A stretch of 64,000 nucleotides of DNA. Source: Ulva prolifera (lineage: Eukaryota > Chlorophyta > Ulvophyceae > Ulvales > Ulvaceae). A model generated the notes under the pieces. The model ran no database searches and was not told where the DNA came from. It saw nothing but the letters and a program-made list of their open reading frames with translations. Shown piece by piece: positions 1 to 64,000 of the stretch; within the stretch, counting starts at the first letter, position 1; each line of letters starts with the position of its first letter. A program made the position numbers and the translations under genes. Where the stretch lies: the NCBI GenBank assembly GCA_023078555.1, contig CM041204.1, forward strand, positions 96,923-160,922. The letters run 5' to 3'.

Positions 1-103
1 CGCAGATGCTGCTGCGCGTTTGACGACCTTCACGCGCCCAGGGTCTCAATATTCTGGTGCGCATTTCTCCGGACGCTGCTGCACTCGCCACTCAGTTCAG
101 CAA

Positions 104-486
104 CCGATGGTATCTCGAGATACATCGGCGGCTGGGGCCCTGGCCGGCAACACTGTACGAAGCCGTGGCCACCCAATGGTGATTTCCAGCGCGCGCAGCG
201 CTGCTGCATGCAGCATGCTGTTTCTGATTCCGTTGCCGTCCTGCTACTCAGCTGAGCCCAGCTCGGAATCCTCGGGTGTCGCGGAACTGAGCTCGGCTCA
301 GGCCTGACGCCGGCTCAGCTGCAGGCCTGACGTCGACCCACACGGGATATCCATCATATGATGCATGACGTCGTGCGAATCCATAGTCTATCTCGAGATA
401 GCGCGAGCCTTGAAACGTTTTTGCGCAGCTCGACGTTGCTCTGGTGTTCTTGCATGCTGACAGAGCTGGCATATCTCCTAGAGATA
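104..486. repeat. Cluster of three TATCTC/GAGATA palindromes
   Basis: A nearly perfect 25-bp palindrome lies at 104-128, centred on TATCTCGAGATA. A perfect 14-bp palindrome CTATCTCGAGATAG lies at 388-401. TATCTC-CTA-GAGATA lies at 472-486. No gene is supported here. The three sites share the same half-site within 400 bp, so they may be binding sites or remnants of one repeat. Confidence 0.6.
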
Positions 487-794
487 CAGCCACCTATGCA
501 TACCGGGTACGTACGCTGGTATGTGCGCTTGCCCATGCATATGACTGCAGGAGGCCTGATCGCCGACGCAAATTTCGCATACAATGTCAAATGCACAATC
601 GAACAGCGGGCCTCTGGACTTTATGGCCGTGTGTTTCATGGCCACACGTGACGCCTCGCGCTGAGCGTGCTTACGTGGCGGCCAGTATTAGACGGACGTG
701 GCAGTCAGACCCATTACCAGTTCAGACTTGTGAATCGTGGAGCCGGGCTGTGCACATATATATGGCTCGTATACGCCCCACATCACACAGAGAA

Positions 795-1034
795 CTTCTG
801 ACGTCAGCACGTGCCAAAATATGGTGCAACGAAAGGTCGCAATGTTGCATGCGTTCAGTTCCGTGGTTAAATATTTATATCACGTGCCTTCAAGCACTGG
901 ATTACAAAAGAGTGATCATGAATGGGAGAAAACACAGAAACCGAATCACGTGCCTCCAAGCACTGGACATCATATGGCCCATGATCACATAGAGACCTTC
1001 TGACGTCAGCACGTGCTGACGTTCGTTGCACCAT
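795..1034. repeat. Nested direct and inverted repeats before a poly-C tract
   Basis: Direct repeats: CTTCTGACGTCAGCACGTGC at 795-814 and 997-1016; a 23-bp ATCACGTGCC(T/C)CAAGCACTGGA-type repeat at 879-901 and 945-967, differing at one base. Inverted repeat: ATGGTGCAACGAA at 821-833 and its complement TTCGTTGCACCAT at 1022-1034. Several copies contain CACGTG or TGACGTCA, which are classic bZIP/bHLH core sites. This could be an upstream control region or a small degenerate mobile element. No protein is encoded. Confidence 0.65.
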
Positions 1035-1038
1035 TTCG

Positions 1039-1074
<36 letters not shown>
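1039..1074 (+). repeat. Poly-C tract (36 C)
   Basis: An uninterrupted run of C directly follows the inverted repeat ending at 1034. Apparent Pro- or Gly-rich ORFs across it are artefacts of the homopolymer. Similar runs occur at 13898, 29959, 38067 and 58963. Confidence 0.95.
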
Positions 1075-1075
<1 letters not shown>

Positions 1076-1656
1076 CCGCGTTCACAGGCAGAAATCCCTC
1101 GCGCCGACTTGGCATTGAACGCCCTATTGTACGCGCGTAGCACCATACCGATAGAAGCATTCACGGCCCCACATGCATGGGCATCCTTGCATGCTTGTGC
1201 TGTGTCCCAATGCTGTGACCGATACATATCACAGTATACCAGAATTGTGATCACAGATCTAGAACGGACTTCTCTGTCGCCCTGTATTCAGAGTGTGAAA
1301 TGGGCCTGATCAGACCTGTCCCTGCTGCAGCCGTGCCTAGGGCGCTTGAGCTTGCACATCGGCCGATGGAACGGCTTCAAGAGAAGTTCACAACCCAACG
1401 CCTGATCGCCACGCACCAAGAGCATTGAGCCGAAGCCTGCGAATTCCTCTACGAGTTGAAGAGACTCTCAGAGGCTAGAGCCTACGCCCTCTAGCACCGT
1501 GCCAGCAGCATCTTCATCGCGCGCACGGCAGCGACAAGCTAGCTAGCAAGGCCTGCTTGTTCAAAACAGTTGTGCACCGGCCAGAGGCTGCATCACTGGA
1601 CCGCCCGCATCAGCCTCCTACAGACTGAATACAGACGTCAATCGCAATCCAAAACA
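1075..1656. other. Upstream region of the secreted-protein gene
   Basis: No coding exon could be supported. The stretch directly precedes the ATG at 1657 and should hold the promoter and 5' UTR of that gene. No clear TATA box was recognised. Confidence 0.4.
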
Positions 1657-3775
1657 ATGATTCTCAGCTCCGGAGCAAGCGCACACGGCCGCGCCAGCGG
1701 CACCTCAAGCAGAGAGCACATTCCGCGGCCACATGCCGTGGCCTCAAGATCCAAGAGCACGATCCACATGCTGCTGTGCGTGCTGTGCGTGCTGGGCCTG
1801 CTCGGTATCTCTAGCACAGCATGCCACGCCGCAGCACAGCGGCCCTCCGCATCCATTGCAAACAATGCGACGATTCAGGTGAGCCTTCGCCCCGGCTGAC
1901 CGCTGAGTGCAGGTTCATGCATGTGACACTGCACCCCCCCCGGTCCTGTGTGTGTGTGTGTGTGACCGCTGAGTGCAGGTTCATGCATGTGATCATGACA
2001 CTGCACCCCCCCGGTCCTGCCGCCGTCCACAATGATCACGCTGCGCGATTGCCAGCCCATGCCTCAATTTGAGGAACACAATCTCAAATGAGAATCCCCC
2101 AATTGTTGGCTGACAAACTCCCTGGTTGCAGAGCTTTCAGGGTCCGTCAAAGCTTAAGCTAGCGCCGTGGCCAAGTGTGATCGCCGAACCAGTCGCACCA
2201 CGCAACGCGGCAGCCCTCCGCGCCGCCGCGGCTCCTCTCACTACCCGCACCCCAGGCTTGGACGTCGTGCCAGAAGCACAAGGTGGCTCCGGAGGCGTCC
2301 GCCGCATCCTCATGGCCAAGAAGGGCACAAACAAGGCGAAGTTGCTCGCGTCTCTCCCGCGTTGCAGCCGCTGCGCGATCCAGCAGTGCTTCCGCAACAG
2401 GAAGACGAAGAAGCGCTCCCGATGCACCGGCAAGTGCAAGAGGAGAGGCCGCATTTTCAACTGCAGCTCGACGAAAGGCGACTTCAAGACGTGCACGCGC
2501 TCAGGCCTCGGCCAGTGCTGGCGGCCCACGTGCGAACCCTACAACCTCCCGCTCGAGCCGCTCATCCCGCTCGCCGGAGTTGTCGCCTTCACCCCCGCCC
2601 CGTACGTGCCGTGCATCGTCACTACCAACCACCCGACTGGCTGCCCGGCTGCGGGCTCCGACGTCGCGGGCACCAGCGGCCCCACTCGCCTGGTCGCCAG
2701 TGAATGCATCAGCTATGAGTACCGTCTAGCCAGTGATGGGTGCGAGAGCCCCTACCTCCCGTTCGGCTACTGCGAGTGCCGCTTCACGGAGCAGAACGCC
2801 GCCTCCGGAACTGCACGCGAGGTGACGCGGCCGTGCCACTTCGGCGATTTTGACAGCGCAGACCTACCGCTGACGTCCACCGCACCCGAGTCAAGTGACG
2901 GCGCGGCCCGAATTCAAACGCGGCTCCCCGCGAACTCCAGCGTGAGCGGGAGACCGCACTATACATACAACACGACGCTGGTGACGGACGAGGGCCCGGT
3001 CGACGTCAAGATGGAGTACTTCCGCCGCATCTCGGTGCTCGCTGACCGCTTCACATACACTGGGGAGTATGCGGACGATGACAGCGGGGGGAGTGGTGAT
3101 GGGGACGCCGCGGACACAGACCCAGACTACGTGGAAAGCGGGTTTCCCGCTGGTGTATACGATGAGACCTACACCTCTGTTGATTACGGCAGGCGCGATG
3201 ACGCTGAAGACTACGTTCGTCTTGACTATGATTACCTTGATTACTTCCGTGGCTACGGTGACTACTACCGCGGCTACGAGCGCTACGAGAGCTATGATTT
3301 CCGCCGTGATTACAGTTATTACGACGCCGATGACCAGAGCCGCGCTGATCCAGGTTACAGCGCCATAGTCGGCATAGACGACAGCGAGGAATTCGCCGCG
3401 GCGTATGATTACACGGTGGATGAGGAGGCGGATGAGTATTACTTTGCATACAATAAGTACAACCTGGACCCGGAGAGGCAGGACTGCGACCTGAAGTGCT
3501 CGTTTGAGGGTGGAGGCGTGCTGGGGAGCGTGCGGGAGGAATACGGGGTGCAGGGGGCCTACAGCGTGTACTACATGAGCACAAAGCCGGTGCCGTCAGC
3601 AAACTGCCCGGCATGCCTTCCGGATTACGGCGGCCCTCCCGACGGCGCGGTCATCGACATTGCCCCCGGCACGCCGCTCGAGCCCGGTGAGTTTGAGGTG
3701 TTTTTGGGTGATGTGCCGGAGGAGGAGCGGTTTGAGGGAGGAGAGGAAGAAGTGTTCGAGACTCCATATACGTAA
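1657..3775 (+). CDS. Secreted or membrane-anchored Cys-rich, Tyr/Asp-rich protein
   Basis: Two exons, 1657-1878 and 2132-3775, joined in phase 0 (CAG|GTGAGC donor, TTGCAG acceptor), predict 621 aa. The first ATG is 1657. Residues 36-56 form a hydrophobic segment followed by ACHAAA, so the N-terminus is a signal anchor. If translation starts at Met38 (1768) it becomes a textbook signal peptide. Exon 2 opens with a basic Cys cluster (CSRC, CTGKC, CWRPTC), then further Cys pairs (CECRF, CDLKC, CPAC). At about 3060-3460 there is a strongly acidic Tyr-rich tract with YDYDYLDYF- and GYGDYYRGY-like runs. The C-terminus is Glu-rich. This composition suits an extracellular-matrix or wall protein that could be cross-linked through tyrosine or could bind cations. 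That role is inferred from composition only; no family was recognised. GC-rich third positions support coding. Confidence 0.75.
1897..2019 (+). repeat. Intronic tandem duplication with (TG)n between copies
   Basis: Two copies of a unit of about 52-57 bp lie at 1897-1948 and 1963-2019. Each runs from TGACCGCTGAGTGCAGGTTC to a C-run followed by GGTCCTG. A short TG microsatellite separates them. The second copy has a 5-bp insertion. Both lie inside the intron of the gene at 1657-3775. Confidence 0.85.
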
Positions 3776-6700
3776 GGGCGGGGAGGTGATCTTCATTCAG
3801 GTTCATGTCCGGGTGATAGGTCTGGACACTCATGATCAACAGCGGTGGGTCACTTTCCAGTGTTTATTTGTTCTGTTGGGTCTGGATGCATCCAGAAATT
3901 AGGCCACAAATTCGGATTTCTATGTGATCGGCTCGGATTAACTCACTTTGCTCGACGGGGCTTGATGATGTACCGGGGAATGCATGATATAGTATAGCGT
4001 CATGGGACTAGATCGTAATGCCCTTTTGAATGCCAATGATGTTGCATCACAGTTGGATTTGCGTTATCTTTGAACATGCTCATCAAGTGTGCCGGGGGGG
4101 GATGCTGCAGAAGGGATCTGGCCATGCGGCCACCAAGGTAAGGCAAGGTCAGAGCATCTACCGTCGTGTTTGAAGCAGCAGAGTGGATTGACGTATTTAG
4201 AATCGGCTTAGGATATATCCTGACGAGCAGGATGTGTGTGTCTTTCTATAATCAGCAAGCGCTGAGCGTACAGCATCGCTGAACTCCTGGAATCCTGTCA
4301 CTGTAGGGAGGTGGGTGATCACTATTTGTAGCTGCAAAAGAATGTGGAGACACCTGTCACGTGTGACGTGTAGGTATCTCAGTCAATTTCAATACACCTG
4401 GATACCTGTAAGGCGTAGCTGTCAATCCACAGCTGCCAATGATACTGACACACCGGCTTGGCTTGGCAAGCCACCAGATCACAGAAGACTCCGGTCCCAC
4501 AGGGCAAAGCAGCGGCATAGAAACGTGCAAGGAGGAGCAACTGCACTGGAACCAGGCAGGCTGTTCAACCTGCTAAACTTTCGATACCACAGCTGAAGCA
4601 CAGCATGAGGCACACACTACAACCATCCCGACGGATGCATCCCTCGACGGACACATCCCTGGAGCTGAGGTTGGGCAAGCCACTGTTGTGCTGCACAAGG
4701 CCTCACACAGACGCACAGAAAATTCATTCGAAAGCGATCCACAAGCTTGTTTCTGCGATCTTTGGCGACTGCAAGGGCCACTCCTGATCTCTCGAGCTCC
4801 AAACATGGACTGGCGTTGCTGGCGTTGCTGGCATCACTGGTAAACAAACGGGCTCTTGTCTTCAAGGGCGTGCAGATCACCACCAGCAACAAAAGAGTTT
4901 TTTCATGGAAGACTATAGCACTTTTTGCGCTGCCGCACGACAGTTCAGCCCGTTGGATCCGTCAGCTGCTGCAGAATACAGACCGCAGCTTGCGATCGTA
5001 CACCCAACATCGCCAGGCTCCGCTAAGCGCAGGCCAGAACACACCAACCACCATCAACGACTATATCCAGGTAGCCTTCACGTGTGCTGCAGCGTCCCTT
5101 CAGAAGCAATGCTCCACCGTTGCCACTCGAGCATGCGTGGCGCTTGTGGCCAAGGCTGAGTGGCGCACGCAGGAGGTCTCAACAAGACATCAAAGGCATG
5201 AAGGGATCCGCTTGCGTAAAGTGTGGGCAGAGTCGCACGTTTCGGGCCGCGCATGTGTAATGATTCTCCACGCTTCGGCCTCACATAGCTAGCACCTTCT
5301 CCAAATATCCACATGTGTCCACAACAGATGCGCGCCGGCCCAAGTTTGGCCTGAGCAGTCGTAACCATTGTCGCACTTTGGCTGTGCCGTTTCGCAGTGT
5401 CGCACTTGGCCACGCCGCGAAGTCCCTTCACGTCGCGAGGCATGGGGCGTGCGCCCGGAGCAAGCCGCGCGGGGTACGCGGTTGTGTACACCAATCATTA
5501 CGGATCAATCAGTCTCATGCGCCAATACGAAAAGGGCCCGACTGGATGCCTGGGTTCTGAATTCAGCGCTGCTGTTCCGCATGCCGATTGCCTGAATATG
5601 TATGCAGAGATCAAGCCGATTGTTCATTGTATCCGGACATGATTGGCAGCCACCACGTGTATGCACGACTCGTCGAAGCTCAAGCGAAGTAAATTTGCGC
5701 TCCAGGCAAGCGGTTTTCTGACAGGCGAAGATTTCGCCAAGCGCAGCATCCCCTTGCATAGCTACCGCCACTACTCCAGTTAGGACGTTTCTGGTAGGTA
5801 CGTCCCGTGCATGCATCTGCATATCTGTTGCCGGTTTGATACCGCAGCTGTTGGCGCCGGCGCCGCGGCTGAGCTGGCCGACATGACTGAGCACAGCCCC
5901 CACTTGAGACTGCCGCGGCCGCGTACGTTGCTCCTCGTAGCTACGCCGCGGGTGCGACTGCGTGCCGCGCGCGGACGCGCCAACCCGCCGGCTGCGTTGA
6001 TGAATTGTTCGAACAGCAAATTTGCTCTAAATATCGCACAGGAATGACGTGTACGATGTCGGCGCGCATGTGCACGAGCGAGCCCGCAAATCACCGAAGA
6101 GCCATCAGACACTTGCACAGCTGTCGCTAGCGAAGCATTCCTTTCGCGCGGACTTTTTCTTTGCGGTGCATCGCGGACCGATTTGTGGTGGTGCGGTGAT
6201 TCAGCTGGCAGTACTATATATATATATAGTATATACTAGTAGCTATAGGAGTAGCCACACGCGTGGCTTCCGGGCTTCGAGATCGATCGAGGATCCTGGC
6301 GGGTAGGCAGCGCGCCCGAGGTCTTGAGACTCGAGTCGCATTTGCACGTGGGACTGCAATCTGAGCCTTAGGCCTCAAGCCTAGGCTTGAAGGCTTCAGC
6401 TGCCCAGGTTCTTCTTTTCCAGGCATGCACGGCCGCGGCTAACTTGAACGGGGCTTTACATCCGGCACATCTGTACATGTACATGTGGACCTGGACCCCC
6501 CCCAGGCTACTGGGGCTTTCGTCTTGCACATTGAAACAGTTGTATTGATCATGATCATCTAGCCAGCTGGGTGACGTCCGGATCACCACCCCATGCAGTG
6601 TTGTGGGGGTGCCAGGACTGTCATCGGTCAGATCTTCTCTAACTCGAGTTCACGTGCAAAAGCACTACATTGAATGACGGTCAGATAGCCACCTGGAGAG

Positions 6701-7589
6701 CTACCTGGGGAGCTTGCTGTCACGGTGTATTCTGCCTGCTAGAACACACACACGACGCGACAGCATCCTATACTGATCACATCTATGATTACCATGGCTA
6801 TGATGTGCTAAACGCTCTCGGCAGGGGAGCGGACCGGCTACCGCGACACGGACACGAACTTGATCACGCGATAGGTTTTCTTGTTGAGTCTTAGTTTCTG
6901 TTTTTGTGTCTTTCGGCGTTCGCCCGCGGGCAGTGACGATGCGACGATGAGGCTGCGCTCGAGTCCAGACGAGGCACTCTCGGCAACTATCGCAACCAGA
7001 AGTCATCCCAGGTGCCAGAACTCACAGATCCCACGTTAGATGTTTTATTGTGTTATGTTGTGCGTTCCTGGCCAGCTTGGTCCGGCAACACCCATTGCCG
7101 ACGCCGTAGCTGTGCTGCGTGGTTGCCGAACTATTGCGCACTGCTTGTTTCTACATGCTTTGCCCGTTTCACACCCACAGAATGCATACCATCTCGCTTA
7201 TAACATCTGATTCCCGATTCTGGCGGGCAGTTGCACGAGCACACGGTAGCTGCGTGAGTGTGTGTCTTCTCGCGCCGCGATGTTTAGTTTCGGGCTGTGC
7301 TAGCAATGCCAAGACGCCGAACTGCGCGGCATGTTGCCGCTCAAAGACAGTTATTGTGTGCCTTTTCCTTTTGTTTACGGGCTCCGCGATGTTCAGGCTC
7401 CGCGAGCCCGTGCCGTCAGCGTTCTTGCTGTGCGGCTACGCCTGATGTACGACTGTAGCGCATGTTGTTGGGCCCGCAGGCCCGAGCCAGTGCATACACT
7501 TGTAGTCATCACAGTCTGTGTGTGTGTGGCGAGCAGACCGCGAAACGTGCAAAGTCTGGGGGGGATCCCGGCGGATGCCCTGACGCACG
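3776..7589. other. Intergenic region without a supported gene
   Basis: Many short open frames occur on both strands, but none has recognisable motifs or consistent splice sites. The longest (4747-5292, +) is low-complexity in function terms and unsupported. A TA-rich microsatellite lies near 6213-6236, and a CpG-rich stretch near 5840-6000 could be a promoter. The start of the retrotransposon's 5' region may lie near the right edge. Confidence 0.5.
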
Positions 7590-7591
7590 CC

Positions 7592-8183
7592 CAATGCTTG
7601 TCCCACGTGAGTGTGCCTGGCAAACTCCCACGGTCAAACGGGCTGTACGAGCCAAGCGCTTGTCCCACGTGGGTGTCCCTGGCAGCTCACGGTCAAGTGG
7701 GTGGTTCGGTGGGGGTTCTGTGTGCTATGTCGCGCTCTCCGAATTAAGGGTGGAGAGGGCCTCATAAGAGTAGCCTCGTTCGCTGCCCTCCCGAGTAGAC
7801 AGCCTGAGGGCGTAGCTGGCGGAAGCCCGCCACCCCCGAAGACGGCGTACCACGTTAATGACCTGTCCTGCTTTTTGCACGCACACCACAATGCTCTTGG
7901 GGTCTGACTCGTGCGGCCGCTGTGTCCCGATGCCAGCTGCCCGGCCCAGAGTGTTCACAACAAAAGCACAGTGCATGATTCAAAACGCCCTTCCGGGCGA
8001 CTTCTCCATCTCCGGGTCCGGTGCGCGAGTAGCGCGCGCCCGGCCTTATGCCGGGCTTGTTGGTGCGAGGCAGTAGCTGTGTTGTGGAGTGTGGTGTCTG
8101 GTCTGGGTTCCGGCTCCTACAGTCCGGTGTGCGTCGTGGGGTGTGGTGTCTGGTCTGGGTTCCGGCTCCTACAGTCCGGTGTG
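7592..8183 (+). repeat. 5' tandem repeats of the retrotransposon
   Basis: Two sets of duplications occur. An imperfect pair near 7592-7650 and 7658-7710 shares GCTTGTCCCACGTG and GGTCAA. A nearly perfect 43-bp pair lies at 8089-8131 and 8141-8183 (period 52 bp) and begins GTGTGGTGTCTGGTCTGGGT. Repeated monomers in the 5' region are common in non-LTR elements, where they carry the internal promoter. That function is inferred here. Confidence 0.7.
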
Positions 8184-11100
8184 TGGCGTCTCTGCTCTGT
8201 ATTCCGCGTGGGTACACTGGGCTGGGGAGCCCTTGTTGGGCATCCGTACGTGGAAGTGCTGTCAAGTGTTCTCGGTGCTACGTGTTGCAGTCTCCTGCGC
8301 GGTCTGTTTTGATGGTGTGGTTATGTTGGGGGGCGGGCGGTGTCCTCCCCCTCCCCCATTCTGGTGTCTGCTTGACTAGTATGTGGTGGCTGGTGCAATG
8401 TCGCACAGCCACGTGCGTAGTTGTCCATGTGCGCATGCTCGTTTTCGATCCGTACCGCAACAGCCTGGTCCTCTCCCCTCCAACACGACTCTCTATGACT
8501 GAGACAGTGAACGCGCCTGTGATGCAACAAACCGGCATAAGGCATCAGCAGCACAATGAGCATGAGGAGGTGATGCAAGTTGTGCCACCAAATCGCGTAG
8601 TGTTCTCTTTCTTTGGCCCTTGTGACGTTGTCTGCCACACGGGCGCATTCCTCTCCGTGACCTCACACAGCGCCACCCTCTCAATGCTTCAGGCCGCCCA
8701 CCGTACACGACACAGAAATAAAACAACTGGGCAGCCATTCCTCCTGTTGTCCGTCTACAGAAGACTCGACATCGCGAAAATTATCGCACAGGGCGTGGTT
8801 CCTTTTGCCCAAGCATGCTCAGAGGCACTGCTTCCTCGGGGCTGCCGCACGGCTCCCTCTACCAAAATAGAACTCACATACATGATGTATCCACAAGGCG
8901 ATGGCCGGAACAAACCACTCCGCGCTCGCCCCCACCCTACCACCACCGAACCTGCAACCGCGGCCAACCGCTTTGCACCTCTCGCCTCTGCACATGACAA
9001 CCAGGCGGGTATATCTAAAGCACCAACATGTGTCACGCTTGGAAGCTTAAATGTGAATGGTATGTTTACACAATCCTTGTCATCTAAACATGTGGATGTT
9101 TGTGCATTTCTGTCATCAAAACATGTGGACATTTGTTCAGTCCAAGAAACCTGGTGCGACTTGTCGGACACAGAGAAAACTTCTATGCTTGCCGCGCACG
9201 GGTATACTGCATATGGTGCTCCGGGATACACAACTCAAACAAGGACCGGCGGCGGCACAGGCATCATTGTGAAAGACACACTGTCACACCTTACACACAC
9301 ACTATCCTGGGGTTCCAAGAAAAATCATCAGACGACCTGGGTACAATTGTGCGCCGGCAGACACACAACCAAGACTGCAATCGGAAGTGTATACATTCGG
9401 CCGGTGGCACACGCCCGTCCTGCAGACAGCGACAGGTTTGCTGCTGAGCTGGAAGCTCTCACACACGACATACACTACTTGACTGACAAGGGATTCCACA
9501 TCATTGTGTGCGGGGACTTCAACGCCAGGATTGGGAATGCACAAAACTCACATCATATTCCACTACATAATGAAACGTTCCGTAACTCACAGGGCTGTCG
9601 CCTAATAAACATGGTAGAACAATGCAACATGCATGTCATGCACAACCACACTGCCTTTTCGCCGACATGCATGCATGCCGGCGGCACCTCTGTTGTTGAC
9701 TACTGTCTGACGAGCTCTGCATGTAGGGACCGTTGCAGTGCACCTGCAATCCACTCTGCTGGGCAGTGTCTCTCTGATCACGCGCTGCTCACACTATCAC
9801 TGTCACTGCCACATGCCACACACAGAAGCAAGCGCAAATGCGCCCGATCACACAAAAAACGGTGGAATAGGAAAGCAATGCACAACGAGGAGACAGTCGC
9901 AAAATTTGAGACAGCCCTGCAAGCGCCCCTTGCGCAGTTGCTGCACGACATGGACTCATGTAGCATGCCGCATGCTGAAGCTGCCAACACTTTCACATCT
10001 GCCCTGGCAAACATCCTACGTACCGCAGGAGAGCAATGCTTTGGGAAACACCAGGTACGGACTCATCGCGTGCAATGGTGGAACAAAGAATATGCAGACC
10101 TCAGACGCGAATGCTGGACCCTTCATGAGACACATTGCCGGACCGGCAGCGACACTGACAAGCTAGCATTCCAGCAACGCCGAGGTGCAAAGAACCAGCT
10201 GAAACGCGATCTTAAACGTGCATACACCAAACAGCAAGCCAACCATGTCTCTAAAACGTGCACGCCAGGACTTGAGTCTAAAGTTTCATGGGTGTCTGCG
10301 AAACGTTTGTTGAAACTGCTAACCAGGGGTGGCTCGACGGCCGAGCACCCCGTGCCTTCTGTTATGTCTGGGGGAGTCCCCACTGATAATATAGACACAG
10401 TGATGCAGGTTTTCTCGAATCACTACCAATCTGAAATGAACCCGGTCCCACATGCCGCATTCTGCGAGCAAACTGATGCACATGTCAGAGACACATTGCA
10501 CGCATGGCGCCAAAATGAGCCTCAACACAACCAAGAGATGGATGATGCCTTCACACTTCACGAACTTCAACAAGCACTTGCTACAATGCACAACTGGAAA
10601 GCCGCAGACCACGATGATATCATCTGCGAACTGCTGAAGGCCGGGGGGCCGCAATTGCAAACCGTCGTCCTGCAGCTCCTCAATTTCTGCTGGACGCACG
10701 AAACCATTCCCAATGCGTGGTCACTCGGAACAATTGTAAGCCTCCACAAAGCCGGGGATGCAACAGACCCCTCCAACTACCGGGGTATCACACTGCTTTC
10801 AATATTCCGGAAGCTTTTCAGCACACTACTCAGGTCCCGCCTCCAAAACAATATAACCCTCCATGAGTCCCAAGCCGCATTCCGCGAGGATCGCGGCTGT
10901 GTAGACCATGTCCACACCTTTGCACGCATTGTCCGGGCGGCCGCCGCGGCGGACACTCCACTTTATGCTTTCTTCCTGGACATCCGGAAAGCATATGATA
11001 CTGTGTGGCGCGACGGTCTGTTGTACAAACTACTCCAGAAAGGAGTGACAGGCCGCCTCGGTCGGGTCATCGCACACATGCTCTCCAACACGAAATCGAG

Positions 11101-12757
11101 GGTGCGCTTCCAAGACCAGGAATCACCATACTTCCCCATCACCCTCGGGGTCGGCCAGGGCGACCCCCTGTCAACCATTCTCTTTGATGTGTTCATTGAT
11201 GATCTGCTTGCAACACTGCACACCCGTCCAAAAGAACACTGCATTCCCCTTGACTCACCAGACACCGATAAAATTTCCGGACTCACTTATGCAGATGATG
11301 TCAATGCAATGTCCTTGACACCGGCAGGGCTTCAGGGACATATTGATACAATCGATAAATGGTTGTTTCAATGGCGCTCCTTACCAAATGTGTTGAAGTC
11401 TAAAACTATGGTGTTCAATCAGCCGCAGGGCGGCGCACCAGTTGTCTTCCAGCTGCGGGGGTCGCAGTTGGAGACTGTTCACACCTACAAATACTTGGGT
11501 GTTTTCTTCCAGTCAAATGGCTCTTGGTCTGAACATATGCATCATGTACGCGCAAAGATGAACAAGGCACTTGGCGCGTGGCGGCCAGTGCTGCGTTGCC
11601 ACTACCTCCCGGTGACCGCCCGGCTCCGCCTTGTTTATGCGTTCATATATACTCCTGCTTTGTATGGGGCTGAGGTATGGATTGGCCCAAAAACTGAACT
11701 CGACAAACTTGATACCATCTGTAAAAAGGCAATCCGCATGGTGTTTGGTCTGCACCAGTTCGATTGCAGGGAGGAGATTCTTTTTTCCGACACGGGCCTC
11801 CTGCCTGTGAGCTCAATGATCAAGGCAGCTAAACTTTGCTGGTACGCAAAGCTGACACACATGGGGGCGGAGCGATTCCCGGTTGCGGTGGAATCCACCG
11901 CGATTCGGGGTCACTCTCAACGGGGGCCGGGGGTGGGCGGGGACTTTCATTCCCGCATCACGGCCATTGCGGCAGAACTGAAACGATATGCACACATCAG
12001 ACTTGCCTTACAGGCTCCACCCGAGCCTGAGCATCGCCGCCGACGTGGGCCACCCAGGGTGTCCAAACGTCTCGGCATGCATGATCAGCCGTCCAAACAA
12101 AGCCCTCTCACAATCACGTACTCAAATCTTACCCGTGAGAAGGTCGTGGCTGTCATGTGGTTGGCATACCTTGAACAACGATTTGAGAAGCGTGGTCGCG
12201 ACAATAAGGTCACTGGAGAGTGGTTGCGTGGTGTGATAACACACGAACTAGGGTCACTAGCCCCGTTTATGGACTCCGTTGAGCCCGGTCTTGTGCGTGT
12301 GCTAATGTCTGCTCGTTCGGGTCTGTCTCCTTTCTTGTGTAGGCACCGTAGTGAAAAGCATTTGGAATATTCACGTGCTGCTGATGTCTTCACATCCTAC
12401 ATCGCACGTGCACCCATCGGGGCAGTTCTGCCACCTGTCCCAGTGGCACATCGTGATCGGCATGTCTCCGCCGTTGCGGTTTTGGTGCGGCAGTTGCTCG
12501 CACGGCCAGGTCCTTATGACAGTGCCTCTGGTGTTTCGTGGTCTGATGTAGCGGTTGTGCTTATTGTCGGTGTTGATGGTGTTGGTGGTGATGCTGGGGT
12601 GTCGGGTGTTGCAAATCGCCCGTCCCCTCTCGGTGAATTGGCTCGTGTTGTTGCATTCTGTGGCGCAAGTCAGAGTTTGCGGCAGCATGTTGCTTGGATG
12701 CCTCTTTCGGTCCCGGATTTCGGAGTTGTCAATGTCCAAATGGATACGGCTATGTAA
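8048..12757 (+). CDS. LINE polyprotein: APE endonuclease and reverse transcriptase
   Basis: The protein has 1569 codons from the first ATG. Met150 (8495) is a plausible true start because the 43-bp tandem repeats lie upstream of it. An apurinic-type endonuclease begins near residue 330: LNVNG, the QETW catalytic Glu near 366, GDFNARIG, and SDH near 576. Reverse transcriptase follows: NYRGITLL near 910, FLDIRKAYD near 975, GQGDPLS, the catalytic YADD at 1081, and KYLGVF near 1149. About 400 residues follow the RT with no RNase H motif or CCHC knuckle seen. All catalytic motifs are present without stops or frameshifts, so the copy may be young. An in-frame 33-bp duplication sits inside the endonuclease (9078-9136). 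The clade was not assigned. The protein would nick target DNA and prime reverse transcription from the element's RNA. Confidence 0.93.
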   Translation: MPGLLVRGSSCVVECGVWSGFRLLQSGVRRGVWCLVWVPAPTVRCVASLLCIPRGYTGLGSPCWASVRGSAVKCSRCYVLQSPARSVLMVWLCWGAGGVLPLPHSGVCLTSMWWLVQCRTATCVVVHVRMLVFDPYRNSLVLSPPTRLSMTETVNAPVMQQTGIRHQQHNEHEEVMQVVPPNRVVFSFFGPCDVVCHTGAFLSVTSHSATLSMLQAAHRTRHRNKTTGQPFLLLSVYRRLDIAKIIAQGVVPFAQACSEALLPRGCRTAPSTKIELTYMMYPQGDGRNKPLRARPHPTTTEPATAANRFAPLASAHDNQAGISKAPTCVTLGSLNVNGMFTQSLSSKHVDVCAFLSSKHVDICSVQETWCDLSDTEKTSMLAAHGYTAYGAPGYTTQTRTGGGTGIIVKDTLSHLTHTLSWGSKKNHQTTWVQLCAGRHTTKTAIGSVYIRPVAHARPADSDRFAAELEALTHDIHYLTDKGFHIIVCGDFNARIGNAQNSHHIPLHNETFRNSQGCRLINMVEQCNMHVMHNHTAFSPTCMHAGGTSVVDYCLTSSACRDRCSAPAIHSAGQCLSDHALLTLSLSLPHATHRSKRKCARSHKKRWNRKAMHNEETVAKFETALQAPLAQLLHDMDSCSMPHAEAANTFTSALANILRTAGEQCFGKHQVRTHRVQWWNKEYADLRRECWTLHETHCRTGSDTDKLAFQQRRGAKNQLKRDLKRAYTKQQANHVSKTCTPGLESKVSWVSAKRLLKLLTRGGSTAEHPVPSVMSGGVPTDNIDTVMQVFSNHYQSEMNPVPHAAFCEQTDAHVRDTLHAWRQNEPQHNQEMDDAFTLHELQQALATMHNWKAADHDDIICELLKAGGPQLQTVVLQLLNFCWTHETIPNAWSLGTIVSLHKAGDATDPSNYRGITLLSIFRKLFSTLLRSRLQNNITLHESQAAFREDRGCVDHVHTFARIVRAAAAADTPLYAFFLDIRKAYDTVWRDGLLYKLLQKGVTGRLGRVIAHMLSNTKSRVRFQDQESPYFPITLGVGQGDPLSTILFDVFIDDLLATLHTRPKEHCIPLDSPDTDKISGLTYADDVNAMSLTPAGLQGHIDTIDKWLFQWRSLPNVLKSKTMVFNQPQGGAPVVFQLRGSQLETVHTYKYLGVFFQSNGSWSEHMHHVRAKMNKALGAWRPVLRCHYLPVTARLRLVYAFIYTPALYGAEVWIGPKTELDKLDTICKKAIRMVFGLHQFDCREEILFSDTGLLPVSSMIKAAKLCWYAKLTHMGAERFPVAVESTAIRGHSQRGPGVGGDFHSRITAIAAELKRYAHIRLALQAPPEPEHRRRRGPPRVSKRLGMHDQPSKQSPLTITYSNLTREKVVAVMWLAYLEQRFEKRGRDNKVTGEWLRGVITHELGSLAPFMDSVEPGLVRVLMSARSGLSPFLCRHRSEKHLEYSRAADVFTSYIARAPIGAVLPPVPVAHRDRHVSAVAVLVRQLLARPGPYDSASGVSWSDVAVVLIVGVDGVGGDAGVSGVANRPSPLGELARVVAFCGASQSLRQHVAWMPLSVPDFGVVNVQMDTAM

Positions 12758-12857
12758 TCATACATACATACATACACGTATGTGAGTGGATTTGCGTGTG
12801 TATTCCTGGCAACGGCTCGCTGCCCGGCCTCTGTCCTTTGTAACTACATACATACAT

Positions 12858-12971
12858 ACACGCAGCAAGGGGAAAAAGGGTGGGGCTGGGAAGAAGGCGA
12901 AGCGGAGCAAGGCTGCAAGGCAGGGCAAGAAGGGGAAGCACGCCAAGAAGGGCAAGAAGGGACGTGCATAG
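12858..12971 (+). pseudogene. P0: truncated last exon of an array P gene
   Basis: The 38 codons from 12858 to the TAG at 12969-12971 encode the Lys/Gly tail ending AARQGKKGKHAKKGKKGRA, in the KAKRSK subtype shared with P2 and P5. Upstream homology stops exactly at the CATA tail of the retrotransposon. No exon 1-3 or first half of exon 4 is present. The normal downstream sequence is retained, including the TGTAA at 13081-13085. It is a gene remnant cut by the LINE junction. Confidence 0.9.
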
Positions 12972-15900
12972 TTGTACAGGTTTTCTTAGCTTGTTTGATT
13001 TACCAGCATTTCGCCCGATAGTGTAGTGGTTCTATGATTAAGAGAGGAGTGATGGTCGTGGTGGAGAGGCTTGCATGCTGTGTAACACAAAACTTTCATC
13101 CTCCTTCCCTCATGGGCAGCCCCCATGCATGAGTGTTGTTCACATATTGTTTCCCCAGTTCCCCAACGCGTGATTCTAATTGTAATGCAATGCTGTCACT
13201 TGCAGAGCGAGGGCTCTGATCTCATCAATCACAATTACCTATGGTCCCGCATACACCTGCATATGAGATTGAGTCGCAAGTTGCACAGACAGGTTGTGTG
13301 TGAAGCGCAGGGCACTGGGGTGCGTCAGAGGGCAGCACTGCCGCTTGACCACTCCCCCACCCGCTCGGCAGGTGTCCGTTGGGCTCCAGCGGGCCAGCAG
13401 GCGGGTTCAGACTGCGCTCCGCTGCCTGGTCGCTGTCAGTACACGTGAGGCTGGTGCGTCTGCATGGCAGCCCCAGTATCAGAGCCACGCTACGTGGAAG
13501 TCGCTTCAAGCATGCTGCGGACTGGCCTCATGCTTGTGTGGGATCACGCGTGGTTTGACTTGCGCTATGGGTTGTCCAAATGAAGCGACTACACATGCCC
13601 AAATTCGCCGCCAAGCACGGCCTCCGCTGCAAAGCATGGCCGCTCCTGCACGCACCACAACCCACCTCACATCCTCACGCAAGCAGCAGCCAACGCGCAA
13701 GCCTTCTCAGGGGACCTCTGGGGTGACCCTTGGCACATCGTGCCGGTGAGTCACAACCGCTGAACGTGCAAAGTCTCGGCTACATGCAGTACTTGCTCGG
13801 TGCAATGTAGCGGGCGCACACCCACTTCTCATACAGGTACGGCACATCACAACAGGTTGGCGGAAGTTGAGCCAGTGGCAGATAAGGCGCAGTGCGTGGG
13901 GGGGGGGGGGGGGGGGCACCTCCTCGATGACGATAGGGTTGGCGCCGCACCGCGGCTGCGGTGGAGTGCAGCGTGAAGGACAACAGCGTTGTACTGCCCG
14001 ATGTGTGCGTTCACCACCCCCACTGCAGTCTCCTGAATGGCCTCACCCACCTGTAAGCAACGCACACATCCCCCATAGTGCTGCAAATGCAAGTCTATGG
14101 AGCCAGACAGACCACGCCACGCTGTCAGCACGTGTGCCTGCTGAGCCCGTAGCGACCACGCTGCGCGCTGTGCGAGGGAAGGGGAAGACGAAGTGTCGCA
14201 CCCTGACACGACCAAGGCGTCGCCCTGCAGCCGCTGGGCGACGGCCAACATGCGTGCGCTTGATCGCGCTCGCGCTGCCAGACACCTCGGCCAGTCAGAT
14301 CGAGATGCCACCAACATCACGGCAGTGCCGGCGACGACGGTCAGCGCCGACGCCGACTTGTCGCCGCCGCGCGCATCACCTCTGCTGCCTGCTGTGGGCA
14401 AAGCGCAACTACATCTCATGCATTACAGCCAGGACTGAGAATGGCAGTCGAGTAAGTAGACTGCCAATGCACGTAGATGGCTTGCTGAGAACTATACGAG
14501 ACCACGCCACGTGAACGAGACCAACTTGATGTAACGCGACACATATAGCATGGCTGGCAAAAGTCTAGAACAAGGGCACAGAGCCCACCTGCGTGCTGCG
14601 TGTCTGCTGGCACTGGCACTTCTCTTTAAACTGCGGTCGTCTGTGCTTGCCTGGGCCAATGCGATCATGCACGGCCGCTGGGCTGCAAGGAGAGCCAGGT
14701 GCCATCGACTAGCAGACGTAGACCTCACACATCTCAGGATGGCTACCTGTGTGCCATCACGGTGGTAATCGTAGCGGAGGTGACCAGCACTGCCCAGGTG
14801 CAAGACCGGCTCGATGGTGTCTACTTTGTGGATGACTCACCCTGCATGCATGTGCCAACAGCATATAAAAATATAACGAGTCCTTGAAGAACTAACTTGC
14901 TGCGCTGTCTTCCGTCCACGGGACATTGGTCTGCGCACAGGTTCACAGACCCGAAATGAAACATGCCATCGCACAGCTCCGAAGGCAGTGCATCAGGCAC
15001 ACCAGGTGTGCCTTACAGATGTGTCGTAGGAGACAAGAACCCTTGTAACAGTGTCTGAACAACTGCAGTCTTGGCACACCTGATGCCACCAGGTCCCATT
15101 TCCCACTGCACCGCCTACTCTAGCGTTGGCGACATTGCTGGCCTCGACTCTCCGGGCAGGATAACTGTCAAAGATTCAACAACGATTCTTCAAACAGCAC
15201 GCACGCTTTGATACGTAGTGACGCCAGCTGAAAGTAACCCCACGCTATACCTGAGGACTCGCAAGGTGCTGTTCCGCTTGTCAAGCAAGGTCGACATGCC
15301 GCCATTTGAAGAATTAGGGCAAATCGAGGTGCGATGCCTAAAGCTTCGGCCCATATAAAAAAACAGGTCAATCATGGACGGTCTCAAGGAGGTGAGGGCT
15401 ATAGCTAGCTCAATTATCTTCGCAGGCGCAGCATTACACGGAACACAGTGACCAAAGCCTCGTGCTGACCAATGTCTTGGTGCACCTGTAAACCTGTCTC
15501 TTGTGCGCCGCTCACATTGGCCTGGACACTGACAGAAGCAAATGCGTGACCGACACACTTGACGACACCTCATGCCGGGGCATCTCTGCACCTGCACAGG
15601 CGTTCACGGTGGTGTAAGTATGGCAGCAGCAGAAACGAAAGAAAAGGACAGATGATGCCTTGGTAAACAGGTGGCATTTCACCCCACATCCTTTGAACGC
15701 GGCACGCGTTCGGTAGGTGTTGTGTTGGAGCTTTGGCAACTGAAATCAATGCCTGATACAATCCGCTAGCATTCTGCATAGATTAAATTGATTGTTTTGG
15801 AGCTCGTCAATTACAGTCTCCTCACGCTGTTCACGGATGCGCGGCAGTCTGACGTCTCTCCATCTGGCGCGGGCTGCAGCGCACTCGCGACAAAGAACTT

Positions 15901-16410
15901 ACGAGTTGAAGTCAAGTCTTGCAGCAGGAGCATTTCATCTCAAACATGGACACAGTCTCCTGGTCCAGCAATGTACTGAACAGCATACAGCGTGACCCAG
16001 CATGGCCATTCAGAAATCTAATATCAAGTAGAATGATATTACTTGTTCGCAGGCAGAGGAAACAGACAAATTTGAGCTGCATCTGTACATCCTTTCAGTT
16101 CGGCATGTGACCGGGAACTCATCTTGAAACATTGCACTGCATGTGGGCGCTGCAAGTGGTTCCACGATCCTCATGCAGCCACTGCCTAAAGATCGAGGCA
16201 TCTTGGAACAGATGCAACGAATGGCCGTGTTTCTCATGGAGGTCACAGCTGTGCACATGACTTTGTGACGGCTCGTTTATCACGCCAGGTTGGTTACATG
16301 ATGTGCCTATGCACCCTTCACACTCGTCCCTGTGCACTCTCACAGATTGTACTGGATATCTAGATGCACTGTCTGTCAACGAAATCAGGGAATACCGCAA
16401 CACTGACGCT
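12972..16410. other. Convergent spacer S1 between P0 and M1
   Basis: The spacer is almost identical to spacer S3 (29037-32470), with only a handful of base and small indel differences seen by eye. It contains a 19-G run at 13898-13916, conserved blocks shared with all spacers (for example GGCTCTGATCTCATCA near 13213), and on the minus strand a decayed exon-like block near 15720-15960 that is open in S4 but broken here. The TTACA at 16294-16298 is the minus-strand TGTAA signal of M1. Several moderately long ORFs (13294-13749 +, 13847-14419 -) have no recognisable product. Confidence 0.6.
13898..13916 (+). repeat. Poly-G tract (19 G) in spacer S1
   Basis: A homopolymer within S1. The equivalent site in S3 (29959-29976) has 18 G, as expected for slippage between recent duplicates. 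Confidence 0.95.
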
Positions 16411-18121
16411 CTACGCACGTCCCTTCTTGCCCTTCTTGGCATGCTTCCCCTTCTTCCCCTGCCTTGCAGCCTTGCTCCTCTTCTTCTCAGCCCCACCCTT
16501 GTTCCTGCTGCTGTGTTGCTTGGGGGCATTGTCTTGTCCATTCGCAGCACCCACATGAGAGGTGGCAGAATCCCCAAATTGTGCAGCAGGCGCGAACAGG
16601 TCTGAAGAGAATGCATCTGCCTCGGGCGACAGTGGGAACTCAGGCACCTGGCCTGCAAGCGAGCGGCGGCGGAATGGCACTTCAGCTTCTGTCGAATCAT
16701 TCGGCATTTTGAGCCGGTTCTTCGAGGTGCATTCATCGGCAGCGCCGATATCAAGGTCGGCAGGGCAGGCAGCCTTGCCGCTGATTGAGGCCATGAAGTC
16801 CACTGCAGCTGCAAAGCCTTCCTGAGAGTCGGTCGTATGTGGCTCAGCGATGGATGACGTTGATTCCGAGAATGCAGAGCTGCTGACGGCGCCATCACTT
16901 CCATCGACACCATCCATGAACTCTTCAGCAGAGTCATCACAGCACTCGACCACGAACAACTCGCACAGGGCGTCCACCTCAGCGCCAATGTCCTCGTCTG
17001 ACACAGAGGCCTCCTCGATGTCCAGCACCTGCGCGCCACAGCCCGGCTGTGACGATGGTGACAAAAGCACAAGTACCAAGGCGAAATCGCTGTCAAACTG
17101 TGGACAAAAATGTCACAGTATGCATTATCGCACGCAGTCATCAAGGTATGCAGAAATCAACAAACAGTTACGTGTGCATACCTCGGTGGCATCAGAAACG
17201 GCAACCTTGCATGCGGAGCCAGCCAGGACAGAGTCGACTGCGGCCTGCACCATCTTGGCCACACACTCCCTGGCCTCTGATTGTGCCACGACGTTGGCAT
17301 TTGCTGTCTTCTCCAGTGTCCCCACACACGCCTTGGCTGCTTGTTCGGAGGCCAGGCGGTCCAGTGCAGCCTGGATGCCGGGGAAGCAGAAGATCGCCTT
17401 GGTGGCCTCGGTGACGTCGGGGCAGGGGGCCGGCACACGAGGCCGCACTGCGCGTTTAGATTCCGGGGCCCCGGCCAGAGCGGCTTCCACGGCCGGGGGC
17501 AGGCGGCACGGCGCGAGAGGCCGGAGGATGGCAGAGCCGTTGGCCAGAGCTGCCTGCACACGCAGCCAGGATTGTAAGTGCCTATGATTCTCGGGCGGAT
17601 GCAATCATGGCATATGGGACCAAATGTATGCATGTCAGACGGCACCATAGAAGGACTGCACGATATCTGCGGGGCGCGGACATCTTGCAGTTGCGCATCC
17701 ATATCCGTGCCAGTAGGCCGCTTGCACCATGTGCACAAGCGTGTGGCAGCAGCTTTTTCGTACGTACGAATGCGTATACGCATGCATGCGTGGGTGTGTA
17801 CTTCGGAAGCAAAGCGGACGCGAGAGCCTGACGAGCCCGGATCAAAGGCCCCACAACGAAGCGAACAGACGCAGGTCATTTGAACCAAGCGGAATACAAT
17901 CGCATGATTCACACAGCCTTATTGGTTTTGCTTGACGCTTATGAAAGCGCTACAGCCTGTAGCTACTGTGCAACGTTGTACAGCAAACAGGCCACAGCCG
18001 AGATCAGGCACCGCTTGGAATCTACAAAGAGTGCGTACATAGCGTGCTGGCTTGGGTAGCATACCTTGATTTTGTTGGTGGCTGCGTTGGTGTCGGCAGT
18101 GATCATCGATGGGACAACCAT
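16411..18121 (-). CDS. M1: leftward array gene, three exons
   Basis: Exons on the minus strand are 18121-18065 (19 aa, MVVPSMITADTNAATNKIK), 17553-17182 (124 aa) and 17028-16411 (205 aa). All junctions are phase 0 with GTATGC donors, giving 348 aa. Exon 2 is Ala-rich with a Pro/Arg segment (PRVPAPCPDVTEATKAIF), then IQAALDRLASE and one and a half 21-residue helical repeats (VKMVQAAVDSVLAG type). Exon 3 starts VLDIEEASVSDED, is acidic with ECCDD, then has RRRSLAGQVPEFPL and ends in the polylysine-like tail. It corresponds to P exons 3 and 4 fused without an intron. There is no signal peptide; the tail suggests a nuclear or nucleic-acid-binding protein (inference). It differs from M3 at GTLEKTANANVV versus GTLVKTAIANVV. 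TGTAA lies about 115 bp after the stop. Confidence 0.85.
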
Positions 18122-19104
18122 ACTGGATCTTTGGACGTACCAGTAGATAGAAGGTTGAGATTTGCTTGTAGAAAGTGCTTAGAGCGCGAATGTACTGTGA
18201 GGCGTGTGCGGTCACCGGCGTTGCGGTATACGCTCGCTGCCCTGAGGCAGGCAGCGAGCGCCGAGACATGCCAGCAATGCTCGTGCGTTGGAGCGGATCA
18301 CGCAGGAACGAGTAATGCACCCTCGTTACGTTCCTCATGTGTCTCGAACCGTCCTTGGTATGGTTGCATGCACATCCGCGGTGCAGTCTGCAGTGGTATA
18401 TGCATCGCGACCCCCGGCATTCTCCCTGTGAGCGTGCTTATTAACCATGAAAGGCTTCACACGATGCAATGTTGGCCCGTAAGATGTGAACTGCCTGGTG
18501 TGAGCAGAGGCAAATGTGGCCTTTTCCGAACAAACTGCTGCCATGACAGTAGGCTCATCGAGGCATGTCTCCAGGCATCCTGACGAGGCATATGGCAGCA
18601 CAGCCAGTTCACGATTACCACAAAGATCGTCTGTTACATCTTGGGCCCTGTCGCTGATACTAGCAGTGGCACAGTCCTGGGTCTAGAGATCAGCATGCCC
18701 TATGAGCCTGATCACAATAGATCAGAACATATTGGTGCATTGGCGGTACCCAGCATACACTACTCACGGACTGGGGGTTCATGCATTGCATGTGCTTCAC
18801 GGTCCCACTGTGAAGGCCTGGGGACGGTGTCATTGCGTCTGCATGACCTCGTCCTGCATCATCGATGAGACGTGCATGCAGCGGCGGGGCATACGTGTAC
18901 GTATACAATGCATGTGACAAATTTCAGCAACTGAGTCTGATGCTCAGCGCGTTCGATGATCGCTGAGATGTCTCGGCGCGAGCTGCACGCCTCGGTCCGC
19001 CGAGCACATAAATAGCCGCGGAAGACCACATATGCCTCAAATCTCCTTTGCTCTCGAGTACTATCTTCCTTTTCAAACAGATCTCCGATACACCAATCGT
19101 CGAA
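18122..19104. promoter_or_regulatory. Divergent promoter region of pair M1/P1
   Basis: The 983 bp between the two start codons has a core element on each side. On the P1 side, CATAAATAG at 19007-19015 lies 90 bp before the ATG, with a CTCGG-TCCG-CCGAG hairpin at 18991-19004 just upstream. On the M1 side, GTATACC (complement of 18225-18231) lies about 105 bp before the ATG, preceded by a perfect 10-bp inverted repeat at 18232-18241 and 18250-18259. Both cores share ATGTCTCGGCGC, so they are homologous and mirror-imaged. Co-regulation of the pair is inferred. Confidence 0.7.
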
Positions 19105-20817
19105 ATGGCTTTCTCTACCGTTTCTCAGACAACACCAGCTGCAGCCATCGCGCTGTCCAAGGCACGCTCTCCTATCTACGCCATTCGCTTGCGTGGAGTG
19201 TCAATGTTTGGACTTATTGTCACTACGATTTCCTCTCCTTATCGTGAACATGTCAGCCTGCCAGTGCAAACGCTCCAGCAGATCGAGCACTGTTGCCTCT
19301 AGATCTAAACAGCTGCCACCTCTTGCGTGCATACATCACATCTATCCCGTTGAGCGTTGAGCTGGCATGTTTGCCGCTGTTGTTGCGTTCGCTGCCTCTG
19401 CCCTTTGCCTCGGGCTCGTCACGCTCTCGCGTCCACTTTGCTTCCGAGTACACCCATGCATGCATGCATGTAATTCAAGACGTCCGCAGAGTCCACGCAT
19501 GTTGCTGAGCACACGTCAGCATGCATGAGAATCCTCTTCTACATTGCTGAGTGTGCCGTTCAGTTCCAGCTGTAGACAATGCATGTGTGTTTGCAGGCTG
19601 CTCTGGCTGGGGCGTCGGTGTCAGCTGCCATCCTCGAGGTTGTGGGGGCAGTCTCGGCCACCAAGGGGCTGTTCAAGAAGAGCCTGCACCCCGCCATGCA
19701 TGCGGCCCTGGACCGCCTGGCCGCTGAGGGGGCATGCATTGCCGCACAGGCCGCTGCTGCGGAAGACGAAGCCCGGGAATGCGTGGAGGCGCTCGTGAAG
19801 GCGGCAGTTGCCAAGGTCGTGGCACAGGCAGAGGCCGAAAGCCAGGTGAAGACGCTCGTGAAGACGGCGATTGCCAACGTCGTGGCACAGGCAGAGGCCA
19901 GGGAGTGTGTGGCCAAGATGGTGCAGGCAGCAGTCGACTCTGTCCTGGCTGGCTCTGCAAGCAAGGGTCCCAACCCCGAAGCCACAGAGGTGTGACCAGC
20001 TCTTCCTGATAGCCCTATGTCAGCACAGCCACGCTCACAGGTGTTGCCTTTCTGGCAGCTTTTTAGACACACTGCCACAGCGGGGCGAGGCATGCAGGTG
20101 CTGGACATCGAGGAGGCCTCTGTGTCAGATGAGGATGCTGGCATTGAGGTGGACGCTCTGTGTGACACTCTCGTGGAAGAATGCTGCGATGAGTTTGATG
20201 ATGACGATGATGTTGTTGAAGCCAACGACGCTGCTTCAAAGGTGGCAATGTCACGCGATGTCGACACCGGTGCTCCCGCCATGGATGCTGAGCTGTGCAG
20301 CAGCAAAAATCGTTTCGAAATGTTGTTCCAAGACTGCTGTGAAGACTGCGAGCCCGCATGCTTCAACGACAAGGTATGACATTGCCACTGGCTCACCACC
20401 TGGTGCACTTGCATGTGGATGCATGTCGCGCAGAGCTTCGGTGTCAACGCTAGCCTGCAGCCATCTATGAGATTCTGTCTATACTATGCACCTGTGCTGG
20501 ATGTCAGTGTTGCCTGATCATGTTGCAACGTGCAGGTAGCTGATGTGGCGGCCGGCCTGTCCAACGCTGTAGTGCCCCCCCGCCGCTGCACGCTTGCTGG
20601 CCAGGTTCCTGAGTTTCCACTTGAACATACCACGGCCGAGGTGTGTGCGGGCGCTACCTCCACCCAGATGACTGAAACTGAGGGCCCGGATGACACGTTG
20701 AAGACACGAAGCAAAGGGAAGAAGAGCGGGGCTGGGAAGAAGGCGAAGAAGAGCAAGGCTGCAAGGCAGGGCAAGAAGGGAAAGCACGCCAAGAAGGGCA
20801 AGAAGGGACGTGCATAG
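19105..20817 (+). CDS. P1: rightward array gene, four exons, GC donor
   Basis: Exons are 19105-19161 (19 aa), 19597-19989 (131 aa), 20098-20373 (92 aa) and 20536-20817 (93 aa plus stop), all phase 0, total 335 aa. Intron 1 starts GCACGC instead of GT, so it is a GC-AG intron unless a cryptic donor is used. Exon 2 is Ala-rich and helical: AALAGASVSAAILEVVGAV, then SATKGLFKKSLHPAMHAALD, then three 21-residue repeats of the form ECVxxLVKxAVANVVAQAEA. Exon 3 is acidic and Cys-containing (VLDIEEASVSDED, EECCDEFDDDDD, FQDCCEDCEPAC). Exon 4 carries RRCTLAGQVPEFPL and a 34-residue tail with 15 lysines. The alternating charge plan (helix, acid, base) could allow self-association or partnering with M, which is inference. 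There is no signal peptide or known domain. TGTAA lies at 20927-20931. Confidence 0.87.
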
Positions 20818-23800
20818 TTGTACAGAATTACCTAGCTTGTTTGACTTTCCAGCATTTCGCTCGCGAGTGTAGAGGTTCCGTGATTAAGAGAGTAGTGATG
20901 GTTGTGGTGGAGAGGGTCGCATGTTGTGTAACACACACACTTCATGCTACTTCCCTCATGGCCAGCTCCCATGCGCGAGTGTTGTTCACTTACTGTTTCC
21001 CCAGTTCACCAACGCATGACTCTCATTGTCAGCTTCATTGTAATACGAGGCTGCAATTCACAGAGCGCGGGCTCTGATCTCATCACCATGAGCTACAGTC
21101 CGGCATACACCTGCATAGGACAGGGAACCGGGATGCGTCGCAGGGCAGCACTGCCGCTTGACCACTCCCACCCCCGCTCAGCAGGTCTCCGTTTGGCTCC
21201 ACAGCGGGCCAGGAAGCGGTGTCTGGACACCACTCCGCTTCCAGCAGTTTGAAGTCAGTCCCCTAGAGGCCGGCGCGCCTGCATGGCAGCCCCGGTGTCA
21301 GAGCCTCGCGACATGGCAGTCGGTTAATACTTGCAGTGAACTGGTGTCATACTTGTGTGGGGCCGATCATGTTCAGAATGACGACACGGGTGGTTCAAAT
21401 AGGAGCCTCCGTGGCGACGTCACGAACCTTGTTGACAATCCTGAAATGTGTACACACAGTCGTCTCGCTGCTGCTGGCTGGTGTTGCACGGCGTAATCTC
21501 GATTCTTTTAAGCACATCCATTGCCATTGGTTCAGCAGCCAAAGCACTCAGGAAAAGCCTACGGGCTGTGGCTGTGCATGACTCAGTACGCATTAGCACT
21601 GTATATCACCGCCAGGCCCGCTGAACGGGCACACATGTGGCTGCACGCCCATAACCGGTGCGACGACGGCATTCATTCCCCGTACCACCTCCACCGCCAT
21701 CTCCACACGGCTACGCATCCTCACCCCCCTGAAGGCCACGCGAGCGTCTTCACAGTGCTCAGGGTGAAGTCTACTGAGCCCACCAGCCTATGCGACGCTG
21801 CATGGGAATGCGATGGCTCGCGGCTCGCAAAGTCAGCAAATGTGTGCGAGAAGGCGAAAGGACGCATCCTGGTACAGCCAAGACGTCGGCCTGTAGCAGC
21901 TGGGCCGAAATGTGTGCATCGCGCTCAACCGTAGTCATGCGGCCACACACCTCGGCGTTTTAGAAAGAATCACCACCGACGACACGCAGCACGCTGGACT
22001 CCACTGGTTTAAACCTCAAGCTCCAGCATGGACGCTGCCTTGGGTTGAGCGGATCCGAGCGCTATGTCTACGACCCAGACGACAGAGCCTGTGAAGGGCT
22101 GCAGTGTCTCCGTGCGGGCAGGAACCGCTCCGGCCAGCATGCTGCGAGTTGCGGCGTTGTGTGTCAGGGCGACGATGGTGAGCGCGGGCACTGCGGCGCT
22201 GATGCCGGGGGCTGCCGCAGTGGTGGAACATGGCGAGTTCCAGGAGCCAGCGCTCGTGGCACCACATGTGCTGGCGGCGGAAGAGTCGCCAGATGAGTGC
22301 GTGGAAGCCGGCGTGCTGGCGGGCTCTGATCTCATCACAATTACCTGTGTTCCGGCATACACCTGCATAGGACACGAGGGTGAGTCGCAGGTGGCAACTC
22401 CAGCAACCGCTTGGCAGGTCTCAATCGGGCTCCACAGCGGGCCAGGAAGCGGGGTCTGGACTGCACTCCGCTGCCTGTGTGCGAACCAGCAAGCAGAAGC
22501 AGAGGTGCTGCTAGGCTGCTGTGCGCTCCTCCACGCACCACAGCTCACCTCACAGCCCCACACAGACAGCAGCGAATGCGCAAGCCTTCTCAAGGGAAGG
22601 GGGTAGAACCTACCTGCACCGGTGTGGCGCCTCACTTGGCACTCGTTCCTGCCTTGACCAGCGGTCATGTGTGCTTGCTTGGGTCATGCATGCCCACTGG
22701 GCTCCAAGGAGATTCACAACCGCTAACAATTACGATGTGTCACCCTCACACATCTCAGGACGGATACCTCCCTTGCATCTCACAGTGGAGGACATCAGCG
22801 CTAAGGTGTAAGGGCGGCTCGATGGCGTCTACTTCTTCCATTCTCAGCCCTACGTATATGTAATCATCTATGAGTTTCTAGCATCACTCCAAGATCAACT
22901 TGCTGCGCTGTCTACCATCCATGCCACATTGGTCTGCAGGCCCGGGACAGGATGACAGGTCCGAAACGAGTCCTGCCGTCGCAGAACTCTGAATGCAGTG
23001 CATCTGAGTCGGCAGGTACACGTCACAGGTATACAGGTGTGTCTTACCGACACCCCAGAATCTTTGTGACAGTGTCTGAGCAGCTGGAATCTTGGCACAC
23101 CTGCTGCCACCTGGTCCCAATGCCAAGCCTACTCTGGTGTGGGAGACATCGCTGGCCTTTATCCTCCGTGAAACGTAACTGTCATAGACTCAGTCACGAT
23201 TTTGAACACTGCACGCACGCTTTGCGAGCTAGTGATGCCAGCTGCATGTAGCACCACCCAGTCCTGAGGACTCCTAAGGTGCTCTACTGCTTGTTAGGAA
23301 AGGTCGACAGGCCGAAAGATAATAACACATGTAAAATTATAGTTCGTGTATGATGCCTGACGTCTCGGCTCATTTCGAGGGAACAGATCAAGACTGCACG
23401 GTCTCAGGGAGTGTTACGTCGAGCGCAGATACCTTCGGGAGGCACAGCAGTACACAGAGAGCAGTGACAACATCGCCATGCTAAGAAAATATCTGTTTCA
23501 CATGCAAACGCGTCTCTTGTGCGCCGCTCACATCGTCCTGGACTCTGGACAGTGACACATGCGTGACAGACAAACACTTGACGACACCTCGGGGCATCTC
23601 TGCGCCCGCAAAGGTATTGACGATGGCGGAGACTTGGCAGCAGCACAGCTGAAAGGAAGAGACAGATATTGCCTTGGTGCACAGGTAGCGTTCGACCTGA
23701 CGGCCTTTGAATGCGGCTCACGTTCGGTAGGTGTTGTGTTCGAGCTGGTTCCTGGCCGATTGCTTTGGCAGTTGTCATCAATGCCTGATACAAGTCGATA

Positions 23801-24272
23801 TATTGGAGGAGGAGGTTGTCCATCTAGCCTATGCAACGAATAGTCTCCTGGTCCAGCAGCATACTGACCAGCGTACATCCAAGCCCAGCATGCCCATTCA
23901 GCGCTCTAGTATTAAGTAGAATGATCCATCACGTTCACAGCCGGAGGAGACAGGCACTTGTGAGCTGATTTTGCACAGCTTTTACGTTTGACATGTGAGC
24001 GGTGACTCAGTTTAAAACATTGCCTTGAAGTGGTGCCATCATCATCATGCAGCCTACAGATCGAGGCACCCAGGAACAGATACGATGGATGGACGTGTAT
24101 CTTAACAAGGACACAGTTGTGCACCAGAAAATGTGACAGCTCATGCCAGGTTGGTTACACAAGGTGCCTATGCACCCCTCGCACTCCTCTCCGTGTGCTC
24201 TCACAGATTGTACTGGATATCTACACGCACTGTCATTCAACAATTTGCGAAGAACAATACACAAATTGTAAT
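20818..24272. other. Convergent spacer S2 between P1 and M2
   Basis: The spacer is related to S5 throughout and to S1, S3 and S4 in blocks. The GGCTCTGATCTCATCAC block occurs twice (near 21067 and 22320), suggesting an internal duplication. A plus-strand open frame at 22064-22606 spans the second copy but has no recognisable product. The minus-strand exon-like block near 23690-23900 carries a TAG (complement of 23824-23826) where S4 has TGG. The TTACA at 24155-24159 is the polyadenylation signal of M2. Confidence 0.55.
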
Positions 24273-25985
24273 CTACGCACGTCCCTTCTTGCCCTTCTTG
24301 GCATGCTTCCCTTTCTTCCCCTGCCTTGCAGCTTTGCTCCTCTTCTTCCCGGGCCCACCCTTCTTCCTGCTGCTGTGTTGCTTGGTGGTGTTGCCTTGTC
24401 TATTTGCAGCGCCCACATGAGAGGTGGCAGAGTCCTCACATTGTGCAGCAGGCACCACCAGTTCTGTAGAAGATGCATCTGCCTCAGGCGACAGCGGAAA
24501 CTCAGGCACCTGTCCCGCAAGCGATCGGCGCCGGGGGGGAACTTCAGCTTCTGTCAAATCTTCCGGCATGTCGAGCCACTTCCTTGTGCTGCCTTCAGCG
24601 GCGGCACAGGAATCGAGGTCGGCTGCAGAGGCAGCCGTTCCTTTGATCTCGTCTGTGACCTCCACGGCAGCTGTGAAGGCTTCTTGCTTGTGCATTGTGT
24701 GAGGCTCCACAATATTATTGTACAAATTGTTGTCAGACGAGGTGAGAATTGCAGCGGCGCCATCACTTCCGGCATCGACAGCAGCCAAGAACTCCTCAGC
24801 AAAGTCATCACAACACTCGACCACCAGCAACTCGCACAGGGCGTCCACCTCAGCGCCAATGTCCGCTTCTGATACGGAACCCTGCTCCATGTCCAGAACC
24901 TGCACACCAGACCAAGCTGTGACAACGGTGCCGAAGGCTACCCTGACTCTCCTATGTCGCTGTGACAATAATCTCAAACGAATTGCGCTCATGCATCCTC
25001 ACCAACCGGCGTCACGTTGAGCAGATCCAACAATCCCTCCTGGAGCTTGCATACCTCGGTAGCATCAGGATTGCCCCCCTTGCTTGCAGCGCCAGCCAGG
25101 ACAGAGTCGACTGCAGCCTGCACCATCTTGGCCACACACTCCCTGGCCTCTGCCTGTGCCACGACATTTGCAATGGCTGTCTTCACCAGTACTTCCACAC
25201 ATGCCTTGGCTGCTTTTTCTGCGGCCAGGCGGTCCAGTGCAGCCTGAATTCCGGGGAAGTGGAAGATCGCCTTGGTGGCCTTAGTGACCTCGGGGGGGCA
25301 GGGGGCCGGCACACGAGGCCGGCCTGCGCCTCCTGATGCTGCGGCCGCGGCAAGAGCGGCTTTCACGACCGGGGGCAGACGGCAGGGCGCGAGAGGCCGG
25401 AGGGTGGCCGAGCCGTTGGCCAGAGCTGCCTGAACACGCAGCCAGGATTGTAAGTGCCTATGGCTCTCGGCCCCATGCGCGCAGTCGAATGGCATAGACC
25501 ACATGTATGCATGTCCATTGGCAACAGACAAGGACTGCACGATATCTACGGGGCGTGAATGTGTTGTAGTAGCTATCCATAGCCGTGCCAGTAGGTCGGC
25601 ATGTGCACAAGCGTGTGGCAGCAGCTTCGTCGTACGCATGCATGCGTGGGTGTACTCGGAAGCAAAGCAGACGCGAGAGCCTGACGAGGCCGATGCAAAG
25701 GCCCGAGAACGCAGCGCACAGACGCAGGTCCGACTAAGGTATTGGAGCCAAACAGACAAGAATCGCATAAATCACATAGTAAACAATTTGATCGATGACA
25801 TGCTTGACGCTGATGGGAGCGCTACAGCCTGTAGCTATTGTGGAACGTTGACAGGATACAGCCGACATCAAGCACCACTCGGAATCTGCAAACAGTGTAT
25901 ACATAGCTCACAGGATCGGTGAGGATACCTGAATATTTTTGGTGGCTGCCTTTGTCTCGTCAGTGATCATCGATGGGACAGCCAT
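24273..25985 (-). CDS. M2: leftward array gene, B subtype
   Basis: Minus-strand exons are 25985-25929 (MAVPSMITDETKAATKNIQ, 19 aa), 25429-25055 (125 aa) and 24899-24273 (208 aa), all phase 0 with GTATCC and GTATGC donors, total 352 aa. Exon 2 ends in the helical repeats TAIANVVAQAEAREC and MVQAAVDSVLAGAA. Exon 3 begins VLDMEQGSVSEAD, differing from the A-subtype VLDIEEASVSDED. It keeps ECCDD, RRRSLAGQVPEFPL and the Lys tail. A long acidic insert contains SSDNNLYNN. The subtype is shared with M5, which has the same exon 1. No defect was seen. Confidence 0.85.
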
Positions 25986-27330
25986 ACTGAATCTCTGGAT
26001 GTATTCGTAGATAGAAGATTGAGATTTGATTGTAGAACGTACTTAGAGCGCGAAGGTACTATGAGGCGTGTGCGTCGCCAGCGGTGCTTTATACGCTCGC
26101 AGACCTGAGGCAGGCAGCGAGCGCCGAGCCATGCCAGCAACGATCGCGCGGTGGAGCAGATCACACGGGATTGCTACTTCACCCCAATTACGTGTTGAAT
26201 GTGACTCAACCCGCCCGTGGTATGGTTGCATGCACATTCGGCGGTGAAGTCTGCAGTGGTATATGCATCGCGACCCCCGGCATTCTCCCTGTGAGCTTGC
26301 TTACTACACTTGAAAAGCTTCACACATAAACCTGTGTCATGATATGCATGCTTCACCTCGCCTGCGATGCTCCAGCGTCTGTCCTCCCGGGCATCACACA
26401 TGTGATGATCATGCAGCTCAACTGGCAAGGCTGCAGCCTGCAGCTGAAATTCCCCTGCCAAAATGCTCACAGCGTAGAGCCTTACACTTGTTGCTGTGTA
26501 TGACGAGACAAGCTTGCCACACTGACAGGCATGGCCGATGCCGGGGGTTGTGTGCACTCTTGAACAATTTACAGAGATCCTGTTCAAGTTGGGAACAAAG
26601 CATCGTGAAAATATGAAGCATGGGATGTGTCCTGCCGCATCTGGCCTCATATCGAAATATGCCACGCCCGCACAATGTCTTTCACATGCCTGTTTTGAGC
26701 AGAGGCATGCCTCTGTGCAAATGTGGCATTTCCTGACCTCAAACAAAGTGCAGCCATGACAGCACGCTCGTCCAGGCATGCTTCTATAGATGCCTATAGG
26801 CATCTCAGCGAGGCATACGGCAGCGTAGACATGTGAACCCTTACCACAATTGTTTAAAGATCCCCTGTCATATCTTGAGCCCTGTCCCTGATTCTAGTAG
26901 CACCAGCATGGGCGAGCCGTATGAGCCTGATCACACTAGATCAGTAAACGTTGACGTCGATGCATGGGCGACACCATGCTGTAATACTTTAGCCCAGGAG
27001 TGGTGGTCATGCATTGTATGTGCTTCACGGTCCCACTGTGAATGCTTGGGGCCGGTACCATCGCATCTGCATGACTTCGTCCTGCATCATTGATGGGACG
27101 TGCATGCAGCGCCGGCTGATACGTATCTACGTTCAACGCATGTGACAGATCTCAGCCACTGAGTCTGGCTCAGCGCGTTCGATGATGGCTGAGATGTCTC
27201 GGCGCGAGCTGCACGCCTCGGTCCGCCGAGCACATAAATAGCCGCGGAAGACCGCAGATGCCTCAAAGCTCCTTTGCTCTCGGGTACTCTCTTCCTTTTC
27301 AAACATACCTCCAATACACCAATCGTCGAA
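25986..27330. promoter_or_regulatory. Divergent promoter region of pair M2/P2
   Basis: This long version is 1345 bp, about 360 bp longer than the A-type regions. The M2 side has a good TATA box, TATAAAG (complement of 26087-26093), about 102 bp before the ATG. The P2 side has CATAAATAG at 27233-27241, with the CTCGG/CCGAG hairpin at 27217-27230. The M2 dyad is weaker than in pair 1 because only GCTCGC/GCGAGC is retained. The middle holds sequence shared by all five pairs, including a conserved short frame around EPYEPDHTRS that is not clearly coding. Confidence 0.7.
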
Positions 27331-29036
27331 ATGGCTTTCTCTACCGTTCAGACAACACCAGCTGCAGCCATCGCGCTGTCCAAGGTACGTTCTCCTATCT
27401 ACGCCATTAGAATGAGTGATTCGTCACGGCTTGATCTAATCGTTGCATCGAATTCCTGGGCTATAATCAACATGGCAGCCTGCCAGTACAAACGTGCCAG
27501 CAGATCGAGCTCTGTTGCCTCTAGACAGCTGCCACCTCTTGCGTGCATACATCACATCTATCCTGCTGAACGTCGAGCTTGCATGTTTGCCGCTGTTGTT
27601 GCGTTCGCTGCCTCGGCCCTTTGCCTCGGGCTCGTCACGCTCTCGCGTCCACTTTGCTTCCGAGCACACATGCATGCATGCATGTAATTCTAGACGTACG
27701 CAGAGTCCACGCATGTTGCTGAGCACACGTCAGCATGCATGAGAAAGCTCTTCTACATTGCTGAGTGTGCCGTTCAGTTCCAGCTGTAGACAATGCACGT
27801 GTGTTTGCAGGCTGCTCTGGCTGGGGCGTCGGTGTCAGCTGCCATCCTCGAGGTTGTGGGGGCAGTCTCGGCCACCAAGGGGCTGTTCAAGAAGAGCCTG
27901 CACCCCGCCATGCATGCGGCCCTGGACCGCCTGGCCGCTGAGGGGGCATGCATTGCCGCACAGGCCGCTGCTGCGGAAGAAGAAGCCCGGGAATGCGTGG
28001 AGACGCTCGTGAAGGCGGCAGTTGCCAAGGTCGTGGCACAGGCAGAGGCTGAAAGCCAGGTGAAGACGCTCGTGAAGACGGCATTGCCAACATCGTGGCA
28101 CAGGCAGAGGCCAGGGACTGTGTGGCCAAGATGGTGCAGGCAGCAGTCGACTCTGTCCTGGCTGGCTCTGCAAGCAAGGGTCCCAACCCCGAAGCCACAG
28201 AGGTGTGACCAGCTCTTCCTGATAGCCCTATGTCAGCACAGCCACGCTCACAGGTGTTGCCTTTCTGGCAGCTTTTTAGACACACTGCCACAACGGGGCG
28301 AGGCATGCAGGTGCTGGACATCGAGGAGGTCTCTGTGTCAGATGAGGATGCTGGCATTGAGGTGGACGCCCTGTGTGACACTCTCGTGGAAGAATGCTGC
28401 GATGAGTTTGATGATGACGATGATGTTGTTGAAGCCAACGACGCTGCTTCAAAGGTGGCAATGTCACGCGATGTCGACACCGGTGCTCCCGCCATGGATG
28501 CTGAGCTGTGCAGCAGCAAAAATCGTTTCGAAATGTTGTTCCAAGACTGCTGTGAAGACTGCGAGCCCGCATGCTTCAACGACAAGGTATGACATTGCCA
28601 CTGGCTCACCACCTGGTGCACTTGCATGTGGATGCATGTCGCGCAGAGCTTCGGTGTCAACGCTAGCCTGTATGCACCTGTGAGATCATGTCTACTTCCG
28701 TGCTGATCAACTGTGCTGGTTTGCTGTGTTGCCTGATCACGTTGCGGCGTGCAGGTCGATGATGTGGCGGCTAGCCTCTCCAATGATGCAGTGCCCCCCC
28801 GCCGCCGCACGCTTGCTGGCCAGGTTCCTGAGTTTCCACTTGAGGATGCCCTAGACGAGGTGTGTGGGGGCACCACCTCCTCCCAGATGACTGACACTGA
28901 GGTCCGGGATGACATGTTGAAGACACGCAGCAAGGGGAAAAAGGGTGGGGCTGGGAAGAAGGCAAAGAGGAGCAAGGCTGCAAGGCAGGGCAAGAAGGGG
29001 AAGCACGCCAAGAAGGGCAAGAAGGGACGTGCATAG
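27331..29036 (+). pseudogene. P2: array P gene with a frameshift in exon 2
   Basis: Exons are 27331-27384, 27811-28202, 28311-28586 and 28755-29036. Exon 1 (MAFSTVQTTPAAAIALSK) uses a normal GTACGT donor. In exon 2, one G is missing near 28082: GACGGCATTGCC where P1, P3 and P5 read GACGGCGATTGCC. This shifts the frame inside the second 21-residue repeat and removes the acidic domain and tail from the normal reading frame. Exons 3 and 4 are otherwise intact and close to P1 and P5. It is either a recent pseudogene or a single-base consensus error. TGTAA lies at 29146-29150. Confidence 0.8.
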
Positions 29037-32000
29037 TTGTACAGGTTTTCTTAGCTTGTTTGATTTACCAGCATTTCGCCCGATAGTGTAGTGGTTCTAT
29101 GATGAAGAGAGGAGTGATGGTCGTGGTGGAGAGGCTTGCATGCTGTGTAACACAAAACTTTCATCCTCCTTCCCTCATGGGCAGCCCCCATGCATGAGTG
29201 TTGTTCACATATTGTTTCCCCAGTTCCCCAACGCGTGATTCTAATTGTAATGCAATGCTGTCACTTGCAGAGCGAGGGCTCTGATCTCATCACAATTACC
29301 TATGGTCCCGCATACACCTGCATATGAGATTGAGTCGCAAGTTGCACAGACAGGTTGTGTGTGAAGCGCAGGGCACTGGGGTGCGTCAGAGGGCAGCACT
29401 GCCGCTTGACCACTCCCCCACCCGCTCGGCAGGTGTCCGTTGGGCTCCAGCGGGCCAGCAGGCGGGTTCAGACTGCGCTCCGCTGCCTGGTCGCTGTCAG
29501 TACACGTGAGGCTGGTGCGTCTGCATGGCAGCCCCAGTATCAGAGCCACGCTACGTGGAAGTCGCTTCAAGCATGCTGCGGACTGGCCTCATGCTTGTGT
29601 GGGATCACGCGTGGTTTGACTTGCGCTATGGGTTGTCCAAATGAAGCGACTACACATGCCCAAATTCGCCGCCAAGCACGGCCTCCGCTGCAAAGCATGG
29701 CCGCTCCTGCACGCACCACAACCCACCTCACATCCTCACGCAAGCAGCAGCCAACGCGCAAGCCTTCTCAGGGGACCTCTGGGGTGACCCTTGGCACATC
29801 GTGCCGGTGAGTCACAACCGCTGAACGTGCAAAGTCTCGGCTACATGCAGTACTTGCTCGGTGCAATGTAGCGGGCGCACACCCACTTCTCATACAGGTA
29901 CGGCACATCACAACAGGTTGGCGGAAGTTGAGCCAGTGGCAGATAAGGCGCAGTGCGTGGGGGGGGGGGGGGGGGGCACCTCCTCGATGACGATAGGGTT
30001 GGCGCCGCACCGCGGCTGCGGTGGAGTGCAGCGTGAAGGACAACAGCGTTGTACTGCCCGATGTGTGCGTTCACCACCCCCACTGCAGTCTCCTGAATGG
30101 CCTCACCCACCTGTAAGCAACGCACACATCCCCCATAGTGCTGCAAATGCAAGTCTATGGAGCCAGACAGACCACGCCACGCTGTCAGCACGTGTGCCTG
30201 CTGAGCCCGTAGCGACCACGCTGCGCGCTGTGCGAGGGAAGGGGAAGACGAAGTGTCGCACCCTGACACGACCAAGGCGTCGCCCTGCAGCCGCTGGGCG
30301 ACGGCCAACATGCGTGCGCTTGATCGCGCTCGCGCTGCCAGACACCTCGGCCAGTCAGATCGAGATGCCACCAACATCACGGCAGTGCCGGCGACGACGG
30401 TCAGCGCCGACGCCGACTTGTCGCCGCCGCGCGCATCACCTCTGCTGCCTGCTGTGGGCAAAGCGCAACTACATCTCATGCATTACAGCCAGGACTGAGA
30501 ATGGCAGTCGAGTAAGTAGACTGCCAATGCACGTAGATGGCTTGCTGAGAACTATACGAGACCACGCCACGTGAACGAGACCAACTTGATGTAACGCGAC
30601 ACATATAGCATGGCTGGCAAAAGTCTAGAACAAGGGCACAGAGCCCACCTGCGTGCTGCGTGTCTGCTGGCACTGGCACTTCTCTTTAAACTGCGGTCGT
30701 CTGTGCTTGCCTGGGCCAATGCGATCATGCACGGCCGCTGGGCTGCAAGGAGAGCCAGGTGCCATCGACTAGCAGACGTAGACCTCACACATCTCAGGAT
30801 GGCTACCTGTGTGCCATCACGGTGGTAATCGTAGCGGAGGTGACCAGCACTGCCCAGGTGCAAGACCGGCTCGATGGTGTCTACTTTGTGGATGACTCAC
30901 CCTGCATGCATGTGCCAACAGCATATAAAAACATAACGAGTCCTTGAAGAACTAACTTGCTGCGCTGTCTTCCGTCCACGGGACATTGGTCTGCGCACAG
31001 GTTCACAGACCCGAAATGAAACATGCCATCGCACAGCTCCGAAGGCAGTGCATCAGGCACACCAGGTGTGCCTTACAGATGTGTCGTAGGAGACAAGAAC
31101 CCTTGTAACAGTGTCTGAACAACTGCAGTCTTGGCACACCTGATGCCACCAGGTCCCATTTCCCACTGCACCGCCTACTCTAGCGTTGGCGACATTGCTG
31201 GCCTCGACTCTCCGGGCAGGATAACTGTCAAAGATTCAACAACGATTCTTCAAACAGCACGCACGCTTTGATACGTAGTGACGCCAGCTGAAAGTAACCC
31301 CACGCTATACCTGAGGACTCGCAAGGTGCTGTTCCGCTTGTCAAGCAAGGTCGACATGCCGCCATTTGAAGAATTAGGGCAAATCGAGGTGCGATGCCTA
31401 AAGCTTCGGCCCATATAAAAAAACAGGTCAATCATGGACGGTCTCAAGGAGGTGAGGGCTATAGCTAGCTCAATTATCTTCGCAGGCGCAGCATTACACG
31501 GAACACAGTGACCAAAGCCTCGTGCTGACCAATGTCTTGGTGCACCTGTAAACCTGTCTCTTATGCGCCGCTCACATTGGCCTGGACACTGACAGAAGCA
31601 AATGCGTGACCGACACACTTGACGACACCTCATGCCGGGGCATCTCTGCACCTGCACAGGCGTTCACGGTGGTGTAAGTATGGCAGCAGCAGAAACGAAA
31701 GAAAAGGACAGATGATGCCTTGGTAAACAGGTGGCATTTCACCCCACATCCTTTGAACGCGGCACGCGTTCGGTAGGTGTTGTGTTGGAGCTTTGGCAAC
31801 TGAAATCAATGCCTGATACAATCCGCTAGCATTCTGCATAGATTAAATTGATTGTTTTGGAGCTCGTCAATTACAGTCTCCTCACGCTGTTCACGGATGC
31901 GCGGCAGTCTGACGTCTCTCCATCTGGCGCGGGCTGCAGCGCACTCGCGACAAAGAACTTACGAGTTGAAGTCAAGTCTTGCAGCAGGAGCATTTCATCT

Positions 32001-32470
32001 CAAACATGGACACAGTCTCCTGGTCCAGCAATGTACTGAACAGCATACAGCGTGACCCAGCATGGCCATTCAGAAATCTAATATCAAGTAGAATGATATT
32101 ACTTGTTCGCAGGCAGAGGAAACAGACAAATTTGAGCTGCATCTGTACATCCTTTCAGTTCGGCATGTGACCGGGAACTCATCTTGAAACATTGCACTGC
32201 ATGTGGGCGCTGCAAGTGGTTCCACGATCCTCATGCAGCCACTGCCTAAAGATCGAGGCATCTTGGAACAGATGCAACGAATGGCCGTGTTTCTCATGGA
32301 GGTCACAGCTGTGCACATGACTTTGTGACGGCTCGTTTATCACGCCAGGTTGGTTACATGATGTGCCTATGCACCCTTCACACTCGTCCCTGTGCACTCT
32401 CACAGATTGTACTGGATATCTAGATGCACTGTCTGTCAACGAAATCAGGGAATACCGCAACACTGACGCT
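29037..32470. other. Convergent spacer S3 between P2 and M3
   Basis: This is a close duplicate of S1. Differences seen include AAGAGAGG preceded by GATG rather than GATT near 29103, loss of CAAT near 29290, 18 rather than 19 G at 29959-29976, and single substitutions near 30931 and 31563. It carries the same decayed minus-strand exon block (about 31780-32020). The TTACA at 32354-32358 serves M3. No functional gene was supported. Confidence 0.6.
29959..29976 (+). repeat. Poly-G tract (18 G) in spacer S3
   Basis: The homopolymer occupies the position equivalent to 13898-13916 in S1. Confidence 0.95.
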
Positions 32471-34935
32471 CTACGCACGTCCCTTCTTGCCCTTCTTGGC
32501 ATGCTTCCCCTTCTTCCCCTGCCTTGCAGCCTTGCTCCTCTTCTTCTCAGCCCCACCCTTGTTCCTGCTGCTGTGTTGCTTGGGGGCATTGTCTTGTCCA
32601 TTCGCAGCACCCACATGAGAGGTGGCAGAGTCCCCAAATTGTGCAGCAGGCGCGAACAGGTCTGAAGAGAATGCATCTGCCTCGGGCGACAGTGGGAACT
32701 CAGGCACCTGGCCTGCAAGCGAGCGGCGGCGGAATGGCACTTCAGCTTCTGTCGAATCATTCGGCATTTTGAGCCGGTTCTTCGAGGTGCATTCATCGGC
32801 AGCGCCGATATCAAGGTCGGCAGGGCAGGCAGCCTTGCCGCTGATTGAGGCCATGAAGTCCACTGCAGCTGCAAAGCCTTCCTGAGAGTCGGTCGTATGT
32901 GGCTCAGCGATGGATGACGTTGATTCCGAGAATGCAGAGCTGCTGACGGCGCCATCACTTCCATCGACACCATCCATGAACTCTTCAGCAGAGTCATCAC
33001 AGCACTCGACCACGAACAACTCGCACAGGGCGTCCACCTCAGCGCCAATGTCCTCGTCTGACACAGAGGCCTCCTCGATGTCCAGCACCTGCGCGCCACA
33101 GCCCGGCTGTGACGATGGTGACAAAAGCACAAGTACCAAGGCGAAATCGCTGTCAAACTGTGGACAAAAATGTCACAGTATGCATTATCGCACGCAGTCA
33201 TCAAGGTATGCAGAAATCAACAAACAGTTACGTGTGCATACCTCGGTGGCATCAGAAACGGCAACCTTGCATGCGGAGCCAGCCAGGACAGAGTCGACTG
33301 CGGCCTGCACCATCTTGGCCACACACTCCCTGGCCTCTGATTGTGCCACGACGTTGGCAATTGCTGTCTTCACCAGTGTCCCCACACACGGCTTGGCTGC
33401 TTGTTCGGAGGCCAGGCGGTCCAGTGCAGCCTGGATGCCGGGGAAGCAGAAGATCGCCTTGGTGGCCTCGGTGACATCGGGGCAGGGGGCCGGCACACGA
33501 GGCCGCACTGCGCGTTCAGATTCCGGGGCCCCGGCCAGAGCGGCTTCCACGGCCGGGGGCAGGCGGCACGGCGCGAGAGGCCGGAGGATGGCAGAGCCGT
33601 TGGCCAGAGCTGCCTGCATGCACACGCAGCCAGGATTGTAGGTGCATATGATTCTCGGGCGGATGCAATCATGGCATATGGGACCAAATGTATGCATGTC
33701 AGACGGCACCATAGAACGACTGCACGATATCTGCGGGGCGCGGACATCTTGCAGTTGCGCATCCATATCCGTGCCAGTAGGCCGCTTGCACCATCGGTCA
33801 GCACATGCACAAACCGGCACTTCATGCACAATGCCATATCAACATATCAAAACATGAGACAGAGGCCTGACCGAGCCATGCACAGCGCATAGGGAGCAGT
33901 TTTGTGGCAATGCATGGGCTACGATGCCCTAGCAGGCGAGCAAATCAAGTAAATGAAAGACGTGACGAACGGCATAGTGAAATAGAGGGTGTCTACGGTG
34001 GCCGACAGAATGCCCGCACTCTGTAAATGGTGGAGTACAGGCTCTTGCACAGCCGAGTGACCGGCCTAGTGATACAGGCACTCGAGCAACCTGTGGCACA
34101 CCGCACTCAATTCCGACTGCAACAGCTATCTGCAAACTATATTTGTAGACTTTACGCCGTGCTGGCGGGGGCTGGCGGGGGCGGGGCGTGCACGCTACGT
34201 TGCAGGTACGGAGACGTGTACCGGCGAGCTCGAGTGTGTCAGCTACATGTCCCCAAAGAATCAAGGCCATAACTGTTGCAGTGAACCTAGAGGTGCAGCC
34301 ACAGTGTGCTCCTGTCATGGGGGGTGGGGGCTGCAGAGTCAGCCACACGACCACCACAGCAAAAAAGCTGAATAGTGCGATCACCATGGTGCAGCTCCAC
34401 TCCGGAATTGCTCACACAGCATGCACATTTGGTTATCAAGGACGTGAACTGGTTTATCCGTATTGAATTCTGCTTAGCGGTTTCAGTGACGTGCAGTGTT
34501 TTCGAAATTTGAAAGTGCCCATTTCTGTGAAAGCTGACCGCCATGTGCACAAGCGTGTGGCAGCAGCTTATTCGTACGTACGAATGCGTATACGCATGCA
34601 TGCGTGGGTGTGTACTTCGGAAGCAAAGCGGACGCGAGAGCCTGACGAGCCCGGATCAAAGGCCCCACAACGCAGCGAACAGACGCAGGTCATTTGAACC
34701 AAGCGGAATACAATCGCATGATTCACACAGCCTTATTGGTTTTGCTTGACGCTTATGAAAGCGCTACAGCCTGTAGCTACTGTGCAACGTTGTACAGCAA
34801 ACAGGCCACAGCCGAGATCAGGCACCGCTTGGAATCTGCAAAGAGTGCGTACATAGCGTGCTGGCTTGGGTAGCATACCTTAATTTTGTTGGTGGCTGCG
34901 TTGGTGTCGGCAGAGATCATCGATGGGACAACCAT
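32471..34935 (-). CDS. M3: leftward array gene with a transposon in intron 1
   Basis: Minus-strand exons are 34935-34879 (MVVPSMISADTNAATNKIK), 33613-33242 (124 aa) and 33088-32471 (205 aa), all phase 0, total 348 aa. Exons 2 and 3 are nearly identical to M1, with a few substitutions in exon 2 (for example SERAV for SKRAV). Intron 1 is 1265 bp compared with 511 bp in M1. The excess is a 746-bp inverted-repeat element at 33795-34540 with flanking CCAT duplications. The splice sites are untouched, so the gene should still be expressible. TGTAA is at the complement of 32354-32358. Confidence 0.85.
33795..34540. mobile_element. Non-autonomous DNA element with terminal inverted repeats
   Basis: The 746-bp insertion begins CGGTCAGC and ends GCTGACCG. 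The inverted similarity extends imperfectly inward (CACA, AAA, GGCACTT on both sides). It is flanked by CCAT at 33791-33794 and 34541-34544. The empty site is visible in M1 (GCTTGCACCATGTGCACAAG near 17722) and in a related form in M4, which shows directly that the element moved in. The longest open frame inside (33929-34387, minus) has no transposase motif, so mobilisation would need a source of transposase elsewhere. The family was not recognised. Confidence 0.87.
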
Positions 34936-35924
34936 ACTGGATCTTTGGACGTACCAGTAGATAGAAGGTTGAGATTTGCTTGTAGAAAGTGCTTAGAGCG
35001 CGAATGTACTGTGAGGCGTGTGCGGTCACCGGCGTTGCGGTATACGCTCGCTGACCTGAGGCAGCCAGCGAGCGCCGAGACATACCAGCAATGCTCGTGC
35101 GTTGGAGTGGATCACGCAGGAACGAGTAATGCACCCTAGAGCTCGTTACGTTCCTCATGTGTCTCGAAGCGTCCTTGGTATGGCTGCATGCACATCCGCG
35201 GTGCAGTCTGCAGTGGTATATGCATCGCGACCCTCGGCATTCTCCCTGTGAGCGTGCTTATTAACCATGAAAGGCTTCACACGATGCAATGTTGGCCCGT
35301 AAGATGTGAACTGCCTGGTGTGAGCAGAGGCAAATGTGGCCTTTTCCGAACAAACTGCTGCCATGACAGTAGGCTCATCGAGGCATGTCTCCAGGCATCC
35401 TGACGAGGCATATGGCAGCACAGCCATTTCACGATTACCACAAAGATCGTCTGTTACATCTTGGGCCCTGTCGCTGATACTAGCAGTGGCACAGTCCTGG
35501 GTCGAGAGATCAGCATGCCCTATGAGCCTGATCACAATAGATCAGAACATATTGGTGCATTGGCGGTACCCAGCATACACTACTCACGGACTGGGGGTTC
35601 ATGCATTGCATGTGCTTCACGGTCCCACTGTGAAGGCCTGGGGACGGTGTCATTGCGTCTGCATGACCTCGTCCTGCATCATCGATGAGACGTGCATGCA
35701 GCGGCGGGGCATACGTGTACGTAAACAATGCATGTGACAAATTTCAGCCACTGAGTCTGATGCTCAGCGCGTTCGATGATCGCTGAGATGTCTCGGCGCG
35801 AGCTGCACGCCTCGGTCCGCCGAGCACATAAATAGCCGCGGAAGACCACATATGCCTCAAATCTCCTTTGCTCTCGAGTACTATCTTCCTTTTCAAACAG
35901 ATCTCCGATACACCAATCGTCGAA
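34936..35924. promoter_or_regulatory. Divergent promoter region of pair M3/P3
   Basis: This A-type region is 989 bp and closely matches pair 1. The M3-side TATA-like GTATACC is the complement of 35039-35045. Its dyad has 8-bp arms at 35046-35053 and 35066-35073, because one base differs from the 10-bp stem of pair 1. The P3-side CATAAATAG is at 35827-35835. Confidence 0.7.
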
Positions 35925-37632
35925 ATGGCTTTCTCTACCGTTTCTCAGACAACACCAGCTGCAGCCATCGCGCTGTCCAAGGCACGCTCTCCTATCTACG
36001 CCATTCGCTTGCGTGGAGTTTCAATGTTTGGACTTATTGTCACTACGATTTCCTCTCCTTATCGTGAACATGTCAGCCTGCCAGTGCAAACGCTCCAGCA
36101 GATCGAGCACTGTTGCCTCTAAACAGCTGCCACCTCTTGCGTGCATACATCACATCTATCCCGTTGAGCGTTGAGCTGGCATGTCTGCCGCTCTTGTTGC
36201 GTTCGCTGCCTCTGCCCTTTGCCTCGGGCTCGTCACGCTCTCGCGTCCACTTTGCTTCCGAGCACACATGCATGCATGCATGTAATTCTAGACGTACGCA
36301 GAGTCCACGCATGTTGCTGAGCACACGTCAGCATGCATGAGAAAGCTCTTCTACATTGCTGAGTGTGCCGTTCAGTTCCAGCTGTAGACAATGCATGTGT
36401 GTTTGCAGGCTGCTCTGGCTGGGGCGTCGGTGTCAGCTGCCATCCTCGAGGTTGTGGGGGCAGTCTCGGCCACCAAGGGGCTGTTCAAGAAGAGCCTGCA
36501 CCCCGCCATGCATGCGGCCCTGGACCGCCTGGCCGCTGAGGGGGCATGCATTGCCGCACAGGCCGCTGCTGCGGAAGACGAAGCCCGGGAATGCGTGGAG
36601 GCGCTCGTGAAGGCGGCAGTTGCCAACGTCGTGGCACAGGCAGAGGCTGAAAGCCAGGTGAAGACGCTCGTGAAGACGGCGATTGCCAACGTCGTGGCAC
36701 AGGCAGAGGCCAGGGAGTGTGTGGCCAAGTTGGTGCAGGCAGCAGTCGACTCTGTCCTGGCTGGCGGCTCTGCAAGCAAGGGTCCCAACCCCGAAGCCAC
36801 AGAGGTGTGACCAGCTCTTCCTGATAGCCCTATGTCAGCACAGCCACGCTCACAGGTGTTGCCTTTCTGGCAGCTTTTTAGACACAGTGCCACAGCGGGG
36901 CGAGGCATGCAGGTGCTGGACATCGAGGAGGCTTCTGCGTCAGATGAGGACGTTGGCATTGAGGTGGACGCCCTGTGTGACACTCTCGTGGAAGAATGCT
37001 GCGATGAGTTTGATGATGACGATGATGTTGTTGAAGCCGACGACGCTGCTTCAAAGGTGGCAATGTCACGCGATGTCGACACCGGTGCTCCCGCCATGGA
37101 TGCTGAGCTGTGCAGCAGCAAAAATCGTTTCGAAATGTTGTTCCAAGACTGCTGTGAAGACTGCGAGCCCGCATGCTTCAACGACAAGGTATGACATTGC
37201 CACTGGCTCACCACCTGGTGCACTTGCATGTGGATGTATGTCGCGCAGAGCTTCGGTGTCAACGCTAGCCTGCAGCCATCTATGAGATTCTGTCTATACC
37301 ATGCACCTGTGCTGGATGTCAGTGTTGCCTGATCATGTTGCAACGTGCAGGTAGCTGATGTGGCGGCCGGCCTGTCCAATACTGCAGTGCCCCCCCGCCG
37401 CCGCACGCTTGCTGGCCAGGTGCCTGAGTTTCCGCTTGAACATACCACAGACGAGGTGTGTGGGGGCACCACCTCCTCCCAGATGACTGACACTGAGGGC
37501 CCGGCTAACACGCTGAAGACACGAAGCAAGGGGAAGAAGAGCGGGGCTGGGAAGAAGGCGAAGAAGAGCAAGGCGGCAAGGCAGGGCAAGAAGGGCAAGC
37601 ACGCCAAGAAGGGCAAGAAGGGCCGTGCCTAG
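35925..37632 (+). CDS. P3: rightward array gene, four exons, GC donor
   Basis: Exons are 35925-35981 (19 aa, with the extra Ser of the SQ subtype), 36409-36804 (132 aa), 36913-37188 (92 aa) and 37351-37632 (93 aa), all phase 0, total 336 aa. Intron 1 again begins GCACGC, as in P1. Exon 2 has three 21-residue repeats and one extra Gly (LAGGSASKG) relative to P1. Exon 3 reads VLDIEEASASDEDVG, then EECCDEFDDDDD. Exon 4 belongs to the KAKKSK subtype. The stop is followed by TGTAA at 37742-37746. No defect was seen. Confidence 0.87.
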
Positions 37633-38066
37633 GTGCACAGTATTACCTAGCGTGTTTGACTTTCCGGCATTTCGCTCGCGAGTGTAGATGTTCCGTGATT
37701 CAGAGAGTAGTGATGGTCGTGGTGGAGAGGCTCGCATGTTGTGTAACACACACACTTCATGCTACTTCCCTCATGGCCACCTCCCATGCGTGAGTGTTGT
37801 TCACTTACTGTTTCCCCAGTTCACCAACGCATGATTCTCATTGTCAGCTTCATTGCAATGCCAGGCTGTTATCAGCAGAGCGAGGGCTCTGATTGCATCA
37901 CAATTGACAACTCCAGCAACCGCTTGGCAGGTCTCAATCGGGCTCCACAGCGGGCCAGGAAGCAGTCCAGACCCCCGCTCGCAATGCCGGCCAATCTCTG
38001 TTGTGGCTAGGACGCGTCAACACGTGTATGTGTCTACATGGGTCAACATATGCTGCTGACAGTGTT

Positions 38067-38088
38067 GGGGGGGGGGGGGGGGGGGGGG
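38067..38088 (+). repeat. Poly-G tract (22 G) in spacer S4
   Basis: An uninterrupted G run at a position not shared with the S1 and S3 tracts. Confidence 0.95.
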
Positions 38089-40789
38089 CCAATTGAGGGT
38101 TTCAGCAGCGGCGGTGCGCCTCCACCTGCCATCGGCTCAGACCTGCCTCTGTGCTTGCATGGCATGCGACATGGTGGGCCACGCAGCCACGCAGCAGTAC
38201 GCCCAGCACGGTCTACTGCGCCGCGCTGTGTCAAGGCATGCCGCAGCTGACCGGCCCCCTTGTCGCGGGATCGCGTTGTCCCAAAGATGTCAGCGCCCTC
38301 GGCAGAGTCATGCATGCATGCAAGTGGGTCTGCATTCACACACGCACTGCCCCACACATTCACACGTCGCGCTGCTGAAGGCCGCGGCTTGGTGTGCAGG
38401 ACGACCGCAAGCTGGGGGCGGTGAGTGGCCTGGAGGACCTGCGACTGCAGAGCGAGCAAGCGGGCGGCGGCGGCGGCGTTGGAGACGAAAAGGACGACTG
38501 GGAGGCCCTCTGTTGCGCCTTCTCAAGGGAATCCTGGGTCAAGCCTCGGCACGATATGCCGGTGTCTCACGCCTTCAGTACCGCTGAACAGGCCCAGATG
38601 CGGCTGCACGCTGACAATTTCTCGGGAAATGCCTGGTGCGATGTAAAGGGTGTACACCCACTTCTCAGGCACCACCGGCAGGTGACAAAAGGTTGGTGAA
38701 ACTGAGCTCGTGGCAGAGGTGGCTGCAGTGCGCAGGGGGGCCGCACCTCCTGGTTCACGATAGCGTTGACACTGCCTCGGTGCCTCAGTGCCTCAGTGCC
38801 AACCAACTTGCTGCGATGCGTCGGAACCCGCTCACTCGGCACACACCTCCTCGCCGAGGCGGATCAAGACGCCACCGACGCGACGCTGCGCTCGGCAAAA
38901 ACGGCGCCAAGGCGGCGTTGACGCCGGCGCCGATCTCCAGCGCTGACGCCGCCTTGCCGCGGCGGAGCCGACTGCGGCCGCCACGAAGCGCACGACGTAC
39001 CCGGGAACGTCGGCAGCGCGGCCGCAATTGCCGGGATCGCCCCGGAGAGCATGCCGAGTGCTGCACCGTGATGTATCAGGGCGACAGTGGTGAGCGCAGG
39101 TGTTGCGGCACTGGACGATGTAGAAGTGTCGCACCAAGAGGCACGGCGCTGTGGCCGCCGGCAGCCGCGACGGCGGAGGATGCAGGGGTCTGTCAGCCGA
39201 GGTGCGGCGGGGAGTCGGTGTGCGTCAGCGGCGGGAGTGTCGAGGACTGGCCGATGTGGAAACCGGCGTGCTGGACGTGGGGCCTGCATGCACAGCGCAG
39301 CGGCGTCGCAATACGGACTTTGTCGCAATGCAAACGAGTCCACGACGCCACCAACAGGACCACAACGCCGATGCACAGGAACAACTCCCAAGGCGTTTGG
39401 CGGGAAGCGTGGTGGAATTAGCAGGCTCGTGGGAAGTTCCCAGTGGCACGCACCAAATGCAGGCATCACGAAGTGGCCTTGTGGAATCAGAGCCAGGCCG
39501 AAGACTGGCAGTGAAACTGCCAATGCAAAGAGAAACTGTAGGTGGCATACTGGGCAACAGGTGAGTGTGAACAGTTTCAACTCTATGTCAAACACCTTTG
39601 TGAAAGAGAAGCAAGACCACAGCGCCGGGCTTGCATTCCAACCATGCATAGCTCCTATTGATAAGCACGCATGGCATCTCGAGCCACAATCAACAGCAAG
39701 GGCGCAGATCCCGCCTGCGTGTCTGCTGGCTTCTGGCCTGAACTGAAGTCGACTGTGCGTGCCTGGGTCAATGCGATCTTGCACGCCCACGAGGCCCCAA
39801 GGAAAGAACCAGGCTCCAACGGCCACACTACATAGACCTCACACGTCTCAGTATCGATCCCGGCATGCCATCACGGTGGCAATCGCATAGCGGAGGTGAC
39901 CAGCGCTGCCGAGGTGCAAGACCGGCTCGATGGCGTCTACTGTATCGAAGATGTACCCTGCCTTCAAGTAACAACAAGGTTTGAAATCGGAGCCCTGCCA
40001 GATTTGACTTGCTGCGCTGACTATCAAGCACATCCTTGGCACATTGGTCTGCGGCATAGGCACACAGGCCAGGAACGAGTGCAGGCGTCACACAGCTCTA
40101 CATGCAGTGCATCTGGCGCAGTAACTGTAACTTACAGGTGAGTACAAGTGTGTCTCACAGAGATACACGAACGCTTGCAACAGTTCGTGAACAACTGCAA
40201 CCTTGGCACACCTGATGCCACCAACTCGGACTGCCACGCCTGCCGTTGCAGACATCGCTGGCCTTGATTCTGCAGGATGACTGTCAAGGATCAAAGCACG
40301 GACTTTGAAACTGCATGCACGCTTTGATACCTAGTGATGCCAGCTGCAGGCAAAACCTCCCAGTCCTGAGTACTCCCGAGGTGCTCTACTGCTTGCCAAG
40401 CAAGGTGGCCATGCCGCCAGATAAAGATACAGGGCGAATCGTAGGTCGTGTTTGCCCAAAGCTTGGGCCCATATGGAAAATCAGATCAAGAGTCTACGGT
40501 CTCAGGGACCAGAGAGCTATGTCGACAGATACCGTCGCAGGCGGGGCGTTAGGCATAAATCAGTGACAGAATCATTAGACAGAAGAGTTCTTCCACTCGT
40601 ACGGTTGATTGTGTCTGTTGTGCGCCGCTCACATCGGCCTGGACTCGCGACGGACGCACATGTGTGAGCCACAGACACTTGACGACACCGTCATCTCGGA
40701 GCATCTCTGTGTCCGCACAGGTATTCATGGTGGCGGAGACATGGGAACAGCACAACCGAAATGATGTGACAGACATTGCCTTGGTGCAC

Positions 40790-41165
40790 CTATAGCGTGC
40801 GACCTGACGGCCTGTGAATGCGGCTCACGTTGGGTAGGTGTTGTGTTCGAGCTTGTTCCTGGCCGATTGCTTTGGCAATTGACATCAATGCCTGATACAA
40901 CCCCCTGGCACCTTGAATGAACAATTGCTGTCTTTTGTAGTGCTCTTCGGTTTCAGTTTCTCCACGCTGTTCCCGGATGCGCGGCAGCTTGATGTCTCTC
41001 CATCTAGCGTAGGCTGCAGCGCACTCGCGAAGACGATTTGAAGTCAACTCGTGCAGCAGGCCATTCTTCATCCAGCCTATGCAACGAACAGTCTCCAGGT
41101 CAGCAGCATACTGAACCGCGTACAGTATGTCCCAGCATGCCCATTCAGAGATCAAGTATCAAGTA
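40790..41165 (-). other. Open exon-like frame conserved across spacers
   Basis: A minus-strand frame of about 120 codons runs from EWACWDILYAVQYAADLETV through RWRDIKLPRIREQR and GLYQALMSIAKAIGQEQART to a possible donor, CAAC|GTGAGC near 40828. Homologous DNA occurs at the same place in all spacers, but S1 and S3 are frameshifted. S2 has a TAG, and S2 and S5 lack about 50 codons. The protein-level similarity (DLYQALMTTAKATGQEPART in S5) suggests an ancestral coding exon of a third gene between the pairs. A second possible exon (about 40570-40710, VVKCLWLTHV) also keeps its frame in S1 and S2. Family unknown; it may be a pseudogene everywhere. Confidence 0.4.
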
Positions 41166-41524
41166 GAATTAACCATCACGTTCACAGGCAGAGGAGGCAG
41201 GCACTTTTGAGCTGAGTTTGCACACCAGTTGCGTTTCGCATGTGAGCGGTGACTCAGTTTAAAACATTGCATTAAAGTGGTTCCATCCTCCTCATGCAGC
41301 CACTACCTACTGATCTAGGCACCCAGGAAAAGATGCGATGGATAACCGTGTTCATGAACAAGGGACACAGTGTGCACCAGAATATGTTACAGCCCATGCC
41401 AGGTTGGTTACACGATCTGCCTATGCACCTCTCGCACTACTCTCCGCATGCTCTCGCAGATTGTACTGGACATCTAGATGTACTGTCATTCAGCAATGTG
41501 CAACAACAACGCACAAATTATAAC

Positions 41525-43240
41525 CTACGCACGTCCCTTCTTGCCCTTCTTGGCATGCTTCCCCTTCTTTCCCTTCCTTGCAGCTTTGCTCCTCTTCTTC
41601 CCCGCCCCTTTCTTCCTGTTGCTGTGTTTCTTGGTGGTGTCGTCTTGTCCATTTGCAGCAATCACATGAGAGGTGGCGGAGTCCCCATGCCGTGCACCAG
41701 GAACCACCACTTCTGTAGGGAATACATCTGCCTCGGACGACAATGGAAAGTTGGACACCTGGCCCGCAAGCGAACGGCGCCGGGGGGAAAGTCCAACTTC
41801 TGTCAAGTCTTTCGGCATGTCGAGCCGGTCCTTCGAGTTGCATTCATCGGCGGCGCCTGTGTCGAGGTCGGCATTACACGCAGCCTCATCGTTGATAGAA
41901 AACGTGACCTCCACTGCGTCTGTGGAGGCTTCTTGAATGCCGGTCGCATGCTGGTCCCCAATGTTGATGGAGGGATTGCCCTCAGATAATACAGAGCTGG
42001 CAGCGGCGCCATCACCTCCGGCATCAGCATCAGCCAGAAACTCCTCAGCAAAGTCATCACAGCACTCGACCACGAACAACTCGCACAGGGCGTCCACCTC
42101 AGCGCCAATGTCCTCGTCTGACACAGAGGCCTCCTCGATGTCCAGCACCTGCACACCCCACCCTTTGCCGTGACGATGGTGACAAAAGCACAAGTACCAA
42201 GGCGAAAGCGCTGCAAAGCTGTGGACAAAAATGTCACAGTATGCATTATCACACGCAGTCATCAAGGTATGCAGAAATACACAGAAAAAAAGTCACAAAG
42301 TGTGCAAACCTCGGTGGCATCAGAAACGGCAACCTTGCTTGCGGAGCCAGCCAGGACAGAGTCGACTGCGGCCTGCACCATCTTGGCCACACACTCCCTG
42401 GCCTCTGCTTGCGCCACGACATTTTCAATGGCTGCCTTCACCAGTGTCCCGACACACGCCTTGGCTGCTTCTTCGGAGGCCAGGCGGTCCAGTGCAGCCT
42501 GGATGCCTGGGAAGCAGAAGATCGCCTTGGTGGCCTCGGTGACGTCGGGGCAGGGGGCCGGCACACGAGGCCAGACACCTTTAGATTCCGGAGCTCCGGC
42601 CAGAGCGGCTTCCACGACCGGGGGCAGGCGGCACGGCGCGAGAGGCCGGAGGATGGCAGAGCCATTGGCCAGAGCTGCCTGCACACGCAGCGACATTGTA
42701 AGTGCCTATGATTCTCGGGCGGATGCAGTCATGGCATAGACCAAATGTATACATGTCGGACGGCACCATAGAAGGAATGCACGATATCTGCGGGGCGCGG
42801 ACATCTTGCAGTTGCGCATCCATATCCGTGCCAGTAGGCCGCTTGCACCATGGGCACAAGCATGTGCACAAGCGTGTGCCATGGCAGCAGCTTTTCGTAC
42901 GCATGCATGCGTGGGTGTGTACTTCGGAAGCAAAGCGGACGCGAGAGCCTGACGAGTCCGAATCAAAGGCCCCACAAAGCAGCGAACAGACGCAGGTGAT
43001 ATGAACCAAGCGGAATACGATCGCATGATTCACACAGCCTAATTGGTTTTGCTTGACACTTATGAAAGCGCTACAACCTGTAGCTACTGTGCAACAGCAA
43101 ACAGGCCACAGCCGACATCAGGCACCGCTTCATCAGGAACCTGCAAAGAGTGCATACATAGCGTGTAGGCTTGGGTAGCATACCGTGATTTTTTTGGTGG
43201 CTGCGTTGGTGTCGGCAGCGATCATCGATGGAATAACCAT
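41525..43240 (-). CDS. M4: leftward array gene
   Basis: Minus-strand exons are 43240-43184 (MVIPSMIAADTNAATKKIT), 42678-42310 (123 aa) and 42148-41525 (207 aa), all phase 0, total 349 aa. The exon 2 donor is GTTTGC rather than GTATGC. Exon 2 resembles M1 and M3 but is one residue shorter (SKGVWPRVPAPC). Exon 3 starts VLDIEEASVSDED and has its own acidic linker (SEGNPSINIGDQ). It keeps RRRSLAGQVPEFPL, and its tail reads AARKGKKGKHAKKGKKGRA. The partner P4 is a chimeric copy. TGTAA is at the complement of 41408-41412. Confidence 0.85.
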
Positions 43241-44228
43241 ACTGGATCTTTGGACGTATCAGTTGATAGAAGGTTGAGATTTGCTTGTAGAAAGTACTTG
43301 GAGCGCGAATGTACTGTGAGGCGTGCGCGGTCACCGGCGGTGCTGTATACGCTCGCTGACCTGAGGCAGGCAGCGAGCGCCAAGACATGCCAGCAATGCT
43401 CGTGCGGTGGAGCAAATCACGCAGGAACGAGTAATGCACCCTCGTAACGTGTCTCATGTGTCTCGAAGCGTCCTTGGTATGGTTGCATGCACATCCGCGG
43501 TGCAGTCTGCAGTGGTATATGCATCGCGACCCCCGGCATTCTCCCTGTGAGCGTGCTTATTAACCATGAAAGGCTTCAAACGATGCAATGTTCGCCCGTA
43601 AGATGTGAACTGCCTGGGTTGAGCAGAGGCAAATTTGGCTTTTCCGAACTCAAACATACTGCTGCCATGACAGTATGCTCATTGAGGCATGTCTCCAGGC
43701 ATCTCAGCGAGGCATACGGCAGCACAGCCATTTTACAATTGCCACAATGATCCTCCGTTACATCTTGAGCCCTGTCCCTGATACTAGCAGTGGCACAGTC
43801 CTGGGTCTAGAGATCAGCATGCCCTATGATCCTGATCACAATAGATCAGAACATGTTGGTGCATTGGCGGTACCCGGCATACATTACTCACGGACTGGGG
43901 GTTCATGCATTGCATGTGCTGGACGGTCCCACTGTGAAGGCCTGGGGACGGTGTCATCGCATCTGCATGACCTCGTCCCGCATCATCGATGGGACGTGCA
44001 TGCAGCGACAGCTCATACGTGTACGTATACAATGCATGTGATAGACCGCAGCCACTGAGTCTGATGCTCAGCGCGTTCGATGATTGCTGAGATGTCTCGG
44101 CGCGAGCGGCACGCCTCGGTCCGCCGAGCACATAAATAGCCGCGGAAGACCGCAGATGCCTCAAAGCTCCTTTGCTCTCGAGTACTCTCTTCCTTTTCAA
44201 ACATACCTCCAATACACCAATCGTCGAA
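43241..44228. promoter_or_regulatory. Divergent promoter region of pair M4/P4
   Basis: The region is 988 bp, A-type in length. The M4 side has GTATAC at 43345-43350 and a dyad like that of pair 3. The P4 side has CATAAATAG at 44131-44139, 89 bp before the ATG. Right of this TATA box the sequence switches to the B-type version (CATACCTCCAATACACC rather than CAGATCTCCGATACACC), marking a recombination boundary. Confidence 0.68.
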
Positions 44229-45853
44229 ATGGCTTTCTCTACCGTTCAGACAACACCAGCTGCAGCCATCGCGCTGTCCAAGGTACGTTCTCCTATCTAC
44301 GCCATTAGCATGAGTGATTCGTCACGGCTTGATCTTATCGTCGCATCGAATTCCTGGGCTATAATCAACATGGCAGCCTGCCAGTACAAACGTGCCAGCA
44401 GATCGAGCTCTGTTGCCTCTAGACAGCCGACACCTTCTGCGTGCATAAGTCACCTCTGACACGTTTACCGTTTACCTGTCGTGTCTGCCGCTTTCGTTGC
44501 GTTTGCTGCCTCGGCCCTTTGCCTCGGGCTCGTCACGCTCTCGCGTCTGCTTTGCTTCCGAGTACACATGCATGCATGCATGTAATTCTGGACGTACGCA
44601 TAGTCCACGCATGTTGCTGAGCACACGGTAGCATGCATGAGAAAGCTCTTCTACATTGCTGAGTGTGCCGTTCAGTTCCAGCTGTAGACAATGCATATGT
44701 GTGTTTGCAGGCTGCTCTGGCTGGGGCGTCGGTGTCAGCTGCCATCCTCGAGGTTGTGGGGGCAGTCTCAGCCACCAAGGGGCTGTTCAAGAAGAGCCTG
44801 CACCCCGCCATGCATGCGGCCCTGGACCGCCTGGCCACTGAGGGGGCATGCATTGCCGCACAGGCCGCTGCTGCGGAAGAAGAAGCCCGGGAATGCGTTG
44901 AGACGCTCGTGAAGACGGCAGTTGCCAACGTCGTGGCACAGGCAGAGGCCAGGGAGTGTGTGGCCAAGATGGTGCAGGCAGCAGTCGACTCTGTCCTGGC
45001 TGGCTCTGCAAGCAATGGTCCCAACCCCGAAGCCACAGAGGTGTGACCAGCTCTTCCTGATAGCCCTATGTCAGCACAGCCACGCTCACAGGTGCTGCCT
45101 TTCTGGCAGTGTTAGACACACTGCCACAGTGGGACGAGGCGTGCAGGTGCTGGACATCGAGGAGGCCTCTTTATCCGATGAGGATGTTGGCATTGAGGTG
45201 GACGCCCTGTGTGACACACTCGTGGAAGAGTGCTGCAATGAGTTTGATGATGATGACACTGTTGAAGCCCACAACGCTTCTTCACAGGCGGCGATGTCAC
45301 GCAATGTCGACACCGGTGCTCCCGACGTGGATGCCGCTGAGCTGTGCAGCAACAAAAATCGATTCGAAATGTTGTTCCATGACTGCTGTGAAGACAGCGA
45401 GCCCGCATGCCTCAACAAACAGGTGTGACAGTGGCTCACCGCCTGGTGCATGTGGATGTATGTCACGCAGAGCTGCAGTGTCAAGGCTACCTGTAGCCAT
45501 CTGTGTGATTATGTCTATACTATGCACCAGTGCTGGATGTCAGTGTTGCCTGATCATGTTGCAACGTGCAGGTAGCTGATGTGGCGGCCGGCCTGTCCAA
45601 TTCTGCAGTGCCCCCCCGCCGCCGCACGCTTGCTGGCCAGGTGCCTGAGTTTCCGCTTGGACATACCCAAGACGAGGTGTGTGGGGGCACCAATTCCCCG
45701 CAGGTGACTGACACTGGGGACCGGGATGACACGTTGAAGACCCGCTGCAAGGGGAAGAAGAGCGGAGCTGGGAAGAAGGCGAAGAAGAGCAAGGCTGCAA
45801 GGCAGGGCAAGAAGGGAAAGCACGCCAAGAAGGGCAAGAAGGGACGTGCGTAG
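44229..45853 (+). CDS. P4: rightward array gene, chimeric and one repeat shorter
   Basis: Exons are 44229-44282 (18 aa), 44711-45040 (110 aa), 45147-45422 (92 aa) and 45572-45853 (93 aa), all phase 0, total 313 aa. Exon 1 and intron 1 are of the GT-donor subtype of P2 and P5. Exon 4 is of the KAKKSK subtype of P1 and P3. Exon 2 lacks exactly one 21-residue repeat (63 bp), leaving two. Exon 3 has the EFDDDDTVEAHNASS variant shared with P5. The frame is intact. TGTAA lies at 45964-45968. Confidence 0.86.
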
Positions 45854-48800
45854 ATGTACAGATTTTCTTAGCTTGTTTGGATTTACCAGCGTTTCCCTCG
45901 AGAGTGTAGTGGTTCGGTGAATAAGAGAGGATTGATGGTTGTGGTGGAGAGGCTTGCATACTGTGTAACACAAATACTTCATGCTACTTTCCTCATGGGC
46001 ACACCCCATGTACGCACGTTGTTCACGTACTGTTTCCCCAGTTCACCAACGCACGATTCTCATTGTAATGCAATGCTGCCACTAGCAGAGCGAGGGCTCT
46101 GATCTCATCACAATTACCTATGGTCCCGCATACACCTGCATATGAGGTTGAGTCGCAAGTTGCACGGACAGGTTGTGTGTGAAGCGCAGGGCACTGGGGT
46201 GCGTCAGAGGGCCGCACTGCCGCTCGACCACTCCCCCACCCGCTCGGCAGGTCTCCATTCTACTCCACAGCGAGCCAGGTAGCGGGGTCTGGACTGCATT
46301 CCGTTTCCATCACGAATTTGCTGACGACCCCGGCCTGACATGCGTACATGTACAGTCGCAACGCTGTCACCAGCTGCTGTGGCACTGCGCCGCTCACTCT
46401 CGAAAGTATCAGCATGTCCGTTGCTGTGGCTGTGCTTTATTCAGGCAGTGCGCTCCTCTACACCTCACAGCTGTCATCGCCCAAGCCTGCTCACGGGAGG
46501 CCTGGGGCGAGCCTTGGCACGTTGCTTCTCGTGCGAGTTGGAGTGACACACCACCGGCGCCACGACGCGCGGCTCCGCCGGCGCCAGTCTCAAGCTTCAG
46601 CACGAACGCCGCCTTGGTGCTAGCAGCGCCGAGTGCAGCCTGCGCGGCGCGAAAGGTGGAGGCCGGGAAGGACGGCTCGGGCTGGGAATGCTCTGGCAAC
46701 CGTCCTGCGGGATGCGCTGTGTGTCAGGATGACCTTGGTGAGCACGGGCTCCGCGGCGGCGAGGCCGCTGGCGGCCGCAGTGGAGGAAGATGGCGGGTTC
46801 CAGGAGCCAATGTGCGCGGATAAACATGTGTCAGTTGCGGAACTGCCGCAGATGCAGTGACGTGGAAGCCGGCGTGCTGGCGGCCGTGGGGCCTGCATCC
46901 ACAGGGCAGCGATGTCGTACTGCGAACGAATGTGTGACATGTACAGTGACAGTTCCGAAGCAGTGGCGGCAAATGTGCTTGCAGTAGCAGGCTCATGGGC
47001 ACACCCCCAGTGGCACGCACCAACTGCAAGCATTGCGATCTGGTTCCACGCTCCAGCTTGGCATCCGTGAAGTGGAGGGTTCACTTCGTGATGGCCGGTC
47101 CATGTTTTCGTCCAGGTCCCCTTTCCAAGGCTGTGCAGGCTCACATCAGAGGACCTACGATGTGCGGCCAGCCCGTGCGAGTGTCACGCAGCACGCCGAG
47201 CATGCGAGGGTCACTGCTGGCGGCTCCTGTAGGTGGAGCATGACATCTCATGCACGAGAGCCAGGCCAGAGAGTGGCAGTAGAAGTGCCGATGCACTGAG
47301 CAGATACAGTTGGCATACTGAGGATTAGCTTAAAGTGAACAAACCCAAGTTCATGTCAGACTGCGTTGTGGCTGTGAGAGAACGCCGCCGTGCCCGGCTC
47401 GCATGCAGGTAATGAACAGCTCCTAGTGAGCGGAACACATGGCAACTGTGGCCTCGGTCCAGCAGAAGAGGGTAGAACCTACCTGCACCGGTGTGGCGCC
47501 TCACTTGGCACTCGTCGCCTGCCTTGACCAGCGGTCACATGTTCTTGCTTGGGTCATGCATGCACACTGGGCTCCAAGGAGATTCACAACCGCTAACAAT
47601 TACGATGTGGCACCCTCACACATCTCAGGACGGCTACCTGCCTGGCATCTCACAGTGGAGGACATCAGCGCTGAGGTGTAAGGGCGGCACGATGGCGTTT
47701 ACTTCTTCCATTCTCAGCCCTACGTATATGTCATAATATATGAGATTCTAGTTTCCCTCCAAGACCAACTTGCTGCGCTGTCTACCATCCATGCCACATT
47801 GGTCTGCAGGCCCGGAACAGGATGACAGGTCCGACACGAGTCGTGCCGTCGCAGAACTCTGAAGGCAGTGCATCTGAGTCGGCAGATATACGTTACAGGT
47901 ATACAGGTGTATCTTACCGACACCCCAGACTCTTTGTGACAGTGTCTGAGCAGCTGGAATCTTGGCACACCTGCTGCCATCTGGTCCCAATGCCATGCCT
48001 ACTCTGGTGTGGGAGACATTGCTGGCCTTCATCCTCCGTGCAACATAACTGCCATAGATTCAGTCACGATTTTTGACACTGCACGCACGCTTTGCGAGCT
48101 AGTGATGCCAGCTGCATGTAGCACCACCCAGTCCTGAGGACTCCTAAGGTGCTCTACTGCTTGTCAGGAAAGGTCGACAGTCCACAAGAAAAAAACACTT
48201 GACAGACCACAGTTCGTGTTGATGCCTGACGTCTCGGCTCATTTCGAGAGAAAAGATCAAGACTGCACGGTCTCAGGGAGCAGAGTGTTACGTCGAGCGC
48301 AGATATCTTCGCAGGCGCAGCATGACACAGAACGCAGTGACTACATCGGCATGCTAAGAAATGATCTGCTGCACATGTAAAAGCGTCTCTTGTGCGCCGT
48401 TCACATCGGCCTGGACTCTTGACAGAGGCGCATGCGTGACATACAAACACTTGACGACACCTACATCTCGGGGCATCTCTGCGCCCGCACAGGTACTCAC
48501 GGTGGCGGAGACTTGGCAGCAGCACAACCGAAAGGAACAGACAGATATTGCCTTGGTGCACAGGTAGCGTTCGACCTGACGGCCTTTGAATGCGGCTCAC
48601 GTTCGGCAGGTGTTGTGTTCGAGCTGGTTCCTGGCCGGTTGCTTTGGCAGTTGTCATCAAGGCCTGATACAAGTCGATATTTCGGAGGAGGAGGTTGTAC
48701 AGCTCGCCTATGCAACGAATAGTCTCCTGGTCCAGCAGTATACTGACCAGCGTGCATCAAAGCCCAGCATGCCCATTCAGCGCTCTAGTATTAAGTAGAA

Positions 48801-49157
48801 TGATCCATCAAGTTCACAGCCAGAGGAGACAGGCGCTTGCGAGCTGAGCTTGCACAGCATTTACGTTTGGCATGTGAGCGGTGACTCATTTTAAAACATT
48901 GCATTGAAGTGGTGCCGTCATCATCATGCAGCCTACAGATCGAGGCACCCAGGAACAGATGCGATGGATGGCGGTGTATCTTAACAAGGACACAGTTGTG
49001 CACCAGAAAATGTGACAGCTCATGCCAAGTTGGTTACACGAGGTGCCTATGCACCCCTCGCACTCCTCTCCGTGTGCTCTCACAGATTGTACTGGATATC
49101 TAGACGCACTGTACATGTCATTCAACAATTTGCGAAGAACAATACACAAATTATAAT
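45854..49157. other. Convergent spacer S5 between P4 and M5
   Basis: The shortest spacer. Its right half matches S2 closely and its left part carries the TATGGTCCCGCATACACCTGCA block also found in S1 and S3. The minus-strand exon-like block near 48610-48760 keeps GELYNLLL and YQALMTTAKA in frame but lacks the middle part seen in S4. The TTACA at 49034-49038 is the M5 polyadenylation signal. No functional gene was supported. Confidence 0.55.
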
Positions 49158-50865
49158 CTACGCACGTCCCTTCTTGCCCTTCTTGGCATGCTTCCCCTTC
49201 TTCCCCTGCCTTGCAGCTTTGCTCCTCTTCTTCCCGGGCCCACCCTTCTTCCTGCTGCTGTGTTGCTTGGTGGTGTTGTCTTGTCTATTTGCAGCGCCCA
49301 CATGAGAGGTGGCAGAGTCCTCACATTGTGCAGCAGGCACCACCAGTTCTGTAGAAGATGCATCTGCCTCAGGCGACAGCGGAAACTCAGGCACCTGTCC
49401 CGCAAGCGATCGGCGCCGGGGGGGAACTTCAGCTTCTGTCAAATCTTCCGGCATGTCGAGCCACTTCCTTTTGCTGCATTCAGCGGCGGCACAGGAATCG
49501 AGGTCGGCTGCAGAGGCAGCCTTTCCTTTGATCTCGTCTGTGACCTCCACGGCACCTGTGAAGGCTTCTTTCTTGTCCATTGTGTGAGGCTCCTCAATAT
49601 TATTGTACGAATTGTTGTCAGATGAGGTGAGAATGGCAGCGGCGCCATCACTTCCGGCATCGACAGCAGCCAAGAACTCCTCAGCATAGTCATCACAACA
49701 CTCGACCATCACCAACTCGCACAGGGCGTCCACCTCAGCGCCAATGTCCGCTTCTGATACGGAACCCTGCTCAATGTCCAGAACCTGCACACCAGACCAA
49801 GCTGTGACAACGGTGCCGAATCATACCCTGACTACGCTTGTCGCTGTGACAATATGCTCAGACGAATTGCGCGCATGCATCCTCACTGACCGGCATCACG
49901 GTGAGCTGATCGAACAATCCATCATGCAGCTTGCATACCTCGGTGGCATCAGGATTGGCCCCCTTGCTTGCAGCACCAGCCAGGACAGAGTCGACTGCAG
50001 CCTGCACCATTTTGGCCACACACTCCCTGGCCTCTGCCTGTGCCACGACATTTGCAATGGCTGTCTTCACCAGTACTTCCACACATGCCTTGGCTGCTTT
50101 TTCTGCGGCCAGGCGGTCCAGTGCAGCCTGAATTCTGGGGAACCGGAAGATCGCCTTGGTGGCCTCAGTGACCTCGGGGGGGCAGGGGGCCGGCACATGA
50201 GGCCGGACTGTGCCTTCAGATGCTGCAGCCCCGGCCAGAGCGGCTTTCACGACCGGGGGCAGGCGACAGGGCGCGAGAGGCCGGAGGATGGCAGAGCCGT
50301 TGGCCAGAGCTACCTGAACACGCAGCCAGGATTGTAAGTGCCTATGGCTCTCGGCCCCATGCAGTCGAATGGCATAGACCACATGTATGCATGTCCGATG
50401 GCAACAGAAAAGGACTGCACGATATCTACGGGGCGTGAATGTGTTGTAGTAGCTATCCATAGCCGTGCCAGTAGGTCGGCATGTGCACAAGCGTGTGGCA
50501 GCAGCTTCGTCGTACGCATGCATGCGTGGGTGTACTCGGAAGCAAAGCAGACGCGAGAGCCTGACGAGGCCGATGCAAAGGCCCGAGAACGCAGCGCACA
50601 GACGCAGGTCCGACTAAGGTATTGGAGCCAAACAGACAAGAATCGCATGATTCACATAGTAAACAATTTGATCGATGACATGCTTGACGCTGATGGGAGC
50701 GCTACAGCCTGTAGCTATTGTGGAACGTTGACAGGCTACAGCCGACATCAAGCACCACTCGGAATCTGCAAACAGTGCACACATTGCTCACAGGCTCGGT
50801 GAGGATACCTGAATATTTTTGGTGGCTGCCTTTGTCTCGTCAGTGATCATCGATGGGACAGCCAT
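49158..50865 (-). CDS. M5: leftward array gene, B subtype
   Basis: Minus-strand exons are 50865-50809 (identical in protein to M2 exon 1), 50313-49939 (125 aa, starting VALANGSAILRP) and 49784-49158 (208 aa, starting VLDIEQGSVSEAD), all phase 0, total 352 aa. Exon 2 contains TAIANVVAQAEAREC and MVQAAVDSVLAGAAS. Exon 3 has ECCDDYAEEF, SSDNNSYNN, RRRSLAGQVPEFPL and the standard tail. It is very close to M2 and intact. TGTAA is at the complement of 49034-49038. Confidence 0.85.
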
Positions 50866-52217
50866 CCTGAATCTTTGGATGTATTCGTAGATAGAAGGTT
50901 GAGATTTGATTGTAGAAAGAACTTAGAGAGCGAAGGTACTATGAGGCGTGTGCGTCGCCAGCGGTGCTTTATACGCTCGCAGACCGGAGGCAGGCAGCGA
51001 GCGCCGAGCCATGCCAGCAACGATCGCGCGGTGGAGCAGATCACACAGGATTGCTACTTCACCCCAATTACGTGTTGAATGCGACTCAAACCGCCCGTGG
51101 TATGGTTGCATGCACATTCGGCGGTGAAGTCTGCAGTGGTATATGCATTGCGACCCCCGGCATTCTCCTTGTGAGCTTGCTTACTACACTTGAAAAGCTT
51201 CACACATAAACCTGTGTCATGATATGCATGCTTCACTTCGCCTGCGATGCTCCAGCGTCTGTCCTCCCGGGCATCACACATGTGATGATCACGCAGCTCA
51301 ACTGGCAAGGCTGCAGCCTGCAGCTGAAATTCCCCTGCCAAAATGCACACAGCGTAGAGCCTTACACTTGTTGCTGTGTACATGTATGACGAGACAAGCT
51401 TGCCACACTGACAGGCATGGCCGATGCCGGGGGTTGTGTGCACTCTTGAACAATTTACAGAGATCCTGTTCAAGTTGGGAACAAAGCATCCTGAAAATAT
51501 GAAGCATGGGATATTTCCTGCCGCATCTGGCCTTATATCGAAATATGCAACGCCCGCACAATCCTTCACATGCCTGTTTTGAGCAGAGGCATGCCTCTGT
51601 GCAAATTTAAATGTGGCATTTCCTGACCTCAAACAAAGTGCAGCCATGACAGCACGCACGTCCAGCCATGCTTCCATAGATGCATATAGGCATCTCAGCG
51701 AGGCATACGGCAGCGTAGACATGTGAACCTTTACCACAATTGTTTAAAGATCCCCTGTCATATCTTCCCTGTCCCTGATTCTAGTAGCACCAGCATGGGC
51801 GAGCCGTATGAGCCTGATCACACTAGATCAGTAAACGTTGACGTCGATGCATGGGCGACAGCATGCTGTCATACTTTAGCCCAGGAGTGGTGGTCATGCA
51901 TTGTATGTGCTTCACGGTCCCACTGTGAATGCTTGGGGCCGGTACCATCGCATCTGCATGACTTCGTCCTGCATCATTGATGGGACGTGCATGCAGCGCC
52001 GGCTGATACGTATCTACGTATAATGCATGTGACAGATCTCAGCCACTGAGTCTGGCTCAGCGCGTTCGATGATGGCTGAGATGTCTCGGCGCGAGCTGCA
52101 CGCCTCGGTCCGCCGAGCACATAAATAGCCGCGGAAGACCGCAGATGCCTCAAAGCTCCTTTGCTCTCGAGTACTCTCTTCCTTTTCAAACATACCTCCA
52201 ATACACCAATCGTCGAA
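50866..52217. promoter_or_regulatory. Divergent promoter region of pair M5/P5
   Basis: The long B-type region is 1352 bp. The M5 TATA box TATAAAG is the complement of 50967-50973, about 102 bp before the ATG. The P5 CATAAATAG is at 52120-52128, 90 bp before the ATG. It is almost the same as pair 2, with small indels such as an extra ACATGT near 51379. Confidence 0.7.
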
Positions 52218-53935
52218 ATGGCTTTCTCTACCGTTCAGACAACACCAGCTGCAGCCATCGCGCTGTCCAAGGTACGTTCTCCTATCTACGCCATTAGAAT
52301 GAGTGATTCGTCACGGCTTGATCTCATCGTCGTATCGAATTCCTGGGCTATAATCAACATGGCAGCCTGCCAGTACAAACGTGCCAGCAGATCGAGCTCT
52401 GTTGCCTCTAGACAGCTGCCACCTCTTGCGTGCATATATCACATCTATCCTGCCGAACGTCGAGCTTGCATGTTTGCCGCTCTGGATGCGTTCGTTGCCT
52501 CGGCCCTTTGCCTCGGGCTCGTCACGCTCTCGCGTCCACTTTGCTTCCGAGCACATGTCTGGTGCACATGCATGCATGCATGTAATTCTAGACGTACGCA
52601 GTGTCCACGCATGTTGCTGAGCACACGTCAGCATGCAGGAGAAAGCTCTTCTACATTGCTGAGTGTGCCGTTCAGTTCCAGCTGTAGACAATGCATGTGT
52701 GTTTGCAGGCTGCGCTGGCTGGGGCGTCGGTTTCAGCTGCCATCCTCGAGGTTGTGGGGGCAGTCTCGGCCACCAAGGGGCTGTTCAAGAAGAGCCTGCA
52801 CCCCGCCATGCATGCGGCCCTGGACCGCCTGGCCGCTGAGGGGGCATGCATTGCCGCACAGGCCGCTGCTGCGGAAGAAGAAGCCCGGGAATGCGTCGAG
52901 ACGCTCGTGAAGGCGGCAGTTGCCAACGTCGTGGCACAGGCAGAGGCTGAAAGCCAGGTGAAGACGCTCGTGAAGACGGCGATTGCCAACATCGTGGCAC
53001 AGGCAGAGGCCAGGGACTGTGTGGCCAAGATGGTGCAGGCAGCAGTCGACTCTGTCCTGGCTGGCTCTGCAAGCAAGGGTCCCAACCCCGAAGCCACAGA
53101 GGTGTGACCAGCGCTTCCTGATAGCCCTATGTCAGCACAGCCACGCTCACAGGTGTTGCCATTCTGGCTGCTTTTTAGACACACTGCCACAGCGGGGCGA
53201 GGCATGCAGGTGCTGGACATCGAGGAGGCCTCTGTGTCAGATGAGGACGTTGGCATTGAGGTGGACGCCCTGTGTGACGCTCTCGTGGAAGAGTGCTGCG
53301 ATGAGTTTGATGTTGATGACACTGTTGAAGCCCACAACGCTTCTTCAAAGGCGGCGATGTCACGCAATTTCGACACCGGTGCTCCCGACATGGATGCCGC
53401 TGAGCTGTGCAGCAACAATAATGGATTCGAAATGTTGTACCAAGACTGCTGTGAAGACAGCGAGCCCGCATGCCTCAACAACAAGGTGTGACATTGCCAC
53501 TGGCTCACCACCTGGTGTCCTTGCGTGTGGATGTATGGCACACAGACCTGTAGTGTCAACGCTAGCCTGTAGGCACCTGTGAGATCATGTCTACTTCCGT
53601 GCTGATCAACTGTGCTGGTTTGCTGTGTTGCCTGATCAAGTTGCGGCGTGCAGGTCGATGATGTGGCGGCTAGCCTCTCCAATGAGGCAGTGCCCCCCCG
53701 CCGCCGCACGCTTGCTGGCCAGGTGCCTGAGTTTCCACTTGAGCATACCCCAGACGAGGTGTGTGGGGGCACCACCTCCTCCCAGATGACAGGCACTGAG
53801 GTCCGGGATGACATGTTGAAGACACGCAGCAAGGGGAAAAAGGGTGGGGCTGGGAAGAAGGCGAAGAGGAGCAAGGCTGCAAGGACGGGCAAGAAGGGGA
53901 AGCACGCCAAGAAGGGCAAGAAGGGACGTGCATAG
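52218..53935 (+). CDS. P5: rightward array gene, last copy
   Basis: Exons are 52218-52271 (18 aa), 52709-53101 (131 aa), 53210-53485 (92 aa) and 53654-53935 (93 aa), all phase 0 with a GTACGT first donor, total 334 aa. Exon 2 has three 21-residue repeats with GATTGCC intact, unlike P2. Exon 3 has the DVDDTVEAHNASS variant. Exon 4 has KAKRSKAARTGKKG, with Thr replacing the usual Gln. TGTAA lies at 54045-54049. Homology to other P downstream regions ends near 54190, which is the right edge of the array. Confidence 0.87.
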
Positions 53936-54189
53936 TTGTACAGGTTTTCTTAGCTTGTTTGATTTACCAGCGTTTCGCCCGATAATGTAGTGGTTCTATG
54001 ATTAAAAGAGGTTTGATGGTCGCGTTGGAGAGGCTTGCATGCTGTGTAACACAAAACTTTAATCCTCCTTCCCTCATGGGCAGCCCCAAAGCACGAGTGC
54101 TGTTCGCATATTGTTGTCCCAGTTCACAGACACATGATTCTCATTGTCAGCTTCATTGTGATGCCAGGCTATCATCAGCACAGCGAGAG

Positions 54190-56860
54190 CAAGCACGCCT
54201 AGGAGGGTTGTGCCTGAGTGTTCAGACTTGTCCAGGCAGACGCGAGTTTTTTTTTATTCTCATCCCTGGAATTCAGGGTGTAGCGATGTGACATAGTCTA
54301 GATATGAGTCATGGTGCTTCTGAGATCTGCAAGTTGTGTCACGCAAAGCTCTCATGCTGCCTCACTCTAGGGCAGGTCCTGTATGACCGTTTCAACACAC
54401 TATCAGCCCTGAGTCACGTAAAAGCAGCGTCATGCAAGTATTTGAAGAAGAGTGGGGATTGTTTGCAGTTCCATACCAGGGGCTTACATGGGAGGGTGGC
54501 TCAGTTGTGCAAGGTAGACGCCTCCACGAGGCTGCCCATCGCAACCAGCACAGCTGGATACATATGTGCATAGCTGGATACATATGTGCGTGCAGCCAGC
54601 TGTCCACCGTAGGAAGGGTAGCGCCTTGCATCTTGACTGACTGCCTGCGCTGCGGAATGACTGCCTGCGCCGCATACAGGACATCGGGTGGATTCACTGT
54701 CAGTCCCGTCAAGCTGTGTGTGAGCGGCGATGCTACGGGGTGCGCCTTGAGAGTCGCGGCGTGTGCTGGTAACTTCGTTTGAAGCTTGCACACGTGACAG
54801 CAAGCTCCACATCAGGCGAGGTAGTGCGCGCTACATCGCACTTTCCTGCCAATCTGCTGAATTCGCTTGCATGCCAGAGAGCGATACACCTGCATGGACA
54901 TGATTTGAGTCGGAGCCAGCACCTTGGTCGAAGCCCACTCCCATGGAAGCTGCTCCGAACATCAGTCAGTGCCTCCAGATATACACACGGGTTCATTCAC
55001 GGATCTCATGGGGTGATGAGTGAATCCATGCTGAACAGTCCGGTTGGAAGGTGTGTGTAGCAAGAGGTCTGATCGCAACAGATGTATGCAAGATCTTACC
55101 AGGCAGCCCATGACTGGGACAGACCGGCCGTTAGCTGGCGGGGGTAATCTTGGCCACCGAAAGCACCACAGCACCATTGAACAGGTACAGTGGCGACTCT
55201 AAAGGGGTGGCCTGGAAGCCCTCTGATGCTTGCAGCGGGTGGCTTGCGGACACGGCCCACATTGGAACGCACCGACAGCAAGAGGAACAAGCTGGCTTTG
55301 TGGCACAGGCCTCGAGGGTCCCTGCCTGTTGGCATGTCTCAGCCTCGCAGCCGCATCTTGGAGGGTGTGCTCTGTAATCGCCGTCACCAGTTCGATACAG
55401 CTTGCGTCCTCTTCACGCATTGATGCAAGCCCAGTTTTGGAGCATTGGTGTGTTGCGCATGTGTGTGTGTATCTCACTGCATCTTTTCTTCACATCAGGC
55501 CCGCCGCGGGTGGTCTCTGTCAGCTCCTGAATCCAGAACATAACATCTAGCATGCGTCAGTAATGCGTGCGAGTCAGGTAGAATGGAAGAGGTGAACTTT
55601 TGAAACGGATTGGCCTGTTGGAATCGGCACAGTGTAGACAATAGCAGGTGTGTGCCAGTGCACACAGAGACAAGACACAATAGCATCAGACACAACTCGC
55701 CTCCGGGAGAATGGAGAAGAATAGAGCAGTGCAATTGTTTCTGGGTTGACATCCTGACATGGCTCAGCATGCGGACCTGCCTCACACTGCACCACGGCTC
55801 AGCGTTCCCATCGTGCAACGGCGGCTTGATGGCGCCTGCTTCCGCATGCCTGGCCCTGCATACAAGCACAAACAGCGTCCATGATTGTATTAGCGGGTAT
55901 TTACGATCAAAGTTTTGGCCCTGTCTACTGTCCACGACAAGTTGACCACCGGCGCCGGCATGTGATCGAGGCAAAAATCGCACAGCACGGAGACAACGGG
56001 CACAGATGGCAACAGACCTGTGTTCGTTGTCGGTCAGACTTTCAAGTACTTGCTTCAATGCTGTAGTCGTGTGTACACAACGCCTGGCGCTGACGTCTAT
56101 CCTGTGCAGCTCATGATTCTCACGGAACTTCACTGCCTCGAACACCTCAGAGGCCGTGAGTGCATTATTGGCCTGACTTGCGCGCTCCGATCTGAATCAT
56201 GCCTGCCCGGGCCTTGAATTGTCTGTTGCGCGATGCCTTGGCCAAGTTTTCGAGAGTCCGTAGACACCGCAAACACGTGCACGCCCAAGCCACATCCGAA
56301 GGCTGCTCGACCGGGCTCCGCACACAGTTCTACTATATACGTGCACAACTGAATGTGACCATTGTATTATCCAGTGTCGCGATCACCGGTGTATGCTCTT
56401 GTATTCGCCATGGCCAATTGCACTAGCTCGACCGTCCGCACAGCGTGCCTGAAATGTGAGATCCTGACTCCCATCTGTGGGAAAAGTAACATGTTCCGAG
56501 TTGAAAAATCTTTCGTCGTTGCAATACATCTTGGCTTACGCATCGATATGCTTTGCGAGGCTATCGCCAGCGAGCACAACGTGAGAAACCTGGGATGGAC
56601 TTGCCGCTCAGCATGGATGCAGACCAGACACAGCGGTGTTGACGGTCTATCCGACTGTAAGAAGGATCGTCCGAAGCTGCTCTTGCACAGAGTCATTGCT
56701 TTCATACTGACGTGGGTGGAAACTGGTGTATGTTTCCTCGCCATGCCAGCTCTCCCACATGCTGGCAGGCACGGGGAATCGTCTGACATATTACCATGTT
56801 TAGGTCATACCACCTTCAAATGCACTAAAGAGCACTCATAGTGTCAGCACGGATGGATCC
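54190..56860. other. Single-copy flank, no gene resolved
   Basis: Array homology has ended. Short frames on both strands (for example 54304-54573 + and 55495-56145 -) show no recognised motifs. A minisatellite-like duplication (AGCTGGATACATATGTGC, twice, near 54550-54588) and a GACTGCCTGCGC duplication near 54640-54670 are visible. Upstream exons of the gene at about 56.9-58.5 kb may lie in this stretch. Confidence 0.45.
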
Positions 56861-56866
56861 TCACAT

Positions 56867-58545
56867 GTGATGCGGGTCAGCATCACAAACATTGTGGCAC
56901 CTCCCCTGCTTCACCTGCTGGCAACACATTGCCACTCGGCAAGCGAGTGTGGAAAAGATGTCGCTGAAGTCTCCAATTCGGTGCAAATTCGCAACAAGAA
57001 GGAGAAGTCAGTGGTCACGCTCAGCGCTGCTGATAAGGAGCGCATCAAATACTTACAGGCGACGGAGGCCATGCGAATGTTTGGTACGTTGCACGAGACC
57101 ATCAGGCTGCAGCTGACAGGCAGTAATTCAATCTGGTGACGCTGGTGCATCTACAGCTGGAGACACTGGCACGGAACTTCTTGACTTGATCAAACTTCTG
57201 ATCAGACTTGGAAGACGTGCGAAGGCTCGGGAGGGCGTACAAGAGATCTTAAATGATCCGAAGATGCCGTTCCTGCTCCTCGCAAGGTCCAGCGAGGGCG
57301 CCCGGTCAGCAACCACAGTTAGCACTGGACCAGAGTCAAAGCTACCACGCGCCTTGGACAGGCTGACACAACACATGGAATACATAGTTTTGGCCAAGGC
57401 GGTAGCAATGTGCTCAAATGCCAGTAAAGCAGCCGTGAAGGTGAGTATGCGAAGGTAAACCGGATGAGCTTGCGAGTGAATGCACATGACATGACAGGCA
57501 TGCAGGACGTGATCAAAGGTCGAGTCTCATCAACCAGGAGCAATTTCTATGGTCAAAACGCATCAAGAGACAGGCTCCTGGATGAGACGTCTGCCAAATG
57601 GCTGCTCACGCATGGGGCTCGGATACTTTCACACTTCGAGAAGTGCTTGCCTGGAGACCTGAGGAAACAGATCCGTGAGCTGCAGGGATCGGCGGAAGCT
57701 GGACAAGATCTAGAGCAGCAGGCGGTTCCGTGTGGAGGCAATGAGTCTCACGGCCAAGCAGTTCAACAAGTTGCTAGCACAGCTCCAGCGGCTACAGCAG
57801 AAGTGGCTCAGCTTGGAGTTCTCGAGCACCATTCTCAACCAAAGACCTACAGCTCGTGCAAGCCCACTGTCTCATGTGAGACGAGTGGCGCCCCAGGCTA
57901 CGATCAGGCCTTGTTCCACGGGCGAAGGGGTGCTGCTCCAGCCTTGCAACGGTATGCAGCCGTGAAATTTGTGTTCACCGCAGCATGCACGTGCGAAGTC
58001 CACAACTGCAGCTTTGATGTGTTGTGTAAACCATCGTGTTGCGAGCTCAGGAAGCTGGTCAGCCTCAGAGCGGACAAGCAGATGGGTGCTGCGACAGCCT
58101 CAGAAGTGAAGGAGCTAGGATTTCCTGGAAACATGGTGCAAGCCAATACCGCTGTCAGGGCCAAGGTAAACAGCACACTGCCCCTGGCTCTGCTTTTGGA
58201 TGCTCCAGTAGTCAATTCCTGACATACCGTGATGGTGCAGAGATGTTTTGAGCAGGCCTGTGCGCATCAGCCAAGCCGTGCAGCTTTCAGCAAGGTGCGC
58301 CATGAATTGACACAACGCTCAGTGAAACAGTATTGCTGTTGTGGATGTGCACGCTTCCATGTGTATGACAGTCCCTCCGCCAGTTGAGAAAGCTTGAGCA
58401 AACCTGGAATGCAGGCTGCACAAGACCGGTGGTACCATCAAAGGGCTCAGGCCCTTCAAGAAGTACGGGCTCGCGGCACCAGCAGTTCTGGAAGAGCTTT
58501 CAAGAAATCAATCGGTGCAGCTCAAAGCTGATCAGCGCCTGTAAC
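56867..58545 (+). CDS. Unrecognised multi-exon gene, partly resolved
   Basis: Phase-consistent pieces are visible. One exon ends at 57083 (RIKYLQATEAMRMF, phase-1 donor GTACGT). The next is 57157-57440 (GDTGTELLDLIKLLIRLGRR onward, donor AAG|GTGAGT). The next starts at 57506 (DVIKGRVSSTRSNFYGQNAS, then HFEKCLPGDLRKQIREL). A coil-like segment near 57740-57820 (KQFNKLLAQLQRLQQKWLSL) is in another frame. One exon ends at 58165 (AAG|GTAAAC) and a 39-bp exon is 58256-58294. A final frame, GGTIKGLRPFKKYGL to QLKADQRL, stops at 58543-58545. Introns of 65-73 bp separate the early exons. The 5' end, the joins around 57690-57740 and the last junction are unsolved, and the product is unknown. Frameshift decay rather than splicing remains possible. 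Confidence 0.45.
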
Positions 58546-58960
58546 ATGCCGCGGTTGGGGCATGATCGGAGTCTACATGCGAGCGCCACATTGAGTAAAT
58601 GCATGTGCGCCTTGCAGTACAAGCAATCAGCCTGAGTGTAATGGCAGTACGTACATGCATGTACTCGCAATTGTAATTCATGAGTGGATGCTGTGTGCGC
58701 GCAAATGCCGTGGCTGTACATGTGGCTACGAGCATGCACTCTGCATGCCGGAGCGCACACGCGCACACGCCGCGCACACGCCGCCGTGCACGCCGCCGTG
58801 CCTGGCGCGTACACCCCTCCCACCTGCCCCACCATGCTCCCCCGCACAGGACTCCTGCAGGGTTCCGCCCCTATCCTCGTGTGCGCCGGAAGCGCGCTGT
58901 GCTGAGCACGCGCGTGCATGCTTGGTGCGGGGTGTTTCGGGTCGGATCTGTTTGAAAGGT

Positions 58961-58962
<2 letters not shown>

Positions 58963-58993
<31 letters not shown>
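58963..58993 (+). repeat. Poly-C tract (31 C)
   Basis: A homopolymer in a GC-rich, ACACGCGC-rich stretch. Gly- and Pro-rich frames crossing it are artefacts. Confidence 0.95.
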
Positions 58994-60147
58994 ACGGCAT
59001 CTGGTACGCCCGGCAGCAGCCAGGCATTCTTGTGACTGGCCGCGCCGGCTGCGCCGATTGCGCGTGTGGTTGAAGTTCCTGGGCGGGTGTGGCCTTGAGA
59101 TTGCGCATGGATGGCCCGGGGGACATGTCTGCGGGAGCAGGCGGGTGCGTGTGTGTCTGGTGCTGAGTCGGCTGGCGGTGGCACGGGTGCTGCATACGTG
59201 GCGCATGGTCCAGCGCTGCTACCTGCCTCCCCAACTTGATCCCCCTTGCACCACCACGCACATTCAACCTCGAAGAGGACACCATGTTAGGCCTCACACA
59301 GTGGCGAGATTGGGAATGCAGGACCACAGACTCGGCTGAGCGCCACACTCCGGCACTTGAGAGGTGCTTCACGTCGTCCCGGCGTCACTTTCGTGTTGCA
59401 TCTTCGTCTCCTGGCTATGCCCCACTTGGACCTCGGCCGTGATCAATGAATGATACCGTCAAATCTGCACGCGGTTGGTACCAGTCCCGCCCCCCTCTGG
59501 CACAGCACTCCCCGCTGATCCGCTGCTGCATCAGGCGTGGCAGGCAGTGGTGTACAAAATGTTTTGGGTTGCCCCGGGCTGTCGGGGCCACTCTGAATTG
59601 CACATCGGAGTATCCGCTCTGTCTTTTCAATCTGCTCGGGGTGTCAGCAGCACATTTTTTGTGGTGCGCGCAGTGAGGGGCTCCTCGCAAACGCGTGGCT
59701 TACCGCCGCGCATTAAAATATTTCCTCGTCGCCCACCGGAGTACCCCCGCGCCATCCCAGCAAACTGCACGGAATTCTGCCAAAAAAAAAGTTAAATCAA
59801 AAACTTCCCCGGATTTTCGGGCGGACTGTTGACCACTGGTGGGTGCTTTCCGCGCTGGGACAGTATGGACCAGCTTCCTGCCAGGTGACCGGTACGCAGG
59901 CGCGCTGGCACCCTCTCTGCGCATGCACCTGCTGCGTCAGTCTAGTCTGGCCGAACTGAACGACCTCATGATAGATAGTCGCCATCGACGTCAGACGCTG
60001 TAAAGCCCTTCGGGAAAATACACGGAGCAGGGCACGAGCGCCACACCCGCAGCGTAGCGTCTTGTTGAACTGTGCTAGCACATTGCCATCGGGCAGCTGC
60101 ACATTTCGGGCAAACCAACAGTGGTCCCCGGCAAAAGCGGTTACATC
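58994..60147. other. Intergenic region before the DUF4291 gene
   Basis: No exon was supported. A run of nine A lies near 59782. The last few hundred bases should contain the promoter of the gene starting at 60148. No TATA box was recognised. Confidence 0.4.
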
Positions 60148-62503
60148 ATGGCTTCTGAGCTGCGTTGGCAAGCTGAAGCATATCGCTTGCAGTCGTCATC
60201 ACTTTGGCCGGACAGTGGGAACCACATCCTGGCGCAGTTCACGGAGGAAGCCGTGGTCGTCTACCAGGCGTACAGGCGAGAAATTGCAGAATACGCTGGT
60301 GCGCATCCAACACACATGTGTCCGATACATTTCACGCAACCATTTCCGGCGCACTCAGACTGCTTAGTCGCGACGGGGCGTGTTGTCCAGCTGCTTCACG
60401 GTCGCCTCGCCTTGATCAAGCCTCGTCCAATTCGACGAAGCCCTCATGTCTCCCATTGTGAATGAGATATCGTGGAAGCACTTTTCACTGGGATTTTTTG
60501 ACAGGATGCGGCTGTATGTAGACTGCGCTGCATTGCGGCCTCGTGGTTGCTCTATCCCTGCGACTCGCAAGGGTCACTCTGCTGTCAAGTTGAAGCAGAA
60601 TCCTTGTCACACAACATAGGCACGTGCTTGAAAGGCAAATCGCAGTCCACGTCTAACTGCTCCAGCGACATGATACAGAACACAGCCAGACACAAGCTAC
60701 ATCGAGATGACTGGCTGACCTGTGAAATCGATCAACACCAGTGAACCTGACAATGCCATCGTTGTGACTCCGACCAGTCCTGTGCAAAGCCAAACCTGTC
60801 CTCCGAGTCCCAGCTGCAAACGTGGCTTTGGTGTGTCAGCTACGCTCTGCAGATCGCATGTATGTTGCTGTTCGTGTGGCAGTTCAGTGGTAGAGTGCTC
60901 TTATCACAGGACTGCCACAGTGTGGCACGTGCTCCTACGGTGATACCACTCCATCTCCACCTTTTTCCCTGCAAAGGACTGCAGAGTCCGACGCAGGCTG
61001 TGTGTCGCATCAGCGATATACCCTCACACATGCAGCACTTTCTCGCAGTTGAGCATCAGAAGTTCGAGGGCTGCCAGCATTTCAACCTGAAGCGCATGAC
61101 CTGGATCAAGACGAACTTCTTGTGGATGATGTTCGGCTGCGGCTGGGCGAGCAAGGACCACCAGGACCATGTGCTCGCCCTCTGGCTCAAGCGCAGCGCC
61201 TTTGACAGTTATCTCGGCCAGGCGTTGAAGGTCGGCTCCGCCCGAGGCCCCCAAGGTGCCCCCGCAATCTTCCAAACTCCCTAGATCAGAAAAAATCGAC
61301 AATCCGTGACTACCGTACCTAGATATCCAAATGCCCACACCGCCAGTGCAGCGTATGGGACTGGGCTCGCGAAATACCGGGCGGCAAGCGTGACCATGAT
61401 GTGCAGCTCATGAGCTGCTTGATTGCCGCAGGTGGCTGGGTCTGTGCACATGCATGCTCCTTGCCACCTCCCAACAGCCCTCACCTTCACATTGTCCTGC
61501 TATAGTTGTAACTACGGCAAGCTCGTCATGCGCCGCCACCGCGCACGGTTGAAGACCCATCCTGTGGTGTAAAGTAAAGTCAATCTGAATTTACTGAGCC
61601 GTATCCTGACTCAGGTTAGCCACAGGCTATAGGCTATTGGAGTCCAATAGGCTATTCGACATTGACAACTCCGAGGCGGTGTTGCAGTGCCAGTCAGTCC
61701 AGATTTCACGCACAGGCACTGCACAATATGCCTGCATTGCCGTGCGAGCCGGCTGCTGTGCATGTTCGGCCGTGCTCGCGCACGAGATGTGGCTGAGGTG
61801 GTTCCACCACATGTAGGCACCGTGCGCCTGCAGTGGGACCCTGACCACAACCCTGATGGCAGCCGCCACGAGCGCCGCACGGCCGTGCAGCTCGGCCTGC
61901 GGGACGTGCCAACGTTTGCCAGCGGCAAGGACATCCTCCGCATCGACGACGTGACGCCATTTGTCCTGCAGCAGCGGCCGCTGGCGATGGCGGACCGCAG
62001 GGCCGTCCCGCCGCACGGGGGCAGTGATGGTGCGCCTTCGCTCGGGCTGCAAACGACGCTCTCACCATGCATGTGAGCACGGCTACTAGTTTCATATAGA
62101 TCTGCTTTGGGCAAGCCCCTGAGTGTGCTGACTCATCACTGCTGACTCAGCAGCGGGACTGTGAGAGGTCATCAGATGACGTGTAACACACCCAGCGGCG
62201 CTGTGTTGCGATCACGAATGAGTCATGGGCCATTAATAATGACAAATACGCGGGGGGACACACCGCAGGCACCGTGACAGCTCAAGCAGCACCGCTTCTG
62301 CTAGCCTCGAGCCGGTGTGCGAGCGGTGGTGGCATACGTGTGCAGGGTACGATGGCCTGATGGTCGCGCGCGAGAGAGTGTACATTCCCGCCGCCGGCGT
62401 CGCCGGCCTGCCCAACCTGCACCTCTCTGCCCCCCCGCGCGAAGGCACATCTGACCCTGAAGACCAGGAGGTCCGCGCTGCGAATCCGGGCTCCAACACC
62501 TGA
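60148..62503 (+). CDS. DUF4291 domain protein, four exons
   Basis: Exons are 60148-60298, 61049-61255, 61817-62029 and 62346-62503. They total 729 nt, or 242 aa plus stop. All three introns are phase 1 with a G|GTGC donor (GTGCGC, GTGCCC, GTGCGC) and an AG acceptor, and the joined frame restores the full family profile. Motifs in order: ILAQF and VVVYQAYRREIAEYA (about 31-50), RMTWIKTNFLWMM (66-78), VRLQWDPDH (122-130), ERRTAVQLGLR (138-148), and ERVYIP near 200-205. Length matches the family (about 200-240 aa). The start ATG at 60148 has G at +4 and directly precedes the first conserved block. DUF4291 is an uncharacterised family of bacteria and eukaryotes, so no reaction can be stated. The phase-1 joins rest on alignment to the remembered family pattern. 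Confidence 0.88.
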
Positions 62504-64000
62504 CCATGCCCCCTTCCCTGAGCCCCGGTCAAAGATCTAGACCAAGACCCCAACGTCGCAGCCCGTCGGCCAACGCGACCGCACCATGCATGGCAGGCAC
62601 ATCGGCTCAACGCCAACATTGCGAGCCTTTAGCCATTGCATGGAACGCGTGACCCCGTCCCGCGGCGGACTCCCATGGGATGTGTCTGCCCTCTCATAGG
62701 GGCTGATGGAGAGTGCCACTTTGAGGTGGCAGCGCTGTAGCAGCGCCCCTGTCGATCGGCGCAGCCACCGCGGGTATCATGTGATGTTGTCACGGCATCG
62801 ATGAAAGCGGTCACAAGTGCAGATCAGACGGCTGCACGTCGTGTCAGATCTCCGTGCCGGGTCTCGAGTGGTGGGCCACTGGCAGCAGCACAAGGCACGG
62901 CGCAGCTGAGGTGCCCATTCACTGCTGCTGACGCGTGTGTGCCGCGGTGGCTACGAGTGGACTGCACGGCGCCGCCGCTGCGAGTGGCAGCCACAGGCAT
63001 GCTCCCGTCTGCTCGGCCCGCTGATCAGGGTACACGTGTCCCATGCGCGTGCAATCGTCACATGGCGTGCATGCATGCTGTAGCCACGTGAAGGGTCGCT
63101 GGGCCGTCGCTGGGCCTGTTGCGGCCTCTGCCTGTGCGGAATCTCTTTTGCCGTGCATGTGCCCTGAAGCATGTCAGTGAGGACCGCTGAGTAGACGTCA
63201 GCGGTCGACCGCTAGCATTGCCGAGGACGTGGCGGTGAAGCAGGCCAGGGGCGCGAAGAAAGCATTCGGCTAGCTGCACATGCGGTGGCCTGGACACTGA
63301 TGGCCATCCACCTACATGTGTGAAGTAGTGTGATATTTGGCGGCAGCATCGGTGCATCGATGCGGCACAGTGCTGCCGCCGGCCATCAGTGTCCAGGCAT
63401 GTGCAGCTTGGGCGTTTGTACACACAACGCGAGGACATGATCACAGTGGGTCCAGCTCATCTGAGCGTATGCATGTGTTCATGCTGGGGTTTGTGTGGTA
63501 CACAGACAATCGGGTACCCAAATGCGTCGGCGCCGGGGCGTATGCAACACATGTGTAGACTGGAGCAGACTCAGATTCCGGAGGGCCAGGCTGGACTGTG
63601 TGCATGCATGAAGACGTGGCTTCCGATCAAAACCAATGACCACTTGGAGTTCATGTTCAGAATATACCGGTGTCCGCCACCTTGGGCCCTTCGCATATAG
63701 CTGCCCTGAAACAGGCTTCAGTTGCATTTTGTTCACCAAGCAACCTTTGACACCCCACACGTGTGGATGTGTGCGGAGTGCTACCACACCTCCTGTAGCT
63801 ATAGGTGCACCTACGTGCAATTTTACACATGCCTTCCTGTCTATGCTAGGATGAGAAAAATCTTGTTCACAAGGCCATGTGCTACACTTGCGAGCAAAGC
63901 TCTTGCTCGTCTACATCATCAGTGCTGATGATGTTACTGATATCAGCATCGATGCTGTGGATGCCATGCGCTACCACCTGGCGTATGAGAACAGACGTTG
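62504..64000. other. 3' flank, no gene supported
   Basis: Only short frames without motifs occur. The stretch is rich in CATG and CATGCATG words. A frame at 63722-63928 (+) with several Cys residues is too short and isolated to call. No TGTAA signal was noticed shortly after the DUF4291 stop. Confidence 0.4.

Follow-up and report, generated by a model that had tools for sequence, protein, structure and literature searches.

Ulva prolifera is the alga that forms large green tides in the Yellow Sea, and to our knowledge its lineage-specific genes are little known. A window of 64,000 nucleotides on its contig C9, by which we mean the whole stretch of DNA that was analysed, contains a series of paired genes without a recognised relative, which raises the question of what kind of family they form and what their products might do. 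Our best reading, drawn from sequence comparison, is that an Ulva-lineage family multiplied in units of an 8-kb divergent pair and was kept uniform by recombination. Support is good for the array and weak for the mechanism that we propose for its products.

Divergent gene pairs in the window

Two related gene classes, here called M and P, lie head to head about 1–1.35 kb apart in a tandemly repeated pair. The window holds five M genes (minus strand) and five P genes (plus strand) in strict M-promoter-P order between 16411 and 53935, successive pairs being separated by convergent spacers, which confirms the ten alternating genes of the initial annotation. The fragment that it listed in addition is also present and represents the 3′ end of a P gene (12858–12971, plus strand; lysine-rich tail to stop), with a tblastn match of 90% to residues 310–348 of P1. 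The 5′ part of this gene is missing here, and a LINE precedes the fragment (reverse transcriptase at 8033–12757, outside the gene pairs).

M1 (16411–18121, minus strand; exons 18121–18065, 17553–17182 and 17028–16411; 348 aa) and P1 (19105–20817, plus strand; exons 19105–19161, 19597–19989, 20098–20373 and 20536–20817; 335 aa) both have intact spliced frames and flank a divergent intergenic region of 983 bp (18122–19104); intron 1 of P1 has a GC donor. M2 (24273–25985, minus strand; exons 25985–25929, 25429–25055 and 24899–24273; 352 aa) is separated by 1345 bp (25986–27330) from P2 (27331–29036, plus strand), a frameshifted copy. The long insert in this intergenic region is common to pair 5, where 1352 bp (50866–52217) lie between M5 (49158–50865, minus strand; exons 50865–50809, 50313–49939 and 49784–49158; 352 aa) and P5 (52218–53935, plus strand; exons 52218–52271, 52709–53101, 53210–53485 and 53654–53935; 334 aa). 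The third pair comprises M3 (32471–34935, minus strand; exons 34935–34879, 33613–33242 and 33088–32471; 348 aa), in which intron 1 is enlarged to 1265 nt, an intergenic region of 989 bp (34936–35924) and P3 (35925–37632, plus strand; exons 35925–35981, 36409–36804, 36913–37188 and 37351–37632; 336 aa). M4 (41525–43240, minus strand; exons 43240–43184, 42678–42310 and 42148–41525; 349 aa) and P4 (44229–45853, plus strand; exons 44229–44282, 44711–45040, 45147–45422 and 45572–45853; 313 aa) are 988 bp apart (43241–44228). P4 is a short form without one 21-residue repeat, a unit by which the P forms differ and which is as long as three heptads.

All M and P genes have two or three introns, and a single splice model with a common exon-3 acceptor leaves the frame intact in nine of the ten window genes, the exception being P2. 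Exon 3 starts in both classes at CAG|GTGCTGGAC, with one-base variants of the site in two M copies on contig C1, and use of this acceptor removes an apparently variable stretch upstream of exon 3. Our first models had class-specific exon-3 acceptors, which left stops in many copies and were therefore replaced by the common one, which suits both classes. Exon 2 of P2 has 392 nt as opposed to 393 or 396 nt in the other long P copies. One P copy on C1 is likewise frameshifted in exon 2, and exon 2 of the LINE-split P copy on C1 also has 392 nt.

The 24 intact proteins of the family (313–353 aa) follow a helix, acid, LAGQV and lysine-tail plan in M and P alike, so that the helix-acid-base plan initially described for all members held in both classes. 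The motif LAGQVPEFPL, likewise attributed to all, was found in 21 of the 24; it reads LAGQVSNFPL in M4, and LAGQVSDFPL and LAGQVPVFPL in two C1 copies. Small, basic-tailed proteins had also been proposed: the lysine tail stood, the small size did not, and with pI values of 4.9–6.0 in the four proteins tested the family is better described as acidic, with a tail that is basic. Substrates of PKA and other basophilic kinases carry the pattern [RK][RK]x[ST] before a non-proline residue. A candidate site of this kind, RRxS/T-L, directly precedes LAGQVxxFPL in 21 of 24 copies, as a sequence pattern alone. Structure prediction yielded long helices in P1 exon 2 and little structure in M1 exon 3, both in weak models (mean pLDDT 66.5 and 49.0, respectively).

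Shared elements, extent and selection

A promoter element, ATGTCTCGGCGC, precedes P1 (18968–18979, plus strand) and recurs before P2–P5 (27194, 35788, 44092 and 52081) and, on the minus strand, before M1–M5 (18258–18269, 26121, 35072, 43377 and 51001), three of the five M sites having one mismatch. An intron-1 element occurs in P1 (19413–19433, plus strand), P2–P5 (27629, 36227, 44527 and 52516) and, on the minus strand, M1–M5 (17817, 25670, 34631, 42938 and 50550; one mismatch at three M sites), as in nearly all array genes. The ten window matches to each (0.45 and 0 expected, respectively) are not independent, the copies being related, and M versus P is the informative comparison. Genome-wide, the extended promoter element (≤1 mismatch) has 28 matches, all inside the arrays, in front of 15 P and 13 M starts, and 26 of 27 matches to the intron-1 element fall within the family, which makes it nearly as private. 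No equally close match to the promoter element exists elsewhere in the genome. Within a pair, the elements before M and P are approximately 700–1090 bp apart, and TATAAA occurs on the M side in only two of five pairs, while a TATA-like scan suits all five P starts; M and P may thus be regulated separately. Pairing is not strictly required, since some starts on C1 are without a partner gene. CATAAATAG lies at -98 before 5/5 P starts, and TGTAA follows the stop by 109–119 nt in 10/10 window genes (raw count).

The array of the initial annotation is real, and the window proved to contain only part of the family, a larger array lying on a second contig, C1. We modelled 28 places on C1 and C9, 24 of them intact, and exact sites encoding LAGQVPEF numbered 24 genome-wide (14 on C1, nine in the window and one at C9:389329; reversed-pattern control, 0). 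C9 and C1 have a 20-kb block in common at 99.68% identity. Within the window a 4.9 kb stretch is 99.5% identical, and other repeat matches diverge by ~3–28%. The LINE junction of the window fragment recurs on C1, where it splits a P gene, and relic copies are present. The copies are recombined, one M copy for example having different nearest relatives for exon 2 and exon 3.

Exon lengths differ by multiples of three except in P2, and intron lengths are not so bound (25 copies: 13 P, 12 M; the LINE-split P on C1, a partial M copy (C1:4538.9 kb) and a chimeric one (C9:389 kb) were omitted from the 28). The excess at third positions is 52/35/78 in P (p 0.0002) and 92/98/143 in M (p 0.0009). Pooled pairwise dN/dS (point estimates) among the 24 intact copies, on which the motif counts are also based, is 0.43 for P–P, 0.52 for M–M and 0.51 for P–M comparisons. 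It is below 1 in every segment tested, at 0.17–0.22 in the LAGQV block and 0.13–0.28 in the lysine tail, although dS is uneven along the gene, so that gene conversion between the two classes could have depressed dN as well as dS within conserved blocks. Intact frames, frame-preserving indels, the third-position excess and dN/dS below 1 together mark a protein-coding family, and purifying selection maintains the protein, most strongly at the LAGQV block and lysine tail.

Search for relatives

The family had been called unrecognised, and this was borne out by profile HMM, PDB sequence and fold searches. Six members gave nothing above the curated cut-offs of Pfam and NCBIfam (best E 0.0057 and 0.92, one member each), and no histone match; the PDB sequence search had no match better than E 5.3, and of 55 fold matches to the P exon-2 model at E 10 or better none reached 0.001 (best 2.2). 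Rfam had no window match at gathering cut-offs. Among viral contigs, 59 stretches fitted a pattern, none of them a relative. A database of 5.8 billion proteins contained one close relative, a DNA-derived fragment (the first query was an older P1 splice model with 13 extra residues). A plastocyanin control found Ulva proteins there at 85–100% identity as single records and one assembled fragment, so that the database may contain no complete Ulva proteome. By plastocyanin, identical at 98 of 98 residues, the host is very probably U. prolifera. That relatives are lacking argues against the family being widespread among other algae, but further Ulva species could well have it. The motif and tail strings were not found in literature text, most subscription papers lying outside the scope of that search, and topic searches returned nothing pointing to the family among the matches listed, which in some of these searches hardly mentioned Ulva.

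There was no sign of a transposable element in the repeated unit, where Pfam detected no transposase, integrase or reverse transcriptase among the ORFs scanned. The LINE alone scored above the Pfam cut-off among seven window ORFs; neither ten flanking ORFs nor ten spacer ORFs taken from the longest did so (one weak spacer match, E 0.025).

Alternative readings and possible function

An assembly artefact or decayed noncoding repeat could explain the near-identical 20-kb and 4.9 kb stretches, and the C1 array is broken by 4970 consecutive N; this is nevertheless extremely unlikely, given the divergence of the other window repeats and full frames under selection at 24 of 28 places, which neither decay nor false copying of a repeat would leave. 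Just as improbable are genes for histones or protamine-like proteins in an array of the algal style. Divergent histone pairs of algae, plants and animals are alike in having two classes transcribed apart, similar tandem copies and lysine-rich tails, and the initial annotation had drawn this comparison while seeing no histone fold. No match to the fold was indeed found in the six members scanned, and the likeness failed: all 11 genomic histone-family matches (PF00125) lie outside both arrays, and the M and P proteins are neither small nor, in the four tested, strongly basic and are encoded by intron-containing genes. We also consider it very doubtful that a known docking motif accounts for the conserved block, whether a PAM2-like peptide that binds MLLE in poly(A)-binding protein or a PKA anchor beside a PKA site. 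The L-to-F spacing is as in PAM2, whose bearers likewise have a short conserved block where little structure is predicted, three MLLE matches occur in the genome, and the RRxS/T-L pattern would fit; but PAM2 identity was rejected, as none of the 24 copies matches the motif expression. PKA anchoring is a weak candidate, since against the consensus helix P copies do not exceed shuffles (9–35% of shuffles as high), and five of 12 M copies reach 1–5%.

A selfish or drive-type family that biases gamete or spore survival, with M and P as antagonists or as helpers of one another, is a distinctly unlikely reading. Drive-type arrays include fungal wtf and rodent Slx/Sly, and lineage-restricted tandem families of the wtf kind are likewise multi-copy and recombining, with relic copies and without distant relatives found; a single close fragment as relative, many copies on two contigs with a common block, and recombinant and relic copies agree with this. 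In contrast, the M and P genes form ordered divergent pairs under purifying selection, lowest in dN/dS at motif and tail, with few decayed copies. Linkage to mating type has no clear support so far: family-level matches to two Ulva mating-type-locus families, RWP-RK (C2, C3) and PRA1 (C5, C6), are on contigs other than C1 and C9. RWP1 is reported from one mating type only (PMC5601483). Somewhat less improbable is a high-dosage cytoplasmic or plastid structural or scaffold protein, such as a condensate linker, amplified for yield and not for chromatin. Genes selected for dosage are typically amplified in tandem and homogenised, and helical repeats and low predicted structure would suit a linker, whereas the lysine tail would fit a nuclear signal.

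We tentatively favour, at somewhat less than even confidence, a nuclear Ulva multigene family, amplified as the 8-kb divergent pair, with co-made, charge-segregated and probably nuclear products. A single regulator would drive M and P jointly, self- or mutual association could be mediated by their related alanine-rich helices, and an acidic, probably disordered middle with a lysine tail would make the protein charge-segregated. Composition alone suggests that both are probably nuclear or nucleolar, where they might be abundant and bind chromatin or nucleic acid, and phosphorylation at the RRxS/T-L pattern may switch LAGQVxxFPL as a docking segment. Charge-segregated nucleolar and chromatin proteins resemble M and P in their acidic middle, lysine-rich tail and low predicted structure; M and P differ in having no above-cut-off match to a named family. 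Rather speculative is an Ulva-private two-part system in which M and P, made together and joined through their helices, form a body bound to chromatin or RNA. The promoter element, having no equally close match elsewhere, would perhaps have a dedicated regulator, and unequal exchange inside each chromosomal array and between the two would adjust copy number. Of the 'new system' of the initial annotation, a tandemly amplified unrecognised family in one genome stands; anything further, such as a function or a partner, exceeds the evidence.

The arrangement is ordinary in kind, an amplified gene family. At least 24 intact genes without a recognised relative, one private promoter element preceding every array start, nevertheless form a concrete target, and expression or a mutant phenotype, if found, would show what the lineage has invested many copies in. 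The arrays also offer a clean setting in which to study how divergent paralogues, and different chromosomes, exchange sequence.

Layout of the M/P arrays

The genome holding the window (contig C9, positions 96923–160922) comprises 88.9 Mb on 44 contigs, and the mature plastocyanin encoded on contig C6 equals PDB 7pcy over 98 of 98 residues and is 100% identical to the Ulva prolifera UniRef entry PLAS_ULVPR, which makes U. prolifera, or a very near relation, the highly probable host. Self-comparison of the window revealed a repeated unit of approximately 8 kb with matches of 72–99.5% identity; besides a 4.9-kb match at 99.5%, the repeat matches of the window diverge by about 3–28%. The five alternating, head-to-head pairs of minus-strand (M1–M5) and plus-strand (P1–P5) genes described in the initial annotation were recovered at positions 16411–53935, with the accompanying P 3'-end fragment at 12858–12971. 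This array almost certainly exists, and the family is enlarged by a second cluster on contig C1 (~4.51–4.61 Mb) and by one further member at 389 kb on C9, the contig of the window.

Promoter positions on C1 resolve into seven head-to-head pairs. As judged from these positions, strict M/P pairing is a feature of C9, because one M and three P starts on C1 are partnerless. One of these P starts, C1:4532048, is next to a run of 4970 N (C1:4532688–4537657) that may conceal its partner. This run lies inside the C1 array, and the copy count there is therefore a lower bound. Runs of 18–22 G occur in three convergent spacers of the window (13898–13916, 29959–29976, and 38067–38088). Two long open frames near the array, of 553 aa (window 2114–3775) and 738 aa (L024 134–2350, minus strand), had no Pfam match above cut-off.

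Gene structure, coding constraint and encoded proteins

Genes were modelled at 28 places on both contigs (14 P, 14 M), with four exons in P genes and three in M genes. The exon-3 acceptor CAG|GTGCTGGAC is common to both classes, two C1 M copies deviating from it by a single base, and 24 of the 28 models (12 P, 12 M) read through intact with it. Intron 1 opens with GC, not GT, in six of the 14 P models (e.g. window 19162). Among the four non-intact models, P2 and a related P copy (C1:4530–4532 kb) each have a 392-nt exon 2, and in the C1 copy a LINE retroelement also splits the last exon. A partial M copy at C1:4538.9 kb is missing its 5' exons, and a chimeric member at C9:389106–390551 joins a P-type exon 2 to an M-type exon 3, exon 1 not being recognisable.

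Among 25 measured copies, exon-length differences are multiples of three, P2 excepted, and intron lengths are free of this rule. Variable sites at codon positions 1, 2, and 3 number 52, 35, and 78 in P (p 0.0002) and 92, 98, and 143 in M (p 0.0009). Pooled dN/dS stands at 0.43 among P copies, 0.52 among M copies, and 0.51 for M versus P. It is lowest at the conserved LAGQV block (0.17–0.22) and the lysine tail (0.13–0.28), peaks in the linker after the LAGQV block (0.87 within M), and exceeds 1 in none of the segments tested. TGTAA, the usual polyadenylation signal of green algae, lies 109–119 nt past the stop codon of every window gene (10 of 10; raw count). On sequence evidence, the existence of the M/P family and selection on it are established.

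Intact copies encode 313–353 aa. The helix-acid-base plan proposed initially is common to M and P: for the alanine-rich P1 exon 2, a model of 131 residues predicts two long helices (mean pLDDT 66.5, pTM 0.37), and downstream come an acidic stretch, an RRxS/T-LAGQVxxFPL block, and a lysine tail, in that order. The long P form exceeds the short one by 21 residues, which equals three heptads. M1 exon 3 has nearly no structure in the model (mean pLDDT 49.0). The kinase pattern [RK][RK]x[ST] is present in 21 of 24 copies.

Shared control elements and putative function

With at most one mismatch, ATGTCTCGGCGC has ten matches in the window, one ahead of each gene, versus 0.45 expected. Its extended form has 35 genome-wide matches at up to three mismatches (reversed control, 15); 28 of these carry at most one mismatch and all lie within the arrays (15 P type, 13 M type), and the remaining seven carry two or three. 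Among the 28 starts, P start C1:4537687 adjoins the N run and its gene body was not recovered, and one M start is that of the partial M copy. CATAAATAG stands at −98 ahead of each P start of the window (five of five); the same scan on the M side found TATAAA in two of five window pairs.

When three mismatches are allowed, an intron-1 element, GGCTCGTCANGCTCTCGCGTCC, has 27 genome-wide matches, of which 26 belong to the M/P family (reversed control, 5). The M1 and P1 elements are 85% alike over 74 bp despite a pooled M versus P synonymous distance of ~0.87. This shows a common origin and a shared control region private to the family; co-expression does not follow from it alone.

For function, the best-supported mechanism is a tentative and rather improbable one: two helical, charge-segregated proteins, M and P, would be expressed jointly, would associate, and would have their site of action at nucleic acid or chromatin; a pattern-based candidate phosphorylation site adjoins the conserved LAGQV block. 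Here we infer expression, location, association, and phosphorylation alike. Array and mechanism put as one statement fall somewhat short of even chances. The locus had been advanced as the best candidate for a new system; we instead place it among lineage-restricted gene families, amplified in tandem and arranged in divergent pairs, and not as a demonstrated new system.

Recombination, a proposed block transfer and relatives

Within single genes, different exons have different nearest relatives: in the M gene at C1:4582372, exon 2 is nearest to C1:4574392 (96.5%) and exon 3 to C1:4597967 (94.8%). By similarity, C1 and C9 P copies are intermixed. Window 6778–26557 matches C1:4530343–4510560 in inverted orientation, with 99.68% identity over 19.8 kb; this block carries the LINE, the P tail fragment, M1, P1, and M2, and ends before P2. 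The LINE (window 6778–12776; ORF 8033–12757) has endonuclease and reverse-transcriptase domains and seems to form the start of the block. A further copy near the C1 array (C1:4500807–4506805) is 99.68% identical to it. The split P copy on C1 (4524153–4532050) has its 5' part up to ~4530343, then the LINE, and its tail from ~4524263. This suggests that the 20-kb block moved, putatively from C1 to C9, with its edge at the LINE, because the window counterpart (6778–12971) has only the LINE and the tail of the gene split on C1.

That the protein family is an unrecognised one was upheld by profile and structure searches, which hit no known family above cut-off: Pfam gave three weak matches for six members, each in one member (best E 0.0057), NCBIfam one (E 0.92), PDB by sequence one (E 5.3), and PDB by fold none at 0.001. 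In the protein database, where scoring was confined to candidates sharing the most words, a first search yielded none at E 1 or better among 7997 candidates scored. Of 7992 candidates scored with the M exon-3 profile, one matched, a fragment of 138 aa encoded on an assembled contig of 2861 bases (E 4.4e-24, 59% over 33% of the query). This fragment resembles M genes, and its source may be the same species or a near one.

The family appears to be older than the present arrays, because probable relics stand outside them: a P exon-3 fragment (C5:4864104–4864199), an M tail (C9:1407252–1407440), and a weak, doubtful match (C2:1382765–1382950). Elsewhere on C5, three MLLE-domain matches within 18 kb (5303329–5321215) are probably poly(A)-binding protein genes.
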